Positions 1-64,000 of a stretch of 64,000 nt of DNA are shown piece by piece; positions within the stretch are counted from its first letter, which is position 1; each line of letters opens with the position of its first letter. The position numbers and the translations under genes were made by a program. The notes beneath the pieces are model-generated. The model was not told the DNA's origin and searched no databases. It saw only the letters and a program-made list of their open reading frames with translations. This DNA comes from Thermoplasmata archaeon (lineage in GTDB: Archaea > Thermoplasmatota > Thermoplasmata > Methanomassiliicoccales > Methanomethylophilaceae), in contig SUTA01000011.1 of NCBI GenBank assembly GCA_015063135.1, positions 1-64,000 on the forward strand. Direction: 5' to 3'.

Positions 1-199
1 TACCTTGCATGATCAGACCCTTCTCTTCCAACCGGTCCAGCGTCGGGAAATCATACCCCTTCCAACTGCTGTATCCACCGTATTTCTCCTTGAAACATGT
101 CAGGTACAACAAGATGAAAGTGAGTTCATCCATCGCTTCTTTGGTATCCTCCATGATACGGATATGCGGATCACCATATACGGATGCATCGGTAACCAT
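1..199 (-). CDS. DUF6429 family protein, partial
   Basis: This gene runs off the left edge, so only the first 66 codons are visible. The reading frame opens at ATG 199-197, directly after an in-frame TAG. It contains the segments MDELTFILLYLTCFKEK and SSWKGYDFPTLDRLEEKG, which match the DUF6429 family as I remember it: a short helical protein with a conserved WKG(Y/F)D motif. The family has no known function and is often seen near insertion sequences. A second possible start is the internal ATG of MEDTKEAMDEL. The DNA is more AT-rich than most of the window. Family call fairly sure; start moderately sure. Confidence 0.6.
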   Translation of the reverse strand, partial: MVTDASVYGDPHIRIMEDTKEAMDELTFILLYLTCFKEKYGGYSSWKGYDFPTLDRLEEKGLIMQG

Positions 200-244
200 C
201 TATCGATTTCTTACAAATTATTCCGAATAAATCGGATAGGTGAT

Positions 245-263
245 GATAGCAATTCTTGCTATC
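245..263. repeat. Short inverted repeat
   Basis: GATAGCAA, a 3-nt spacer, then TTGCTATC forms a perfect 8-bp stem upstream of the DUF6429 start on the minus strand. It could be an operator or an RNA hairpin; nothing more can be said from sequence alone. Confidence 0.35.
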
Positions 264-290
264 TGCCCATAAAGGTAGAGGGTTTCATCT

Positions 291-313
291 TTCAAATCAG
301 GGAGTGGGGACCA
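291..313 (+). repeat. Direct repeat, left copy
   Basis: This 23-nt stretch matches positions 1831-1853 at 21 of 23 bases, including the identical core GGAGTGGGGACCA. The two copies bracket the DUF4143 ATPase gene about 1.5 kb apart. They could be remnants of mobile-element ends or of a duplicated flank. Confidence 0.5.
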
Positions 314-485
314 CTTTCTGTCCTAATCGACCAGCATCCCCTCCATGTGCTTTCTTTCTATCGATCATGGTCGATATCGATCACAGACGGTAGCGGTCGC
401 CACTTGCATTTTTAATCATCAATAATTTGAAAATATTGTAGTTATATACAAAATATTCAAATAACGACATCTCATATTTCTACGT

Positions 486-1712
486 ATGATCCCCCGCACA
501 ATCTATCCTCACATCCTTGAGAGCATAAGGAACAAACCAGTCACCCTGATAACGGGCGCAAGACAGACCGGTAAGACGTACCTGTGCAGGGAAATACACG
601 AAACCATGGGGATCGATTACGTCACACTGGCAGACAGACAGGAGAGGGAACTAGCAAACAAGGATCCCGACGCATTCCTGAAGATACACGGAACTCCGCT
701 GATCGTAGATGAAGTGCAAAAAGCGAAGTGTCTATTCGATTCGATAGAGGCTGCTATTGACAAAGCCATCTTCGAGAGAAAAGAAAGCAAGGGGATGTAT
801 GTACTCACTGGGAGCCAGACTTACAAGCTAATGGAGGGTGCATCCGAATCCTTGGCAGGAAGGGTCGGGATAATCCGCATGTCGCCACTTAGCATAAGCG
901 AGATAGCTGGACGCGAGAACAGGCCCTTCATCCCGGATCCCACCATCGCCAGCTCACGCAGGATGGATAAAGACGTGTCATCAGTGTATGCAGACATCTA
1001 TTGCGGGAACTATCCGGAACTCTACGACAACACGGATCTGAAGGCACACACTTTCTATGCGGATTATGTCGACACATACATCGCACAGGATGTTATGGAA
1101 CTCATCAACCTGAGGGACCAGCATAAATTCTTCAGTTTCATGCAGGTGCTCGCATCCATCACAGGACAGGAATTGGTGGAAAGCACCGTCTGCAATTCAG
1201 CAGGCATCAACTCACGTACACTGAAGGAATGGCTGAGCGTACTGGAAGCTGGAGAGATAATCAGACTCATGCAACCATATAACGGTGCATCCACGGTAAA
1301 AAGGGTCACCAAGCGTCCGAAGATATATTTCCGCGATACTGGTTTGGCCTGCTATCTCGCCAGGATCACGGATCCCGAGACACTCATGGCAAGCTATCTG
1401 AAAGGCCCCATGGCGGAGACGTACATTGTCAATGAGATCATCAAGACCTATACGAACGAGAAGGAGAATGCCGCATTCTACTACTATCGCAGTTCGGACG
1501 GGAACGAGGTCGATCTTCTCATCCAAAGGAACGGAGAGATCAATCTCATAGAATGCAAAGGCGGGATAGAGACGGATGCAACCGATGTCAAGGCATTCGG
1601 TAGACTGGGGGAGACGAAGGATAAGATCGGACCTTCCTGCATCGTGTGCATGACGGAGACGCCCTATCCGGTGAAGAAAGATGTGTATGCCATCCCTGTC
1701 ACATCCATCTGA
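486..1712 (+). CDS. DUF4143 / AAA_14 family ATP-binding protein
   Basis: The 408-residue protein begins with a P-loop ATPase: Walker A GARQTGKT at residues 24-31 and a Walker B-like PLIVDEVQ near residue 74. The C-terminal half has the DUF4143 nuclease-like module with the segment GNEVDLLIQRNGEINLIECKGG, the usual E...D...E.K pattern of a PD-(D/E)XK-like fold. Proteins of this AAA_14+DUF4143 type are common in archaea and anaerobic bacteria, often in multiple copies; their substrate is unknown. It is monocistronic, starts ATG and ends TGA. Flanking direct repeats and lower GC suggest an accessory origin. Confidence 0.85.
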   Translation: MIPRTIYPHILESIRNKPVTLITGARQTGKTYLCREIHETMGIDYVTLADRQERELANKDPDAFLKIHGTPLIVDEVQKAKCLFDSIEAAIDKAIFERKESKGMYVLTGSQTYKLMEGASESLAGRVGIIRMSPLSISEIAGRENRPFIPDPTIASSRRMDKDVSSVYADIYCGNYPELYDNTDLKAHTFYADYVDTYIAQDVMELINLRDQHKFFSFMQVLASITGQELVESTVCNSAGINSRTLKEWLSVLEAGEIIRLMQPYNGASTVKRVTKRPKIYFRDTGLACYLARITDPETLMASYLKGPMAETYIVNEIIKTYTNEKENAAFYYYRSSDGNEVDLLIQRNGEINLIECKGGIETDATDVKAFGRLGETKDKIGPSCIVCMTETPYPVKKDVYAIPVTSI

Positions 1713-1830
1713 CCTCGAAGACATAGGTTGCTGCAATCTCCTGGTTACAAAAACCGGTTCGGCAGATGTCTTACAAACGTCGCCATAGTCGTACGATTGC
1801 TCTGATCGGTTAGAAGTGCCAGACATGAAT

Positions 1831-1853
1831 TTCAGATCACGGAGTGGGGACCA
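1831..1853 (+). repeat. Direct repeat, right copy
   Basis: Right-hand partner of the repeat at 291-313 (21 of 23 identical, core GGAGTGGGGACCA), lying between the ATPase gene and the acyltransferase gene. Confidence 0.5.
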
Positions 1854-1970
1854 TACTCGTCTATAATCTTCGGAATTTGGATCCATGTTCACGGGGCCGA
1901 TTGATGGCCCGTCAACTAATGAACTCATCTCATCCAACCATTAATATCCCCGATTCACTATCGAATTACA

Positions 1971-3086
1971 GTGAGAGATATCGTTGCACCTTCGAGGCTG
2001 AAAACGGCAGACGTTCTCAAGGGGATTCTCATCCTCGGGGTCGTCTTCGTTCACATGTTCATGCTGAATCAGGTGGACGATGCGGGAAGGTCGGTCTCTC
2101 TGATCCTCCAGCCATTGTATATGGGGCTCATATGTTTCTTCGTAGTCGCAGGCTATTTCCTGCCGTCGGGCGGCTATATCCAGAAAATCAAGAAACGTTC
2201 AAAGCTCCTGATCGTCCTGGTCGTATGCTCAGTGGCATTTCCCGTCATATTGTATCTCTGGCTCTGGGTGCTCGGTCAGCCCTCCACCCTGGACGATCTC
2301 TGGCTGTCGATAGTTTCGAGTTTCGGGAATCAGAGCCTGTTCGAGCCGCTGGACTCTCCCGATCCGATCAAGGTCTGCTATTCCGCATATGCCTATTATT
2401 TCCTATGGGTCATGCTATGGTCGTTCTTCATATTCTATGCGATCGTCAATCGCGTTCTGGCCGATCGCAGGCTGTTCGCTGTTACGCTGCTGTTGCTGCT
2501 CGCGGCAGAGGCCGTCCTAGTGTACATTGGCGTGAAGCTTCCTTTCGATTCCACGCTGATCCCGATCTCCGTTGCTTTCATGCTCATCGGCGCCTACCTT
2601 TCGCAGATGCGCTTCCTAGAGAAGCTGGAGAATGCAGAATTGGGATCGTCCAGAACCTGGGTTCCTCTGATCCTGTCGCTGTTGGCGCTGGCCGTGCTCG
2701 TGTATCTGTTCCCGCCCGGCGTCAAGTTCAATTTCGCCTATTTCGGAGAGTACGGGGGGATGAGCGCCTTCCCGTTCTTCATCGAGGGCATACTCGTCTT
2801 CATCATATTCTCATACGTTTCGATGCTCTTCGCCCGCATACCCCTGCTGTCCGACGTGTTCGCGATATGCGGGAAGTACTCCCTCGCCCTGGCCGTTCTC
2901 CACATATTCGTGGTAATGGTCGTTCTGGCACTGTTCTACACCTTGCCGACCGATATGGTGTTCCCCCCGTTATCGGCGGTGCAGACGCTGGCGATGGGCG
3001 TGTTCGCCGTCGTATTCACGGTCGGCGCGTGCATGCTGGTAGACAGGAGGAAGGCTAATCGGAAAGACGGCGCCCCGACAGCATGA
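1971..3086 (+). CDS. Membrane acyltransferase (acyltransferase 3-like)
   Basis: The 371-residue protein opens with LKTADVLKGILILGVVFVH, the start typical of acyltransferase-3 family membrane enzymes, in which the His after the first helix is catalytic in characterised members. About ten hydrophobic segments follow to the C-terminus. Such enzymes O-acylate cell-surface sugars or other exported molecules; the substrate here is unknown. The start is GTG at 1971 and the stop is TGA. Some family members lack activity, and the conserved second motif is not obvious to me, so catalysis is an inference. Confidence 0.75.
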   Translation: MRDIVAPSRLKTADVLKGILILGVVFVHMFMLNQVDDAGRSVSLILQPLYMGLICFFVVAGYFLPSGGYIQKIKKRSKLLIVLVVCSVAFPVILYLWLWVLGQPSTLDDLWLSIVSSFGNQSLFEPLDSPDPIKVCYSAYAYYFLWVMLWSFFIFYAIVNRVLADRRLFAVTLLLLLAAEAVLVYIGVKLPFDSTLIPISVAFMLIGAYLSQMRFLEKLENAELGSSRTWVPLILSLLALAVLVYLFPPGVKFNFAYFGEYGGMSAFPFFIEGILVFIIFSYVSMLFARIPLLSDVFAICGKYSLALAVLHIFVVMVVLALFYTLPTDMVFPPLSAVQTLAMGVFAVVFTVGACMLVDRRKANRKDGAPTA

Positions 3087-3147
3087 GTATCATGGCCTAT
3101 TCATCAGGGAGCGGGGCCATCATCCAGCGCTCGGCCATTCGAAAGGA

Positions 3148-3237
3148 TCGGGTTCTTTGGATTTCCCACACCCTGAATCCGATGAGCACCCCAGCAGCGG
3201 CCAATCCTATGCCGATGAATTCAGTGATTGGGACCAA
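3148..3237 (-). CDS. Possible small single-span membrane protein
   Basis: On the minus strand a short frame beginning TTG 3237 reads VPITEFIGIGLAAAGVLIG and then FRVWEIQRT, a plausible transmembrane helix with a positively charged inner end. It would stop at CGA 3150-3148, with a second in-frame CGA three codons later, and a TAG further on. A TATA-like stretch (plus-strand 3252-3260) lies about 20 nt upstream, which would suit a leaderless transcript. There is no homology I recognise. It could be chance, so confidence is low. Confidence 0.25.
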
Positions 3238-3296
3238 TCCGATATGCAAATGGTTAATTGCAGACGGGAACGTCCCGCATCAGGAGAGTGGAGCGC

Positions 3297-4242
3297 ATGG
3301 GGAACATGAGCAAGGGGCCGGATGCTACCGATTATTCGAAGACTGCCAGCTGGTACAGGATCCCGGAGATCACCAAGGGCATAGACACCTTCTTCGTCTA
3401 TCCTACGGAGTACCTGGGTCTTGATGAGGGGGACCCCGCCTACGCGGCGTTGGACAACCCCGATATGCGGGAGGGCGTGGAGTTCGACCATTTGGTCCTG
3501 GCGAGCGTGTGCGAGGATTCCACCAATCTGTTCATGCCGTACTACCGCCAGGCCAGCGCGAGGACCCTGGGGGATGCCTGGAAGGATACCGGGGACATCC
3601 GCACCGCGCTCGCCTTGATCCCCTATGCGTACGTGACCGCCGCGCTCGATTTCTATTTCGACAACTACAACGGCGGCCGCCCGTTCATAATCGCCGGCCA
3701 CAGCCAGGGATCCGCCATAGTCACCCCTGGTGCTCAAGGACTACTTCAGGGAGCATCCCGAGTACTACGGGCGCATGGTCGCGGCCTACGTCATAGGCTT
3801 CTCCGTCACGAGGGATTATCTGGAGGCGAATCCCCACCTGAGGTTCGCGGCAGGCGAGAGCGATGCGGGCGTCATCATCAGCTGGAACACCGAGGGCAAG
3901 GGGAACGTGGACACTAAGGCCGGCAATGTCGTGGTCATGCCCGGAGAGGTCAGCATCAACCCGCTCAACTGGAGGCTCGATGATACATATGCATCGGCGA
4001 GCGAGAACCTCGGATCGCTCATATTCGACGAGGAGACGTCCGAGACCCGGATTGGGGACATCGGCGCGGATGCGAAGCTGGTCCTCGACCGCGGGGTGAT
4101 CCTCTCCAACGCGGATTACGAACCGATAGGGCTGCCGCAGTACTTCGGCCCGCAGAGCTTCCACAACGGGGACTATACCTTCTACTACAACAACATCAAG
4201 AAGAATGTGGCGAAGCGCATCGCGACCTACCTTGACAGCTGA
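3297..4242 (+). pseudogene. DUF3089 alpha/beta-hydrolase-like gene, frameshifted
   Basis: The first part reads ITKGIDTFFVYPTEYLG and then the nucleophile elbow GHSQGS, the classical order in DUF3089 hydrolase-fold proteins. The frame breaks at about 3724-3727. Removing one C from the CCCC run joins IVT to LVLKDYFREHP and on to MVAAYVIGFSVTRDYLE, restoring the conserved family sequence through to TGA 4240-4242. The start ATG 3297 has an AGGAG about 10 nt upstream; ATG 3309 is an alternative. A single-base homopolymer change could be a sequencing error or a real inactivation. Substrate unknown. Confidence 0.75.
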
Positions 4243-4360
4243 AGTGCTAGATGTAGGAAATCAATGAAAGGTCCCGTGGTGATCCGGTAAGTCATGCCCC
4301 AAGTTCGATTGCGCCCATGCATGCCATCCCCACGATGAGACGCCATCTCACCGAGTCGGA

Positions 4361-4372
4361 AACCGTTTAACC
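4361..4372 (+). promoter_or_regulatory. TATA-like element of the carboxylesterase gene
   Basis: The AACCGTTTAACC stretch is centred about 33 nt before ATG 4400 and only about 15 nt before ATG 4382. Archaeal transcription normally begins 22-30 nt after the TATA centre, which favours ATG 4400 on a nearly leaderless mRNA. Confidence 0.4.
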
Positions 4373-4399
4373 CGTGAATCCATGCGAATCCCAGATATC

Positions 4400-5737
4400 A
4401 TGGAATCGACAGACGCAGGCGATGTTTCAGGAACCACGGTCCAATGTCCGGCGGGAACCTTCAAAGGCCTCAGAGAAGGCGGGGCCGTCCAGTTCCTTGG
4501 GATCAGGTACGCGACCTCGGAGAGGTTCGGCGCTCCGGTCCCGTACAGGTACCCGGAGGGGGTCCACGAGATGGCCACCCCTTGCCCCTTAGCCATCCAG
4601 GAATCGTCGAGACTGGGCATGCAGATGTCCGGCGTGGATGTCGACGCGATACCTCAGGAGGAGAGCTGCCAGTACCTCTCGGTCACGGTCCCGGAGGGGT
4701 CCGCGGGGAAGCTGCCAGTCATGATATGGATCCACGGCGGGTCCTTCGAGAGCCTGGGGTGCGACCTGATGTCCTTCGACCGTGTGCCCCTGGCTACGGA
4801 ATGCGGCGTGATCGTCGTCGGAATAGGATACCGCCTGGGCGTCCTCGGCTTCCTGAGGGACAGGGAGGGGAAACTATGCAACAACGGCATCCTGGACATC
4901 ATAGAGGCCGTCAGGTGGGTCAAGGAGAACATATCCGCGTTCGGTGGCGATGCCGACAACATCACGCTCTTCGGGGAGTCGGCGGGAGGCGAGGCCATCA
5001 GGTGCGTCATGCTGGCCGAAGGCACCGAGGACCTGTACAGGAGGGCGATCATCCAGAGCGCCCCCCTAACCGTCATGACGGGCCGCGGGCCCATGGAGCA
5101 GAAGATGCTGGAGGAGCTGAACCGCATGCCCATCGATGCGAGCATCGACGAGGTGAAGAGGGTCCAGGCCAGCATAGCGTCCCATGTCACCGAGAAGGGG
5201 CCCCCGAAGTACATGAAATTCGGTCCCCGCTACGGCGTCTACCCGCTCCCGGACGAGAGCGCGATACCCGACAGGATCAGGAGCATCGCCAAGGACCATG
5301 ACCTCATCATAGGGTCCACCGAGAGGGAGGTCGCCGTGTTCATAAGCCTCAGGAAGGCCATCGTGGCCATGGACAGGTTCGTCCTGACCAGATGGCTCAT
5401 CGAGAGGGTTATCAGGAAGAAGTCCCTCAGCATGTTCACGGAGCCCTGCGAGGGCTTCGCGAGGAAGTACGCGGAGCTCGGAGGGAAGGTGTACCTATAC
5501 AGGTTTTTCTGGATGAAGGACTACGATTACATCGGTGCCTGCCATACGTCGGATGTGCAGCTCCTGTTCGGGTCCAAGGGCCTCCAGGGCATGGACATCT
5601 CCATGGGCAAGACGGAGGCCGAGACGCTCGAGGAGGGCAGGCCAATGAGGAGGATGTGGGCGGAGTTCGCGAGGTCCGGAGAGGTCCCGGAGACGGAGCT
5701 CGAGGGCATCCTGAGGATCGGAAGGGTCAAGCTCCGA
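4400..5737 (+). CDS. Type-B carboxylesterase family protein
   Basis: The alpha/beta hydrolase has the family landmarks: GLREGGAVQFLGIRYA, the oxyanion-hole segment WIHGGSFESLG, FGGDADNITLFGESAGGE with the nucleophile Ser in GESAG, and a C-terminal His region around IGACHTSDVQLLFG. It probably cleaves carboxylic esters in the cytoplasm; no signal peptide is seen. About 445 residues is slightly short for the family. The frame could also be opened at ATG 4382, but the second codon there is CGA. Seven codons before the TGA at 5756-5758 there is another in-frame CGA (5735-5737). Both fit CGA being a stop, and the coordinates follow that reading; the conventional reading is 4382-5758. Confidence 0.85.
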
Positions 5738-5814
5738 TACACGGTCCCGAACGTCTGACAGCAACTTATAGAAAACGAAGATCCAACGCCGCCGGTTCTC
5801 GGCGGTGGTGTGAA

Positions 5815-5842
5815 GGGGGTCGGCGGAGAACCGCCGACCTCC
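5815..5842 (-). terminator. Hairpin after the phasin-like gene
   Basis: GGTCGGCGG (5818-5826), loop AGAA, CCGCCGACC (5831-5839), extended by a few G-C and G-T pairs. It lies about 20 nt beyond the stop of the minus-strand gene and also after the plus-strand esterase, so it may serve both. Confidence 0.55.
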
Positions 5843-5863
5843 CTAGTTTAATGTTTAGTACCT

Positions 5864-6502
5864 TCAGAAGGAGGGGGTCTCGTCCTTGGGCTCCTCGGCC
5901 TTCTCCTTAGCGGGGGCAGCCTTCTTCTTGGCGGGAGCCTTCTTCTTGGCAGGGGCGTCGGCGGCCTTGGGGGCGGCCTTCTTCTTCTTGCCCTCGCCGT
6001 TCCTGACCTCGGCGGCCTTGTCGACGACGGTGCTCGTGACATCGCGACCCTGCTCCTGGCTCTTGATGGCGAAGTCGGCGACGGAGTCGGCCTGCTCGAT
6101 GATGTGCTTCTTGGACATCTCCTGGAACTTCTTGACCTCCTTCATGACCTCCTTGGGGGTGAAGGGGGCGGCGGGCGCTCCGGGCACGGCGGGCATCTCC
6201 TCGGGGAGGGATGCGACGAAACTGTCCTGGATCTTCATGAAGTCGTTCATGAACTGCTCCATCTGGGCCTTCGAGGATTTGATGGCGGATTTCTGCAGGT
6301 CAATCAGCTGTCCCAGGAAGGACATGACGTTGGCGTCGATCTCGTCCATGAACTTCTTGAGGTCCTTGTCGACTTTGTCGGCCTCGGGCATCTTGAAGTC
6401 CTCGAATTTGGGCATGCCAGGCAGCTGGGGGAGCTGGGGCATCTGTGCTGCGTTGAACATCGGCGGGAAGCCGGCACACTGTTTCTTTTCATCTGCGGGC
6501 AT
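5864..6502 (-). CDS. Phasin-like helical protein with Lys/Ala/Pro tail
   Basis: The 212-residue protein has three parts. Residues 1-40 are rich in Met, Pro and Phe (FNAAQMPQLPQLPGMPKF). Residues 40-160 form long amphipathic helices (MDEIDANVMSFLGQLIDLQK, MEQFMNDFMKIQDSF) resembling phasins or PhaE-type subunits of polyhydroxyalkanoate synthase. The last 50 residues are a disordered basic tail with repeated PAKKKAPAKKKAAPAK, like the tails of PhaF or histone H1. The same Met/Pro segment and basic tail occur on the two ligases transcribed divergently from 6941, so the three products probably share a location or partner. No phaC synthase is in the window, so a PHA role is only an analogy. Ends TGA. 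Confidence 0.6.
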   Translation of the reverse strand: MPADEKKQCAGFPPMFNAAQMPQLPQLPGMPKFEDFKMPEADKVDKDLKKFMDEIDANVMSFLGQLIDLQKSAIKSSKAQMEQFMNDFMKIQDSFVASLPEEMPAVPGAPAAPFTPKEVMKEVKKFQEMSKKHIIEQADSVADFAIKSQEQGRDVTSTVVDKAAEVRNGEGKKKKAAPKAADAPAKKKAPAKKKAAPAKEKAEEPKDETPSF

Positions 6503-6940
6503 TTGAATCGCTCCTTTGATTGATGCCGTCTTGTATCACTTGAAGGGTATATTAAAATTTCATATTCGTAGGTGAGTCGAGCATTCAAAGAATCATTCTA
6601 AGAGGTGCGATGCGCCATGCCGTACATGCCGTCACGGGCATCCTCGCCCTATGGTCGGAGGTGCGGGCCGGGATCGGATCCCCTGCGGTCATGTGCGAGG
6701 GGGCGACCTCCGCCATCAGCGGCACATGGGCATCGCGTCTGCGCCTATCTCTCTGCAGGGCATCCGCGGGTCCGTCACTCTCGCCGGGTCAGCCGGTCCA
6801 TCAGTGCGGGAGGGATTCGTCGGACAGCAGTCTTTGACACACATGTTCTCAGGAACATGCATCGGCGAGAGGAGTGCCTGTCGCTCTTCGTTAAATAAGC
6901 GGATTCGCATCCGCGTGCAATCAAAGAGGGGCTTCTTCTC
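6503..6940. promoter_or_regulatory. Divergent intergenic region, no gene seen
   Basis: This 438-nt gap separates the phasin-like gene (minus) from the first ligase (plus). Near 6548-6560 the minus strand reads TTTTAATATACC, a good TATA box about 50 nt before the phasin start. On the plus strand CGTTAAATAAGC at 6887-6898 can serve the ligase, whose ATG is preceded by a GAGGGG ribosome site. Short frames exist between 6600 and 6900 in both strands, but they show no homology and no start signals, so I do not call a gene. Confidence 0.5.
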
Positions 6941-9493
6941 ATGAGCACCGGCGATAAACAGAAGAGATTCATGCAGCGTTTGAAGAGCGGCGAGATTGCA
7001 GACCAGGCGTGTTGGTCGTTCATCAAGGAGATGAACTCCGTCTCCGATGAGCGCCTCGATAGCGTGGCCATAACGGACAGCTACAGGCAGTACACCTACA
7101 GGCAGATGTTCTGGTATTGGGAGAGGTACGCGGAGGCGTTCTCCGGCATCGGCCTAACCGGCGAGAACCATTCCCGCGTGGGGCTCATAAGCGTGCCCCT
7201 GCCCGAGACGATCTTCACGCTGTATGCCCTCAACATGACCGGTGCGAGCATATCGGTGATCTACCATCTCGACCTGTACGACGAGAAGCAGATCTACAGC
7301 ATGATCGAGAGGGAGAAGATCACCGACCTCGTGATCTCGGAGATCTTCGCATTCCCCAACCTGATGAAGCGCCTTCACAGGGACAGGGGGAGGCTGGGCA
7401 TCAAGAAGATCATCGTCATCCCCAGCCCCATGGGAGGGGACTTCGCCATCCCCGCGTTCGACCTGGCGAGGAGGCTGAACGCGGAGATGTACCGCGAGCT
7501 CCCGGGAAGCATCCTCATGGAGGATCTCCTGGAGAAGTATGAGGCATATCCAATATCGTACGCCAAGGAGGTGCAGCCGATCATCCTTCACACCACCGGG
7601 ACCGTCAGCGGCATGCACAAGCCGGTGCCCCTGACCAATAAGGCCATGAACTCCTTCGTGGTGAGCGTCCTGGAAGCGAAGGAGAGCTTCGAGGATTTCA
7701 AGAACATCCCGGAGCACATCGTCACGTACATCCCCTATTACATCAACTGGGCCTACTGCATGGTCGACGCGCTGCACACCGCGCTGAGCCTGGGCGCGGA
7801 GGTCGTGAGCCTGCCCATGGCCTCCATGAACCCCCGCTACTCGGAGGCCATCGAGCGCTACGGAGTCAACGTGCTCATGACCAGCATGGCCTTCTTCGAC
7901 ACATGGCACAAGACGAAGCCCGATATCGATCTCTCCAAGCTGAAGATCCTGATCATGGGCGGTACCTACGTCTCGCCCGAGTACAAGAAGGAGTTCAACG
8001 ACTACCTGAGATCGTGCGGCTCCACGGCCCGCGTCATCAACGGATACGGGCTCTCCGAGCTGGGCGGTGCATGCACCATCTGCCCATCGACGAGGGACGA
8101 CGACGCCATCGGATACCTGCTGCCCGGGATCAAGGCGAAGATCTTCGTAGAGGATGAGAACCGCTACTACGAAGTCTCCGACGGTCCGCGCACAGGGCTC
8201 CTCCTGCTGGGCGGTCCGACCATGAGCAGCGGCGTTCTCGACGGCACGGAGTTCTTCGAGCTCGAGGAGGTCGACGGCGAGAAGTACTTCAACTCCCACG
8301 ACCTGGTGAAGGTGGCCGAGGACGGATGCCTCACCTGCATCGGGAGGTCCAACCATTACTTCGTCAACAACGCCGGTGTGCGCTTCGACGCAGGGCTGGT
8401 GGAGAACGCGGTCACGAAGCAGCCGGGCGTGAGGTTCTGCGGCCTGACTCCGGAGTTCCACAAGATCCTGCACGACAACGTCCCCATCCTCTACGTCGAG
8501 ATGAGGGATCAGGGAGCCGACGAGCTCGGCACCCTGCGCAACGCCCTGATACAGGTGTTCATCAAGGACGAGCTCATCTCCGATACCAACCTCCCCAGCC
8601 AGTGCGTGATAGTGAAGAGCATGCCCCTGAACACCAACGGGAAGGTCGACGCCAAGAAGCTCAAGTCCGGAACGGTGACCGGCGCCCGCTACTCCATCAG
8701 GCCCGTGCACATTGACGGGAAGCTCGTCGACATCCTGCTCGTCCCGGCGGCGGAGGGGGAGTTCGCCACCATGGGCGCGGGAGTCCCGGAGGAGCTCGAG
8801 GGAGACCCCTACAACATCGTGTCCGAGCTCTTCTCCGCGATCCCGGAGATCAAGGATCAGGGGCTCATGAGGGTGCTCAAGATCCCGGGCCTCAGGGAGC
8901 TCATGCTCAAGCTCACGGACTTCGACATCGACAACATACCGGCGAGCATGTGGAACCTGGCGCCGAAGCTGTTCAACATGACGTACAAGAACGACTTGAT
9001 GCCGCTGATCAAGCAGTACAGCCAGCTCGAGGGGATCCTCCCGATGCTCAACGGGAACATGCCCCCAATGCCGCCCATGATGCCCTTCATGCCGATGCCC
9101 AATCTCGGCAGCGCGGGGATGCCCGGGATGCAGGGATTCGATGCTAACGTCGGAAACTGGATGGAGCAGATCAACACTGTCATCGTGAATTTCTGGAAGC
9201 AGCTATTCGAGATGCAGAGGTTCTTCTTCGGAGCGTCCATGGGGCAGTTCCCCGCGATGCCCGGCTTCCCTGCGTTCCCCTTCTTCCCCAACGCGACGGT
9301 GCAGGCCGAACCTAGGAAGGAGGAGGCTACCGCGGAGAAGGCCGCCGATGCGGAGCCCGCCAAGCCCGCAGCGAAGAAGGCCCCCGCGAAGAAGCGGACC
9401 GCCGCAGCGAAGAAGGCTCCTGCGGAGAAGGTCTCCAAGGCCAAGGCGGAGCCTATCGAAGATGCGGCGGACAGCGGACCCGAGACGGTGCGA
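6941..9493 (+). CDS. AMP-forming acyl/aryl ligase with phasin-like Lys-rich tail (copy 1)
   Basis: Residues 1-640 form an adenylate-forming (ANL superfamily) enzyme. The A3-like motif is HTTGTVSGMHKPV near residue 217, A5 is NGYGLSE near 367, A7/A8 is HDLVKVAEDGCLTCIGRS, and A10 carries the catalytic Lys in TNGKVDAKK near 565. It should activate a carboxylic acid as an AMP ester; the substrate is unknown. Residues 640-700 are a helical linker, 705-785 a Met/Pro/Phe-rich segment (MPPMMPFMPMPNLG), and 788-847 a basic Ala/Lys/Pro tail. The ATG follows a GAGGGG site. It ends at CGA 9491-9493, exactly where the paralogue downstream has TGA; the conventional frame would continue to TAG 9632-9634. 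Confidence 0.85.
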
Positions 9494-9538
9494 ATCCGAT
9501 CCCGCGAGGACCGGGGATCGTCCTTCAACAGAGGGGGT

Positions 9539-9558
9539 CCGGCGGGTCGATCCGCCGG
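9539..9558 (+). terminator. Hairpin after ligase copy 1
   Basis: CCGGCGG, 6-nt loop, CCGCCGG, a perfect 7-bp stem 46 nt after the CGA stop. A second weaker stem of CCCGTTTTT and AAAAACCGGG lies at 9661-9686. Confidence 0.5.
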
Positions 9559-9754
9559 CCTTCCCGCATCTCTTTTCGTGCCGTCATCTCGCGAGTGCGG
9601 AGACGGATTCGCTGTCCTGCAGAGCGACTGTTAGGTCCCTCATTTCCCATCGGTTCCGAACCCGTTTTTCTCGGACAAAAACCGGGGAACAAAACAGCAG
9701 GTTTAAACCATTGAAGTAGAGTACTCCCCCCTCATAGATTTCGAGGGGAGACTC

Positions 9755-12322
9755 TTGACTGCGAAGACCAAAAGCACAGAATCCAAGAAGATATTGCAGC
9801 GCATCGAAAGCGGAGAGATCGCCGATCAGCCGTGCTGGTCGTTCATCAAGGAGATGAACTCCGTCACCGAGGAGCGCCTCGACAGCGTGGCGCTGACGGA
9901 CGGCTACAGGCAGTACACCTACAGGCAGATGTTCCGCAATTGGGAGAGGTACGCGGAGGCGTTCTCCGGGCTCGGGCTCACCGGCGAGAACGGCTCGCGC
10001 GTGGGGCTCATCAGCGTGCCGCTGTCCGAGACGATCTTCGCGCTGTACGGTCTCAACATGACCGGTGCGAGCATATCCCTGATCTACCATCTCGACCTGT
10101 ACGACGAGAAGCAGATCTACAGCATGATCGAGAGGGAGAAGATCACGGACCTGATCATCTCCGAGGTCTTCGCATTCCCCAATGTGATCGACCGCCTCAT
10201 CAAGGACAAGGAGAAGCTGGGCATCAACAATATCGTACTGCTGCCCAGCCCGATGGGAGGGGAGTTCGCCATCCCCGCGTTCGACATGGTCAGGAAGATG
10301 AACAGGACGCTGTGCAGCGATCTCGAAGGCGTCATCCTGATGGACGACCTCCTGGAGAAGTACGAGGCTCACCCCATATCCGTCTCCAAGAAGGCCAGCC
10401 CGATCATCCTCCACACCACCGGGACAGTCAGCGGAATGCACAAGCCGGTGCCCCTGACCGACAAGGCCATAAACACCGTCGTGCTGAGCTTCCGCAAGGC
10501 CAGGGCGGAGCACGAGGACTTCAAGGTCATCCCGGAGCACGTCGTGACCACCGTCCCATTCTACCTGAGCTGGGCGTACTTCTTCATCGATTCGCTCCAC
10601 ACCGCACTGAGCTGGGGTGCGGAGATCGTATGCCTGCCCATGGCCTCCACGAACCCCCATTACTCGGAGGTCATCGAGCGCTACAAGGTCAATGTGCTCT
10701 TCACCGGATTGATCCTGTTCGACACATGGAACAAGACCAGGCCGAAGATGGACCTCTCCGAGCTGAAGCTGGTGATCATGGGCGGCACGTACATCTCCAC
10801 CGAATACAAGGAGGAGATGAACGCCTATCTGAGGTCGTGCAACTCCGATGCCCACTTCATCAACGGCTACGGGCTCTCCGAGCTCGGCGGGGCGTGCATC
10901 GTCTGCCCGTCGTCTAGGAAGGACGATGCCATCGGATACCTGCTGCCGGGATTCAAGGCGAAGATCTACGTCGAGGATGAGAAGCGCTACTACGACATCT
11001 CCGACGGCCCGCGCACGGGAGTCCTCCTGCTCAGCTCCCCGACCATGAGCAGCGGTAAGCTGGACAACACGGTGTTCTTCGAGCTCGAGGAGATCGACGG
11101 GGAGATGTACTTCAACTCCCACGACCTGGTGAAGGTGGCCAATGACGGATGCATGACCTGCATCGGAAGGTCCAACAACTACTTCGTCAACAACGCCGGT
11201 GTGCGCTTCGATGCAGGGCTGGTGGAGACCGCGATCACGAAGCAGCCCGGCGTGAGGTTCTGTGGCCTCGCCCCGGAGTTCCACAAGGTCCTGCACGACA
11301 ACATCCCCATCCTCTACGTCGAGATGAAGGACCACGGCGCGGACGAGCTCGCTACCGTGCGCAGCGCGTTGGTGAAGGCGTTCATCACGGACGAGCTCAT
11401 CTCCAATACAAACCTCCCCAGCCAGGTCGTTCTCGTGGAGCACATGCCCCTGAACGCCAACGGGAAGGTCGACGCCAAGATGCTCAAGTCGGGAACCGTC
11501 ACCGGGGTCCGCTACTCCATCAAGCCCGTCCACGTTGATGAGACGCTGGTGGACATCGTGCTGGTCCCGGCGGCCGAGGGGGAGTTCGCCACGGTTGGAG
11601 CAGGCGTGCCGAAGGAGCTCGAGGAGGACTCCTACAAGATCCTAGCCGAATTCTTCGCGGCCGTCCCGGAGATGAGGGACCAGGGGATGATGAGGGCGCT
11701 CAAGATCCCGGGCCTCAGGGAGCTCGTCATAAAGCTGACGGACTTCGATATCGACAACATACCGCAGAGCATCTGGAACGCGGCGCCGAAGTTCTTCCAG
11801 ATGGTTTACAAGAACTACCTGGAGCCGCTGATCAGGGACTTCACCCAGCTCGAGGACAGCATCCCCAAGTCCGGCCTGCTGAAGCTCCCCATGATGCCCC
11901 CCATGCCCTTCATGCCGATGCCCAACTTCGGCGACGGCAACGTGCCCGATCTCGGCGCCAGCGTGATGAGCTTCTTCAACCAGTTCTCCGAGCCGCCGAA
12001 GTTCCCCGGGCTTCCGAACCTCCCGCCGTTCCCCTTCTTCCCCATGGCGACGAACCAGGCTGCTTCCGAGGAGGAGGCCAAGGCCGAGCCCGCAGAGAAG
12101 AAGGCTCCCGCCAAGAGGAAGGCCCCTGCGAAGAAAGCCTCCGGGCCCAAAGATGAGGAGGCCAAGGCCGAGCCCGCCAAGCCTGCAGCGAAGAAGGCCC
12201 CGGCCAAGAAGAAGGCCCCTGCGAAGAAAGCCTCCGAGCCCAAAGATGAGGAGGCCAAGGCCGAGGAGCCCAAGGATGAGCCCGCAGCCGAGACAGCTGG
12301 AAGCGGCCCCGAGACGCTTTGA
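9755..12322 (+). CDS. AMP-forming acyl/aryl ligase with phasin-like Lys-rich tail (copy 2)
   Basis: This 855-residue protein is a close tandem paralogue of the one at 6941: same start region, same HTTGTVSGMHKPV, NGYGLSE and NANGKVDAKM motifs, and the same tail order. The Met/Pro segment (residues 712-765) is shorter. The basic tail is longer and contains a roughly 30-residue unit twice, built around KDEEAKAEPA and KKAPAKKKAPAKKAS. The start is TTG at 9755 with GAGGGGAG 5 nt upstream; a TATA-like GTTTAAACC near 9701 gives it its own promoter. It ends in TGA 12320-12322. Tandem copies may differ in acyl substrate. Confidence 0.85.
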   Translation: MTAKTKSTESKKILQRIESGEIADQPCWSFIKEMNSVTEERLDSVALTDGYRQYTYRQMFRNWERYAEAFSGLGLTGENGSRVGLISVPLSETIFALYGLNMTGASISLIYHLDLYDEKQIYSMIEREKITDLIISEVFAFPNVIDRLIKDKEKLGINNIVLLPSPMGGEFAIPAFDMVRKMNRTLCSDLEGVILMDDLLEKYEAHPISVSKKASPIILHTTGTVSGMHKPVPLTDKAINTVVLSFRKARAEHEDFKVIPEHVVTTVPFYLSWAYFFIDSLHTALSWGAEIVCLPMASTNPHYSEVIERYKVNVLFTGLILFDTWNKTRPKMDLSELKLVIMGGTYISTEYKEEMNAYLRSCNSDAHFINGYGLSELGGACIVCPSSRKDDAIGYLLPGFKAKIYVEDEKRYYDISDGPRTGVLLLSSPTMSSGKLDNTVFFELEEIDGEMYFNSHDLVKVANDGCMTCIGRSNNYFVNNAGVRFDAGLVETAITKQPGVRFCGLAPEFHKVLHDNIPILYVEMKDHGADELATVRSALVKAFITDELISNTNLPSQVVLVEHMPLNANGKVDAKMLKSGTVTGVRYSIKPVHVDETLVDIVLVPAAEGEFATVGAGVPKELEEDSYKILAEFFAAVPEMRDQGMMRALKIPGLRELVIKLTDFDIDNIPQSIWNAAPKFFQMVYKNYLEPLIRDFTQLEDSIPKSGLLKLPMMPPMPFMPMPNFGDGNVPDLGASVMSFFNQFSEPPKFPGLPNLPPFPFFPMATNQAASEEEAKAEPAEKKAPAKRKAPAKKASGPKDEEAKAEPAKPAAKKAPAKKKAPAKKASEPKDEEAKAEEPKDEPAAETAGSGPETL

Positions 12323-12361
12323 ATCCGGTCCCGCATCGAGCGGGGCCACTCTTAATCGAGA

Positions 12362-12387
12362 GAGCCCGGCGGTCCGTCCGCCGGCTC
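12362..12387 (+). terminator. Hairpin after ligase copy 2
   Basis: CCGGCGG (12366-12372) pairs with CCGCCGG (12378-12384), with flanking pairs and one bulged C. It lies 40 nt after the TGA. Confidence 0.5.
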
Positions 12388-12615
12388 CTCTCATACTGCT
12401 GTGCGTCATGCGACGGTCAGCGGGTTTTCTCAATCTGCAAAGCTCTGAAAACTATTGGAAAGCCCCCGATGAGGGACGAGAACCCTCCGTCCCGATGGCC
12501 TTCAACTCCTACAAAGATGTATGGATTCCGCCAACCTATATAACGAGGTGGGCAGATAGATATCCAATTCAGGTACCGGCCGGACATCCGGCTCTTGCCT
12601 GTTTCGAGTGATACC

Positions 12616-15210
12616 ATGGATAAAAAGACGATGATTATCGTCATCGTGGCCGCAGCGGCAGTCATCGCCGCGGGTTGCGCCTGCTTCTTCCTGCTGAAGG
12701 GCAACGGAGGGGGCGAACCCGCCGTGCCCGAGTACCAGGGCGTGTGGGCGGTAGAGGCGATCCACGAAGCGTACTATGACGGAGACGAGGCTGTGTACGA
12801 GGAGATCCCCGTGGGAACCGCTCCCGATATGACGATTACCAAGGAAGACGGTTTCTACAAGCTGGTCCGCGGGGACAGGACGTACTACGCGGTCCTGAAG
12901 ATGAGGGGCCTGATCTCGGTCAGCTCCGGGGACACCCACATCGCGGCCGGCTATGCTGACGGCGACAGGCTCTTCATGAGCCTCGTGAGCACGGAAACCC
13001 TCCACGCCCAGATAATCGATTTCAAGCGCGTCCTCCTGGACGGCGAGGCCAAAGTTTCCAAGGCGAGCAAGCCCTCTTGGGATCCCGGGGTCGGACAGAC
13101 CTACGAAGCATACCAGAAGACCCGCTACGTCGGCGAGGTTCCCATCGACATCGCCGATTCCTACGTCCTGACCGTCGACAAGTCAGAGAACAACTTGATC
13201 ATGTACCGCCAGACCACGACGTACTCCGAGCCCGGCAAGGAGCCGCGCGTCTTCGGGAGTGTAGCGGTCCCGTTCGGCAAGGAGAACTGGTTGGCCGTCA
13301 GCCAGCTCGATGGCAGCCTCCTCATCGACCACATCATGGTCCAGAAGGGCAACCTCTACCTCTTCTCCGCCGCCGATTACGATGGCGAGTTCTGCATCTG
13401 GGATGTCCGCTACGGCGACAAGTCGAAGAACATCGTCAGCTACTACGACATGGAGGGAGACATCAACTACGGCACCGAGAAGGTCCTGTACCTGGACGAG
13501 GACGGCAAGGCGACCTCCGACACCCGCAAGATCATGCTGTATGGCGACAGGTCGTTCGACGACCACCGGCTCGTCAACCTCTACGCCGACGAGAACGACG
13601 GCCCCGATACATATGGCATCGCCATCTACGAATACGACGGGGGCTACCTCAGCTTCGGCCAGAGCGCCATGAGCTACGGCCATGAGCAATACTATGTGCT
13701 GACCATCGCCAGCTACGACGGCGATACCATCGACATCAGCGGCATCGGGTTCAGGGACGGCGGCGCAATGCTGTTCTCCCAAGAGTACGCCCGCGACTCC
13801 CAGTACCCCTATGTCCAGGACATCGAAGTCGATTCGGATTACTACAAGTACTTCGCAATCTACAACGCAGACAACCTCATGGAGTGGTCCCCGATGGGCT
13901 GGGGCGCTGCGACCTACAAGCACACCAAGATAGTCAGCCACAACATCACATGGGACACCAGCGCCATGGTCATCGACCACGACAAGAACACCGTCCAGCT
14001 AACCGGCAACGATAAGGCGTACCTTTACGACGTCACCCTCAAGTTCGATAAGGTCGACGGCATCGATGCGAAGGTCTCCACGGATGCGCTGGAGATATCC
14101 CTCGAGGGCATCAAGGACGGCTTCACCATCGGCATCGACTTCAAGCCCGTGGACCGCCTGGTGGGCGACTGGGTGCTCCTGGAGACCCTGACGGCCACTT
14201 GGGCTGACGGGAAGCCCCTGGTCGGGACCTCCTACGACACCGGCACCCTCACCATCAGCAAGAACGATGAGTGGTACGCCATCAACAACGGCGAGGTCGA
14301 GGTCCTCGGAACAGGCGACGGCATCAAGATCGCCGCCGCCGGGCTGTTCGAGGACGCAAGGGCCGCCTATATCATCCCGAATATGCGCAGCGAGTTCATG
14401 AGGGCCGTGTACTTCGACGGTAGCGAGGCCGTCGTCAAGATCTACGCGCCCAAGGGCTACGTGGGCACATATTCGGGGCTGCAGTACGCCTGCACCCTCC
14501 CCGAGGAGGGTGACAAGCTCCCCGCCTTCAAGATCATGGAGTACAACCCCGGGCCCATCGACCATCTGGATTGCAAGAACAGGTTCACAATGGTGGAGAA
14601 GACGGAAGACGGCATCATCTTCTACACCGTGGACACCGAGGACGTGGGCAGGATCTACAGCACAGGCCTGTACATGAACGGCGATAACTTCCTCTCCCTC
14701 TGCCAGAACAACGATGGCACCTACATAGAGATGGCCACATTCGATGAGGACGTCCTGTACACAACGATGATGGCGCGCGGGGATTCCTGGGTCGTGGATT
14801 ACGGAGACATCGGGGATGCCAATTACCCGTACCACTTCTTCGAGGGAAAGACCTACGTGGGTGAGGAGTGCAGCGCTGTGTACAAGGATGGGAAGCTCAT
14901 CGAGAAGAACGAAGGGGTCGGCATCACCCTGAAGATCCTGTACCAGGACGATGAGTTCCTGACGGTCTCGACCATATCGAAGAATGACGAGCAACCCTCC
15001 ATCTGGGGCACGAAGATTGGGACGTTAAGCCGTCTGAATAGCTATTCCCTGATGAACGAGGCCAACCAGACCTACAAGGGCGTCTATTACAAGGGTACGT
15101 ACTTCGGGTCCTTCACCGATGACCTGGGCGAGTTGGAGATCATCGGGAATCTGGTGGGAGAAGACGGATCCACCGTCGTGATCAAGCAGCTGTACGCGCT
15201 CGAGCGCCGA
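12616..15210 (+). CDS. Anchored extracellular protein with repeated beta-rich modules
   Basis: An N-terminal hydrophobic helix (IIVIVAAAAVIAAGCACFF) should anchor the protein so that about 835 residues face outward. The ectodomain is rich in Tyr, Asp and Gly and contains at least three similar modules that begin with a W or Y and an aromatic strand pattern: YQGVWAVEAIHEAYYDG, VGDWVLLETLTATWADG and KTYVGEECSAVYKDG. This resembles lipocalin or beta-barrel repeats, but I do not recognise a named family. The start ATG 12616 is chosen over TTG 12595. It ends at CGA 15208-15210, followed two codons later by another CGA. Without that stop the frame would fuse to the next, unrelated secreted protein. 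Function unknown. Confidence 0.75.
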
Positions 15211-15223
15211 TTGCGAATACCCG

Positions 15224-15250
15224 GCGGCCCCGCCGATGAAGCGGGGCCGC
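15224..15250 (+). terminator. Hairpin after the anchored beta-rich protein
   Basis: GCGGCCCCGC, 7-nt loop CGATGAA, GCGGGGCCGC: a perfect 10-bp stem starting 14 nt after the CGA stop. It marks a transcript end in the middle of what would otherwise be one 1,417-codon reading frame. Confidence 0.75.
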
Positions 15251-15459
15251 AAACCCCTTACCATCGATTCTCCCGTCTTTTTTGCGTTTTGCGCGCTTAT
15301 ATGCCCAAAGATATACCTATATGTGGCAATACGGGACCGAAAATCGATGCTACGGCCCACCGCCCCCAGTATGGGAGGCAAAGGGGCAGCGGCTTGAGAA
15401 GGCGGCAGGGCATCTTCCGATCCCCCGCCCGAATCCGATCCAAACAGAGGTCAATCACA

Positions 15460-16848
15460 ATGAAAGGAACGCACGAGAAAACGATGGCGATGGCCGCGGT
15501 ACTGGTTACCGCACTGTTAGTCATCACATGCATCCCCTTCGCCAGCGATTCCTCCGACGCCTCCGATGACGGCGCCTCCTACGGGACCGTCAAGGAGTTC
15601 TCATGGAAGGACGTCGAGGAGATATCCAAGGCGCTGTTCGACAAGACCGTCGAGGAGCTGCTGATGGAGCTGTCGGAGAACGAGTACGGCTACGAGCTGT
15701 ACCTCGCAGAGCCGCACTTCGAGGCCGAGATGGCCGCCAAGAGGGATGTGAGCACGTCCGACGGCATATACTCCATCGACGACCACATCTCCGGATACAT
15801 CGAGTTCGGGACCATCGTATCCGTCCACGGGAACCTGCCGGAGGCGGGCGACTACCAGAAGAAGGACGGGGAGGACTCCAAGGACTTCCTGGACAGGGTC
15901 CTGAAGGACCATGCGGGAGAGACGCGCGACGTGTCCCTGCAGCTCCTGTTCTGCGTCTATGCGGACGTGGGCGTGAGGACGACCATCGACATCGCCACCG
16001 GCGATCTCATCGCCACCGATGTCCTCGGGAAGCTTTTCGTAGTGGATTACGAGGCCAGCGACATCGATTTCACCACCGAGGAGGACGAGCAGGGCGAGCT
16101 CACCGAGATATCCATCAGCTACGAGGAGAAGGAGACCACAAGCAACCTCTACGTCGCCGCCGATGTCGGCCTCAAGTACGAGGACATGAAGGTGCTGAAC
16201 GCCCAGGAGTCCTGGGGGCTCAGCCCGCTGATCACCCTGCACATCAACCACATCTACGTGTCCTCGGACATGGCCAACGGGATATGGAACATGGTCTCCA
16301 GCGCCATAGGGATGGAGGGCATGATAAAGGGCAAGCTCCCGGACCTCATCCTGAACATCATCGGTTCCGGCAGCAGGGTGCTGGACATCGTGGAGACCAT
16401 CAAGTCCCTGACCGGGACCAGCCTGAAGGACGTCGATTTCCTGGCCGACATCCAGGCGTCCAACGTAACGGACGATGATGGCAGGGAGTACGTCGACCTC
16501 AAGATACTCAACCCGTCGGGGGACATGGAGCTACATATTCCCAAGGCGGGCTACTCCGTCACGGTCGACAGCATCCTCGCCACAATCCCTTCGTACATCC
16601 TTAGCGATGATCTGAAGGCGGCCATAGGCATCGCCGCGGGCATCATCGGATGGGATACCTTCACCGCCGACGAGATGGACCCGGTGACCGAGGAGAAATT
16701 CGACGAGATACACGAGCACACGGTCACCATGATCAAGTATGATGAGGAGTACGAGCTCAACATCCCCATCGCGTACGTCATTCTCGCAGCGATCGGCCTT
16801 ATAGGGTGCGCCGCCGCCGTATTCATGTCCAGGAGGGGATCCGCATGA
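15460..16848 (+). CDS. Secreted protein with C-terminal membrane anchor, unknown function
   Basis: The 462-residue protein has a signal peptide (MAMAAVLVTALLVITCIPFA, then a likely cleavage before SDSSDASDD) and a C-terminal helix (YVILAAIGLIGCAAAVFM) followed by SRRGSA. The mature part is acidic with no motif I recognise. The ATG follows AGAGGT, and TATA-like elements lie near 15298-15325. The TGA at 16846-16848 overlaps the ATG of the MFS gene, so the two are translationally coupled. The anchor topology recurs in several proteins of this region. Confidence 0.7.
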   Translation: MKGTHEKTMAMAAVLVTALLVITCIPFASDSSDASDDGASYGTVKEFSWKDVEEISKALFDKTVEELLMELSENEYGYELYLAEPHFEAEMAAKRDVSTSDGIYSIDDHISGYIEFGTIVSVHGNLPEAGDYQKKDGEDSKDFLDRVLKDHAGETRDVSLQLLFCVYADVGVRTTIDIATGDLIATDVLGKLFVVDYEASDIDFTTEEDEQGELTEISISYEEKETTSNLYVAADVGLKYEDMKVLNAQESWGLSPLITLHINHIYVSSDMANGIWNMVSSAIGMEGMIKGKLPDLILNIIGSGSRVLDIVETIKSLTGTSLKDVDFLADIQASNVTDDDGREYVDLKILNPSGDMELHIPKAGYSVTVDSILATIPSYILSDDLKAAIGIAAGIIGWDTFTADEMDPVTEEKFDEIHEHTVTMIKYDEEYELNIPIAYVILAAIGLIGCAAAVFMSRRGSA

Positions 16849-18320
16849 ACTTCTCGGATCCCGACAAGCAGCGCGCGATAGCCATGTGGGGCCTCGCCCT
16901 GTGCCTTACCGCTGCTGCCGCTGGATGGATGTTCATGAGGTTCGGGATGGCATGGTCCGTCGCCGACCTCCCCGAGTCATCGAACATCGACTACATCGTC
17001 CCCGCCTACATCATCGCGGAGGTCACCATGATCCCGATGGGCGGCAAGCTCATCGACATCTACGGCACCAGGCGCATGCTGGCCATCGCGCCGGTGATCT
17101 TCATCGCAGCATCCATGGCCTGCATCCTGTCCGTGTCGGTGGAGATGCTGGTCGTCTTCAGGTTCGTGCAGGGCATCGGCGCGGGACTCACCCTCGCCAT
17201 CGCTTACACCGCCGTGGGCCGCTACTACCCCATCACCAAGAGGGGCAGGGTCAGCGAGCTCATGACAGCCGCATTCGCGGTCGGATCCCTGTTCGGGTCC
17301 GCCACCGGCTACTTCTTCACGGAGAACTTCAACTGGAGGTTCGGTTTCCTGGCCTTCGCACTCATGATGGCCGTGGGATTCGTCATCGCGTGGAGGTTCC
17401 TGCCGGAGGACGAGGGCTCCAAGAGGAAGACGGATGTCGCGAGCCTCGCGATCGCCACCATCGTCTTCGGTGTGGCCACCGCCTACACCCAGCTCGTCAA
17501 CGTCGACTTCGACCTGCTGAGCATCCCCTCTGCGGTCATCGCGGCCCTCATCATCGTCGGAGTGGTCGGGCTCATCATGCACTCCAAGCGCTCCGAGAAC
17601 CCGACGATCCCGGTCGGGATATCGGTGTTCGAGAAGAAGGTCCTGATCCTGATGTTCGTGTTCAGCCTGTGCGGCCTGGGTCTGATCCAGTACTTCTTCA
17701 AGCTGTACCTCACGTACTACGAGTTCGACATCTACACGGCGAGCATGATGTTCTGGCTCCTGATAGCCGGAGCGGCCGGACCGTCCATGATCGGCAGCCG
17801 CAAGGTCTTCAAGACAGGGGTCAGGCCGTGGGTGGTCATCGGATCCATCATCGTGACGGTGTCGCTGGTGATCACCCATTTCATCGCGAGCCAGGGCACC
17901 CTGTACTTCGGGATCTCCCTGTTCCTGTTCGGATTCGGCCTCGGATTCATCGTGAACCAGCTGATCTGCGCCCTGCAGGCCATATCGCCCAGGGAGGACA
18001 TGGGCCAGCACACAGGCAACCTGATGGCCGTCCGTATGGTGGGAATCCTGGTCGGTAACGCGATCGTCGGAGCCTACATCAGGGACGTCGTCCAGAGCAA
18101 CTACGTCTCGGTGCCCATAGACCTGTCCTCCGTCCAGAACCTGCTCAAGGAGATCGGGGGCAAGTTCGCTAACGACATTTCTGAAGCTGCCAGCTCGCTG
18201 AACGACGGCTTTATGGTCTCCATTCTCTTTATGTCCATCATAACGGCGCTCCTAGCCGTCCTGTCCTACACGCTGAAGGCGGACGACAAGGAGGCGGTCG
18301 AGGGCAGCGAAGAGGAGCGA
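16845..18320 (+). CDS. MFS transporter
   Basis: This roughly 491-residue membrane protein has about 14 hydrophobic segments. It carries the MFS signature between helices 2 and 3, GGKLIDIYGTRRMLAIAPV, and a second GRYYPITKRGRVSELMTA. This layout is typical of the DHA2-type drug/proton antiporters. The start codon overlaps the stop of the upstream secreted protein (ATGA). The protein ends EAVEGSEEE at CGA 18318-18320. In the standard code it would run on through a GC-rich hairpin to 18404 with unrelated residues. Substrate unknown. Confidence 0.85.
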
Positions 18321-18329
18321 ACAACCTTC

Positions 18330-18349
18330 CGCGGGGACGGGGCCCCGCG
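18330..18349 (+). terminator. Hairpin after the MFS gene
   Basis: CGCGGGG (18330-18336) pairs with CCCCGCG (18343-18349) with a 6-nt loop, 9 nt after the CGA stop. Confidence 0.5.
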
Positions 18350-18400
18350 ACTCGGGCCCCATCCCCAAACCCCTTCCGCTGCCGGAAAGGAGGAAGAGGG

Positions 18401-20233
18401 ATGAACAAGAACGCAATGATGGCCGTGGCCGCCGTGGCAATCGTCGCCATAGCGGCGGCATTCGTTTTGACGTCCGGTGATAAGGGAGAGTCCTATGATA
18501 CCGAGACGGTCACCGTCAACGCATACAACATGTCATACATCGTAACCGACCAGAACGACCCGCGCTACCTGGAGCCGGTCAAGGACGTCTCCGAATACCT
18601 GATGGGGGAGTACACGTTCCTGGTCAAGAAGGGCCAGGGAGAGGTCCTCTACACCACTTTGGACGATTTCGCAAGGCTCTTCGATGACGACCTGAACGCC
18701 GGGTACTGCAGCACCGTCGACAGGGACGGCAAGAAGTTCACCTGGACGTTCACGAACGACAAGGGCGGGGAGGCGTACAGGTACGTCTTCGACGCCGGCA
18801 AGATGACCATGTCGGAGACCGGCGACGGCGATGTGCTGGTCACCGACGACTACCGCTCGTCGGTCATAGACCAGCTGAAGCTGGATGTGGTGACGGTCGT
18901 CGACACCGGCCTCCCGAACACGTACTCCTTCGCAGGGTGCGGCCTCGATCCCATAGTGGAGGGAGGGAAGACGTACTTCCCCCTCGGCTTCCTGGATTCG
19001 AGCACCCAGCTGGAGCTGTCCAGGAGCTTCATCTACTCCGAGGAGGACTGCATGCTGTTCAAGTACAGCGACAGCACGCAGATGGACGCGCCGTTCATCC
19101 GCGGTTCCGATGACGAGGCGACCATCAACAAGATCGTCACCGCATCCTACGCCCGCTACAGCGACCCGGACGGAACCATCTATCCCCCCGTCTACATGCT
19201 GGAGTTCACCAGGGACCTGTTCTACTTCCTGATGGACAACTTCTACGACCTCAATGAGGTCACCGGCTACAGGTGCATGAGCGACTTCTTCAAGAACAAC
19301 GCCTACAGCGACGGGCTGGTATCCCAGGACCCCGCCGTGCGCGGGGAGGCCTACACCGTGCTGATCGGCCTCCTGAACGACCTGCATTCCGGCTACGGCG
19401 GCTCGGTGGTCTTCGGGGAGAAGCCGGCGTACAATCCCGGCAACGAGGTCCAGAACCTGCTCAATGACCGCTCCACCCTGTACCTCCAGCTGATGCAGCA
19501 GAGGGCCGCTGCGGTGAAGGCCTACGGGGCGGATTCCCCGACCGACGTCAGGTACAGCTCCGACGGGACGACCGCCTACTTCTCATTCGACGAGTTCTCC
19601 GCGGTGACCCACTACGATGACCAGCCCCTGACCCCCGAGCAGAGGATGAAGGACACCTACTACCTCTTCGTCGACAAGCTCAACGAGATCAAGGCCCACG
19701 GTGGCGTGGAGAGGGTCGTCATAGATGACTCCTGCAACGGCGGCGGGATAGTGGTCACGATGGGCAAGCTCCTGGCGCTGATGTCCAAGGATAACCGCGC
19801 AGTCTCCTACGAGAGGAACGGGATAACCGGCAGCATCCGCGAGTACATCTACAGGGTGGATTCCAACGGCGACGGATTGTATGACGAGAGGGATTGCTTC
19901 GGCAACGATTTCAGGTTCTACATCCACACCAGCCTGTACTCGTACTCCAGCGGCAACGCATTCCCCTTCCTGGCCAAGGCGTACGGCATAGCCGAGACCA
20001 TCGGCACGAAGTCCGGCGGCGGGGAGTGCACCGCGGTGTTCAACATCCTCCCGTTCGGGCACCAGATCAACCATTCGTCCTTCAAGCACCTCGGGTACTA
20101 CGACGAGGCCACGCAGACCTATCACGGGGACGAGCACGGGCAGTCGGCCGACATCTTCCTCGGTGTGTACCAGTTCGATGTCGACAAGGTCTCCATCGTC
20201 CTGAAGGACCACGAGGCTCAGGAATCCAGCCGA
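18401..20233 (+). CDS. Membrane-anchored S41-like (tail-specific) protease
   Basis: After an N-terminal helix (MMAVAAVAIVAIAAAFVL) the 610-residue protein is extracellular. The C-terminal third resembles S41 / C-terminal processing peptidases: TAYFSFDEFSAVTHYDD, VERVVIDDSCNGGG (the family D.R.N.GG strand), then SLYSYSSGNAFPFLAKAYG holding the likely nucleophile Ser, and IGTKSGGGECT. No PDZ domain is evident. It likely cleaves peptides at the cell surface. A strong ribosome site (AAAGGAGG) precedes ATG 18401. It ends at CGA 20231-20233, before a hairpin shared with the convergent EamA gene. The conventional frame to 20503 would run antisense through EamA. Confidence 0.7.
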
Positions 20234-20246
20234 TCCAAACCACCAT

Positions 20247-20278
20247 CCCGGCCCGAGGCCCAAGGGCCGACGGCCGGG
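20247..20278. terminator. Nested hairpin between convergent genes
   Basis: Outer stem CCCGGCC (20247-20253) / GGCCGGG (20272-20278) and inner stem GGCCC / GGGCC with loop AA. It lies between the CGA ends of the S41-like gene and the EamA gene and is usable in both directions. Confidence 0.6.
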
Positions 20279-20289
20279 GCTAAACCGTT

Positions 20290-21186
20290 TCGCGCAGTCT
20301 TCCTGCCGATCCCGTCCAGCTTCTCCTTGAGGCCCTTCGGCGGCTCCAGTATCGTTATCGCCGCCATCACCAGGATGATGCCGATGACGTCGGTGATCCC
20401 GAACTCGTCCCCGAATGCCACCACTCCGCATATCGTGGAGACTATCAGGCTGGACGTGATTATGATGGACACCGTGGCCGGGTCCACGCGGCGGATGCTG
20501 TAGATTATCAGGTAGTTGGGTGCGAGGGTGCAGGCGAGGCCCATGATAACGATGTAGACGGGTATGATGGCATCAGACGAGACCGTATCCGCCAGGAGGC
20601 CGAAGTCGGTGAGCGGCGCGACCAGCAGGGCGCTGAACAGGAAGAAGTAGAACATCGCCGTGTTCCCGGAGAAACCCCTCTCCCCGACGAACTTGCTCCC
20701 GAGGGTGAACGCGGCGAGGGTTATGCCCGACAGCGTCCCGATGGCCACTCCGGCGATCTTGATGTCCTCCTTCCCGTCCGCGACTCCGATGACGAACATG
20801 CAGCCGATGAATGCCATCACGACCGCCAGCACCTTCCTCCTGGTGATCCTGTCCCCGAACAGGAAGAACGCGAACACCAGGACGAAGTAGGGACTGGTCA
20901 TCTCCAGGACCGCGGCGACCTCTAGCGGGAGGGTCTCCTGCGCCTGGAACACGCAGACGTTGGACGCCACGTTGAAGAAGCCGAACAGGGCGAACATCCA
21001 AAGGTCCCTCAGCCTGACCTTGAACGCTGAGCGGTCGATGACCAGGAGTATCAGGAAGAACGCGGCGGCGGTGACGCCCTCGCGGCAGAAGCATATCTCC
21101 ATCGGCCCCAGGCCCGCGTTCAGCAGGTCCTTTGAGAACAGGTTGAGGATTCCCGCCAGGAATGCGGCCAGGAAGACCATCGCCAC
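20290..21186 (-). CDS. EamA/DMT-family transporter
   Basis: This is a protein of about 298 residues with ten hydrophobic segments in two EamA repeats (GLGPMEICFCREGVTAAAFF in the first, a second starting near GVAIGTLSGITLAAF). The family moves metabolites such as amino acids, nucleosides or sugars. The start could be GTG 21186 or ATG 21180. The protein ends LKEKLDGIGRKTA at CGA 20292-20290; the standard reading would add about 24 residues through a palindromic hairpin. It is convergent with the S41-like gene. Confidence 0.8.
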
Positions 21187-21251
21187 GGGGGCCGTCTTTT
21201 AGGTTCACGGCATACGGAATCGGATTCCGCCCTTAATAGGCGACGGTCCCG

Positions 21252-22667
21252 TCATGCGGCCTGGGGCGCCTCGTTCTTGCCGAAAAGGGCCCTCAGGTAC
21301 ACCACGGCCATTATGGCGGTCATGATGCCGCCCAGGGGCAGAGCTATCGAGTCGTCCAGGTTCAGGCCCAGGTTGGAATGGAATATGAACGAGGTCGTCA
21401 CCATGGTCATGAACAGGGCCGGCAGGGTCGTGATGAGGGTGTATCTCTTCTTGGTCGTCTCGAACAGGAACGCGGTGGCGGTCCACAGCATGATGCACGC
21501 CAGGGTCTGGTTCAGCCACGAGAAGTAGTTCCAGAGGATGGAGAAGTCCAGGGTGCACAGGAATGCGACGAAGGCGAACATGACCAAGGTGATCAGCACC
21601 ATGTTCTTCCTGTCGGACCTGTCGCTCTCCCTATCGTCTTGGATCATCATCCTCGCCGACCTCAGCGCGGTGTCGCCCGACGTGATGGGGCATATGAGGA
21701 CGCCTATGACGGCCAGGGCGCCGCCGATCGGGCCCGCGACCGTGGTGCAGATGTCGTAAACGACGCCGGCAGCCCCGCTCTCCGCCAGGGCATCGGCCAG
21801 ACCCGTGGTCCCGGCGTAGAAGGCCAGACCCGCGGCGGCCCACATGGCCGCTATGATGGATTCGACGACCATGGCGCCGTAGAACACCGGGCGGCCGTCC
21901 TTCTCCTGCTTGATGCATCTGGCGATCATGGGGGACTGGGTCGCGTGGAACCCGGAGATCGCCCCGCACGCCACGGTGATGAACATGTCGGGGAAGTAGG
22001 ACGTCCCGGAGGGGTGGAGGTTCTCGAGGGTGAACGAGGGGAACGTGTACCCTCCGACGATGAGGCCGGCGATCACGACCACGATCATCGTTATCAGGAG
22101 GATGCCGAAGACCGGGTAGATCCTCCCGATGACCTTGTTTATCGGCAGGACGGCCGACAGCATGAAGTATCCGAGGATGACGGCGATCCAGATGACCAGT
22201 GGCGCGCCCGTGATGCTTTCGAGCAGGTCGCCCGCGCTCCTGGCGAAAGTGGCCGAGACCATGACCAGGAGGAAGATGCCGAGCACCAGCATGGGGTACC
22301 TAGACGTGCCGTGCAGGTACTTCTTCACCAGCCACGTGGCCGATGCCCCGTTGTTGCGCGCGGACATCATGCCGCTCATGTAGTCGTGGACCGCTCCTCC
22401 GAGGATGGTCCCTCCGATGATCCAGAGGAATACGATGGGCCCCCATTTGGCTCCCATCAGCGCACCGAAGATGGGGCCGGTCCCGGCGATGTTCAGGAGC
22501 TCGATCAGATGGCTCCTCCAAGTGGACATCGGGACGTAGTCCATGCCGTCGTTGACGCTGACCGCGGGGGTCGGCTCCCTGAAGGGGAGGATCGTCCTCT
22601 CGACGAGCCTGCTGTACATGAGGTAACCCAGGGCGAGGGCGCCGATGCAGACGATCAGTATGAACAC
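21252..22667 (-). CDS. cstA: Carbon starvation protein CstA family transporter
   Basis: The 471-residue membrane protein begins with GALALGYLMYSRLVERTIL and carries the CstA landmarks: LLNIAGTGPIFGALMGAKWGP, GGTILGGAVHDYMSG, ACGAISGFHATQSPMIARC and ITSGDTALRSARMMI. CstA relatives import peptides or pyruvate in bacteria. In an archaeal commensal, peptide or small organic acid uptake would suit the nearby secreted proteases, but that is inference. GTG 22667 lies 26 nt after a TATA box, so the mRNA is probably leaderless. The stop is TGA. Confidence 0.88.
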   Translation of the reverse strand: MFILIVCIGALALGYLMYSRLVERTILPFREPTPAVSVNDGMDYVPMSTWRSHLIELLNIAGTGPIFGALMGAKWGPIVFLWIIGGTILGGAVHDYMSGMMSARNNGASATWLVKKYLHGTSRYPMLVLGIFLLVMVSATFARSAGDLLESITGAPLVIWIAVILGYFMLSAVLPINKVIGRIYPVFGILLITMIVVVIAGLIVGGYTFPSFTLENLHPSGTSYFPDMFITVACGAISGFHATQSPMIARCIKQEKDGRPVFYGAMVVESIIAAMWAAAGLAFYAGTTGLADALAESGAAGVVYDICTTVAGPIGGALAVIGVLICPITSGDTALRSARMMIQDDRESDRSDRKNMVLITLVMFAFVAFLCTLDFSILWNYFSWLNQTLACIMLWTATAFLFETTKKRYTLITTLPALFMTMVTTSFIFHSNLGLNLDDSIALPLGGIMTAIMAVVYLRALFGKNEAPQAA

Positions 22668-22685
22668 ATTTGTAGGATGGAGGCG

Positions 22686-22699
22686 GCTTATTTATTAGT
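22686..22699 (-). promoter_or_regulatory. TATA box of cstA
   Basis: On the minus strand CTAATAAATAAGCC is centred about 26 nt before GTG 22667, the spacing for transcription to start at the initiation codon itself. Confidence 0.55.
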
Positions 22700-22735
22700 T
22701 GCCAGGGTGCCGCGGCTGCGGCGGAGTACATCATC

Positions 22736-22744
22736 TGTTTAAAC
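22736..22744 (+). promoter_or_regulatory. TATA box of the GT2 gene
   Basis: TGTTTAAAC is centred 26 nt before ATG 22766, consistent with a leaderless transcript. Confidence 0.5.
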
Positions 22745-22765
22745 TATCAGACCATTCGCCAAGCT

Positions 22766-23956
22766 ATGAACGGCGGTTTCTTCCCAGACCTCGCAACCTG
22801 CAGTCCTGTGGAGATTCTCCTGCTCGTCATGCTGATCTCCTACTTCCCCTACGCGGTCTACCAGATCTACCTCATGGATTACTGCCTGTACATGACCGAC
22901 AAGAAGATCAAGGACAGGAAGAAGCGCCTGGAGGTCCCGAACAATGTAATTGTGGCCATCACCACCAACGGCATGGCCACCGACGTGGTGGAGAAGATCA
23001 TAGCGAAGGTCAGGGGCTACGGCCTTGCATCCGAGATCTTCGTCGTCAAGGAGGAGAGGGACCCGTTCCAGTACAGCTGCAGGATGATCGCCGTCCCCTC
23101 CGATTACGTCTGCCCCGGGGGCTCCCGCTGCAAGATGCGCGCCATGCACTACGGCATCCAGGCGATGCACGACATGGGCTACGGGAAGGAGACCTACATC
23201 TGCCATCTGGACGACGACAGCATCGTCGACAGGCCCTACCTGGAGTACGTGAAGTACTATCTGGACGCCGAGGGCGCCCAGGGGTGCATCCGCCTCCGTG
23301 CATGGGGGAGGCACCTGTTCTCGTCGCTGTCCGACATCATCAGGATATCCAACTGCGAGGCCTGGTGCAAGAGGTGCAACTCCAGGAACCATCCCCAGTT
23401 CGTCCACGGAGAGGGTCTGGTGGTCCGCGCGGACGTCGAGTACGAGATAGGCTGGGACTACGGCACCTACGGCGCGGAGGACCTGATCATGGGCCTAAGC
23501 GTCTCCAAGAGGTACAGGTTCGACGACATCCCGGACGGCCACATCTACATAGCCCCGCCGACCTCCGTGACGGATTACTTCAAGCAGCGCCGCAGGTGGT
23601 TCTGGTCCCTGATGAACAACCGCGGCGTGGTCAGGAGGCTGTCCTTCAAGACCTGGCTCTTCTACATGTACATGTACATCAACGGGTTCCTGGGCCTGAT
23701 CTCGCTCCTCATCATCCCCATCGTTATGCTGTTCGCGGGGGGCTTAAGCGACTTCACCCACATGGTGGCGGTCCTGAACATCATATTCTTCTTCGCCTAC
23801 TACCAGTTCGGCGCCACGTACATGCACTCGCTGTCCATTTCGGCGGCCATGTTCGTGCTGACGATACCCGTGGCGTTCTACGACGGCCTAACCTCGGTGT
23901 ACGCGCTGGTGAGGCCGCCGGACTTCACGACCTTCGAGACCATAAAGAAGGTGCGA
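22766..23956 (+). CDS. Membrane GT2-family glycosyltransferase
   Basis: An N-terminal helix (EILLLVMLISYFPYAVYQIY) leads into a GT-A domain with the UDP-sugar/metal motif HLDDDS near residue 147, the acceptor-site YGAEDLIMG and the processive-type KQRRRWFWS motif near residue 274. Three C-terminal helices follow. This resembles egghead/Bre-3-like beta-mannosyltransferases and could build cell-surface glycolipids. It ends FTTFETIKKV at CGA 23954-23956. That CGA forms one arm of a hairpin whose other arm contains the stop of the convergent gene. Confidence 0.85.
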
Positions 23957-23970
23957 GCCGGAGCGGCTCG
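23954..23970. terminator. Hairpin built from two facing CGA stops
   Basis: CGAGCC (23954-23959), loop GGAGC, GGCTCG (23965-23970). The first three bases are the CGA end of the GT2 gene and the last three are the complement of the CGA end of the minus-strand gene. Confidence 0.6.
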
Positions 23971-24225
23971 CTCGAGGTGCCTGTGCTCGATGTCGTCGGG
24001 GTCCTCGTCCAGCTCGGAGCTCAGGGGATCGAAGATCTGGCTCTTCTTGATGTGTATGTACATCACGACGGCCACGCCCAGAGTGATGCTCCCCAGGACC
24101 ACCCACATCGAGATCATGCTCAGACGGTCCAGCACCCTGTTGCCGAACACCACGGACTGGAGGCAGGCTATGGCGATCATCGCAACGATGAATAGATCCA
24201 GGTACTGGTGGTATCTGACCTTCAC
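23968..24225 (-). CDS. Small two-span membrane protein
   Basis: From GTG 24225 the frame gives 85 residues: MKVRYHQYLDLFIVAMIAIA starts helix 1, MWVVLGSITLGVAVVMYIHI is helix 2, and an acidic tail ends DDIEHRHLE at CGA 23970-23968. A TATA box centred 27 nt upstream makes a leaderless mRNA starting at this GTG likely. The longer frame from GTG 24261 would start upstream of the TATA box and would contain two CGA codons within its first nine. No family recognised. Confidence 0.6.
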
Positions 24226-24246
24226 GGATGCGCATCGGGGTCGGCG

Positions 24247-24259
24247 TATTTGATTATTC
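24247..24259 (-). promoter_or_regulatory. TATA box of the small membrane protein gene
   Basis: The minus strand reads GAATAATCAAATA, centred about 27 nt before GTG 24225. Confidence 0.45.
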
Positions 24260-24348
24260 ACAATGATGGGGAAACCGAGCCGCCCAGCGTGGGTTTATAT
24301 CGATTGTAAGGGCATCCGTTATCCAGATTCCATCTGGGGATTGGTCAT

Positions 24349-25581
24349 ATGTCCCTCGGCAGCAAGCAGATACTCATCATCGCGGTGGCGGCGGTCGCCG
24401 TCATAGCGGCAGCGGCCATAGCGGTGCATTTCCTGAATGACCACGGGGACCCCGACCCCGCGGACGTCCTCCCGAAGTACACGGTCACGGGGGAGACGGA
24501 CCTTGAGGGCAACATCTACCTGTCCTTCGTCTACACGAAGAATATAGTGATGCTCGACGGGAAGGGGAATCTGGTGTGGTACAAGCACGGCGAGTCCCCG
24601 GAGGACGGCGTGAACACCGGGTACTGGGACTTCAAGAAGCACGTTATCGACGGGGAGGTCTACTACAGCTACCACGACCAGAACCCTTCCTACGACAAGT
24701 TCGGCATCGCCGGCTACGCCCCCGGGGAGCGCGTGATTCTGGACTCCGAGTTCAACGAGGTCAAGCGCATCACCTTCGAGGCATCTGACATCGTCGACAA
24801 GGGCCATCCGCTGGACGGCCACGACTTCTACCTCATCGACCTGGACCACTACATCATGTCAGGCTACATCAAGGACAGGGTGTACAATGTGCCGGGATAC
24901 GAGGAGACGGGATCGAACGTCGTCTACTCGTACCTGCAGGAGGTGTACCACGGGGAGGTCGTATGGGACTTCAGGACCGTGGACTACCCCGAGCTCTACT
25001 CCCTGGTGGTGACGGATGCGTACCAGTACGCCAACGACTTCGCCAACGAGTACGTCGACGCCCCAGACTACGTCCACTTCAACGCCATGCGCATCAACGA
25101 CGACGGGGATCTGGTGGTTTCCTACCGCCATCTGAACACCATCATGTGCCTGGACCGCACAGCCCCGCGCACGTCGACCCCGGACCAGATCATCTGGAAG
25201 CTCTCCGGCAACGCCGACGAGTTCGAGCTCACCGACGATCAGAAGACGTCCAGCCAGCACTACGTCACCGTGGACGGGGACACCGTCATGGCCTTCGACA
25301 ACCACAACATCACCGAGGAGACCCGCGTCGTGTGGTACGACATCGACTTCGACGAGATGGAGCTGGTGGACTTCGAGGCCTACAGGATCGACGGGAAGTT
25401 CTCCTCCGCATGCGGCTCCGCCCAGCGCATCCACGACAACGTCTTCGCCCTGGGATGGGGATGCGCGGAGAACGACAGCGTCTGCTTCTGCGTCTACGAT
25501 TTCGATGCGGACAAGGAGCTGCTCAGGATAACCCTGGAGAACCCCAGCAATTTCACCTACCGCTGCGTCTACTACGAGCGA
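24349..25581 (+). CDS. Anchored arylsulfotransferase-like protein
   Basis: An N-terminal helix (ILIIAVAAVAVIAAAAIAVHF) anchors a roughly 380-residue beta-propeller-like ectodomain. Segments such as HPLDGHDFYLIDLDHYIMSG, DAPDYVHFNAMRINDDGDLV and IIWKLSGNADEFELTDDQ match the arylsulfotransferase (ASST) family, with the usual conserved His residues in GHDF, YVHFN and SQHYV. Bacterial ASSTs move sulfate between phenols; whether this one is active cannot be judged. It ends NFTYRCVYYE at CGA 25579-25581, one base before the facing stop of the convergent gene. The standard code adds only IAS after an Arg. Confidence 0.75.
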
Positions 25582-25585
25582 ATCG
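25579..25585. other. Abutting convergent stop codons (CGAATCG)
   Basis: CGA ends the plus-strand gene, one A follows, and TCG is the complement of the CGA that ends the minus-strand gene. The same 7-mer with the same arrangement occurs at 36770-36776. Confidence 0.6.
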
Positions 25586-26344
25586 CTTCTTGACGTAGCT
25601 CTGGATCTCCGCCCTGGCCTCTTCCGTCGGGCCGGGGGTGGGGTCCTTCGGCAGGCCCACCGGGCAGGCGGCGATGCACAGCCCGCAGGGGGCTATCCCC
25701 TGCCTCGCCACCATCTCGGAGCGGTCTATGCACCCGGTCTTGTCCGTTATGACGTCGGGGTACGTCCCCGGGGTCAGGGAACCCTGGGGGCAGGCCCTGA
25801 CGCATCTGTTGCAGTGGATGCACACTTCCTTCTCCATCGTCCCGTTCCCTTCGATGACGGCGTCCGTCAGCACGGTCACCCATCTGATCCTGGGGCCGTT
25901 CCTCGGGGTTATGATGACGTTGTTGATCCCGAACGTGCCCATCCCGGCCAGATATGCGGCGTGGCGGTGGGAGAAGAAAGCGGTCGGTGCATTCCTGAGC
26001 CCGTCTATCCCGTGGTACCCGTCCCGGGGGATCGGCATGGCCTGCCATCCCCTGGCCATCAGCTCCATGGCGATGCGCTGGGCGGCCATGTCCAGCATGG
26101 CGTTGACGTTCCTGTACATCTGGTTGTAGGCAATGGACGGGGCGGTCAGCAGGGTCGCGTAGGGTATGGGGATGCCCATGACGACGGCTGTCCTGCAGCC
26201 CTGCATTATGGAATCCGGCCTGTTCAGCGGCCTGATGCGGGCGCTGACGATCGGGTCGGTGGACCACAGTCCGACGTCGGCGAAGCCGATATCGACGATC
26301 CCGAGGCTCCTCGCCACTTCCGCCAGCTCGTCCTTCAGAGTCAT
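25583..26344 (-). CDS. Epoxyqueuosine reductase-like double [4Fe-4S] protein
   Basis: The 253-residue protein has an N-terminal corrinoid-reductase-like part (PTAFFSHRHAAYLAGMGTFG, close to the QueG family A..AGLG.fGkN pattern) and two ferredoxin clusters, CIHCNRCVRACPQG and a second with CIDRSE and CGLCIAACPVG. QueG itself reduces epoxyqueuosine with cobalamin. Archaeal homologues of this size are often annotated as generic 4Fe-4S proteins, so the substrate is open. The ATG is at 26344 and the last residues QSYVKK are followed by CGA 25585-25583. The standard reading overlaps the ASST gene. Confidence 0.75.
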
Positions 26345-26403
26345 GTCTCCACCGCCGGGAAGTACGCCGGGGATGGCTATATCAGTTGCCCTGGTTGCAT
26401 CCC

Positions 26404-26411
26404 GTTTATAT
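26404..26411 (+). promoter_or_regulatory. TATA box of the papain-like protease gene
   Basis: GTTTATAT is centred about 24 nt before ATG 26432, indicating a leaderless mRNA. Confidence 0.55.
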
Positions 26412-26431
26412 CCACATTCAGATTACAATCC

Positions 26432-28345
26432 ATGAACACGAAAGCGATGCTGGCCGCGGCCATCGTGCTGACGTTCCTGCTGTCATCCGCGGCCATCCCC
26501 GCGGCGTACGCGGACGACGGCGACGAGGGGCTGCCGTCCAAGTTCGACCAGCGCGACCTCGGCATAGTCACCCCGCCGAAGTACCAGAACCCCTGGGGCA
26601 CGTGCTGGGCGTTCGGCGGCACCGGGGCGGCCGAGACCGCGATCCTGACCCTCCTCGGAACCACCTGGGAGGAGTCGGGGCTGGACCTCTCCGAGAGGCA
26701 CACGGCCTACTTCGGCAACAACTACATCGATGAGGAGGTCTGGGAGACCCAGGCCGGGGAGGGCCTCTACTGGTTCTCCGATGACCCGAACGGCCCGTTC
26801 GACATAGGAGGCACCACCTACCGCTTCTCGCAGCTCTTCTCGTCGGGTGCCGGACCCGTATCCGAGTCGGATATCCCGTACCGCGGGAATGCCGGCCTGA
26901 GCACCCTGGACGCCCTGGAGGATCCGGAGCTCTCGGAGGAGGCGCTGATAATCGTCGAGTTCGGCGGCAAGGGCGACTCGGTCCAGGGGATCATCGACGG
27001 GTACACCCAGGAACAGAGGGAGTCGGCGTTCCGCAAGTGGACGGAGACCTACGGCATCGAGTTCCCCGAGGGCGTCACGGCCTTCAACTTCACGGCGGAG
27101 GAAGTGGTCCCGGGCCTGACCGATTACCACATCGGGAAGTGCACGGAGAGGAACTCGTACTACAAGGGGGACGATTGGGCCGTCGACAGGTCCGAGCGCA
27201 ACTACTCCAGGGGATACACGATGCAGGACGGGAACTACCTGAAGAACCCCCTGATCATCTCCGACGGGAAGGTCACGGGCCTCGACCAGGGCGCCATGGA
27301 AAGCATGAAGCGCGAACTCCTCCTGGGGCACGGCATGGTCATGTCCTACCGCTACGACGCAAGCGGCTACAACGAGGAGACGGCATCCAGCTACCAGGCC
27401 GGGTCCATGACTTCCAACCATGCGGTCCAGATCGTGGGATGGGACGACGACTATCCCGCGGAGAACTTCGCATGGCACAGCAAGGGCGAGGTGCTCACGC
27501 CCCCCGGCGACGGTGCATGGCTCTGCAAGAACAGCTGGGGCTCGGAGACCTACGGCTACGAGATCAACGGCGAGACGTACTACAGGCAATGGGGCATAAC
27601 CGACGAGGAGGGGAAGCACACCGGGTTCTTCTGGCTATCCTATTACGAGCTGGCGCTCCAGAGGATGGAGTCCATGACCTTCACAGACACCCTCTTTGGC
27701 GAGGATGGGCTGATCTACATGTGCTACGACTACCTCCCTGACGCCTTTGCCAAGTCCTGGACGCACGAGCAGGAGGTGAGGACGGCGAACGTCTTCGACA
27801 CCTATGACAGCAAGCTGGAGGCGGTGTCCGTGAGGACGTTCGGATACGACAGCGAGGTCACGGTGAGGATGTACCTGGACCCCAAGGGCGACCCGGACAC
27901 CGGGAAGCTGATCTTCGAGAGTACCCTCACCATCCCGTACGCCGGCATCCACGTCATCTACATGGACGATTACGTCCCGGTGCGCGAGGGCCACAGGGTC
28001 AGCGTCGTGCTGGTGGAGCGCACCACAGAGGGCAAGTACCTGGCCGGGGCGGCCACCATGCTCGGCGAAAAGAAGGCCAGGTCCGAAGAGGCCAGGAGCT
28101 ACGGCGTGGCCGTCATCAACGAGGGCGAGAGCTTCGCCTTCGAGGACGGCAAGTGGTCGGACTGGAAGGAGGAGGCCTCGAAGTACGAGGACGAGACGGG
28201 ATTCGTCATCGACAACTTCTCGATCAAGGTCTTCGCCATAGACGATCCCCACGAGGATTCCGGAATCCTGCTGTATGCTGCGGCCATCGCGGTGATCGCG
28301 GCCATAGCGATAGGCATCGTATTCATCGTCCGCAGGTCACGCTGA
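26432..28345 (+). CDS. Secreted papain-like (C1A) cysteine protease, membrane anchored
   Basis: The 637-residue protein has a signal peptide (MLAAAIVLTFLLSSAAIPAAYA). The mature N-terminus LPSKFDQRDLG.VTP resembles the start of papain-type domains. The catalytic Cys58 sits in WGTCWAFGG, His330 in SNHAVQIVGW and Asn367 in CKNSWGS. After the protease comes a beta-sandwich of about 150 residues similar to the lectin-like domain found behind C1A domains in Methanosarcina-type surface proteases. A C-terminal helix ends in RRSR. It likely degrades proteins outside the cell. The stop is TGA. Confidence 0.9.
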   Translation: MNTKAMLAAAIVLTFLLSSAAIPAAYADDGDEGLPSKFDQRDLGIVTPPKYQNPWGTCWAFGGTGAAETAILTLLGTTWEESGLDLSERHTAYFGNNYIDEEVWETQAGEGLYWFSDDPNGPFDIGGTTYRFSQLFSSGAGPVSESDIPYRGNAGLSTLDALEDPELSEEALIIVEFGGKGDSVQGIIDGYTQEQRESAFRKWTETYGIEFPEGVTAFNFTAEEVVPGLTDYHIGKCTERNSYYKGDDWAVDRSERNYSRGYTMQDGNYLKNPLIISDGKVTGLDQGAMESMKRELLLGHGMVMSYRYDASGYNEETASSYQAGSMTSNHAVQIVGWDDDYPAENFAWHSKGEVLTPPGDGAWLCKNSWGSETYGYEINGETYYRQWGITDEEGKHTGFFWLSYYELALQRMESMTFTDTLFGEDGLIYMCYDYLPDAFAKSWTHEQEVRTANVFDTYDSKLEAVSVRTFGYDSEVTVRMYLDPKGDPDTGKLIFESTLTIPYAGIHVIYMDDYVPVREGHRVSVVLVERTTEGKYLAGAATMLGEKKARSEEARSYGVAVINEGESFAFEDGKWSDWKEEASKYEDETGFVIDNFSIKVFAIDDPHEDSGILLYAAAIAVIAAIAIGIVFIVRRSR

Positions 28346-28372
28346 CGCCCTGAGATGGGGATCAAACCATTT

Positions 28373-28393
28373 CCCCCGGCGAAACGCCGGGGG
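28373..28393. terminator. Bidirectional hairpin terminator
   Basis: CCCCCGGC, loop GAAAC, GCCGGGGG: a perfect 8-bp stem. It lies 28 nt after the protease TGA and 21 nt beyond the CGA end of the convergent antiporter gene. Confidence 0.7.
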
Positions 28394-28413
28394 CAATTCT
28401 GTTGATTTCGATC

Positions 28414-30156
28414 TCGGGCCGTTTCCTCGGCGGTCTCGGTCTCATCCTGCTCGATCTCGGCGGCCTTCTTGCTCTTCCTGCCGGACTTGAGCCTCCAGTA
28501 CTGGTGGAGGGAGATGACGAGGATGATGCCTATCCCCAGGAGGACCTCGAACGTGCGGTCGAACTCGTCGGGGATGATCACGATGATGGTCAGGGCGATG
28601 GCGCCGGCGATGGCCAGGGGGTTCATGGTCTCGTAGAACCTGGCATCCTCCGGGTTGCGGTTCTCGCGCTTGGACTTGTCCACGACGTACAGGATCAACC
28701 TGGCGTTCTTCACGAAGTAGAAGCATGGGATTATGAGGATGACCATGTGCGCGGCCAGAACGATGACCATGGACAGGGTGAAGCTCAGGCCGAGGTAATC
28801 GCACAGGACGTTCGCTATGTCCACCGTGTAGTAGTAGAAGATTATCGTGATGATGATTATCATCACAATGTTGAAGTACACCGTCGCCGCGGCCTTGGAC
28901 AGCATGTCAGTGGTGCGGCCGGGGAGCGCGGCGAGCCTGGCGTAGAAGCGGTCCCTGCTCGCGGATAGCCTGTGGAACGCGCCCATCGGGAGCTTGGTCG
29001 TCAGCTTGTCGTATATCTTGCCAGAGGACCCGCTCAGCACGGGCAGGGTGATCATCGATATCAGCGCGGCACCGATCACGGCGGAATAGAACCCGTTGTC
29101 CACGGCGCCGACGTCCAGGGCCTCCTTGGCGATGATGAACGCGAACTCGCCCATGGCGCACAGCGACAGGGCGGAGATGAACCCCTTGCGGCTGTCCCCG
29201 TTCCCGATCCAGTATCCGAGGTAGACGGTGAAGGATTTGCATATCACGAAGACCAGGAAGAATATGACGATCAGCACTATGCTGTCCGCCAGGCTGCCCA
29301 GGCTGACCTCCATCCCCACGGATATGAAGAACATGGCCATGAACAGGCTCTTCAGCGGGTCCACGTAATGCTCCACGGTGTGGTGGGCGGTCGACGCCGC
29401 CACCATTATGCCCATCAGGAACGCCCCGATGGCGACGGACAGGCCCATCTTGGACGCAGCCAGCGCCAGCGTGAACAGGGCGCCGATGCAGAGCAGGGAT
29501 ATCTGCTCGTCGCTGGCCCTCTTGTGGAACCAATCGATGATCCTGGGGACCAGCTTCAGGCCGATGGTGAAGCAGACGATCATGAAGATGGCGATCTGGA
29601 TGATCAGCAGGATTAGGTCCTTGGTGCCCAGCTCGGCCCCGCTCAGCATGGGGGTGAGCATGGACAGCATGATGACCTGCCCGATGTCCTCGATGATCAT
29701 TACCAGGACGAGGATCTCGACGTGGGCCCTGTCCAGTATGTCCTTCTCCTTCAGAACGGCCATCACCACGGCGGTGCTGGATCCGGAGATGATCGCGCCC
29801 AGGGCGATGCTCTGGACCATGTTGTAGCCCAGGACGGTTCCGGTGATGAACCCCCCAAGCACCATCAGGGGCATCTGGACGAGCGCGACGATGATGGCGA
29901 ACCTGCCCTGTGTCTTCAGGTTGGCCAGGTTGATCTCCATCCCTATCGAGAACATCAGCATGATCAATCCGAGGTTCGAGAACAGCTCGACGACCTCGTG
30001 GGCGTCCTCGTTGAGCTCTGCGAAGTTGGCGATGACTATCCCGGCAGCCAGGAATCCGACCAGGGCCGGCATCTTCGCCTTGCGCATGACGATGGAGAGG
30101 AACGCGGCCAATATGATCAGGGTGGCCATAATTGAGATGAGCACGGACTCTTCCAT
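28414..30156 (-). CDS. CPA2-family cation/proton antiporter (KefB-like)
   Basis: The roughly 580-residue membrane protein starts with a Na+/H+ exchanger domain of 12 or more helices: VGFLAAGIVIANFAELNEDA, LGLIMLMFSIGMEINLANL, ALGAIISGSSTAVVMAVLKE (the crossover-helix region) and SKMGLSVAIGAFLMGIMVA. Two or three further helices follow near residues 430-540. It lacks a TrkA-N/RCK regulatory domain. It should exchange Na+ or K+ for H+. The tail EQDETETAEETA ends at CGA 28416-28414, with a second CGA after one codon. The standard frame would continue 105 residues antisense to the protease gene. Confidence 0.88.
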
Positions 30157-30282
30157 CGTTTTCGCCTGCGTTTTGGATGCGACCCGTATTATCTTTTATT
30201 AATAAAGGTTGGGAACAGGCTTGGACGATACCCGTAACTATATAACGGGGTCGCGATTGCATCGGCATTCCAAGTGATTATC

Positions 30283-32094
30283 ATGCCAGGCGATGCCGAG
30301 GATGGAAAGCGCTACAGCGGTGGCGGGCGCAGCTACGGGGGCCGTAAGGGCCCCAGGAAGGACGGGAAGCCTGGCTATTCCAAGGGCCTCAGGGACGGCG
30401 ACAGGAAGCCGTACCGCAGGGATGGGGACAGGAAGCCATACGACAAGGAGAGGAAGCCCTATCCCAAGGACGGCGAGGGGAAACCCTACCGCAGGGACGG
30501 CGAGGGGAAGCCCCACGACAGGGAGAAGAGGCCCTACGACAAGGAGAGGAAGCCTTACGACAGGGACAAGAAGCCCTACCAGAGGGACGGGGACCGCCGC
30601 GCCGAGCGCGGGGGCGCCCGCCCGGTGAGCGGGGACCTAGAGAAGAGGAAGCATCCCATCCCCCAGGACCCCCAGAAGCTCCTCTACAAGGGAATCGACC
30701 TCCAGATCCAGGGCAAGACCGACATCGCCATGATAATGTTCCTCCACGGGGCCGTCATGATGAGCGAGGGTTGCTCCAAGAACGCCGAGCGCATCATCGA
30801 CGACGCCGGGAAGGAGGGCCGCGGCGACCTCAGGGGCCGCATTGCACCCGAATGCACCGACGAGGCCCTGGTGGAGTTCGACTACATCTGCATCTCCAAG
30901 GACGCGGGCTACCCGCGCCAGTTCTTCGACGAGATGTGCTCCGCCGGGAGCATCCACGCTATCTACCGCAGGATCTGCCTCGGCGAGGTCGAGGGCGACG
31001 ATCCGATTATCGACACCTTCGCGAGGGCCATGCCGCAGGATCGTGAGAAGGTCATGAAGGGCCTGGAGTACCTGGTCCGCAAGAAGGATTCCGAGTCCGC
31101 CCAGAGGCACATCGACTCCGTGAAAGAGATGGAGTCCCTCAGGCAGTATGTCAACTCCCTGTTCGTCAAGGCCACCAAGGGCAAGGACGACGCGAGGGAG
31201 GAGCTCGCCACCTACGCCGGCAGGGTCCCGGACGCCGACTTCTTCCTGGGATTCCTCGAGGCGAGGGACAGCGGGAACGGTGCCGGATGGCTGAAGGGCC
31301 AGTACCCGGAGAACGCTGACCTGATAATATCGAAGCAGGCGGAGTTCGGCATCTCCGACGACCCCTTCGGGAAGTTCCTGATCGCCAAGAACCTGCAGTC
31401 CAAGAAGGAGGAGTGGGTCCCAGCGATGATGACCGCGGCCCAGGCGGGGTCGGCGGAGGCCGTCGCCGAGCTCATGCCCCTGGCCTACAGGACGGACGTC
31501 GCCCGCGGCATCGCCCTGATGTACGCGGAGGCCGGCGACCTGGACGGGCTCATGTCCGTCTACGCCGCGGGCTACGAGGACACCTACATGCTCGACAAGT
31601 ACTGCGACGGCGACGGGGAGAGGATCCTCAGGGTCGCATACGCCCTCAGGCCCCTAGGCAGGGATCGCGAGATCGCCTGGCTCAGGAACCACGCCGGCGA
31701 GGACCAGCCCGGCAGGGAGGCCCTCATCGACAGGTCCCGGGAGGAGGAGTTCCGCTGCAAGGCCATGCTGTACGCCCTGCACGACGTGGGCGCAGACATG
31801 GAGGCCGCGGAGCTCTACTTCGAGATGGAGGGCGCCCCGGACCTCCCGTCGTTCAAATGGCTGGAGAAGCTCTGCTCCGATGATTCCGTGAAGGAGTACA
31901 TCAGGCAGCAGTACGAGGCCCGCGGGGACACCGAGACGTTCGACAAGATATTCGAGGACGACGGCTACGTCAGGAAGCACGATATGAAGCGCTCCGGCCG
32001 CGGGGGCTTCGGCAAGGGCCCCAGGCGCGACGATGACCGCCGCGGGTACCGCAGGGACGACCGCGATGGCGGGCGCAGGCCGAGGAAGTATCGA
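30283..32094 (+). CDS. Helical-repeat protein with long RKPY-repeat disordered arm
   Basis: The first 120 residues are a low-complexity arm made of variants of RKPYRRDGD and RKPYDKE, about ten times, rich in Arg, Lys, Asp, Pro and Tyr and lacking hydrophobics. Residues 125-565 form an alpha-helical repeat solenoid (LLYKGIDLQIQGKTDIAMIM) of TPR/Sel1 style, but I cannot assign a family. The C-terminus is again basic and Gly/Arg-rich (SGRGGFGKGPRRDDDRRG). Such flanks suggest RNA binding or condensate formation. The ATG 30283 is preferred to GTG 30274. It ends RRPRKY at CGA 32092-32094, 40 nt before the next gene, so it may be co-transcribed with the DUF1638-like gene. Confidence 0.65.
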
Positions 32095-32134
32095 TCCACC
32101 CAACCATTATCTGCTCCGAAGGAGAGTACCAGAC

Positions 32135-32986
32135 ATGACGCGCGGAGTGCTGGGAGTAATCATATGCCCCATGGTGGACGACAACCTGGTATACAGCCTG
32201 GGGAAGGACCCCGAGGAGAAGAACATCCTCCTGGTGAGGGACGGCAACGAGACGTCCCTCGTGGCCAAGTTCTCAAGGTACGGGATCCCGTACCGCATGG
32301 TCGAGTGGGAGGACGTCCTGTCGGGGGCCGAGCCCTTGGACCGCGACCGCTTCACCATACTCATCTACGCCACCGCCCTGGGCCTGCACTCCAGGCCGGA
32401 GGAGCTGAAATCCGTGGTGGAGGGGCTGGCGCGCGACATGCAGCCCCTGGTGGACGGAATAGGGTTCTATCTTGGCACCTGCGGGAACTACGACTGGAAC
32501 ATCCCGAAGTGGTGCAGGGAGAACGGCATGAAGCCCTCCGCCATGTTCGTGGACGAGTGCGGGAACCTCTGCCATGACTGCGTCGGCGTTAACATCGCCG
32601 GCGGACCGAAGTACAAGGAGATGCAGAAGGCCTACTGCGCACATCTCTACGTATTCCCGGCCATGGCCACCAACTTCGACGAGTTCATGGAGGCCGACCA
32701 GGCCGAGGCCGCAGCGACGCAGGCGAGCCTCACCGACGAGATGAGGGAGGCCCTGGGGATAGAACCCGGAAAGGACGGCTACCTCAGGTGGTTGCTGTCG
32801 CTCGGGGGCTACGAGCACATCCTGAGGATCGATACGGGCATCGGGGACCAGGAGGAGTACGAGAAGTGCCTCCTGGAAGTCGCCGAGAGGACGCATCTGA
32901 AGATCAGGAGCCCCTCGGAGGAGTGGGCGTCCATGCAGCCCACCGACGACCTGTACGCCGAATGTAAGTCGTTCCTGTCGCAGCGA
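32135..32986 (+). CDS. DUF1638-like protein
   Basis: This is a 283-residue soluble protein with several Cys residues in GFYLGTCGNYDW, VDECGNLCHDCVG and YCAHLYVFPAM. That pattern resembles DUF1638, which in methanogens is often encoded with methylamine or methanol methyltransferase genes, but none is nearby here. The function is unknown; metal or corrinoid chemistry is a guess from the Cys residues. The ATG 32135 has GGAGAG 10 nt upstream. It ends AECKSFLSQ at CGA 32984-32986. The standard frame would run antisense through the next gene and fuse to an HMA protein. Confidence 0.5.
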
Positions 32987-32992
32987 GCAGCA

Positions 32993-33229
32993 TCGGTTGA
33001 TCTGCCACTGCTTGAGGTTGAACGTGCAGTACTGCACCTTCGCCGAGACGATGGTGCCGTTCTTGTAGAGCCTCTCCAGCATCGGTTTCAGGAGGTCCAG
33101 GTGCTCCCTGTACATGGCCTGGTCCCTGAACTCGTCAGGGCGGAGCTTCTTCACGATGGCGCGGGTGCAGATCATCGGGTTCTCCCTGATCGTTGCGAGC
33201 AGCTCTTCCTCGGTAATAGGTGTGACCAT
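32993..33229 (-). CDS. Small winged-helix-like protein
   Basis: The frame from ATG 33229 gives 78 residues: ITEEELLATIRENPMICTRA and then LDLLKPMLERLYKNGTIVSA, followed by a beta-like KVQYCTFNLKQWQIN. This looks like a helix-turn-helix/winged-helix fold, possibly a DNA-binding protein or a small RNA-polymerase-associated factor. It ends at CGA 32995-32993, six bases from the facing CGA of the DUF1638-like gene. Another in-frame CGA follows four codons later. In the standard code the frame would run over 300 residues antisense to that gene, which is implausible. Confidence 0.55.
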
Positions 33230-33311
33230 GGCCTATGGACCCCATCGGGAGGGCATAAAGATAACCCGGGATACCTGGGAAGACTGTCATCCAGCCAGTT
33301 TTTGCTGGCAA

Positions 33312-33321
33312 TATGTTTATC
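33312..33321 (+). promoter_or_regulatory. TATA box of the HMA gene
   Basis: TATGTTTATC is centred about 27 nt before ATG 33344, placing the transcription start at or next to the start codon. Confidence 0.4.
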
Positions 33322-33343
33322 CCCGTTCTGCCATCGACGGGGT

Positions 33344-33565
33344 ATGCGCATGGTTTTCTTCGTTTCCGGCCTGACCTGCCAGGAGTGCGGCGAGAAGCTC
33401 GAGTCCCACATCCAGAGGCAGCCCGGCGTGAACGCGGCCGCCCTGCTGGTGACCGGGAAGCTGATCATAGAATGCGAGGACGCCTACGCCGAGGCGATCG
33501 AGGCGGATGTCATGGCCTCGGCGCCGAAGGCCCAGGGGGATGTGAGGGTGAAACGCGTACAGTGA
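33344..33565 (+). CDS. HMA-like metal-binding protein
   Basis: The 73-residue protein begins MRMVFFVSGLTCQECGEKLE, with a CxxC metal site in the loop of a ferredoxin-like fold, and continues HIQRQPGVNAAALLVTGKL, the usual beta-alpha-beta order of heavy-metal-associated domains. It may be a copper chaperone; no partner ATPase is in the window. A TATA box 27 nt upstream suggests a leaderless mRNA. ATG 33350 is an alternative start. It ends TGA. Confidence 0.65.
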   Translation: MRMVFFVSGLTCQECGEKLESHIQRQPGVNAAALLVTGKLIIECEDAYAEAIEADVMASAPKAQGDVRVKRVQ

Positions 33566-33657
33566 CCCATCCTTGCCGAATATTATGGTATGTTAAATTG
33601 GACAATACATCCAAAAATTAAATACGGACCAGCATCATCCGAAATGTAGGTGCGCAT

Positions 33658-34455
33658 ATGAAATTCGACAAAGTCCTTGTTCCCATAGACGGAAGCGCCA
33701 TGTCCGAGATAGCGGTGGACCTCGCGGTGCATTCTGCTGGTACATTCGCGACCCACCTAACATTCCTATACGTTGTTGACACATCCGCGGCCAGGAAATT
33801 CGGTGAGGTCGATGGCGACTCCGCCATCTTGTTCTCTAAGGCTGCCGGCAAGCTGGCCCTGGAATCTGCAGCCAAGATGGCTGAAGACGCTGGCATCCCC
33901 TACGAGACGGTTATGAAGATGGGCATCCCCTGGGAGGTCATCAGCGAGGCCACCAAGGAGCATGATATGGCCATCATGGGCATCACCGGCAAGTCCGGGG
34001 TCGTGGCCGGGCGCATCGGGAGGACAGCGGCGGCAGTGATCGAGAATGCCTATTGCCCCGTGCTGACCCTTAAATCCGGGTCCAGCAAGATAGACAGCAT
34101 CCTCCTGCCGGTGGCCAATAAGAACGAGGCCGCTATCGACGTGGCCATCGAGACCGCCAAGCGCATCAACGGGTCCATAACCGTCCTGTCCGTCAGGGAC
34201 AGGGAGAACCCCGCCAGCGAGGATACCGCGAGGGAGATCGTCGCCAGGATCCAGGCCGAGGGCCTGGAGGGGAAGTTCGAGCTCGTCGAGGGCAGCGTGG
34301 TCGATTCCGTCGTGACGAGGTCCGGGAAGTACGACCTCATCATCATGGGGACCCATGGCCGCAAGGGCCTGAAGAAGATCCTCAACGGTAGCGTGGCCGA
34401 GCGCGTCGTCACCAACGCGTCCTGCCCTGTGACCATCGTCAGGCAGCACGATCGA
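33658..34455 (+). CDS. Tandem universal stress protein (UspA) domains
   Basis: This 265-residue protein has two Usp folds. The first starts MKFDKVLVPIDGSAMSEIAV and ends MGITGKSGVVAGRIGRTAAAV. The second starts KIDSILLPVANKNEAAIDVA and ends with the ATP-binding signature IMGTHGRKGLKKILNGSVAE. The second domain therefore probably binds ATP. A TATA-like AATTAAATAC near 33620 and GGTGCGC before ATG 33658 form the start. The protein ends CPVTIVRQHD at CGA 34453-34455. The standard code adds FQE and stops at TAG, a codon probably read as pyrrolysine here. Confidence 0.88.
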
Positions 34456-34461
34456 TTTCAA

Positions 34462-34492
34462 GAATAGGGATAGGGGACACCCTATCCTATTC
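34462..34492. terminator. Long hairpin between convergent genes
   Basis: GAATAGGGATAGGGG pairs with CCCTATCCTATTC with a single bulged G and a small loop. It starts 6 nt after the CGA of the Usp gene and lies about 25 nt beyond the CGA of the AMP phosphorylase gene. Confidence 0.65.
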
Positions 34493-34516
34493 TGTTCTCC
34501 ATCCATGGGGCCGGTT

Positions 34517-36073
34517 TCGGCTCCTGAAGCGTATCAGGTCCAGCATCTCCTTCGTGGGGATGCGGGCGATCACCATCGGCCCCTGCCCTATGCCGCAGGC
34601 GGACTCCGACACGAGCATCGGGCGGCGGGACCTGGCCGATTCCACGGCGCGGTCCAGCTTCGCCTGGCTCTCCGCGTAAATCGTGAACAGGGTGTCCCCC
34701 TCGGAGACCTCGTCGCCGGCCTTGTGATGGAAGTAGACCCCTGCGCCGTCGTCCGACGGGGCGCCCGCCGCCTTAGCGACCGCCACGATGCTGGAGCTGT
34801 CTATGTATTGGACGGTCCCGTTCCTCTTGGCATGGACGTCCTTGGAGAACTCTCCGGGCACGAGGTCAGCCGACTTCAGGTCGCGGCGGCCGCCCTGGGC
34901 CTCCACTATGTCCAGGAATCTCTCGTGGGCCTTGCCGGATTCCAGGACCTCCATGGCCTTGGACCGCCCGTCCTCTGCCCCCGCCATCTCGAGGATGATC
35001 CCGGCCATGCCGCAGGCCTTGTCGACCACGTCGCGGTCCCCCTTGCCGGCCTCCAGTATGCCGATGCACTCCCTGGCTTCGAGGATGGGGCCTATGGCGC
35101 GCCCGATGGCCTGGTCGGCCCTGGTTATGGCGCATTCCACGTGGATCCCCAGCAGGGACCCGAGGCCTATCATCGAGTTGGCCAGGGACTCCGCCGCCTT
35201 CAGGTCCGGCACCTTGGCGTCCTTCCCCATGGGGAAGTCCATCAGCAGGTGGGTGGTCCCGATGGCGACCTTCTTGCTCATGATCGAGGCCATCATGGTC
35301 GGCCTCGGGTCTATGCCCATGGGCCGTTCGGCCTGGATTATCCTGTTGCCGACGGGGGCGTAGTCCTCGTTCCCGCAGGCGAAGACCCCCTTGCATCTGC
35401 GGATGGCGTCGATGAGGGATTCCGTGTCCATCTCGACGTTGCAGAACGTATCGACGAAATCCGACGTCCCGCAGGCGCTGCTGACGGCCCTGGATGACAG
35501 CTTGGGGATGGTGAGCCCCTCCGCGGCGACTATGGAGACCACGATCGGGGTGATCTTGTTCCCCGGCACCCCTCCGAGGCTGTGGAAGTCGAAGACCGGG
35601 CGGACCCCCAGATGGACGGTCTCTCCGGTGGCGGCCATGGCCCTGGTGAGGTGGGCCACCTCGGCGAGGTCCGAGTTGTTGACGTTGAAGGCGGAGACGA
35701 AGGCGAGGATCTCCTTCTCGGAGAGGTCCCCCGTCATTATGTCGTTGACTATGGAGCTGATCGCCTCGGAGTCGAGGGTCTCCCCGTCTATCTTCCTGCG
35801 TATCGATCTCGCGGATTCCGGCATGGGGGCGAACGTAACATCCACCAGGGAGCCGTCATCGGCGCCGCATTTGGACATGGTGAGGCTGCCCATCATCACC
35901 GTCCCCTTGACGACGTGGGTCTCGCTTATGACCACTGAAGCCGTGGCCGAGGAGATGCCGGTGATGTGCACCCTGTCCATCGGGCTCACTCCCATCGCGA
36001 GGCAGTCGCTGACGTTCAGCATGACGGTGTGCTCGGACATGGAGACGTCGGTGGAGATTACCGTTAGCTTCAT
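34517..36073 (-). CDS. deoA: AMP phosphorylase
   Basis: The 518-residue enzyme matches the archaeal AMP phosphorylase / thymidine phosphorylase family: an N-terminal beta domain, then DIMTGDLSEKEILAFVSAF, the phosphate-binding FDFHSLGGVPGNKITPIVV, SSRAVSSACGTSDFVDTF and LMDFPMGKDAKV. It converts nucleoside 5'-monophosphates plus phosphate to ribose 1,5-bisphosphate and base, feeding the type III RubisCO nucleotide pathway (established for the archaeal family). No RubisCO gene is in the window. It ends LDLIRFRS at CGA 34519-34517, convergent with the Usp gene; the standard reading adds NRPHGWRTE and stops at TAG. Confidence 0.93.
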
Positions 36074-36277
36074 GCAATCCGTATCTTTGGGGGCGGTTTA
36101 ATATGTGTCGGGGCGCCAGATCGCGGTCGGATGCGGACTATTCAGTCGATCTGGCTGAGCCCGTCCTTTCTTCGGCAGGTATCCGTCCGCCACGGCATCC
36201 ATCCGGAGGGTTCTCCAGCACGATGATTCTCCGAGCAAAGTTAGAAATGTATTTTTCGTCGATTCGAATCCGATAGT

Positions 36278-36772
36278 ATGCAGCCGCTCATGGAGAAGAA
36301 CCACATGTCGAGGGAGGAGGCGGAGGCCCTCCTGGCCAGGAACGGGGAGGGGGTGCTCTCCACCAACGGAGGGGACGGCTATCCTTACGGGACGCCGGTC
36401 AACTACATCCTCATGGATGGCGCCGTGTACTTCCACGGGCGCCCGGCGGGGGAGAAGGTTGACAACATGGCCAGGGACCCGAAGGTGTGCCTTACCGTGA
36501 CCGAGTCCGGGGGCTTCGAGATCACCGGGGACAAGGCCTGCAATGCGACCACCGTGTACGAGTCCGTCATAGTCCGCGGGAGAGCGGCCCCGATAGAGTC
36601 GGACGAGGAGAAGGCAAGGGTCCTGAGGGCCCTGGCGGAGAGGCTGGTGCCGGAGAAGAGGGGCGCCGAGATGCCCATGGCCAGCGTGATGCGCACAGCG
36701 GTGTACAGGATCGACATCGATTCCATCACCGGCAAGTACCGCAGGCCCATGGCCGGCCACAGGGTTGTCCGA
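36278..36772 (+). CDS. Pyridoxamine 5'-phosphate oxidase-like flavin-binding protein
   Basis: The 164-residue protein shows the NimA-like FMN-binding split barrel: SREEAEALLARNGEGVLSTN, GYPYGTPVNYILMDGAVYFH, GRPAGEKVDNMARDPKVCLT and a C-terminal ALAERLVPEKRG. Such proteins bind FMN or F420-like cofactors, and NimA reduces nitroimidazoles. It ends PMAGHRVV at CGA 36770-36772, one base from the CGA end of the convergent MFS gene. The standard frame would add 15 residues antisense to that gene. Confidence 0.8.
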
Positions 36773-36786
36773 ATCGGCTGGATTCG
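36770..36786. terminator. Hairpin containing both convergent CGA stops
   Basis: CGAATC (36770-36775), loop GGCTG, GATTCG (36781-36786). CGA 36770-36772 ends the plus gene, and TCG 36774-36776 is the complement of the CGA that ends the minus gene. Confidence 0.55.
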
Positions 36787-37991
36787 TGGAGGCCCTTCAG
36801 GTCCATCCCGGTGGCCCTGAAGACAGCCAGCATCGCCGTGAAAAGCAAAGTGGCAGAGGTTATCAGCACGCCTATCCCGAACGCGAAGTTGGGCCATGGC
36901 AGCGTGGAGACGAACATCCCGATGCATCCTATCGTGAAGAACATGAAGTTGATGACGGAGGCCACCGCCCCGTTGTCGCCGTCATGGCTGGCCATGAGCA
37001 CGCCCATCCCCCAGGGGCGGATGGTCATCGACGCGCACATGGATATCGTGAACGCCAGCATGAAAAGCTCCCAGCGGCTCTGACCGACCGTCATCATCAG
37101 GACTGCGGCCACCGCGCCTATGGCCGGGAAGATCAGGATCTTCCGCATGTTCACCATTCCCCTGGTCAGCCTGTTTATCACGATCATCCCGACGGTGCCG
37201 AGCAGCAGGGTGGCCCCCAGCAGCACGGAGTACATGGTCTGGGACACCTCGAACATGTCCTCGTAGATGTACGAGGAGACGGATAGGTAGCCCATGAAGG
37301 GCAGGTTGAACAGTGCCAGCATGATCGCCATCATGAAGAAGCTCCTGTTCCCGATGAGCGACCTCAGGCCCTTGGTGACCTCCGACAGCCCGGAGGAGGA
37401 CCTCTGGCCCTCGGGGAGGGTCTCGGTCATGAGAAGGGCCATGACCATGGCGATCCCGGCGATTACAGCCGGGGCGAAGAACGTCTCCCTCCAGCTCCAT
37501 GCGTTGATCAGCGCTGCGCCGATGAGCGGGGACAGTATCGGTCCGAGGACCCCGATTATGGCATTGAAGTTGAGGATCTTGACCCTCTCCTCGCCCTCGT
37601 AGGAGTCCTTGACCAGGGCCACGGAGACGGTGATGGCCGCACCGGAGCCGATCGCCTGCAGTATCCTCAGGGCTATGAATGAGTAGACATCGTCCACCAG
37701 GCCGCACAGGATGGTGGTGACTATGTATTCGGCCAGGAAGGCCAGAAGCGGCCCCTTCCTGCCGTAGCGGTCGATGACCGGCCCCATGACCAGGATGGCC
37801 ACCGCCATCGACAGCATGAACCCGTACATCGAGATGTTGAAGACGGCGGAATCGGTGCCGAACTCCTCAACGACCTGCGGCAGCGCAGGCAGGAACATGT
37901 CCGTGGATATGGGGCCGAAGGACCCCAGCAGCAGGATGAGCAGCAGGAAGCTGCCCCTGCCGAGAACCCTCTGCCCATCCATCTTAGCCAT
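36774..37991 (-). CDS. Bcr/CflA-type MFS drug transporter
   Basis: This 405-residue, 12-helix protein has the Bcr/CflA opening LGSFGPISTDMFLPALPQVV and the MFS motif GPVIDRYGRKGPLLAF. It probably exports drugs or metabolites. It is the last gene of a three-gene minus-strand operon behind TauE/SafE and DUF1634. A GGGGGTG stretch 4 nt before ATG 37991 can act as ribosome site. It ends MDLKGLHESS at CGA 36776-36774. The standard reading would extend 16 residues into the PNPOx-like gene. Confidence 0.85.
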
Positions 37992-38004
37992 CGCGCACCC
38001 CCGT

Positions 38005-38265
38005 TCGCATCAGCGAGTACGCGACCCTCGCCAGGACGATGGCGATGAGGACGACCGCTACCGCAGCCCACTTCATGTCTCTCTCGTACAGCAGCGCCAC
38101 CAGCGATGCCCCCAGCCCGATGAGCGGCGATGCGATCATCAGGCCCAGGCCGAGGTACATGGCATCCTGCCAGTCCGCCAGCAGGCCGATCACCAGGGCT
38201 GCCAGCCCGGCGCACATGCTGGCGCGTATCGCATTCGCGGTCCACTTGTTGAGGATCCTGCTCAT
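38005..38265 (-). CDS. DUF1634 membrane protein
   Basis: Starting at ATG 38265, which overlaps the TGA of the upstream TauE gene (ATGA), this is an 86-residue protein with three helices: CAGLAALVIGLLADW, YLGLGLMIASPLIGLGASLV and WAAVAVVLIAIVLARVAYSL. DUF1634 proteins are regularly encoded next to TauE/SafE exporters, as here, and may be a small subunit. An in-frame CGA at 38007-38005 ends it at AYSLM, 13 nt before the next ATG. In the standard code the frame goes on as RTGVRDG to TAA 37986-37984, overlapping the MFS start. Confidence 0.75.
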
Positions 38266-39083
38266 AGGATCCCCCCCGCCTGCAGCAGAATGATCGCGGC
38301 TATGAAGAACAGCAGCACCCCGAAGTACTTCTTCAGGTGCCTGGCGTTCAGCCTCCTGGCGACCAGTACCCCGAGCATCGACCCAGCGAACGCCCCGATT
38401 GCGATCCCGGCGGCGTAGTCGAAGTCCACCACGCCGTCCATGATGTAGACCACCGCTCCGGTGAGGGCGGTGATGCCGATCATGTAGCTGCTGGTGGCCG
38501 TGGCTACCTTGATGGGGACCTTCATGTACAGGTTCATCAGCGGGACCTTGATGGTCCCGCCCCCGACGCCGGTCATCGAGGATATCATGCCGGCCCCGAT
38601 GCACATCGGGACGGAACCGACGGGGTGCTCCACGCTGTAGTGGCGCTCCTTACCGTCGTCGTCGGTGTAGGAGAAGTCGAACATGCCGCCCCTCTTCTCG
38701 GACTCCTCTATCTCCTTCTGCTTGTTGGTGGCCATGCGGAACCCGCTCATCACCAGCACCGCGGCGAATATGACCAGGAGGATGGTGTCGTCCAGGTACA
38801 CAGCGAGCGCCGCGCCTATCACCGCCCCTATCGCCGTGGCTATCTCCAGGAAGAGGCCCAGGCGGATGTTGGCGTGGCCCGAGTCGATCTGCATCGCCGA
38901 TGCCCCAGCGGAGCCGGCGATGATGCCTATGAGCGACGTAGCCGCCGCCACGGAGGGCGGGAGCCCGAACACGAGAAGCAGGACGGGGACGAACACGATG
39001 CCCCCTCCCAGCCCGAATATCCCGCCAAGCAGGCCTGCGGCTATCCCCAGCGCGATGAGGCCTGCTATTATGACGGGGTCCAT
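38262..39083 (-). CDS. TauE/SafE family sulfite or organic anion exporter
   Basis: The 273-residue protein has eight hydrophobic segments and both TauE/SafE signatures: GLLGGIFGLGGGIVFVPVLL near the N-terminus and SSMTGVGGGTIKVPLMN in the middle. A soluble loop of about 40 residues with EIEESEKRGGMFDFSYTDDD separates the halves. The family exports sulfite, sulfoacetate or related anions. A minus-strand TATA box (plus-strand 39101-39113) is 25 nt before ATG 39083. The first gene of the TauE-DUF1634-MFS operon; TGA stop. Confidence 0.88.
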   Translation of the reverse strand: MDPVIIAGLIALGIAAGLLGGIFGLGGGIVFVPVLLLVFGLPPSVAAATSLIGIIAGSAGASAMQIDSGHANIRLGLFLEIATAIGAVIGAALAVYLDDTILLVIFAAVLVMSGFRMATNKQKEIEESEKRGGMFDFSYTDDDGKERHYSVEHPVGSVPMCIGAGMISSMTGVGGGTIKVPLMNLYMKVPIKVATATSSYMIGITALTGAVVYIMDGVVDFDYAAGIAIGAFAGSMLGVLVARRLNARHLKKYFGVLLFFIAAIILLQAGGIL

Positions 39084-39180
39084 GCCTCCCTCTATCGCAT
39101 GCCTTTATAAGTGTATTCGGCACGATGCGGTATTACGGGCCCATTAATACCGTTAAATACGCAGGTTCCCATGCCCATGC

Positions 39181-39636
39181 ATGAAACTTGCGGAGGCGCT
39201 GATGGAGAGGTCCGACCTCAAAGCGAGGATCGCGCAGCTATCGAGCAGGCTCAATCGCAATTCCCGCGTTTACGAGGGCGATGAGCCGCATGAGGACCCC
39301 AAGAAGATGCTGAAGGACCTCAATGTGATGATAGCCAGGTACGAGGAACTGGTCTCCATGATCAATACCGCGAACGCCACCACCGTCACCTCGACCGGGG
39401 AGACGCTGGCCCGGCTGATCGCCAGGCGCGATTCCCTCATGATGAAGGAGAAGGCGATCAAGGACCTGATCGACAGCGCCACCGAGCAGGATTACGATTA
39501 CAGCAACGACAAGCCGAAACACGTCCCCACGGTGGACGTGCGCTCCCTGAGGAGGGAGGCCGATGCGCTCGCCAAGACGATCCGCGAGACCGATGCTGTG
39601 ATCCAATCGACCAACTGGAGCACCGAATTGGAGTGA
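39181..39636 (+). CDS. DIP1984 family protein
   Basis: The 151-residue helical protein has the DIP1984 family pattern: MKLAEALMERSDLKARIAQL, SSRLNRNSRVYEGDEP and IARYEELVSMINTANATT. It is mostly coiled coil, and no biochemical role is established. A TATA-like GTTAAATAC centred 25 nt before ATG 39181 makes the mRNA leaderless. The stop is TGA. The following 286 nt (39637-39922) show no gene, only a TATA-like GTTTATAT about 40 nt before gatC. Confidence 0.8.
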   Translation: MKLAEALMERSDLKARIAQLSSRLNRNSRVYEGDEPHEDPKKMLKDLNVMIARYEELVSMINTANATTVTSTGETLARLIARRDSLMMKEKAIKDLIDSATEQDYDYSNDKPKHVPTVDVRSLRREADALAKTIRETDAVIQSTNWSTELE

Positions 39637-39922
39637 GAGGGCTCAGGGTAGTCCGGACGGAGCGGATGTGAACTCGGCGACGGAGTCTAAACGTCGCACT
39701 GATGTTGTCCCAGAGGGCTACGGACCCAACCATCGTTACGCCCCTATCGGCATCGTCACATGTCATCGTTAGAGCTGACAGACACAACCGTGCATCGGCC
39801 GTTCGGATGAGGGCGGGGAAGGGGCGACCCTCTCACCATCCAACCGGATTCAGGGCCCATCGGCCCTTTCTCGCGCGTATATGTTTATATGGAACGCGCC
39901 AATCCCGCCCACGGGTCTGCAA

Positions 39923-40195
39923 ATGGACAGAGCTACGGTCGAGAGGGTGGCGCGCGCCGCCCACATAACCCTGACGGAAGAGGAGCTGGAGAGATACAGC
40001 AGGGACCTCGAGGAGATCCTAACTTACTTCGAGCTCCTGGACGATGCTCCCGAGAACGCGGAGCGCGGTATAAACCCCATCGAGATAGCCGATGTGCTGA
40101 GGGACGACGAGCCCCGCATGGACATCGACCCCGATGTGCTCCTGAGGGACATGAACACCTACGAGGGATATGTCAGGGGGCCGAGGCTGTCATGA
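39923..40195 (+). CDS. gatC: Asp/Glu-tRNA amidotransferase subunit C
   Basis: The 90-residue protein starts MDRATVERVARAAHITLTEE and continues RYSRDLEEILTYFELLDDA, the helical GatC fold that wraps around GatA. It ends GPRLS with TGA inside the ATG of gatA (ATGA overlap), so gatC-gatA-gatB are translationally coupled. The frame is open further upstream, but homology begins at ATG 39923. Confidence 0.9.
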   Translation: MDRATVERVARAAHITLTEEELERYSRDLEEILTYFELLDDAPENAERGINPIEIADVLRDDEPRMDIDPDVLLRDMNTYEGYVRGPRLS

Positions 40196-41505
40196 ACTAC
40201 CTCCCGAAGCTCAAGCAGATCAACGACAAGTACCGCATGTTCCATGCGATGACCCCGGATACCGAGTCCGACGCCAAGTTCCTGTTCTCCGCCAAGGACA
40301 ACCTCACGTCCATTGATATGGAGACCTGCGCCGGGTCCAGGATCCTCGGAGGCTACAGGCCCGCCTTCGACGCCACGGCCATCGCGAAGCTCAGGGACGC
40401 CGGCGGGAAGCTCATCGGCAAGACCAACATGGACGAGTTCGGTTTCGGCACGTTCTCCACCAACTCCGGCTGGGAGATCCCCAGGAACCCCCACGACCTC
40501 GAGAGGGCGTGCGGCGGATCGTCCGGGGGATCGGCATGCGCCGCATCCGCCCTGGAGGGCCACGTATCCCTGGGAGTGTCCACGGGAGGGTCCATCTGCT
40601 GTCCCGCGTCTTTCTGCGGGGTCTACGGCATCGCGCCCACCTACGGGCGCGTCTCCAGGTACGGGCTCATCGACTACGGCAACTCCCTGGACAAGATCGG
40701 GGTGCTGTCCTCCGATGCCCGCGACCTGAGGAGGTACATGGACGTCATCAAGGGGAAGGACCCCAAGGACCCCACATCCTGCGTCCAGCCCGACGGATGG
40801 GGGGAGGCATCCTTGAAATCCGTGGCGGTGCCCAAGGAGGGCATCGAGGGGCTCTCGAAGGATGTGGAATCCGCATTCAGGAAGTTCGCGGACGAGATGG
40901 TCAGGATGGGGGTGGATGTGGATTACGTCGACATGCCCTCCCTGAAGTACGCCATGCCCGCCTATTATGTCCTGGCGACGTCCGAGGCATCCACCAACCT
41001 GGCGAGGTACGTCGGCATGAGGTACGGCCAGCAGGAGGGGGACCTGTCCCTCAAGTTCGACGACTACTTCAGCAGCTTCCGCTCCAAGTACTTCGGTGAT
41101 GAGGCCAAGAGGAGGATCCTCCTGGGAACCTTCACCCGCATGGCCGGGTACAGCGACAGGTACTACGCCAAGGCCAGGCAGGTCAGGAACGTCGTCATCA
41201 ACGATTACAAGAGGGTGCTGGCGGACCATGACGCGGTCCTGGCTCCCACCATGCCCTTCACCGCTCCCAGGTTCGACGAGATCTCCAAGATGTCAGCCCT
41301 GGACTCCTACAAGGCGGACTACCTCACCGTCCCGGCGAACCTCGCCGGAACCCCGCACATGTCCCTGCCCTGCGGCTACGACCCCAACGGGATGCCCGTC
41401 GGCATGCAGTTCGTCGCCGACCATTGGAACGAGGGCGTGCTCTTCGACATCGCGGAGAGATGGCAGAGCGAGTTCGAGCTCAAGAGGCCGGAGGTGAGCG
41501 TATGA
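40192..41505 (+). CDS. gatA: Asp/Glu-tRNA amidotransferase subunit A
   Basis: The 437-residue amidase-signature enzyme contains the Ser-cisSer-Lys triad: Lys in FLFSAKDNLTS, the first Ser in GGSSGGSACA and the nucleophile Ser in SLGVSTGGSICCPASFCGVYG. It releases ammonia from Gln or Asn for GatB. It is somewhat shorter than bacterial GatA. It overlaps gatC and gatB by 4 nt each. In archaea GatCAB usually serves Asn-tRNA(Asn) synthesis while GatDE serves Gln. Confidence 0.93.
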   Translation: MNYLPKLKQINDKYRMFHAMTPDTESDAKFLFSAKDNLTSIDMETCAGSRILGGYRPAFDATAIAKLRDAGGKLIGKTNMDEFGFGTFSTNSGWEIPRNPHDLERACGGSSGGSACAASALEGHVSLGVSTGGSICCPASFCGVYGIAPTYGRVSRYGLIDYGNSLDKIGVLSSDARDLRRYMDVIKGKDPKDPTSCVQPDGWGEASLKSVAVPKEGIEGLSKDVESAFRKFADEMVRMGVDVDYVDMPSLKYAMPAYYVLATSEASTNLARYVGMRYGQQEGDLSLKFDDYFSSFRSKYFGDEAKRRILLGTFTRMAGYSDRYYAKARQVRNVVINDYKRVLADHDAVLAPTMPFTAPRFDEISKMSALDSYKADYLTVPANLAGTPHMSLPCGYDPNGMPVGMQFVADHWNEGVLFDIAERWQSEFELKRPEVSV

Positions 41506-42842
41506 AGATCGGATTGGAGATCCATGTCCAGCTGCCGACCAAGAGCAAGATGTTCTGCTCCTGCCCCACCACAGACGCCCCCGCGCCCAACACACACGTG
41601 TGCCCCACCTGCCTGGGGATGCCCGGGTCCAGGCCGGTCCTGAACAGGAAGGTCCTGGAGTACGGCATCATGCTGGCGAAGATGCTGGGGTGCAAGGTCG
41701 CGGATACTGCCTGGTTCAGCAGGAAGACCTACTTCTACCCGGACATGTCCAAGAGCGTCCAGATCACCCAGTACGACAACCCCATCGGGGAGGGCGGGGT
41801 GTACATGCTCAACGGCAAGAAGCCCATCAGGATCACCAGGATCCATGTGGAGGAGGACCCCGGCAAGACCAAGAGGGTCGGGGACCTGTCCTCGCTCGTC
41901 GACTACAACAGGTCCGGCATCCCGCTGGCGGAGATCGTCACCGAGCCCGACCTGTCCACCCCCGCCGAGGCGAGGGAGTTCCTCGGTCAGCTCATCGCGG
42001 ACATCAGGCACGTCATCGACCTGCCCGGCGACGGCGAGAGGAGCATCCGCTGCGACTGCAACATCTCCGTCGGCAAGGAGAGGTGCGAGGTCAAGAACGT
42101 AACCGGCCTGAAGAACGTCGAGAGGGCGCTGACTTTCGAGTACATCAGGCAGAGCAAGATCCTCAAGGCCGGCGGGAAGATAGAGAGGGAGACCAGACGT
42201 TTCGACGAGGAGCGCGGCGTCACCATCTCCGTCAGGAAGAAGGAGTTCGAGGCCGATTACGGCTACATCGACGAGCCCGACCTGGGGATATACCACATCA
42301 AGGCCATGGCCGATGCGATCAAGATAAGGGAGAGCCCCCAGCAGATGGCCGCCAGGATGGTCTCCGAGTACGGGATAGACCAGAAGATGGCCAAGCAGCT
42401 CATCGCCACGTCCGTCAGCGTCGCGGAGCTGTTCGAGAGGGTCGCCAGGGAGACCGACGTCCAGAACGCGGTCAAGTGGGTGGCCGGCCCGGTCAGCGCC
42501 CACTGGAAGTCCCTGCAGGAGGGCGACGATGCGTCCGATGATATCGTTGCAGCCGTCAGGAGGTTCGCCGCCGGAGAGATCACCGACGCCGAGTGCGGGA
42601 TGCAGATCAAGTGCCGCCTGACCGGCGAGGACGCCGAGGCAGCCGCCGCCGGGTCCGCGGACCTGGAGGCCCTGATCGAGCAGGTCATCGCCGAGAACCC
42701 GGGCGTCGTCGCGGATTACGCCAAGAACGACAAGGCCATCAACAAGGTCATCGGCTCGGTCATGAGGCAGTCCGGTGGGAAGTACTCCTCTGCGGAAGTC
42801 GTCGGGGCCGCCAAGAGGATCCTGGAATCCAAGATGCAGCGA
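41502..42842 (+). CDS. gatB: Asp/Glu-tRNA amidotransferase subunit B
   Basis: The protein begins MKIGLEIHVQLPTKSKMFCS and carries the zinc site CSCP...CPTCLG, YFYPDMSKSVQITQYDNPIG and the kinase-like core with GIPLAEIVTEPDLSTP. The C-terminal YqeY-like helical domain ends AAKRILESKMQ at CGA 42840-42842, giving 446 residues. The standard frame would continue 53 residues of Arg/Pro-rich nonsense into the 3' end of aspS. GatB phosphorylates the misacylated Asp-tRNA and transfers ammonia to it. Confidence 0.93.
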
Positions 42843-42922
42843 ACCGTTCAACATCTGGCACATGCATTGGGCGCATCGCATTTCGATAGGATTGCCCCAG
42901 GGGCGGTCAAAAGGGAAAGGAA

Positions 42923-42936
42923 GGGGCCGGAGCCCC
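42923..42936. terminator. Hairpin between gatB and aspS
   Basis: GGGGC, loop CGGA, GCCCC, 80 nt after the gatB CGA and 10 nt beyond the aspS stop, followed on the plus strand by TGTTG. Confidence 0.4.
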
Positions 42937-42945
42937 TGTTGAGTC

Positions 42946-44763
42946 TCACTCGGTCTCGGATTCGTCGAACTCGCCGATGTCCAGGTCCCCGGCGAGGGAG
43001 ATGATCTGGAGCTCCTCGAGCTTGTCGTCGTCGATCTTGGACGGGGACCCGTCGAGCAGGGAGACCGCCCTCTTGTTCTTGGGGAAGGCGATAACGTCCC
43101 TGATGGAGTCCTTCTGCAGCAGGATCGCGCACAGTCTGTCCACTCCGATGGCGATCCCCCCGTGGGGAGGGGCGCCGAAGGACAGCATCTGCACGAAGTA
43201 GCCGAAGTTCCTCTCGATCCTCTCGTCGTCCAGGCCGAGCTTGTGGAACACCTGCTTCTGCATCTCCACGTTGTGGATACGCAAGGATCCGGATCCCAGC
43301 TCGTTCCCGTTCAGGCACAGGTCGAAGCAGGCGCCGCCGACGTTCTCGTCCATGGGGTCGCCCTCGGGGAGGACGAACGGGTGGTGGAACGCATCGCACT
43401 TGCCGGAGACGGGGTCGACCTCGTACATGGGGCACTGGTCCATCCAGAAGAACTGGTTGACGTCCTTGGGCACGATGTCCAGGTCCTCGGCGATCTTCTT
43501 CCTGAGGAACCCTGCGGACTCGTAGGTGGCCTTCCAGGGACCGGCGACGATGAACAGCAGGTCCCCCTCCTCCGCGCCCATGGTCTTCTTTATGTTCTCG
43601 AGGATCTCGGGCGTGAAGTACTTCACGATGTTGCTCTCCAGCTTGCCGTCGGTGCACCTCATCCAGGTCAGGCCTCCGAGGCCGACCTTCTTGGCGTAGG
43701 CGATGTACCTGTCGACGTCGTTCCTGCCGATCTTCTCGCCGGCGATCTCCGCCTTCAGGTTGATCCCGGCGACGATGCCGCCCTGCGCCAGGATGTTCTG
43801 GAATATCTTGTAGGGGGCGTCTTTCACGACCTCGGTGAGCTTGACGAACTCGAGGCCGTACCTCATGTCGGGCTTGTCGGACCCGAACCTCTCCATGGCG
43901 TCGCGGTAGCCGATGTGGGGGAACGGGGTCTTCAGGCCCTCGTCGTACAGGCCCTTCCAGATGTAGGACATCATGCCCTCCATCATGTCCTGGATGTCCT
44001 TCATGTCCACGAAGGACATCTCCAGGTCCAGCTGGGTGAACTCGGGCTGCCTGTCCTTCCTGGAATCCTCGTCGCGGAAGCATCTGGCCACCTGGTAGTA
44101 GCGGTCCATGCTGGCGACCATCAGCATCTGCTTGAACTGCTGGGGGGACTGGGGCAGGGCGTAGAACATGCCGGGGTGGATCCTGGACGGGACTACGTAG
44201 TCCCTGGCGCCCTCTGGGGTGGACCTGCCCAGGATGGGGGTCTCGATCTCGAGGAAGCCGTTCTGCTCCAGGTACTGCCTGGCGAGGTGGACCAGCCTGC
44301 TCCTGAACTCCATGGCCTGGATCATCTCGGTCCTGCGGAGGTCCAGGTACCTGTACTTCATCCTGATGTCCTCGTCGGGGAGGACGCCCTCCTTCTGGTC
44401 TCCCAGCTCGAACGGGGGAAGGGCGGACTTGTTGAGCAGCTCCGCGCTCGTGATCAGCACCTCCACCTCTCCGGTGGGGTTCCTGGCATCCTCGGTGCCC
44501 TCGACCCTCTTCCTGACCCTGCCGTTGATCTGCACGCAGGATTCGCGGGAGAAGGTGGCCATGACGGCCTCCAGAGCCTTGGCGTCCGCTCCGGATGCCA
44601 GGTCCTCGGGGTCGAAGACGACCTGTGTGATGCCGTACCTGTCAGCCAGGTCGATGAAGGCGACGCCGCCGTGGTCCCTGGAGAACCTGACCCATCCCTG
44701 GAGGCAGACCTCCTTTCCGATGTCGGCGGACCTGAGGTCGCCGCAAGTGTTCGTTCTTCTCAT
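42946..44763 (-). CDS. aspS: Aspartyl-tRNA synthetase, bacterial type
   Basis: The 605-residue enzyme is of the bacterial architecture: the OB-fold opening RTNTCGDLRSADIGKEVCLQ and GWVRFSRDHGGVAFIDLADR, class II motif 2 in CFRDEDSRKDRQPEFTQLDL, a GAD insertion domain around residues 285-420, and motif 3 GGIAIGVDRLCAILL. Archaeal AspRS is normally about 430 residues and lacks the GAD insertion, so this gene was probably acquired from bacteria. Lying against gatCAB, it is likely non-discriminating, charging both tRNA(Asp) and tRNA(Asn). ATG 44763 is chosen because homology starts there. Stop TGA. Confidence 0.93.
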   Translation of the reverse strand: MRRTNTCGDLRSADIGKEVCLQGWVRFSRDHGGVAFIDLADRYGITQVVFDPEDLASGADAKALEAVMATFSRESCVQINGRVRKRVEGTEDARNPTGEVEVLITSAELLNKSALPPFELGDQKEGVLPDEDIRMKYRYLDLRRTEMIQAMEFRSRLVHLARQYLEQNGFLEIETPILGRSTPEGARDYVVPSRIHPGMFYALPQSPQQFKQMLMVASMDRYYQVARCFRDEDSRKDRQPEFTQLDLEMSFVDMKDIQDMMEGMMSYIWKGLYDEGLKTPFPHIGYRDAMERFGSDKPDMRYGLEFVKLTEVVKDAPYKIFQNILAQGGIVAGINLKAEIAGEKIGRNDVDRYIAYAKKVGLGGLTWMRCTDGKLESNIVKYFTPEILENIKKTMGAEEGDLLFIVAGPWKATYESAGFLRKKIAEDLDIVPKDVNQFFWMDQCPMYEVDPVSGKCDAFHHPFVLPEGDPMDENVGGACFDLCLNGNELGSGSLRIHNVEMQKQVFHKLGLDDERIERNFGYFVQMLSFGAPPHGGIAIGVDRLCAILLQKDSIRDVIAFPKNKRAVSLLDGSPSKIDDDKLEELQIISLAGDLDIGEFDESETE

Positions 44764-45146
44764 GTGAGATGCCTCTGTTAATGCGCGCACCTATCCTTAT
44801 CGGGTATTTATAGGGTGGGTGGGGACGATGCGATTGAGGCGGCCGGGCGCATCGGCCCTGATCGATTCGCGGATGATTCGGATCCCTGTATCAGGTCGAT
44901 AGTGCCAGACATGGAATTCTATCCCATCAGGTTTGTCGATGCGCCGTCGTTACGGCGGCTTCAATCCCCTTACCTGCACGTCCGGGCCGAGAGGGCCACA
45001 TTCTCAGCCCATTTCCAAGCGGACCATCCATTAACACGGTTAAAGTTAGCAAAACGCTTGCAGTTGGATGGAACGTTTCAGACGTGCCTATAAATATTAT
45101 GTATGTGGGTAACCCAAGAATATTGCCAGAACCGGAAGTGGTGATT
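44764..45146. promoter_or_regulatory. Divergent intergenic region between aspS and the giant surface-protein gene
   Basis: No convincing gene lies here. A short open frame at 44815-45093 has no start signal or homology. The segment holds the promoter of the giant gene and a 13-mer AGTGCCAGACATG (44901-44913) that also occurs at 1815-1827, each followed by GAATT after a base or less. Confidence 0.5.
45088..45096 (+). promoter_or_regulatory. TATA box of the giant surface-protein gene
   Basis: CTATAAATA lies about 55 nt before ATG 45147. With a start 25 nt downstream, the mRNA would have a leader of about 30 nt containing GGAAGTGGTG just before the ATG. Confidence 0.6.
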
Positions 45147-48100
45147 ATGCGTAGGCTGTCAATCATTGTCATGGTCCTGATGGTCGCTGCGGCCTCCCTT
45201 GCAGCGTTCGCCCTGGACCATACCGGCGCTTTAGAAGAGTCCGCCACGGATGCCGAGGAGCCCGCGGTCGTGCAGGCGGGCACATGGGCCGACCTGCAGA
45301 ACCAGATCAACTCAGCTCAGGGGTTCACGAGGATACTCATCACGGAGAACATTGAGGGGCCGGGAGATTCTTGCATCACCATCGAAGGCAAGAACATCGA
45401 GCTGGACCTTAACGGCCATGTCATCGATGCTAAGCGCACCGTGCCAGGTTTCAGGGGCGGAGTCATAAGCATCAATTATGGATCCGTCGTCAAGATCTAC
45501 GACAGCGGCGAGGGCGGCGCCATTACTGGTGGCAATGCCGGGCGCGGCGGCGGGATCTACATGGAGGATGCCACGCAGGTGACCCTGGAGGGTATCGCCA
45601 TCAGGGGGAACGAGGCCGCTGCCGAGGGAGGGGCCATCTACATCAGTGGGAGCAGTACGTCGACCGGCGCATTGGCTATCACAGACTGCTGGATCGATAA
45701 CAACGTCGCAGCCGGGAATGGCGGCGGAATCGCCAACTACGGCAGTCTGGACATAAACGGCGAGACCTTGATAGAGAGCAACCAGTCCCGTGCGAGCGGC
45801 GGTGGAGTGTACTCCGCCGGGAACATGAGCCTCAACAGCGGGGGCATCTCGTTCAACACGGCGGCGGCCAACGGCGGCGGAATCGCAAGCTGCGGCGGAT
45901 CGCTCGCCATTCACGACGGGAACCTGCTGGAGAACAAGGCCATGGCCGGGCGCGGCGGAGCGGTTTATGCCTGGTTCGGCGACAATTCATCCACGGGGGA
46001 GCTCTATCTCTACGGCGGGACGATAGCCGGTAACAGCGCAGCGGAATTCGGCGGCGGAATATCGACGTGCTGCAAGACGATGGCATCCGGGACCATTGTC
46101 GTGAATGAGAACAGCTGCTCGAACAACATCGGCAACAACCTCCTTCTCTACGGTACGGTGCTCGGCATCGGCGAGATCGACGATGAGTCGGTCATAGACA
46201 TCAACGGCGCCGGCGACAACCAGAGGCTGACGTTCGGACTGTGGGATTCCGGGACATCCGAGAAGGTCTTCACGTGCAAAGAGGACCCCGAGCATTTCGT
46301 CTTCAACGGCATCGACTACTGGCATACCATGGATGTCATCTATTTCGACATCAACGGCAGATCGGGGAACGATCTCAAGTCCACAGTGGAGGGCGGCGCC
46401 GAGGGCGGGCTGAGGAAGGTCATCCTGCAGGGCGACGGCGCATCGATCCACACCTCGAAGAAGATGTACGTGGAGGATGGGAGGAACGTCGTCCTGGACA
46501 CCAACGGGAACACCATCTACAGGGACAACGACGGCAACAAGGAGTCGAACGGCCATGTGGTCGAGGTGCGCGATGGTACGATGTTCACCCTGATGGACAG
46601 CAAGTACGAGGAAGGGGACGAGAACTACAAGGGCGGCATCTACGACGGGAACGCCAAGCATGGCGGCGGCTTCAACATAGGCGGGGACTGCACGCTGATC
46701 GTCCAGAGCGGATACATAGCGAACAACAGGGGAGGGGACGGCGGCGCGATCTACTGCTACGGAAGGCTGATCATGACGGGCGGCACCGTCATCAACAACG
46801 AGGCCACCGACGCCGGCGGCGCAATCTACCTGGACGAGGACAACGGCAGCGCGTACATCAGGAACGTCATATTCAAGGACAACTGGGGGGACGAGGCCGG
46901 AGCCATATACTTCGAGGGCCCTGGAACCCTGATCGATTGCAACTTCGACCACAACGTGGCCAAGGACGGGTGCGGAGGGGCCATCATCATAGACGAGGGC
47001 GCGCACGTCGTAATCGAGAGCACGAAGATCCAGAACGGGGAGTCGGACGAGGACGGCGGAGCCATATTCCTCAAGGACGGCGAACTCAAACTGAGCGGCT
47101 GCCTCATCGATAACAACGTGGCCGTCCACGGAGGCGGCGGCGCCCTGATAATGAGGAAGGGATGCAGCGCCGAGATCCGCGATTGCAACATCAGCTTCAA
47201 CTCCGCCGGCTTCAAGGACGAGGACAACCAGTACGACGGCGGCGCGGTCTACAACAGGGGAAACCTCTCCGTCTGGGACAGCTACATAGAGCATAACCAG
47301 GCCGGCAATCTGGGAGGCGGCATCTATGCCGAGGACGGCCGTACGAGCGTGACCAACACCAACATGGAGGGCAACAAGGCCTACCGCCACGGCGGTTGCT
47401 TCTACATGAAGAAGACCGAGGTCGTCCTCGACAACGTCCAGATGAACGGAAGCACAGCGATGATCCGCAACGGCGGTGCCGTCTACATGGACAAGGATGC
47501 GACCCTCAAGATGAAGGACGTCATCATCAGCAAGAGCAAGGCGCTCGAGTACGGCGGTGCCATCTGCATGACCGACGACGCAGACGAGATCTCGATCGCC
47601 GGGAACATGTACATCAAGGACAACCAGGCGGCGAACGGCAGCAGCGTGTACCTGCCGAATAAGAAGAAGATAACCATCGCGGGCCCGTTGGCGGAGGGCA
47701 GCACGATGCAGATCGACCTCGAGAGCACGAAGGGGGTCTTCACGAAAGGCTACTCGGAGCACAACCCCGAAGTCGACCCGTCCGCGTTCTTCTTCGCGAT
47801 AGCGCCGCTCGGAGCCAAGCTGGTAGACGGCGAGGCGAGCATCGAGCTCGATACCGGCTACGAGGGGGCCGATTACTTCATCCCCAAGAAGGACCAGATC
47901 GTAATCGACAGGACCAGGATAGACAGCAGGAACTGGATGGCCGGCGTATCCGGCGAGAGGAAGCTCAACGAGATCAACCTGATGGGGACCAACGAATCCG
48001 CCACCAAGAAGCTCAACGACGATTTCTGCGATAACATCCAGTGGTTCTCCACCGGTGCGTACAAGCATCAGACATACACCATCCCGGAGCAGCTTGACAT

Positions 48101-51100
48101 GGGGGTCCGCATGATCGAGGTATGCCTCACCAACCAGTACATGACGTGGGGCTTCTTCAAGGACAGCAACCACGATGATAAGAAGAACCTCTGGCTGATG
48201 GAGTACACCTTCGACGGCCTGTTCTACTGCAAGGGTCCCGACAAGGGCGGAGACTTCCTCTCCCTGGCCACGGTTCTGGGGTGGGTCAAGGAGTTCCTCA
48301 CGAACCATCCCTCCGAGACCATAATCATCGATGTGAAGTTCAACCACAAGGGTAGTTTCGGCACGACGATGGATAGGATGGGCGACATCCTGACGGGGCT
48401 GGCCGAAGAAAAGAACCCATCCACGGGGGAGCCGTTCCTGTTGTTCTACGGGGATAATCCGCTGGCGAAGATCATCGAATACCCGCATCTGAAGGACTGC
48501 CGCGGGAAGATAGTGATAATCGCCGAGGAAGACAGGATCCAAAATAAGATAGGCGGCATGGATCCCACGCAAATCGGCGCCAAGGTCGAGAAGAACGCCG
48601 CCCCCAACATCCTCTCCGATCCCATAGACGGTATCCTGGAGAGGACGACCGCGTACGAGTCTTACGATCTGACGAAATTCTACCTCAAGCACTTCGACTT
48701 GGACATACCCACTACGGCGGAACACCGCGAGCCGCAGAAGGACATAGCTTACATCATCCACTCCAACGTGGACCATGACATCTTCAAGCATCCGCTGGAA
48801 GCCGCGAAGATCGTCAATCTCCTGTACCTGTACGACGGGCCGGTGTTCCTCATCCCGGGGAAGTACCGCGGGATGATATGGGTGGACGGAGTGGAGCCCG
48901 ACATCGCGTACGCCTCGTGGAATTCCAATTACAGGGTAGTCAACCACCATTGCGACATCACAGTGTATCCCGGAATATCCGGTTTCGATGTTCAAAAGTA
49001 CGCGCTGTTGGAGGAGACCAAGATAACGATCCCGGGAAACATCTACGAGAGCATGACGGATTTCAAGGGGTGGTTGGTGTCCGACAAGAACGGCGTGCGG
49101 ACGCTATCCGCCGGCGAGACCTACACGGTTGTCGGGGATGTGACTTTCACCGCGATCTGGGATACGTCGAACCAGAAGCCCCTGCAGGTGATATGGGCGG
49201 ACGGCTCCGATGCCGACGGCCTGCGCCCCGACAAGATAGAGGTGCATTTCATGAACGGTGACACCATGGTCGGGACGGGAACCGCAGTGGCGTCAGACGG
49301 GTGGCTCTTTTGGTACTCTGTGGATGAAAGCGTCGACAGCGTCAAGCCCGTATGGGAAGGACACGTTGCCGATTTACCTGTGGAAGTGATCGAAGGCATT
49401 ACGTGGTACGGAGTGGACGGGGACGGAACCTACCAGTACTCCTTCGCGGGGCATGATGAGACCGGATTCTCCTTGACCCTGAGGCATTCGCCCACGGTCC
49501 AGGTGAAGGTGTCATGGATGGGCGACGAGGAGACGGACCGCCCCGACAGCGTGACCGTCTATCTGATGGACGGCGGATACCTGGCGGGGACAGGCGTGGC
49601 AACGGCCGCCAGCGGCTGGAAGTGCGCCATCAAGGCCACGGGCTCCTCGGGGGATGCCCTCATCCAGTACACGGCCACGATCGCTCCCGTTCCCGGGTAC
49701 TCCGTGAGCTCCATCGCCACCAACGTCCTCGTCGTAAAGAGCACCTCGGACAACAACGTCCTGGTCCTGTGGGATGACGGGCGCAACGAGGCCAACCACC
49801 GTCCCAACAAGATAACGCTGAACTACGACGCCAAGTCGACAGACGTCTACAGCCCCGAGGCGACGAAGAGCTGGAGCTATGCGCACATAGACTACGCGGG
49901 CGATGCAGCCGGCCTCGTCGTATCGGAGATAGAGGGATATACCACTACCGTGGAGAAGGTCGGCGAAGTCTTCGTCATAACTAACAGCTGGACGGCGGTC
50001 ACGGTCGATTTCGTGATACACTGGACGGACGAGGACGAGGACCCCGTGGTCCGTCCCGATGATGTCGTGCTTAACTTCATGCCCGGTAACGATTTCATGC
50101 TCCCGGACGGCGAGAGCGTCACCTTCACCTACAAGACCATGAGTGGGGATGAAATCGACCCCGCTGACATGGGCAACTAGCCCGCCGGCCTGTACATGGT
50201 CGAGGCGACCTTCAACGCACCGTCCAAGCCCTACCACAACGCGACGTTCTCCTCCGTGTTCCAGGTCAGGGGCGAGGACATCGATTCCACCATGTACCGC
50301 GTGAGCCTGCCGAGCTGGGAGTATGGCGATTACGATGAGAACAAAAATGTCCTGCAGATAATGTATGACGACGGCATTTCCGCTTACAAGCATCCCGAGG
50401 GGGAATCGCCTATCATCAAGTATGTCCTTCTCGGCAATGAACCGGTTCCTGTAACGGATCCGCCAGGCAAATTGATGTACGGGATCTACTCGGTGACCGT
50501 GTCCTACCCCAAGACGGAATCGTATCCGCCTTACTCCGTCACGACGCTATTCCAAGTGAAGCCCCCCGTAGAATTTCCCACGTTCGCGTACGACGTCCAG
50601 ATGCCCGGATGGGTTTACGGAGGATACGATGAGGAAGTCAACAAGGCGACGGCGGTCGATGCCGAAGGCAAACCATACCACCATCCGCGCGAAGAAGAAG
50701 CAGTCGTGACCTATTGGAAGTGGAACGACGATGGCGAGCTGGTCCAGATGGTGCCGGGCACCGGCAAGGGCCAGGTGGACTTCAATACGCTGGCTCCGGG
50801 CACGTACCTCGCGAAGATAGATTATGAGGGGAATACTCAGGCGGTGCCGTATCCGGCTCTGAGCGCATCGGTCCTGTTCCAGGTGACTTCGGACATCGGG
50901 AGCAGGCTCGACTTCGAGCTGCATATGCCCAGCTGGGTTAGCGGCAAGTACTCCGCATCCGTCAACAAGCCCTATCTCACCGGAAGCGACGGTTCCAACG
51001 TGTACTATCATCCTAACGGGATATCCCCCACATTCACCTACGCGGATATGGCCGGGAACCCGGTGACGCCATCCAATAACCTCGGGGTAGGCGTCTACAG

Positions 51101-54100
51101 GGTCACCGCATCCTTCGCCGCCGACGGCAAGTACCCGGCGATGACGGCTTCCACGGTGTTCGAGGTGAGGGCTTCGGACGAATCCCCATCCCTGGCATTC
51201 GAGATCGAAATGCCCGGCTGGAAGGTCGGCGATTACTCCGAGAGCTACAACGCCGCGAAGCTCATCGATACCGACAGCATCAGCTACACCATCCCGAGGG
51301 CCGAGCTCGGAGTTTACTCCCAGAGCGGGAAGCTCGATGTGACAGGCCATGTCCCTGAGCAAATGATAGCCACCAACGCGATGTCCCTGAGCGCTGGGGA
51401 GGTGCCCGGATACAACGTGAGCATCGTGAGGGTCGGTACCATGTTCCAGATCCAGCTGTCGCCCGCGACTACGGTGGACGGCGTGGAGGCGCTGATTGAC
51501 GCCATAGGCGATGTCACGTACACTGCGGAGAGCGAGGGCAGGATAAACGCTGCCAAGGATGCCTATATGAGCCTCCCTCTAGACCAGAGGAAGTCGGTGG
51601 ACAACAGGCAAGTACTGATCGATGCGATCAGCGCGTTCAACTCTCTGCAGACCGGTTACTCGAAGATCCTCGCTGTCGAGCGGAGCATCAACAACGCCTA
51701 TGCTAGCGGCGGCAGTCAAATTTCTGTCGATTTCGCCAGGGCCTTCTTCAATGCCATAGGGGAGGACCTGAATTCCAAGGTCACCGACAGCTACCTCCTG
51801 ATGAAGATGGAGTATGACTTGGATGAAGGAACGCACCCGGATTTCGACAACACCATGGTCTTCCAGGCGAACATCCTCGGGTGGGAGCAGGGAGGCTTCA
51901 TCGCGACCGTCAACAAGCCGTACCTCACACAGCTCGGGAGCGAAGAGGCATACGCCCATCCCGACGGTCTGCAGCCTACCTATAGGTACTATCGCTCGGA
52001 CAGGGCAGAGGTCGCGCTATCAAACGACCTGGTAGCCGGCAGGTACTTCGTCGTGGCCTCGTTCGAGGCATCCGGCACCCATCCGGCAGTGTCGGCCCTG
52101 GGTTCGTTCACCGTGAGCCAGAGGTCCGAAAACCTGGAATGCCAGATCAGCATGCAGAGCTGGCGCGCCGGCTCCTACAACGGGCAGCTCCCGTCCATGG
52201 TGGACGAGCATGGCAAGGCCTACACCCATCCCGACGGCATAGAGCCCGTGTTCACGTATTGGACCGCAGATGGCCAGGAGATCGCAGCGGACAAGCTGGG
52301 CGAGCTGACGGTGGGCACGTACACGGTCAAGGCCACGTACGAGCAAACGGAGAACTACCCAGGCTTCACGGTCTCCGCCAGCTTCAAGGTCACATCGAAC
52401 TCCGATGCCGGCCTGGCATTTATTCTCCGCATGCCCGGGTGGGTCTTCGGGCAGTACGACGAGGACGACAACTCTCCCTTCCTCGTCAGCATGGACGGGA
52501 GGAGCAGTTATCTGCACCCCGCCTCTCTGACTCCCAGCTATTCGTTCAGTACCTCGGGCGGCGATCCCATCGTCATACCGTTGGATGAGCTCCCCGCGGG
52601 AATCTACAGGGTGACGGCATCCTTCAGCGCGGTGGGGGGGATGTATCCGGCGATCTCGGTCACTTCCCTGTTCCAGGTGAAGGAGGACTCATCAGAGGAC
52701 GACAAGGTCTTCGAGGTAATGATGCCCGGGTGGACCTTCGGGAACTATGACGAGGATCTCAACGTGGCGAAGGCCATCTACCCGGACGGCACTTCCTTCG
52801 ATCATCCCGGCACCAAGACCGTCAGCTACACCACGGTCGACGGGACGGGGGAGGTGACTCCCGGCAATCCCATGAACACGGGCGTCTACAAGGCCATCAT
52901 CTCCTACGCCGAATCCGGCACATGGCCCGCCATGTCCGCCTCCGCCCTGTTCGAGGTGACGTTGAACTCCATCGATCTGCCGGCAATCGCCGTCATAATG
53001 CCCGGGTGGGTGAAGGGCTATTACTCCGAGACCTACAACAAGCCGGTCGTGTACTATGCGTTAGGCGGACCGTTCACGCATCCGAACGGGGTGCAGCCCC
53101 AATTCACATACTCCAACCTCGACGGGACGCCGATCGACCCAGGCCAGCTTCAGAATCTGGAAACCGGCTCCTACAACGTGACTGCGACATACCCCGCGAG
53201 CGGCCAGTTCAAGGGCGTAAGCACGACGAGCAAGTTCAGCGTCACGGAGCAGGGGACGCTGATGTTCCTGGTCGACATGTCCGGATGGGAGTACGGGGGC
53301 TACAACGGGCAGGTGGCGAAGCCCGTGTGCATGGACAGGATCACTCCGTTCGTCCATCCCAAGGGCGTCCAGCCGACCATAGTGTACATGGACCTCGAGA
53401 TGCACGAGTACACGAACCTCGAGGAACTGGAGCCCGGCACGTATGCGGCATTCATCTCCTATGAGGCATCGGATCCCTACCCGCAGTGCCGTGCTCAGAA
53501 GATATTCAGCGTCACGAGCTCGGCTCCCACCGACATACTGGTCTGCAAGGTCAGCATGGACAGCTGGGAGGTCGGCCACTTCCACGGCAAGGCGCCCACG
53601 ATCAAGGATCAGAACGGCAAGCCGTTCGTCCACCCCGATGGCATCCAGCCCATCATCCTGTACGGCGACATGAACGGGAATCCGGTCGAGCTCTCCAATG
53701 ATCTCCCCGTCGGCAACTACAGCGTGACCGTCATCTACATCCTGTCGGAGAACTACTATCCGGTATCGGACACCAGCTACTTCAGGGTGTACGATCCCGA
53801 AAAGGAGCCGACGCTGATCAATCCGAAGGACATCAGCGCATCGTTCGACAGCGACAGGTATGACGGCGAGAGGAAGACGGTGAACGTCACGGTCGGAGAA
53901 CTGGTGAGGGACACAGACTTCACGGTCAGGGTCCTGCAGGAGGGCATCACCGCCATCCCCATCGATTCGGATTACTACGACGTCATGGTGATCCTGACGA
54001 ACCTGGACTACATGTTCGAGGTCGATGGCAACATGGTCCCGTGCTACACCATCTCGATGAAGATCAACAGGGGCATAAACGAGATCACGGATCTGAAAAT

Positions 54101-55340
54101 CCGCGGATGGACCGTGGGCAGCGAACCCAACAAGCCGGTCGTGACCGCGCTCTTCGGCGCGGACACGGTCGAGTTCACATACTCCAGCTCGGAATTGGAA
54201 GGCTTCGTGCCCGAGGTGCCCGAGGAGGTCGGCAGGTGGTACGTCAGGGCGGTCATCGGAGGCACGGACAACTACACCTTCGCTGCGGAGACCGTATCCT
54301 TCGTGATCTCCCCGGAGCCTGGTCCCCCGGTAGACCCGACCATCGTCATCGTCAACCCCGACGGTTCCATCACCAGGGAGTTAATCGAGACCACGGTCGA
54401 CCCCGACGGCACCGAGACGGTGACCGTCGATGCGGTGACGACATACCCTGACGGCAAGTACGTCGAGAGCTACTCCGTGACCGTCAGCAAGGACGGGGAG
54501 TCGACCATGACCGAGGTATCCAAGATCAGGAGCGCCGAGGGCACCTGGTCGCTGGAGGCCACCATCGAGACCGAGAGGCCCTTCGGACCCGACATAACGA
54601 CCACTGTGACGTCCGATGACGGAGTCGGCTACGCCGTGTCCGAGGCGCTGATCTCCGGAGTGCAGGGATGGTTCGTCGGCGGCGAGGAGGTCAAGATGGC
54701 GCTGGAGCAGTCCCAGGCCACAGTGGACCTGCTCGGCATATCCGGACCGGTCCAGTGGCGCATAGGGCTCCATACGGGCAGCGTGGTGGATGCCACCATC
54801 AGCTCAGATTCGATGGCCGAGATAGCGGACAAGGACGCGAACTTCGTCATCAGGTCGGACGAGGGGGCCGTGGTCTACGACAACGACGCCCTGGATACGC
54901 TGGCCTCCCTGAAGAAGGACGTCAGCTTCGAGATGAGGGTCGATGACCCGTCCACCATCAACCATGTCCAGCAGATGGCCATCGGGGACGGCCATTACGT
55001 CTACGTGTCCACCACCGTCGACGGCAGGTACGTCACCGATCTAGGAGGCGGGACCCTGTCCATCACCATACCCTTCGACGAGGAGCTCGACGAGAGGTCC
55101 GTGGTCAAGGCGTTCTACGTTGACAGGGACGGGCACCTGGAAGAGGTGGAAAGCCGCTACTCCGCCGACAGCAAGACGGTAACCATCATCACGGGGCACC
55201 ACTCGATCTACACCCTCCAGGTGGAGGAGCTCCCGATGATCGTGCTCGGTTACGGCAGCCTGACGCTGATGGTGATCTCCGCCATGGCGGCGGCGGTCCT
55301 CATAGCCTCGGGCTACGTCATCAGGACCAAGAGGATCTGA
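45147..55340 (+). CDS. Giant adhesin-like surface protein read through an in-frame TAG
   Basis: Reading TAG 50178-50180 as an amino acid gives 3,397 residues. A signal peptide (MRRLSIIVMVLMVAAASLAA) is followed by a parallel beta-helix of polymorphic-adhesin type with many GGAIY/GGGIY motifs (residues 40-870). Next is a PI-PLC-X-like domain (935-1270) whose catalytic His is missing, then an InlB-like repeat (1282-1340) and Cna-B-like modules (1345-1650). About 11 repeats of 90 residues with MPGW...G.Y follow (1715-2888), interrupted by a FIVAR-like helical insert. A C-terminal helix (GYGSLTLMVISAMAAAVLIA) ends the protein at TGA. It is probably displayed on the cell surface for adhesion in a gut-type habitat. 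Standard annotation would split it into two genes at 50180 and 50196. Confidence 0.85.
50178..50180 (+). other. In-frame TAG, probable pyrrolysine codon
   Basis: The frame continues without a shift. The residues on either side (DPADMGN, then PAGLYMVEATF) belong to one copy of the repeat whose other copies read SNNLGVGVYRVTASF or DELPAGIYRVTASF. TAG sits at the position of Leu in those copies, residue 1678 of the protein. Confidence 0.7.
50288..53811 (+). repeat. Array of about 11 MPGW repeats (90 residues each)
   Basis: Each unit follows the plan (M/L)PGW..G.YDE..N.P, then a Y.HP.G..P.F.Y segment and LPAG.Y.VTASF....YPA.S..S.FQV. Copies diverge to roughly a third identity by eye, so this is an old protein-level duplication. 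A helical insert occupies roughly 51470-51835. Confidence 0.75.
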
Positions 55341-55410
55341 GGGGGCGACCCCCTCGATCCGCATTTACCCGCATCTCCGATGCGGGGGAAACACAGGGCC
55401 TCATGGCCCT
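55339..55410 (+). terminator. Three consecutive hairpins and T tract
   Basis: GAGGGGGCGACCCCCTC (55339-55355), CCCGCAT/ATGCGGG (55368-55386) and AGGGCC/GGCCCT (55395-55410), followed by TTCCTTTTTA. The last one looks like a bacterial intrinsic terminator. Confidence 0.7.
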
Positions 55411-55440
55411 TTCCTTTTTAGATAACTGTGATAGGCGGGA

Positions 55441-55899
55441 TCGCTCGCCGAGGATCGGGGGCACGAACTCGAACGGGTCCTTCTCGACCCCCATGATGAC
55501 GGACGTGCTGGTCCTGCGGACGCCGTCCAGGGAGGCGATCCGCTTAACGACGGCCGAGAACTCCTCCCTGTCCTCGCATGCGATCCATGCCATGCAATCG
55601 CTGTCGCCGGTGACTTCGAACACCGACACCACCTGGGGGATGCCGGCGATCTCCTTGATCGCATACGCATCGGCGGAGACGCTGACGATGCCCATGTAGT
55701 CGAACCCCAGCCTTGCGTAGTCGATGCTGGCCCTGTAACCGTTGATGACCCCCTTGGACTCCAGCGCCTTCACTCTCTGGATTAGGGTGGTGGGGTGGAC
55801 TCCGAGCTGCTTCGCTATCTGCCTGTAGGATCCCTGGCTGGACCTGCAGAGGAGCTCGATTATACGTTTGTCCAGTTCATCGTAGTCTGTTAGGGCCAT
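55441..55899 (-). CDS. Lrp/AsnC family transcriptional regulator
   Basis: The protein opens with the AsnC-type helix-turn-helix: DYDELDKRIIELLCRSSQGS, then RQIAKQLGVHPTTLIQRVKA and LESKGVINGYRASIDYARLG. The RAM ligand-binding domain follows (IPQVVSVFEVTGDSDCMAWI). It probably senses an amino acid and controls transport or metabolism. ATG 55899. At 152 residues it ends FEFVPPILGE at CGA 55443-55441. The standard code adds 40 residues through the terminator array of the giant gene. Confidence 0.88.
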
Positions 55900-55944
55900 A
55901 CGAGCACTTCCCGTGCTGGATGGCGGTCATTTGTTAAAAGGGTT

Positions 55945-55964
55945 GAGGGGGCGTAGGCCCCCTC
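55945..55964 (-). terminator. Intrinsic-like terminator of the M13 protease gene
   Basis: GAGGGGGC (55945-55952), loop GTAG, GCCCCCTC (55957-55964). Read on the minus strand it is followed by AACCCTTTTAAC, and it starts about 13 nt after the CGA stop. Confidence 0.7.
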
Positions 55965-55976
55965 GGTCAATCGGTT

Positions 55977-57977
55977 TCGGGCCCAGACGGACACGCGGTC
56001 CTCCGGGGACAGGTACATGTTGTCGCCCTTCTGGATGCCGTAGGCGTCGAAGAAGGCCTGCATCTGCTGGACCTCCATGTTCACCCTGTACATCCCCGGC
56101 GGGTGCACGCCGTTCGCCACATGCGCGTAGTAGGTTTCCCTGTCCTGCGGGAAGAACTCCAGGACGACCAGCGAGGAGAAGAACTTCTTTACGTCGCCGT
56201 TCCCAACCATGGTGTGTGCGATCGCGGAGCCGCCCATGTCGGCCATGACCTCCCCGACCATGCTCTTGGTCAGGCTGTACCCGTTGCCGACGTAGAACCC
56301 GGTGATGTAGTCGGTGAGCCTGTCCACCTTCTTGTCGAAGATGGCCTTCTCCTCCTCCGTGAACAGCCAGCCGGGGTTCTTGACGCCCCTCTCGTCGTAG
56401 TCCGCACCGGTGTTGTCGAAGCCGTGGGTGATCTCGTGGCATATGGCGGCGCCGACCGTCCCGAGCATGTACTCCAACTCGGTGGTGCTGTGCTCCTTCA
56501 TGAACTCCCGGACGTAGCCGGTCATGATGTTGATGGAATTGTCCTCTATTCCGTAGTACATGTTGAATGTTTGCGGGTGCATGGAGATGTTCCACTGGTC
56601 CCGGAGGTCTCCGGATGCTTGGGCGATGTCCATGGCCCTGGTCGCCTGCCTGAGGGCCACCAGCATGCCGTAGTAGCTGTCGGCCTTCACGGACGAGTAG
56701 TCGTATGCGGCCATCTGCTCCTTGGTGGGACCGAGGCAGCGGACCACCATGCCGTCGATCTTCTTGGATATCTCGTCGGCGGTGTCCTCGCTTATCCAAT
56801 CGACGTTGCCGTAGTAGGCCTTGGCGGCCTCCAGGCATTGGTCTATGAAACCCTCGAAGAAGGCCTGGGTCCCGGCATCCACGTATGTGCCGTAGTAGTA
56901 TTTCCCTACGAGCATGCTGGTGACATGGTCCCAGTCGTTGCTGAGGGAATCCAGCATAGAGCTCTGGATGTCGAATTCCTCGCCGAGCCATTCGGCGCGG
57001 ATCTCGTAGGTCTGCTCGTCGAGGTGCCTGCTCGCATCCATGAGGAGGTCGTACATGGCCATGCTCTTGTACAGCATCAGGTTGTCCTTGGTCAGGCTCG
57101 AGGAGATGGTCTCGAAGAAACCGGAATCGGCGGATTGGAAGCTGTCGATGCCTGCGTCGTGGTACGGCTTGAGGGCGGATGAGAATGCGAACGACTTCTC
57201 GACCTCGGTGTAGGTCATGACGGGGGTCGCCTCGCCGGTCGCCTTGGTCTGTATGAGCCTGTCGTAATCGACCGCGGCCTGAAGGTAGGAGTCGCCGTCG
57301 ATCTCTGGGAACAGCTCGAGCATGTCTCTGTAGAGAGTGAGGTTCTTCTCGATGTCGGCCTCACGGTAGTTCTCGTCGAGGCTGGGGAGGATCGGGATGC
57401 TGATGGTCACAGCGTTGCTCCCGTTGGTGTCCTCTATGTGCCTGGACAGCGAGATGATCGAGCTGTACATGCCGGCGGAGCCGCCGGTGGCGGCGTACTC
57501 CACGACCTGGTCGGTGGTGGATATGGCGTCTATCTCGTCAACGTACGCCTGGATGGCGCCGGTGCCGGCGGCGTTGCGGGCCGTCATGTTGAGGGCGTAG
57601 CTGTAGTAATCGGCCAGGACCTTCGAATCCCCCAGTTCGGGGTAGGTCTTGTCGTTCAGCATGGATATGATGTCGTAGGTTATGCGGTCCTCGGACTGCC
57701 GGTTCACGGAGTTCGCGTACAGCATTAGCAGGGCCATGCCCTCGTCCTCGATGGCGGCCGCCTTCTTGTAGACGTCGTTCATCACGTATGGGTAGTAGTT
57801 CTCTGCGGCAGTCTGCTCCTGGTACTCCGGATACACGTTGTCAAAGATGTCCACGTTGTACCATTTCTCCTCGCGCTCGTTGGATCCGAGGAGGAACACG
57901 CAGCTCGCCGCAAGTATTATGGCGACGACCGCTACGGCCGCCACCGCGTTCCTGGTGTTCATGGCGCGGCATGGCAT
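55977..57977 (-). CDS. Membrane-anchored M13 (neprilysin-like) zinc metalloprotease
   Basis: An N-terminal helix (NAVAAVAVVAIILAASCVFL) anchors a roughly 630-residue ectodomain of the M13 family. The zinc motif HEITH has its first His at residue 514, and the second metal ligand lies in GEVMADMGGSAIAH. The substrate-binding segment is VNMEVQQMQAFFDAYGIQKG. M13 enzymes trim oligopeptides outside the cell and normally end close to SPEDRV.VW; here SPEDRVSVWA is followed by CGA 55979-55977, one codon and a second CGA. The TATA box near 57999 supports ATG 57977; ATG 57962 is an alternative. Confidence 0.9.
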
Positions 57978-58037
57978 TCATGGGATAAAGCAACCATTAT
58001 TACCGAATGAGCGGTACCCAGCGCAGGAGCATTGGAA

Positions 58038-59219
58038 ATGGCGGACGAGATCTTCAGGAACGACGGCTACCAGTCGGAGTTCGAGGCGCACATCGTATCT
58101 GTGAAGGGCGACGAGGTCGTCCTGGACTGCACGGCGTTCTACCCGGGCGGCGGCGGGCAGGTCTGCGACACTGGGGCCATCAACGGATGCAGGGTCACGG
58201 AGGTCTTCTACAGGGGCGACGAGATCGTCCACAGGGTCCCCGAGCCCAAGGGCATGGACGTCGGCGCCAGGGTCTGGTGCAGCGTGGACTGGGACCGCAG
58301 GTACGACCTCATGATGGGGCACACCGGGGAGCACCTCCTGTTCTCCTCCCTCAAGAGGCAGTGCGAGGACCTGGCCATCACCAAGATCTACATCTCCCCG
58401 GAGAGCAAGTACGTCATCGTCAACCACGATCTGGAATGGCCCCAGATCGCGAAGGCCCTGGAGTTCGCCAACTGCGCCATCAGGGACAACCACGCCGTGA
58501 CCAAGAGCATCATGGACCGCGACGACCCGGACCTGGAGAAGGTCAGGATCAAGAAGGAGAGGATCCCCGAGGGCGAGGAGATATCCGTCGTCGCCATCGG
58601 CGACATAGATCTCTCCGCATGCAGCGGCGTCCACGTCATGGAGACCGCCGAGCTGGAGATGATCACCGTCACCAGGAAGGTCTCAGCCGGGAAGGACGGC
58701 GTGACCATCGAATTCGAGGTCGGCCACAAGGCGAAGGTCGCGGCCAACGCCAACGCGATGCTGGCCATGGAGATCGTGGACTCCATCGGGTGCAAGGCAT
58801 CGGACTCCCCCAAGGCGGTGGCCAACTCACGCAAGGAGGCGGAGGCCTCCAGGAAGGCCCTGAAGGAGGCCACCAGGGTCATACTGGACAGCATCCCCGC
58901 CGAGCAGCTCGGGGGCATCCCGGTGCAGGTCTGCGTAGTTCCCGGAGGGGACAGGAACATCATGACCGAGCATGCCGAGGCCGTCAAGTCCTCCGGCGGC
59001 GTCGCCGCGTACATATCCGCCGGCGAGACCCTGTCCGCCATGGTCGCCTCCGGCGACAAGAGGGTGGACTGCAAGAAGGTACTGTCCGATGTGCTGGCAC
59101 AGTTCGGCGGCAGGGGCGGCGGCAAGCCCGATTTCGCTCAGGGCGGTGCCCCGGACGCATCGAAGGCGGCCGAGATGGCGGAGGCCTTCAGGAAAGCGGT
59201 CGCGGGCGCACTTAGTTAA
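58038..59219 (+). CDS. Alanyl-tRNA editing protein AlaX, long form
   Basis: The 393-residue protein begins with the AlaRS-like segment FYPGGGGQVCDTGAING and has the four zinc ligands of the trans-editing site: His95 and His99 in HTGEHLL, Cys195 and His199 in CSGVHVM. A coiled coil and a DHHA1-type C-terminus with GGRGGGKPDFAQGG follow. It hydrolyses Ser- or Gly-tRNA(Ala). GGAG lies before ATG 58038 (TTG 58032 is less likely). It ends in TAA, one of only two TAA stops in the window. Confidence 0.9.
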   Translation: MADEIFRNDGYQSEFEAHIVSVKGDEVVLDCTAFYPGGGGQVCDTGAINGCRVTEVFYRGDEIVHRVPEPKGMDVGARVWCSVDWDRRYDLMMGHTGEHLLFSSLKRQCEDLAITKIYISPESKYVIVNHDLEWPQIAKALEFANCAIRDNHAVTKSIMDRDDPDLEKVRIKKERIPEGEEISVVAIGDIDLSACSGVHVMETAELEMITVTRKVSAGKDGVTIEFEVGHKAKVAANANAMLAMEIVDSIGCKASDSPKAVANSRKEAEASRKALKEATRVILDSIPAEQLGGIPVQVCVVPGGDRNIMTEHAEAVKSSGGVAAYISAGETLSAMVASGDKRVDCKKVLSDVLAQFGGRGGGKPDFAQGGAPDASKAAEMAEAFRKAVAGALS

Positions 59220-59244
59220 ATAAGGGACGGCATAGGGTGGAACC

Positions 59245-59613
59245 ATGGGCGGAGGAATGAGGATAAACGACCGTCAGATGAAGCAGGCGATGAAGAAGAT
59301 GGGGCTCAAGCAGGAGTCCGTCGAGGGCGTCGTCGAGGTCATCATCAGGACCAAGGACAGGGACATCGTCATCAAGAAGGCCGATGTGGTCTGCGTGGAG
59401 ATGGGCGGTAGCAAGAGCTACCAGGTCTCCGGGCCCGAGATAGTCGTACCCCACGGAGAGGACGGCGCGCCCGAGGAGGTCGTCGCGTTCCCCGAGGAGG
59501 ACATCGAGATGGTCATGTCCCAAACCAACTGCGACCGCCAGAAGGCGATCGATGCCCTGAAGGCCACGGACGGCCAGCTTGCTGAGGCCATAATGAAGAT
59601 CATGACGGAGTGA
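59245..59613 (+). CDS. nac: Nascent polypeptide-associated complex protein
   Basis: The 122-residue protein has the archaeal NAC layout: a short basic N-terminus (MRINDRQMKQAMKKMG), the NAC beta-barrel (VVEVIIRTKDRDIVIKKADV) and a C-terminal UBA domain (MVMSQTNCDRQKAIDALKAT). It binds ribosomes as a homodimer and contacts emerging chains. It ends TGA, 6 nt before the hypC start, in an AlaX-NAC-HypC transcript. Confidence 0.93.
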   Translation: MGGGMRINDRQMKQAMKKMGLKQESVEGVVEVIIRTKDRDIVIKKADVVCVEMGGSKSYQVSGPEIVVPHGEDGAPEEVVAFPEEDIEMVMSQTNCDRQKAIDALKATDGQLAEAIMKIMTE

Positions 59614-59618
59614 TAGGG

Positions 59619-59849
59619 ATGTGCCTAGCTGTACCAGGTAAGATCGTCAGCATCGACGGAACCATGGCCCAGGTCGATTTCGGCGGGGTCATGAGGCAGG
59701 CCAACGTCTCCATGGTGGATGCCAATGTCGGGGACTGGGCCGTGGTCCATGCAGGATTCGCGATCCAGCTCATGGATGAGGAGGACGCCCAGGAGACCAT
59801 AAGGCTCTGGAACGAGGTCCTCGAATCCGATAAGACCCAGTTCTGCTAA
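59619..59849 (+). CDS. hypC: Hydrogenase maturation factor HypC
   Basis: The 76-residue protein starts with the defining MCLAVPGKI, whose Cys2 binds the iron in Fe(CN)2CO assembly, and has the HypC core VDFGGVMRQANVSMV and DWAVVHAGFAIQLMDEEDA. It works with HypD on [NiFe] hydrogenases, consistent with hydrogen-dependent methanogenesis. ATG 59619. Stop TAA. Confidence 0.93.
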   Translation: MCLAVPGKIVSIDGTMAQVDFGGVMRQANVSMVDANVGDWAVVHAGFAIQLMDEEDAQETIRLWNEVLESDKTQFC

Positions 59850-59861
59850 AAAAGTAAAAAA

Positions 59862-59885
59862 GGGGATGGCCCGAAGGCCGTCCCC
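59862..59885 (-). terminator. Intrinsic-like terminator
   Basis: GGGGATGGCC, loop CGAA, GGCCGTCCCC. On the minus strand it is followed by TTTTTTACTTTTTT, a clear T tract, just after the stop of the DUF2188 gene; it also ends the hypC transcript. Confidence 0.75.
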
Positions 59886-59886
59886 A

Positions 59887-60237
59887 TCAGTGTTTCTTCT
59901 GGATCTTGCCGTCCTTCTTCTTGCGGACGACGTTGGTCCCCTGGTTCTCCGCCACGGTCTTGGCGTACTCCTCGGCCTCGGCCTTGGTCTTGAACCTCTT
60001 CAGGGCCTTCTGGGCGCCTGCCTTCTTGACCTGCCAGCCGCCGTCGGGGTGGGTGGACACGAAGTAGGCGCCGTTCTTCTGGGCATCGCCCTCCTTGGCA
60101 TCAGCCTTGGGCTCCGTCTTCTTGGGCTCCTCTTTGGGTTCCGCCTTGGGCTTCTCCTGCTTCGGCTCCTCTTTGGGCTCCTCTTCCAGAGTCTCTTTCA
60201 GCTCCTTTTTCATCTTCATTTTGCTGAGTAATCCCAT
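59887..60237 (-). CDS. DUF2188 domain protein with charged N-terminal arm
   Basis: The 116-residue protein has an N-terminal Glu/Lys/Pro-rich arm (residues 8-58, with repeats such as EEPKEEPKQEKPKAEPKEEP) and a C-terminal DUF2188 domain: YFVSTHPDGGWQVKKAGAQK and AEEYAKTVAENQGTNVV. DUF2188 is a small fold of unknown function, widespread in bacteria. ATG 60237 is preferred because a minus-strand TATA-like TTATCTTTATG lies about 30 nt upstream. Stop TGA. Confidence 0.75.
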   Translation of the reverse strand: MGLLSKMKMKKELKETLEEEPKEEPKQEKPKAEPKEEPKKTEPKADAKEGDAQKNGAYFVSTHPDGGWQVKKAGAQKALKRFKTKAEAEEYAKTVAENQGTNVVRKKKDGKIQKKH

Positions 60238-60303
60238 GGAGGGCGTATCGACCATTCGGCACATAAAGATAACCAACGCGCACGCGCTTAAAGCGGGGCG
60301 TTA

Positions 60304-60314
60304 CCTTTATTAAG
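60304..60314 (+). promoter_or_regulatory. TATA box of the S6e operon
   Basis: The CCTTTATTAAG stretch lies about 40 nt before ATG 60349. Confidence 0.5.
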
Positions 60315-60348
60315 GATACTCGGCTAACCGACCCCCACAGGTGTTCAA

Positions 60349-60753
60349 ATGGTAGAGTTCAAAGCTATCGTTAACGATGTGAAGACCGGCAAGTCCTACA
60401 ACATTGCCGTCTCCGGCCACCACGCGAACTCTCTGATCGGTAAATCCATCGGAGAGGTCGTCGACGGTGTGTTCCTCGGCCTCCCCGACTACAAGCTGAA
60501 GATCACCGGCGGTTCCGACTCCAACGGGACCCCCATGAGGAAGGACCTCCCCGGCAACAAGAGGGTCAAGCTCCTGCTCGCCGAGAGCAAGGGATTCCAC
60601 GAGAAGTACCCCGGCCAGAGGAGGAGGGTCGCCATCCACGGCAACACGATCTCCGACAGGATCGTCCAGATCAACATGGCTGTCAGCGAGTACGGACCCA
60701 AATCCATAGAGGAGTGCCTCAACCCTTCCTCCGAGGGCGAGGCAGCTGAGTGA
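60349..60753 (+). CDS. rps6e: 30S ribosomal protein S6e
   Basis: The 134-residue protein carries the S6e core: [40 protein letters not shown] and [20 protein letters not shown]. Its TGA overlaps the ATG of the aIF2 gamma gene (TGATG), so translation is coupled. The S6e, aIF2 gamma, PIN order is common in archaea. Confidence 0.97.
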
Positions 60754-61991
60754 TGAAAGTCCCCAAGCAGCCCGAGATCAACATCGGGATGATCGGCCAC
60801 GTCGACCACGGGAAGACCACCCTCACCAAGGCCCTTTCCGGCGTTTGGACCGACCGCCATTCCGAGGAGTTGAAGAGAGGCATCTCCATCCGTCTCGGCT
60901 ACGCCGACGTCGCATTCTACAAATGCCCCGAATGTCAGGGATCCGCAGCCTACGGCACCAACAAGAAGTGCCCGAACTGCAAGTCCGAGGCCGAGTTCCT
61001 CAGGGCCGTGTCCTTCGTGGACGCCCCCGGGCACGAGACCCTCATGGCTACGATGCTCTCGGGAGCCGCCCTCATGGACGGAGCCCTGCTGCTGGTGGCT
61101 GCCAACGAGCACTGCCCCCAGCCCCAGACCAAGGAGCATCTGATGGCGCTGTCCATCATCGGCATCGACAAGATCATCATCGTCCAGAACAAGATCGACA
61201 TCGTCAGCACCGAGCGCGCCATGGAGAACTACAAGGAGATCAAGGAGTTCGTCAAGGGCACCATCGCCGAGAACGCTCCCATCATCCCCATCTCCGCCAA
61301 CCGTGGCGTCAACATCGACATCCTGATCGAGGCGATCGAGGAGCACATCGTGTCCAAGGTCAAGAGGGACACGAAGGCCACTCCGCTGATGCACGTGGCC
61401 CGCTCGTTCGACATCAACGCCCCCGGCACCAAGCCCGAGGACCTCAAGGGAGGCGTCCTCGGAGGCACCTTGATACAGGGCACCCTGTCCGTGGGCGACG
61501 ACATCGAGATCGTCCCCGGCAGGAAGACCGAGGTCGCCGGCAAGGCCGTCTACGAGAGGATCACCGCCAAGGTGACCTCCCTGGAGGCGGGCGGCAAGAG
61601 CGTCAAGAAGGTCCTGCCTGGAGGCCTCGTTGCCATCGGTACCGGCCTGGACGCGTCCATCACCAAGTCGGACGGTCTCACCGGTAGGGTCATCGGCGTC
61701 CCCGGTTCCCTGCCGGAGGTCGTGCACGACTTCAGGATGAAGACCACGCTGCTGGACCGCGTCGTCGGGTCGAGCTCCGAGCTGTCCGTCGAGGACATCA
61801 AGAGCAACGAGCCCCTGATGCTCAGCGTCGGAACGGCCACCACCGTGGGCGTCGTCAAGAGCGCCAGGAACGGCCAGGCGGAAGTATCCCTCAAGATCCC
61901 CGTGTGCATCCTGCCCGGGCAGAGGGTCGCCATCTCCAGAAGGATCTCCAACAAGTGGAGACTCATCGGTTACGGTATCGTCGACCAGTGA
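60753..61991 (+). CDS. eif2g: Translation initiation factor aIF2 subunit gamma
   Basis: The 412-residue GTPase shows G1 GHVDHGKT at residues 15-22, switch I around [11 protein letters not shown], a four-Cys zinc site (CPEC...CPNC), G3 DAPGHE and G4 NKID. Domains II and III follow. It binds Met-tRNAi and delivers it to the small subunit. ATG 60753 is taken; GTG 60750 is possible. It ends IVDQ with TGA, 4 nt before the PIN gene. Confidence 0.97.
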
Positions 61992-61995
61992 GACC

Positions 61996-62361
61996 ATGCA
62001 GACGGTGGTCCTCGACACAAACGCCTTACTCATGCCTTTTGAGATCGGGATCAACCTTGACCTCGCGCTCCAGGAGCTCCTGGGCGACGCGAGGATCGTG
62101 GTTCCCGGCCCTCTCGTCGGGGAGCTGAAGCACCTCGACCACAAGTACGCCAAGGCGGCCATCGCCCTGGCGAGGAAGTACGAGATCATCCCCACGGAGC
62201 ACACGGGGGACGACGCTGTCGTCGAGCTCGCCTACTTCACCAAGGGATACGTCCTGACCAACGATAAGGAGCTCAGGCGCAGGCTCAGGAAGGAGCGTGT
62301 CCCCATCATCCTGCTCAGGTCCGGTACGCATCTCGAGATCGACCCGTACCTAGGGGAGCGA
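61996..62361 (+). CDS. PIN-domain protein (Fcf1/Utp23-like)
   Basis: The 121-residue PIN domain has the acidic residues in VVLDTNALLMP, GELKHLDH, DDAVVELAY and LTNDKELRRRL. The archaeal homologue in this operon is thought to act in rRNA processing as an Fcf1-like nuclease. It ends LEIDPYLGE at CGA 62359-62361, directly before a T-rich stretch typical of archaeal transcription ends. The standard frame would run 18 residues through that terminator. Confidence 0.9.
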
Positions 62362-62369
62362 TTCTCCGT

Positions 62370-62385
62370 CTTTTTAATTCATTTT
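62370..62385 (+). terminator. T-rich terminator of the S6e operon
   Basis: CTTTTTAATTCATTTT begins 9 nt after the CGA end of the PIN gene. Confidence 0.6.
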
Positions 62386-62448
62386 CCAATCCGCGATTGC
62401 GGAATGTTGCAAATCTGATGGCAGTTCAATTCATACATATGCATTATA

Positions 62449-62469
62449 CATAATTATGACATAATTATG
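62449..62469. promoter_or_regulatory. Twin palindromic operator of the toxin-antitoxin operon
   Basis: Two copies of the perfect 10-nt palindrome CATAATTATG sit one base apart, about 30 nt before the antitoxin ATG. Phd/YefM-type antitoxins repress their own operons by binding such paired palindromes. Confidence 0.65.
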
Positions 62470-62499
62470 TACATATACTCACCATGCATTCTCTTAATC

Positions 62500-62757
62500 A
62501 TGACTGCGATAGTCCCGATAACCGAATTGCGGAACACATCGAAAATACTGGACCTGTCAGAAAACGAACCCCTATTCATCACAAAGAATGGGTTCGGTGT
62601 TCGGGTGATAATGAACATTGAGATGTTTGACAGAATAAAGGAGTACATGCTCGATTACGAACTGGCCGAATCGTTGCGCCGTTCCGAGAAAGATGGAGGA
62701 AATGTAGACGGTTTTGATTTCATCAAGGAACTGAAGGATGACCCAGTATTCCGTTGA
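62500..62757 (+). CDS. Phd/YefM-family antitoxin
   Basis: The 85-residue protein begins MTAIVPITELRNTSKILDLS and ENEPLFITKNGFGVRVIMNI, the conserved Phd/YefM DNA-binding fold, followed by an acidic helical tail that should wrap the toxin. ATG 62500 is chosen from homology; the frame is open from 62467. Its 3' end overlaps the toxin gene by 20 nt. The AT-rich composition and the use of CGG, CGT and AGA for Arg suggest recent acquisition. Stop TGA. Confidence 0.85.
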   Translation: MTAIVPITELRNTSKILDLSENEPLFITKNGFGVRVIMNIEMFDRIKEYMLDYELAESLRRSEKDGGNVDGFDFIKELKDDPVFR

Positions 62758-63064
62758 ACTATCTGCGGATGCTCAGTATCAGATCAATTCCATCGTTCGC
62801 TATATCGCCATGGAACTGGGCAATGTATCGGCAGCAAAGAGGTTCATCGACGATGTTGAAAAGGCGATGAAGAATGTCCAATCTAATCCGTTCTCGCATA
62901 TGATTAGACCACATTCTGAGACATTTGACGGTTTTCCGAAAAGGCAGTTTCAGTTCCGCGAGAATTATATCATGTTTTACGTTGTTTTTGAAGATCGCCT
63001 TAAAGTGAGGATACTTCGGATAGCCTATTCCCGTATGGATCTAAGCAAAGAGCGATGTGCTTGA
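62738..63064 (+). CDS. RelE/ParE-type toxin
   Basis: The 108-residue protein reads VELSADAQYQINSIVRYIAM, ENYIMFYVVFEDRLKVRILR and IAYSRMDLSK, the RelE/ParE fold with the basic C-terminal strand. It may cleave ribosome-bound mRNA or poison gyrase; the sequence does not tell which. It overlaps the antitoxin gene. Stop TGA. Confidence 0.85.
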   Translation: MTQYSVELSADAQYQINSIVRYIAMELGNVSAAKRFIDDVEKAMKNVQSNPFSHMIRPHSETFDGFPKRQFQFRENYIMFYVVFEDRLKVRILRIAYSRMDLSKERCA

Positions 63065-63090
63065 ACAATCAGGCAAGAAAAAGGAGAATA

Positions 63091-63115
63091 AAGGGGCCTG
63101 GGCCCCTTGTTTTTT
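63091..63115. terminator. Intrinsic-like terminator
   Basis: AAGGGGCC, loop TG, GGCCCCTT, then GTTTTTT on the plus strand. It ends the toxin-antitoxin transcript and lies just beyond the stop of the convergent cyclophilin gene. Confidence 0.8.
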
Positions 63116-63119
63116 GCAA

Positions 63120-63599
63120 TCACTCGATGACGTCGATCGAGAGGATCTTGACGTCGGTCAGGGGCTTGTCGCGCCTGTCGGTCTCCACTGCGGAGATCTT
63201 GTCGACGACATCCATGCCGGCCGTGACGGTTCCGAACACGGGGTGCGCGGAAGGGGTCCTGGGATCCTCCTTGTCGAGGTAGGTGTTGTTGACGGTGTTG
63301 ATGAAGAACTGGCTGCCTCCGGAGTTGGGGCGGCCGGTGTTGGCCATGGAGATGGTGCCCCTGACGTTGGAGTGGCCCTTGCCGAACTCGTCCTGGATGG
63401 TGTAGCCGGGTCCGCCCATGCCGGTTCCGGTGGGGTCCCCGCCCTGGATCATGAATCCGTCGATGACCCTGTGGAAGATGACGCCGTCGTAGAAGCCCTC
63501 CTTCGCCAGTTTCATGAAGTTGCCGGTGGTGATGGGCATGTCATCGTGCATCTGGATCTCGATGTCGCCCATGGTGGTGTGCATGATTACCTTTGCCAT
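63120..63599 (-). CDS. Cyclophilin-type peptidyl-prolyl isomerase
   Basis: The 159-residue single-domain cyclophilin contains TTGNFMKLAKEGFYDGVIFH, RVIDGFMIQGGDPTGTGMGG, GTISMANTGRPNSGGSQFFI and HPVFGTVTAGMDVVDKI, including the catalytic Arg in FHRV. It speeds proline isomerisation in the cytoplasm. ATG 63599 is preferred over an upstream start at 63638 because the family begins there. Stop TGA. Confidence 0.93.
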   Translation of the reverse strand: MAKVIMHTTMGDIEIQMHDDMPITTGNFMKLAKEGFYDGVIFHRVIDGFMIQGGDPTGTGMGGPGYTIQDEFGKGHSNVRGTISMANTGRPNSGGSQFFINTVNNTYLDKEDPRTPSAHPVFGTVTAGMDVVDKISAVETDRRDKPLTDVKILSIDVIE

Positions 63600-63671
63600 G
63601 GGGACACCGAAAGTGTACCAGTTGATAAAGGTGGCCATCGGAATGAAATAGGCGCATGATGATGCAGTGGT

Positions 63672-64000
63672 ATGAAGCTAGAGGCTGTCGACCACTGTGC
63701 CAGCGTCATCGCGCTGGAGAAGGGCGGGAAGAGATACGGCATGTGCTGCGCATGGGCCATGAACGCGGACTACGACAGGGTGGTTTGCCTCATCGGCTCC
63801 CAGAGCGCGACCGGGAGGGCCATCGCCAAGGGCGACGTCGTAGGGTTCTCCAATCTCCTGAGGTCGCAGGCGGCCATCGCGGCGAAGCTCGGGGACGGGC
63901 ACTCCGACTCCATCGACAAGTTCGAGGGGATCGACATCGACGTCGACGGAGGCGCCATAACCATCCCCGGGTCCAGGGTCGTCATGAGGTGCCAGGTGAT
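63672..64000 (+). CDS. Flavin reductase-like protein, partial
   Basis: The gene runs off the right edge after 109 codons. The start MKLEAVDHCASVIALEKGGK and CAWAMNADYDRVVCLIGSQS, followed by AIAKGDVVGFSNLLRSQAAI, resemble the FMN-binding split barrel of flavin reductases and flavoredoxins. The cofactor is probably FMN. No stop is visible. Confidence 0.6.
   Translation, partial: MKLEAVDHCASVIALEKGGKRYGMCCAWAMNADYDRVVCLIGSQSATGRAIAKGDVVGFSNLLRSQAAIAAKLGDGHSDSIDKFEGIDIDVDGGAITIPGSRVVMRCQV

Follow-up and report, generated by a model that had tools for sequence, protein, structure and literature searches.

Sense-to-stop changes have been described in green-algal mitochondria, where UCA and UCG became terminators and UCG is left without a cognate tRNA gene (PMC6821328). 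The archaeal genome analysed here shares with these organelles a former sense codon that has gone from gene interiors and is used at gene ends, the lack of a cognate tRNA gene (there for UCG) and unusual release-factor residues; it differs in that the algal case concerns organelle genomes (13 standard genes tabulated), mtRF1a and the serine codons UCA/UCG, whereas here we are dealing with a cellular genome, aRF1 and the codon CGA (PMC6821328). In bacteria, a Codetta screen reports sense-to-sense changes of CGA/CGG and AGG, among them CGA to Trp in genomes of 0.26–0.38 GC (PMC8629427). Common to those CGA changes and to ours are a shift in the meaning of this arginine codon and the involvement of tRNA(UCG), but here CGA would become a stop, at ∼ 60% GC (PMC8629427). 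The Methanomassiliicoccales, the order of our archaeon, already include methanogens with non-standard codon use, namely pyrrolysine; their UAG has moved from stop to sense, the opposite direction (PMC4153887, PMC3941956). CGA is unmentioned in the main text of either paper or of PMC5011839. Searches of the open-licence PMC literature turned up no sense-to-stop change outside organelles. To our knowledge, none has been described in any cellular genome. Codetta reportedly assigns amino acids to codons, so that a sense-to-stop change would appear only as a missing call.

The window is a 64,000-nt stretch of DNA from a Thermoplasmata archaeon (Methanomethylophilaceae), in which a first-pass annotation had proposed ∼ 23 genes ending at CGA. 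All eight genes that it named carry an in-frame CGA where the end had been placed (Table 1). A codon-usage gene finder placed 45 stops within the window, of which 20 are TGA, 19 CGA, four TAG and two TAA, although a few of the 19 CGA calls are short or overlapping and may be spurious (3288–3761, 32993–33214, 38005–38265). In three further segments it overran an earlier CGA (marked in Table 1), which brings the count to ∼ 22. Past one of these, at 15208, the same frame holds a second gene that ends with TGA at 16848, and the gap between the two contains five further in-frame CGAs. The surface protein of ∼ 3,400 codons described earlier is a single frame only if the TAG at 50178–50180 is read through, probably as pyrrolysine.

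Table 1. Genes of the window read as ending at CGA.
Gene	CGA	Coordinates	Strand	Evidence
gatB	42840–42842	41502..42842	+	TIGR00133 GatB 480/481 at residue 449/454
AMP phosphorylase	34517–34519	34517..36097	-	TIGR03327 profile (slightly below cut-off) reaches 493/500 at residue 497/526, 29 residues before CGA; CGA terminator
M13 peptidase	55977–55979	55977..57965	-	PF01431 Peptidase_M13 205/205 (last position) at residue 662/666
Lrp/AsnC regulator	55441–55443	55441..55887	-	profile search; gene finder
PIN-domain protein	62359–62361	61990..62361	+	PF18477 to 114/116; gene finder
Universal stress protein (two Usp stretches)	34453–34455	33658..34455	+	profile search; gene finder
MFS transporter	18318–18320	16827..18320	+	profile search; gene finder
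GT2 glycosyltransferase	23954–23956	22808..23956	+	coding signal falls past CGA; profile search; gene finder
Second MFS transporter	36774–36776	36774..37985	-	profile search; gene finder
Acyl-CoA synthetase-like protein	9491–9493	6920..9493	+	profile matches below cut-off; gene finder
Carboxylesterase-like protein	5735–5737	4457..5737	+	CGA overrun: gene finder chose TGA 7 codons on; CGA end is our reading
Gene	15208–15210	12613..15210	+	CGA overrun by gene finder; coding score falls at CGA
Gene	20231–20233	18398..20233	+	CGA overrun: gene finder chose TAG 90 codons on; CGA end is our reading
CGA-ended gene		24349..25581	+	gene finder
CGA-ended gene		25583..26347	-	gene finder
CGA-ended gene		28414..30195	-	gene finder
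CGA-ended gene		30289..32094	+	gene finder
CGA-ended gene		32132..32986	+	gene finder
CGA-ended gene		36278..36772	+	gene finder

The window belongs to a draft genome of 40 contigs (87% complete), of which 457 kb were sampled as 20 segments on 15 contigs, with gene ends called by the codon-usage gene finder. Longest-ORF counting was dropped, since at 60% GC its CGA counts are drowned in antisense ORFs; counts based on orthologues and codon usage were used instead. The 410 genes of the sample end in TGA (201), CGA (171), TAA (22) and TAG (16), and no segment lacks CGA ends (range 1 to 25). Within gene bodies (124,243 codons) CGA is found 34 times in frame vs 1,944 and 8,059 times in the other two phases. 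This skew shows that the CGA ends are not due to chance and bears out the earlier claim that internal CGA is lacking. Interior CGAs were seen in 12 segments; of ten inspected, eight were taken to be gene ends and the other two, on C35, are ambiguous. In most inspected cases the coding signal falls past the CGA. CGA was also absent from eight genes totalling 2,981 codons.

Relatives place the protein ends at the same sites, mostly with TGA. For six conserved genes near aRF1, the alignments of relatives' proteins to untruncated ORFs of the window's genome end 1–2 codons before CGA. In 28 genus genomes gatB ends within two codons of the end of the window's gatB (24 TGA, 4 CGA), and none of its 734 Arg codons is an internal CGA. 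Sites compared in other species carry TGA or CGA; where the aRF1 gene of the window's genome ends with CGA, the named genus loci have TGA (15/16) or TAA (1/16). CGA ends are also used by the genus member G027 (25/82 genes), whose sole internal CGA in 23,002 codons is that of aRF1, by G021 (20/80, with one internal CGA near a gene end) and by G060 of the sister Methanomethylophilus clade (25/96; seven internal CGAs in 31,111 codons, of which the two inspected were judged to be gene junctions). Single loci from other assemblies gave 5/17 (RGIG6046), 6/23 (COG_1) and 7/20 (RGIG6908). The window's species is the heaviest user among the genomes measured. In G014 (2/91) and G007 (1/84) CGA scarcely serves as a stop despite 58–60% GC, and each has one internal CGA beyond that of aRF1; small counts of this kind are soft, because the gene finder yields some false CGA ends where CGA should be Arg (G036 3/18, L213 3/16, L214 2/22, L198 4/27; G034 0/96). 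Other genera retain CGA as Arg. The codon is rare over most of the family, and this extends to genera in which its reading as Arg is clear.

The predicted loss of tRNA-Arg(UCG) is seen in the window's genome: the tRNA is not among the 43 tRNAs found there, and its syntenic locus, intact and without a break, is empty. The tRNA was found in 27/31 genus genomes (pattern and model matches, typed), so its loss is not required for CGA ends. All 19 typed genus copies have an anticodon-stem mismatch or C33, compared with 1/11 in other genera; 11 are unpaired at the bottom of the stem, seven at the top, and eight also or instead have C33. In a study of 4-bp anticodon stems, unpairing at the top was tested for tRNA-Trp and the bottom type was set aside (PMC13092985). 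The seven top-unpaired copies match the tested type and the 11 bottom-unpaired ones the type set aside there (PMC13092985). The tRNA is normal-looking in Methanomethylophilus. An apparent absence from nine sister genomes of the low-GC clade was discarded, as eight of the nine have a diverged copy; in G013 there was none among the typed matches. Kept in most of these species, tRNA-Arg(UCG) should compete with aRF1 at CGA, which counts against termination there.

A single aRF1 gene was found in the window's genome. Its NIKS and YxCxxxF motifs, where changes had been anticipated, are intact, but Met occupies the position of eRF1 Arg68, as in 20/20 aRF1s of CGA-stop genomes. Simulation predicts that Arg68Ala in eRF1 lowers the penalty for a first-position C from about 6 to 1–2 kcal/mol (PMC5681627). 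Met at this position is nearly family-wide, whereas heavy use of the CGA stop is confined to one clade, and shared ancestry confounds the association of Met with rare CGA. One conserved Arg of aRF1 is encoded by CGA in all 26 other genus species that cover the codon (24 full-length); the window's species has CGC. Across the genus, CGA makes up 15/329 Arg codons in aRF1 vs 3/4,310 elsewhere, and in other genera of the family 62/886 vs 138/9,198, enrichments whose P-values were computed ignoring kinship. The reading frame is identical on both sides of this CGA, with no +1 frameshift. It is preceded by T in 24/24 cases (GCT 15, TCT 9, both minor codons there) and followed by C in 24/24; C follows only 13% of terminal CGAs, yet in aRF1 it is largely forced by the next residue, Leu. 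Four other aRF1 arginines are also codon-invariant, one of them as the rare CGT (24/24), and codon invariance alone is therefore no proof of regulation.

The best explanation of these data is that CGA is very probably a true stop in the window's archaeon, its genus and the sister Methanomethylophilus clade. The proposed change from Arg to stop agrees with the orthologue ends, the lack of internal CGA, the tRNA loss and the same usage in other species. The first-pass annotation had offered C-to-U editing of CGA to UGA in the mRNA, with the code unchanged, as an alternative. Editing also predicts conserved protein ends at CGA and none inside genes, and half of the ends are TGA. We consider it highly unlikely because ∼ 10,000 out-of-phase CGA triplets within these genes are kept, which would call for a frame-aware editor. 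Nor is there a fixed base flanking terminal CGA, apart from A and T being scarce at −1, and editing leaves both the tRNA loss and the conserved CGA of aRF1 unexplained. Misreading of TGA as CGA during sequencing or assembly might be suspected in a fragmented draft but is scarcely credible, since CGA ends are spread over all segments and 15 contigs and recur in other assemblies, both of genus members and of the Methanomethylophilus clade; such errors can neither delete a tRNA nor spare the other phases.

If CGA were simply a very rare Arg codon and the true proteins bore longer, poorly conserved tails, its scarcity over most of the family would be accounted for. We give this idea very little credence, as no pile-up at gene ends would be expected, the coding signal mostly falls past CGA, and relatives' proteins end just before it. 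CGA could instead be an unread, 'hungry' codon that lacks a cognate tRNA and stalls ribosomes, which are then released by rescue factors rather than aRF1. This would suit the heaviest user of CGA ends, which has no tRNA-Arg(UCG), but G027, G021 and G060 bear this tRNA and have many CGA-ended genes as well, and stalls on about 40% of genes would presumably be costly; the reading is improbable. The CGA of aRF1 is accompanied by tRNA-Arg(UCG) in nearly all species, which weakens the hungry-codon reading further and slightly strengthens the view of CGA as a genuine stop.

With CGA as a stop, we infer that the single aRF1 would release at this codon and that the CGA within aRF1 may be an autoregulatory stop. 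Met in place of the NIKS-bracing residue equivalent to Arg68 would loosen the first-base check and let aRF1 accept C. CGA would then have been purged from genes, after which changes from TGA to CGA at gene ends would be near-neutral. Bearing on this neutrality, an A, as in ATGA stop–start overlaps, comes before 60/201 TGA ends vs 9/171 CGA ends. When aRF1 is plentiful, the ribosome would release at its CGA after about 77 residues; when it is scarce, the weak tRNA-Arg(UCG) would read CGA as Arg and full-length aRF1 would be made. In the window's species, the sensor CGA (now CGC) and the tRNA would have been discarded together. Alternatively, CGA is a stop but the internal CGA of aRF1 merely tunes or slows translation as a rare codon, without autoregulation. 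The enrichment of CGA in aRF1 even in genera where CGA is Arg, and the invariance of the rare CGT, point this way. But where CGA ends 25–30% of genes, the same triplet in aRF1 must meet aRF1, and the invariant T before it, despite GCT and TCT being minor codons, also speaks against tuning, as does, less strongly, the invariant +4 C, given the Leu that largely forces it. Tuning is therefore a possible but rather doubtful explanation. We judge it reasonably likely that, family-wide, loss of the NIKS-bracing Arg made aRF1 leaky at CGA, that CGA grew rare, that the CGA within aRF1 came to act as a feedback sensor, read by a tRNA-Arg(UCG) retained with hardly any other role, that one clade adopted CGA as a fourth stop codon and that the window's branch dropped sensor and tRNA together.

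Such autoregulation would be convergent with that of bacterial RF2, although RF2 and aRF1 are unrelated proteins. Like prfB, aRF1 would be a release-factor gene with an early in-frame stop read by its own factor, and loss of the prfB element accompanies heavy use of RF2's own stops, as in the window's species; prfB employs a frameshift past UGA, whereas in aRF1 the ribosome would have to decode CGA as Arg without leaving the frame (PMC12421855). If true, it would be the first reassignment of a sense codon to stop in any cellular genome, with its intermediate stages still living: CGA as a rare sense codon, almost unused, as a minor stop, and as a major stop once the tRNA is gone. Such a series would allow direct tests of models in which the code changes step by step, and the clade would be a natural test of first-base checking at stop codons by eRF1-type factors. 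As gut and rumen methanogens belong to this clade, proteins deposited from it may bear false C-terminal tails.

Two further candidates were examined and rejected. If loss of the arginine also allowed aRF1 to read CAG, Gln codons should be affected, but CAG shows no depletion (20.9 vs 17.5 per 1,000 codons); CAA is depleted (1.5 vs 4.6), in a comparison confounded by GC content and kinship. Programmed readthrough at the cmk-CGA-ATG-truB junction was likewise dropped, as among the loci matched the two genes share a frame in the window's genome and in four loci of the Methanomethylophilus clade alone, and the junction is treated as ordinary CGA termination.

About half of the genes in the window had been proposed in the first-pass annotation to terminate at an in-frame CGA, with the codon absent inside genes, and both claims held. 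The eight CGA sites named as examples are all in frame, and the GatB and Peptidase_M13 profiles (reaching 480/481 and 205/205) extend to within a few residues of the terminal CGA. We scored 457 kb of the 1.86-Mb genome (19 stretches picked for tRNA genes and aRF1, one adjoining the window and one adjoining the aRF1 stretch), and the counts are those of samples rather than whole genomes. A codon-usage gene finder with CGA set neutral gave 444 coding segments (130,274 codons). The 410 segments with an assigned end terminate at TGA (201), CGA (171), TAA (22) or TAG (16), and CGA ends are present in every one of the 20 joined segments. Gene bodies of this sample hold 34 in-phase CGAs, vs 1,944 and 8,059 in the two remaining phases. 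Beyond the first 30 codons of a segment, 18 in-phase CGAs remain in 111,943 codons, spread over 12 segments; the other Arg codons number 1,648 (CGC), 171 (CGG), 148 (CGT), 268 (AGA) and 3,781 (AGG). Ten of the 12 segments were inspected: the coding score dips 3' of the CGA in seven, one has an ATG directly after it (a truB-like start) and two, both on C35, are ambiguous, one with a possible ATG 14 codons farther along. The remaining two lie in the window, with CGA 7 and 90 codons 5' of a standard stop, and are read as CGA gene ends. Searches of open-licence PMC papers showed no description of CGA as a stop of this kind.

Orthologues end at the same places. For six genes near aRF1, relatives' proteins (up to 35) aligned to the uncut ORFs of the window's genome end one or two codons short of the CGA, as in argS (alignment end 1000, CGA at 1001) and aRF1 (496-497, CGA at 498); eight conserved genes, with queries cut at the stop, hold no internal CGA in 2,981 codons. 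The aRF1 gene terminates in CGATG, which probably overlaps the argS start; the equivalent end is TGA in 15 and TAA in one of 16 named loci of the genus (the window's species and its sisters). Among 28 genus genomes, gatB ends in TGA in 24 and CGA in 4, all within two codons of the window's gatB end, and none of its 734 internal Arg codons is CGA. A precedes 60 of 201 TGA ends vs 9 of 171 CGA ends; an ATGA overlap requires its T for the next start codon. With A-preceded ends excluded, CGA:TGA is 162:141, which we interpret as close to the ratio that would arise if the first base of the stop drifted freely at ∼ 60% GC.

The suggested loss of tRNA-Arg(UCG), the cognate tRNA for CGA, was borne out. 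Typing of all 43 tRNAs found in the window's genome gave TCT, CCT, GCG and CCG as the Arg anticodons, and each of the other seven four-codon boxes has its UNN tRNA. Genome completeness is 87% and the set lacks some tRNAs (e.g. Tyr), so we inspected the syntenic site. tRNA-Arg(UCG) sits between HypE-like and APRT-like genes in the relatives G030 and G025; in G007 and G014 that HypE-like gene precedes it. On L081, a stretch of the window's genome, the neighbouring tRNA-Thr lies upstream just as it does in G014; the interval between the two genes holds no tRNA, and an unfiltered model search of the region gave only tRNA-Thr above 10 bits. Because both flanking genes lie on one stretch with the site empty, the tRNA has been lost, not overlooked. 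It was found in 27 of 31 genus genomes (17 by pattern, 9 of them ARAGORN-typed; 2 by model search, both typed; 8 more typed in a further check) and not in G000, G013, G016 or G017; pattern searches were negative in the latter three (87%, 88% and 66% complete). tRNA position 33 is almost always U. The 19 typed genus copies have a 31/39 mismatch in 11 and C33 in 8, accompanied in 7 of these by a 27/43 mismatch; among 11 copies from other genera one (G034) has a mismatch (27/43) and none has C33. We read the genus tRNA as under little pressure for good decoding, or tuned weak. In the low-GC clade (L367-L369, L372-L376) all 8 typed copies have C33 and 7 also the 27/43 mismatch.

A search found a single aRF1 in the window's genome; two further hits are fragments of a single weaker relative, which we read as aPelota. 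The NIKS and YxCxxxF motifs, whose regions the first-pass annotation had suggested inspecting, are both intact. Met55 aligns to Arg68 of human eRF1, the residue bracing the NIKS loop. This position is Met in 20/20 examined aRF1s of the CGA-stop clade (the genus and its COG_1/Methanomethylophilus sister clade) and in 36/41 other family members; 33 other Thermoplasmata have Arg (23), Asn (7), Met (2) or Lys (1). A simulation study (PMC5681627), which included CGA among its codons, predicts that Arg68Ala lowers the first-position-C penalty from ∼ 6 to 1-2 kcal/mol. In the loci's other genes, CGA makes up 105/1,440 Arg codons with Arg68 outside the family, 15/413 (Arg68) and 25/535 (Lys68) in basal family loci, 127/12,599 with Met68 within the family and 1/360 with Leu68, a comparison confounded by kinship. 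Two 'Dive96' loci outside the family (L217, L220) have Met68, with CGA at 3/272 Arg codons and none in aRF1. CGA-stop clade aRF1s also share Gln at position 43 of the window's protein (18/20), Ala at 46 and Thr at 53.

Gene ends in relatives came from a home-made gene finder that makes some false CGA ends; with it, in the larger samples taken, CGA ends 25/82 genes in G027, 20/80 in G021, 7/36 in G026, 5/48 in G001, 2/91 in G014 and 1/84 in G007, all in the genus, and, outside it, 25/96 in G060 (COG_1), 2/82 in G061, 2/88 in G062 (UBA593), 1/65 in G064 (SIG6), 2/56 in G065 (UBA328) and 0/96 in G034. Core internal CGAs number one each in G027, G026 and G001, always in aRF1, and two each in G021, G014 and G007 (aRF1 and one other). 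G060 has 7 in 31,111 codons, of which the two examined are read as gene junctions; G061 has 3, G062 5, G064 1, G065 1 and G034 4. A five-gene tree without aRF1 makes the genus sister to the COG_1/UBA78/UBA593/SRR873597 clade (support 0.94), so that a single origin of CGA-stop use would be simplest. In both trees the window's genome clusters with the low-GC clade, at support 0.31 in one and 0.99 in the five-gene tree. In four other loci (L182, L198, L199 and L203) CGA is Arg, since it occupies a position of a TruB-like protein where K/R is conserved. The main Arg codon of UBA593 (L196) is CGG (732/1,335 in core codons), where sampled relatives prefer AGG. CGA and CGG are almost gone from SIG6 (L176; 3 CGG in 20,252 core codons) and UBA328 (L178; 5 CGG in 14,954). 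Three relatives, L117 (G007), L119 (G009) and L114 (G003), carry an in-frame CGA at roughly matching positions of a winged-helix-like regulator gene that evolves fast; it may be another CGA with a regulatory role, or else an early stop.

In all 26 other genus species covering the site, CGA stands at one conserved aRF1 Arg (alignment codon 68, near residue 78). Twenty-four of these genes are full-length, and in each T precedes and C follows the codon. Four other Arg columns have a single invariant codon (three AGG, one CGT) and the remaining columns vary; at alignment column 175, an Arg after the GGQ motif, the rare codon CGT is found in 24/24. In 15 named genus loci CGA accounts for 15/329 aRF1 Arg codons vs 3/4,310 in the loci's other genes, and in 41 loci of other family genera for 62/886 vs 138/9,198. 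There is no aRF1 enrichment (14/331 vs 135/2,517) in the 13 loci from L212 on, which lie outside the family except for three at its base. The COG_1 clade has an aRF1 CGA at codon index 14 in 4/4, and the sole CGA of SIG6 in its core codons is that of aRF1. The window's species, with CGC at the genus site, is the sole one shown to be without the aRF1 CGA and also the sole one shown to have lost tRNA-Arg(UCG), the pattern to be expected of a feedback stop, where the release factor would have to pass the stop that it reads itself. Loss of the prfB element goes along with heavy reliance on stops specific to RF2 (PMC12421855); the putative aRF1 stop would be a parallel to it, likewise inside a release-factor gene, but one that involves no frameshift.

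Features of the window and of stretch L081 of the same genome
Feature	Location	Strand	Remark
HypE-like gene	L081 ~14,325-15,360		flank of empty tRNA site
APRT-like gene	L081 16,245-16,763 (about)		other flank of empty tRNA site
Giant surface-protein frame	window 45084-55340	+	split by one TAG at 50178-50180

Upstream of its TAG the surface-protein frame opens with a hydrophobic stretch resembling a signal, downstream it closes with a hydrophobic anchor, and the halves gave no match by blastp. Given a PylS match above the cut-off in the genome, this TAG is probably read as pyrrolysine.
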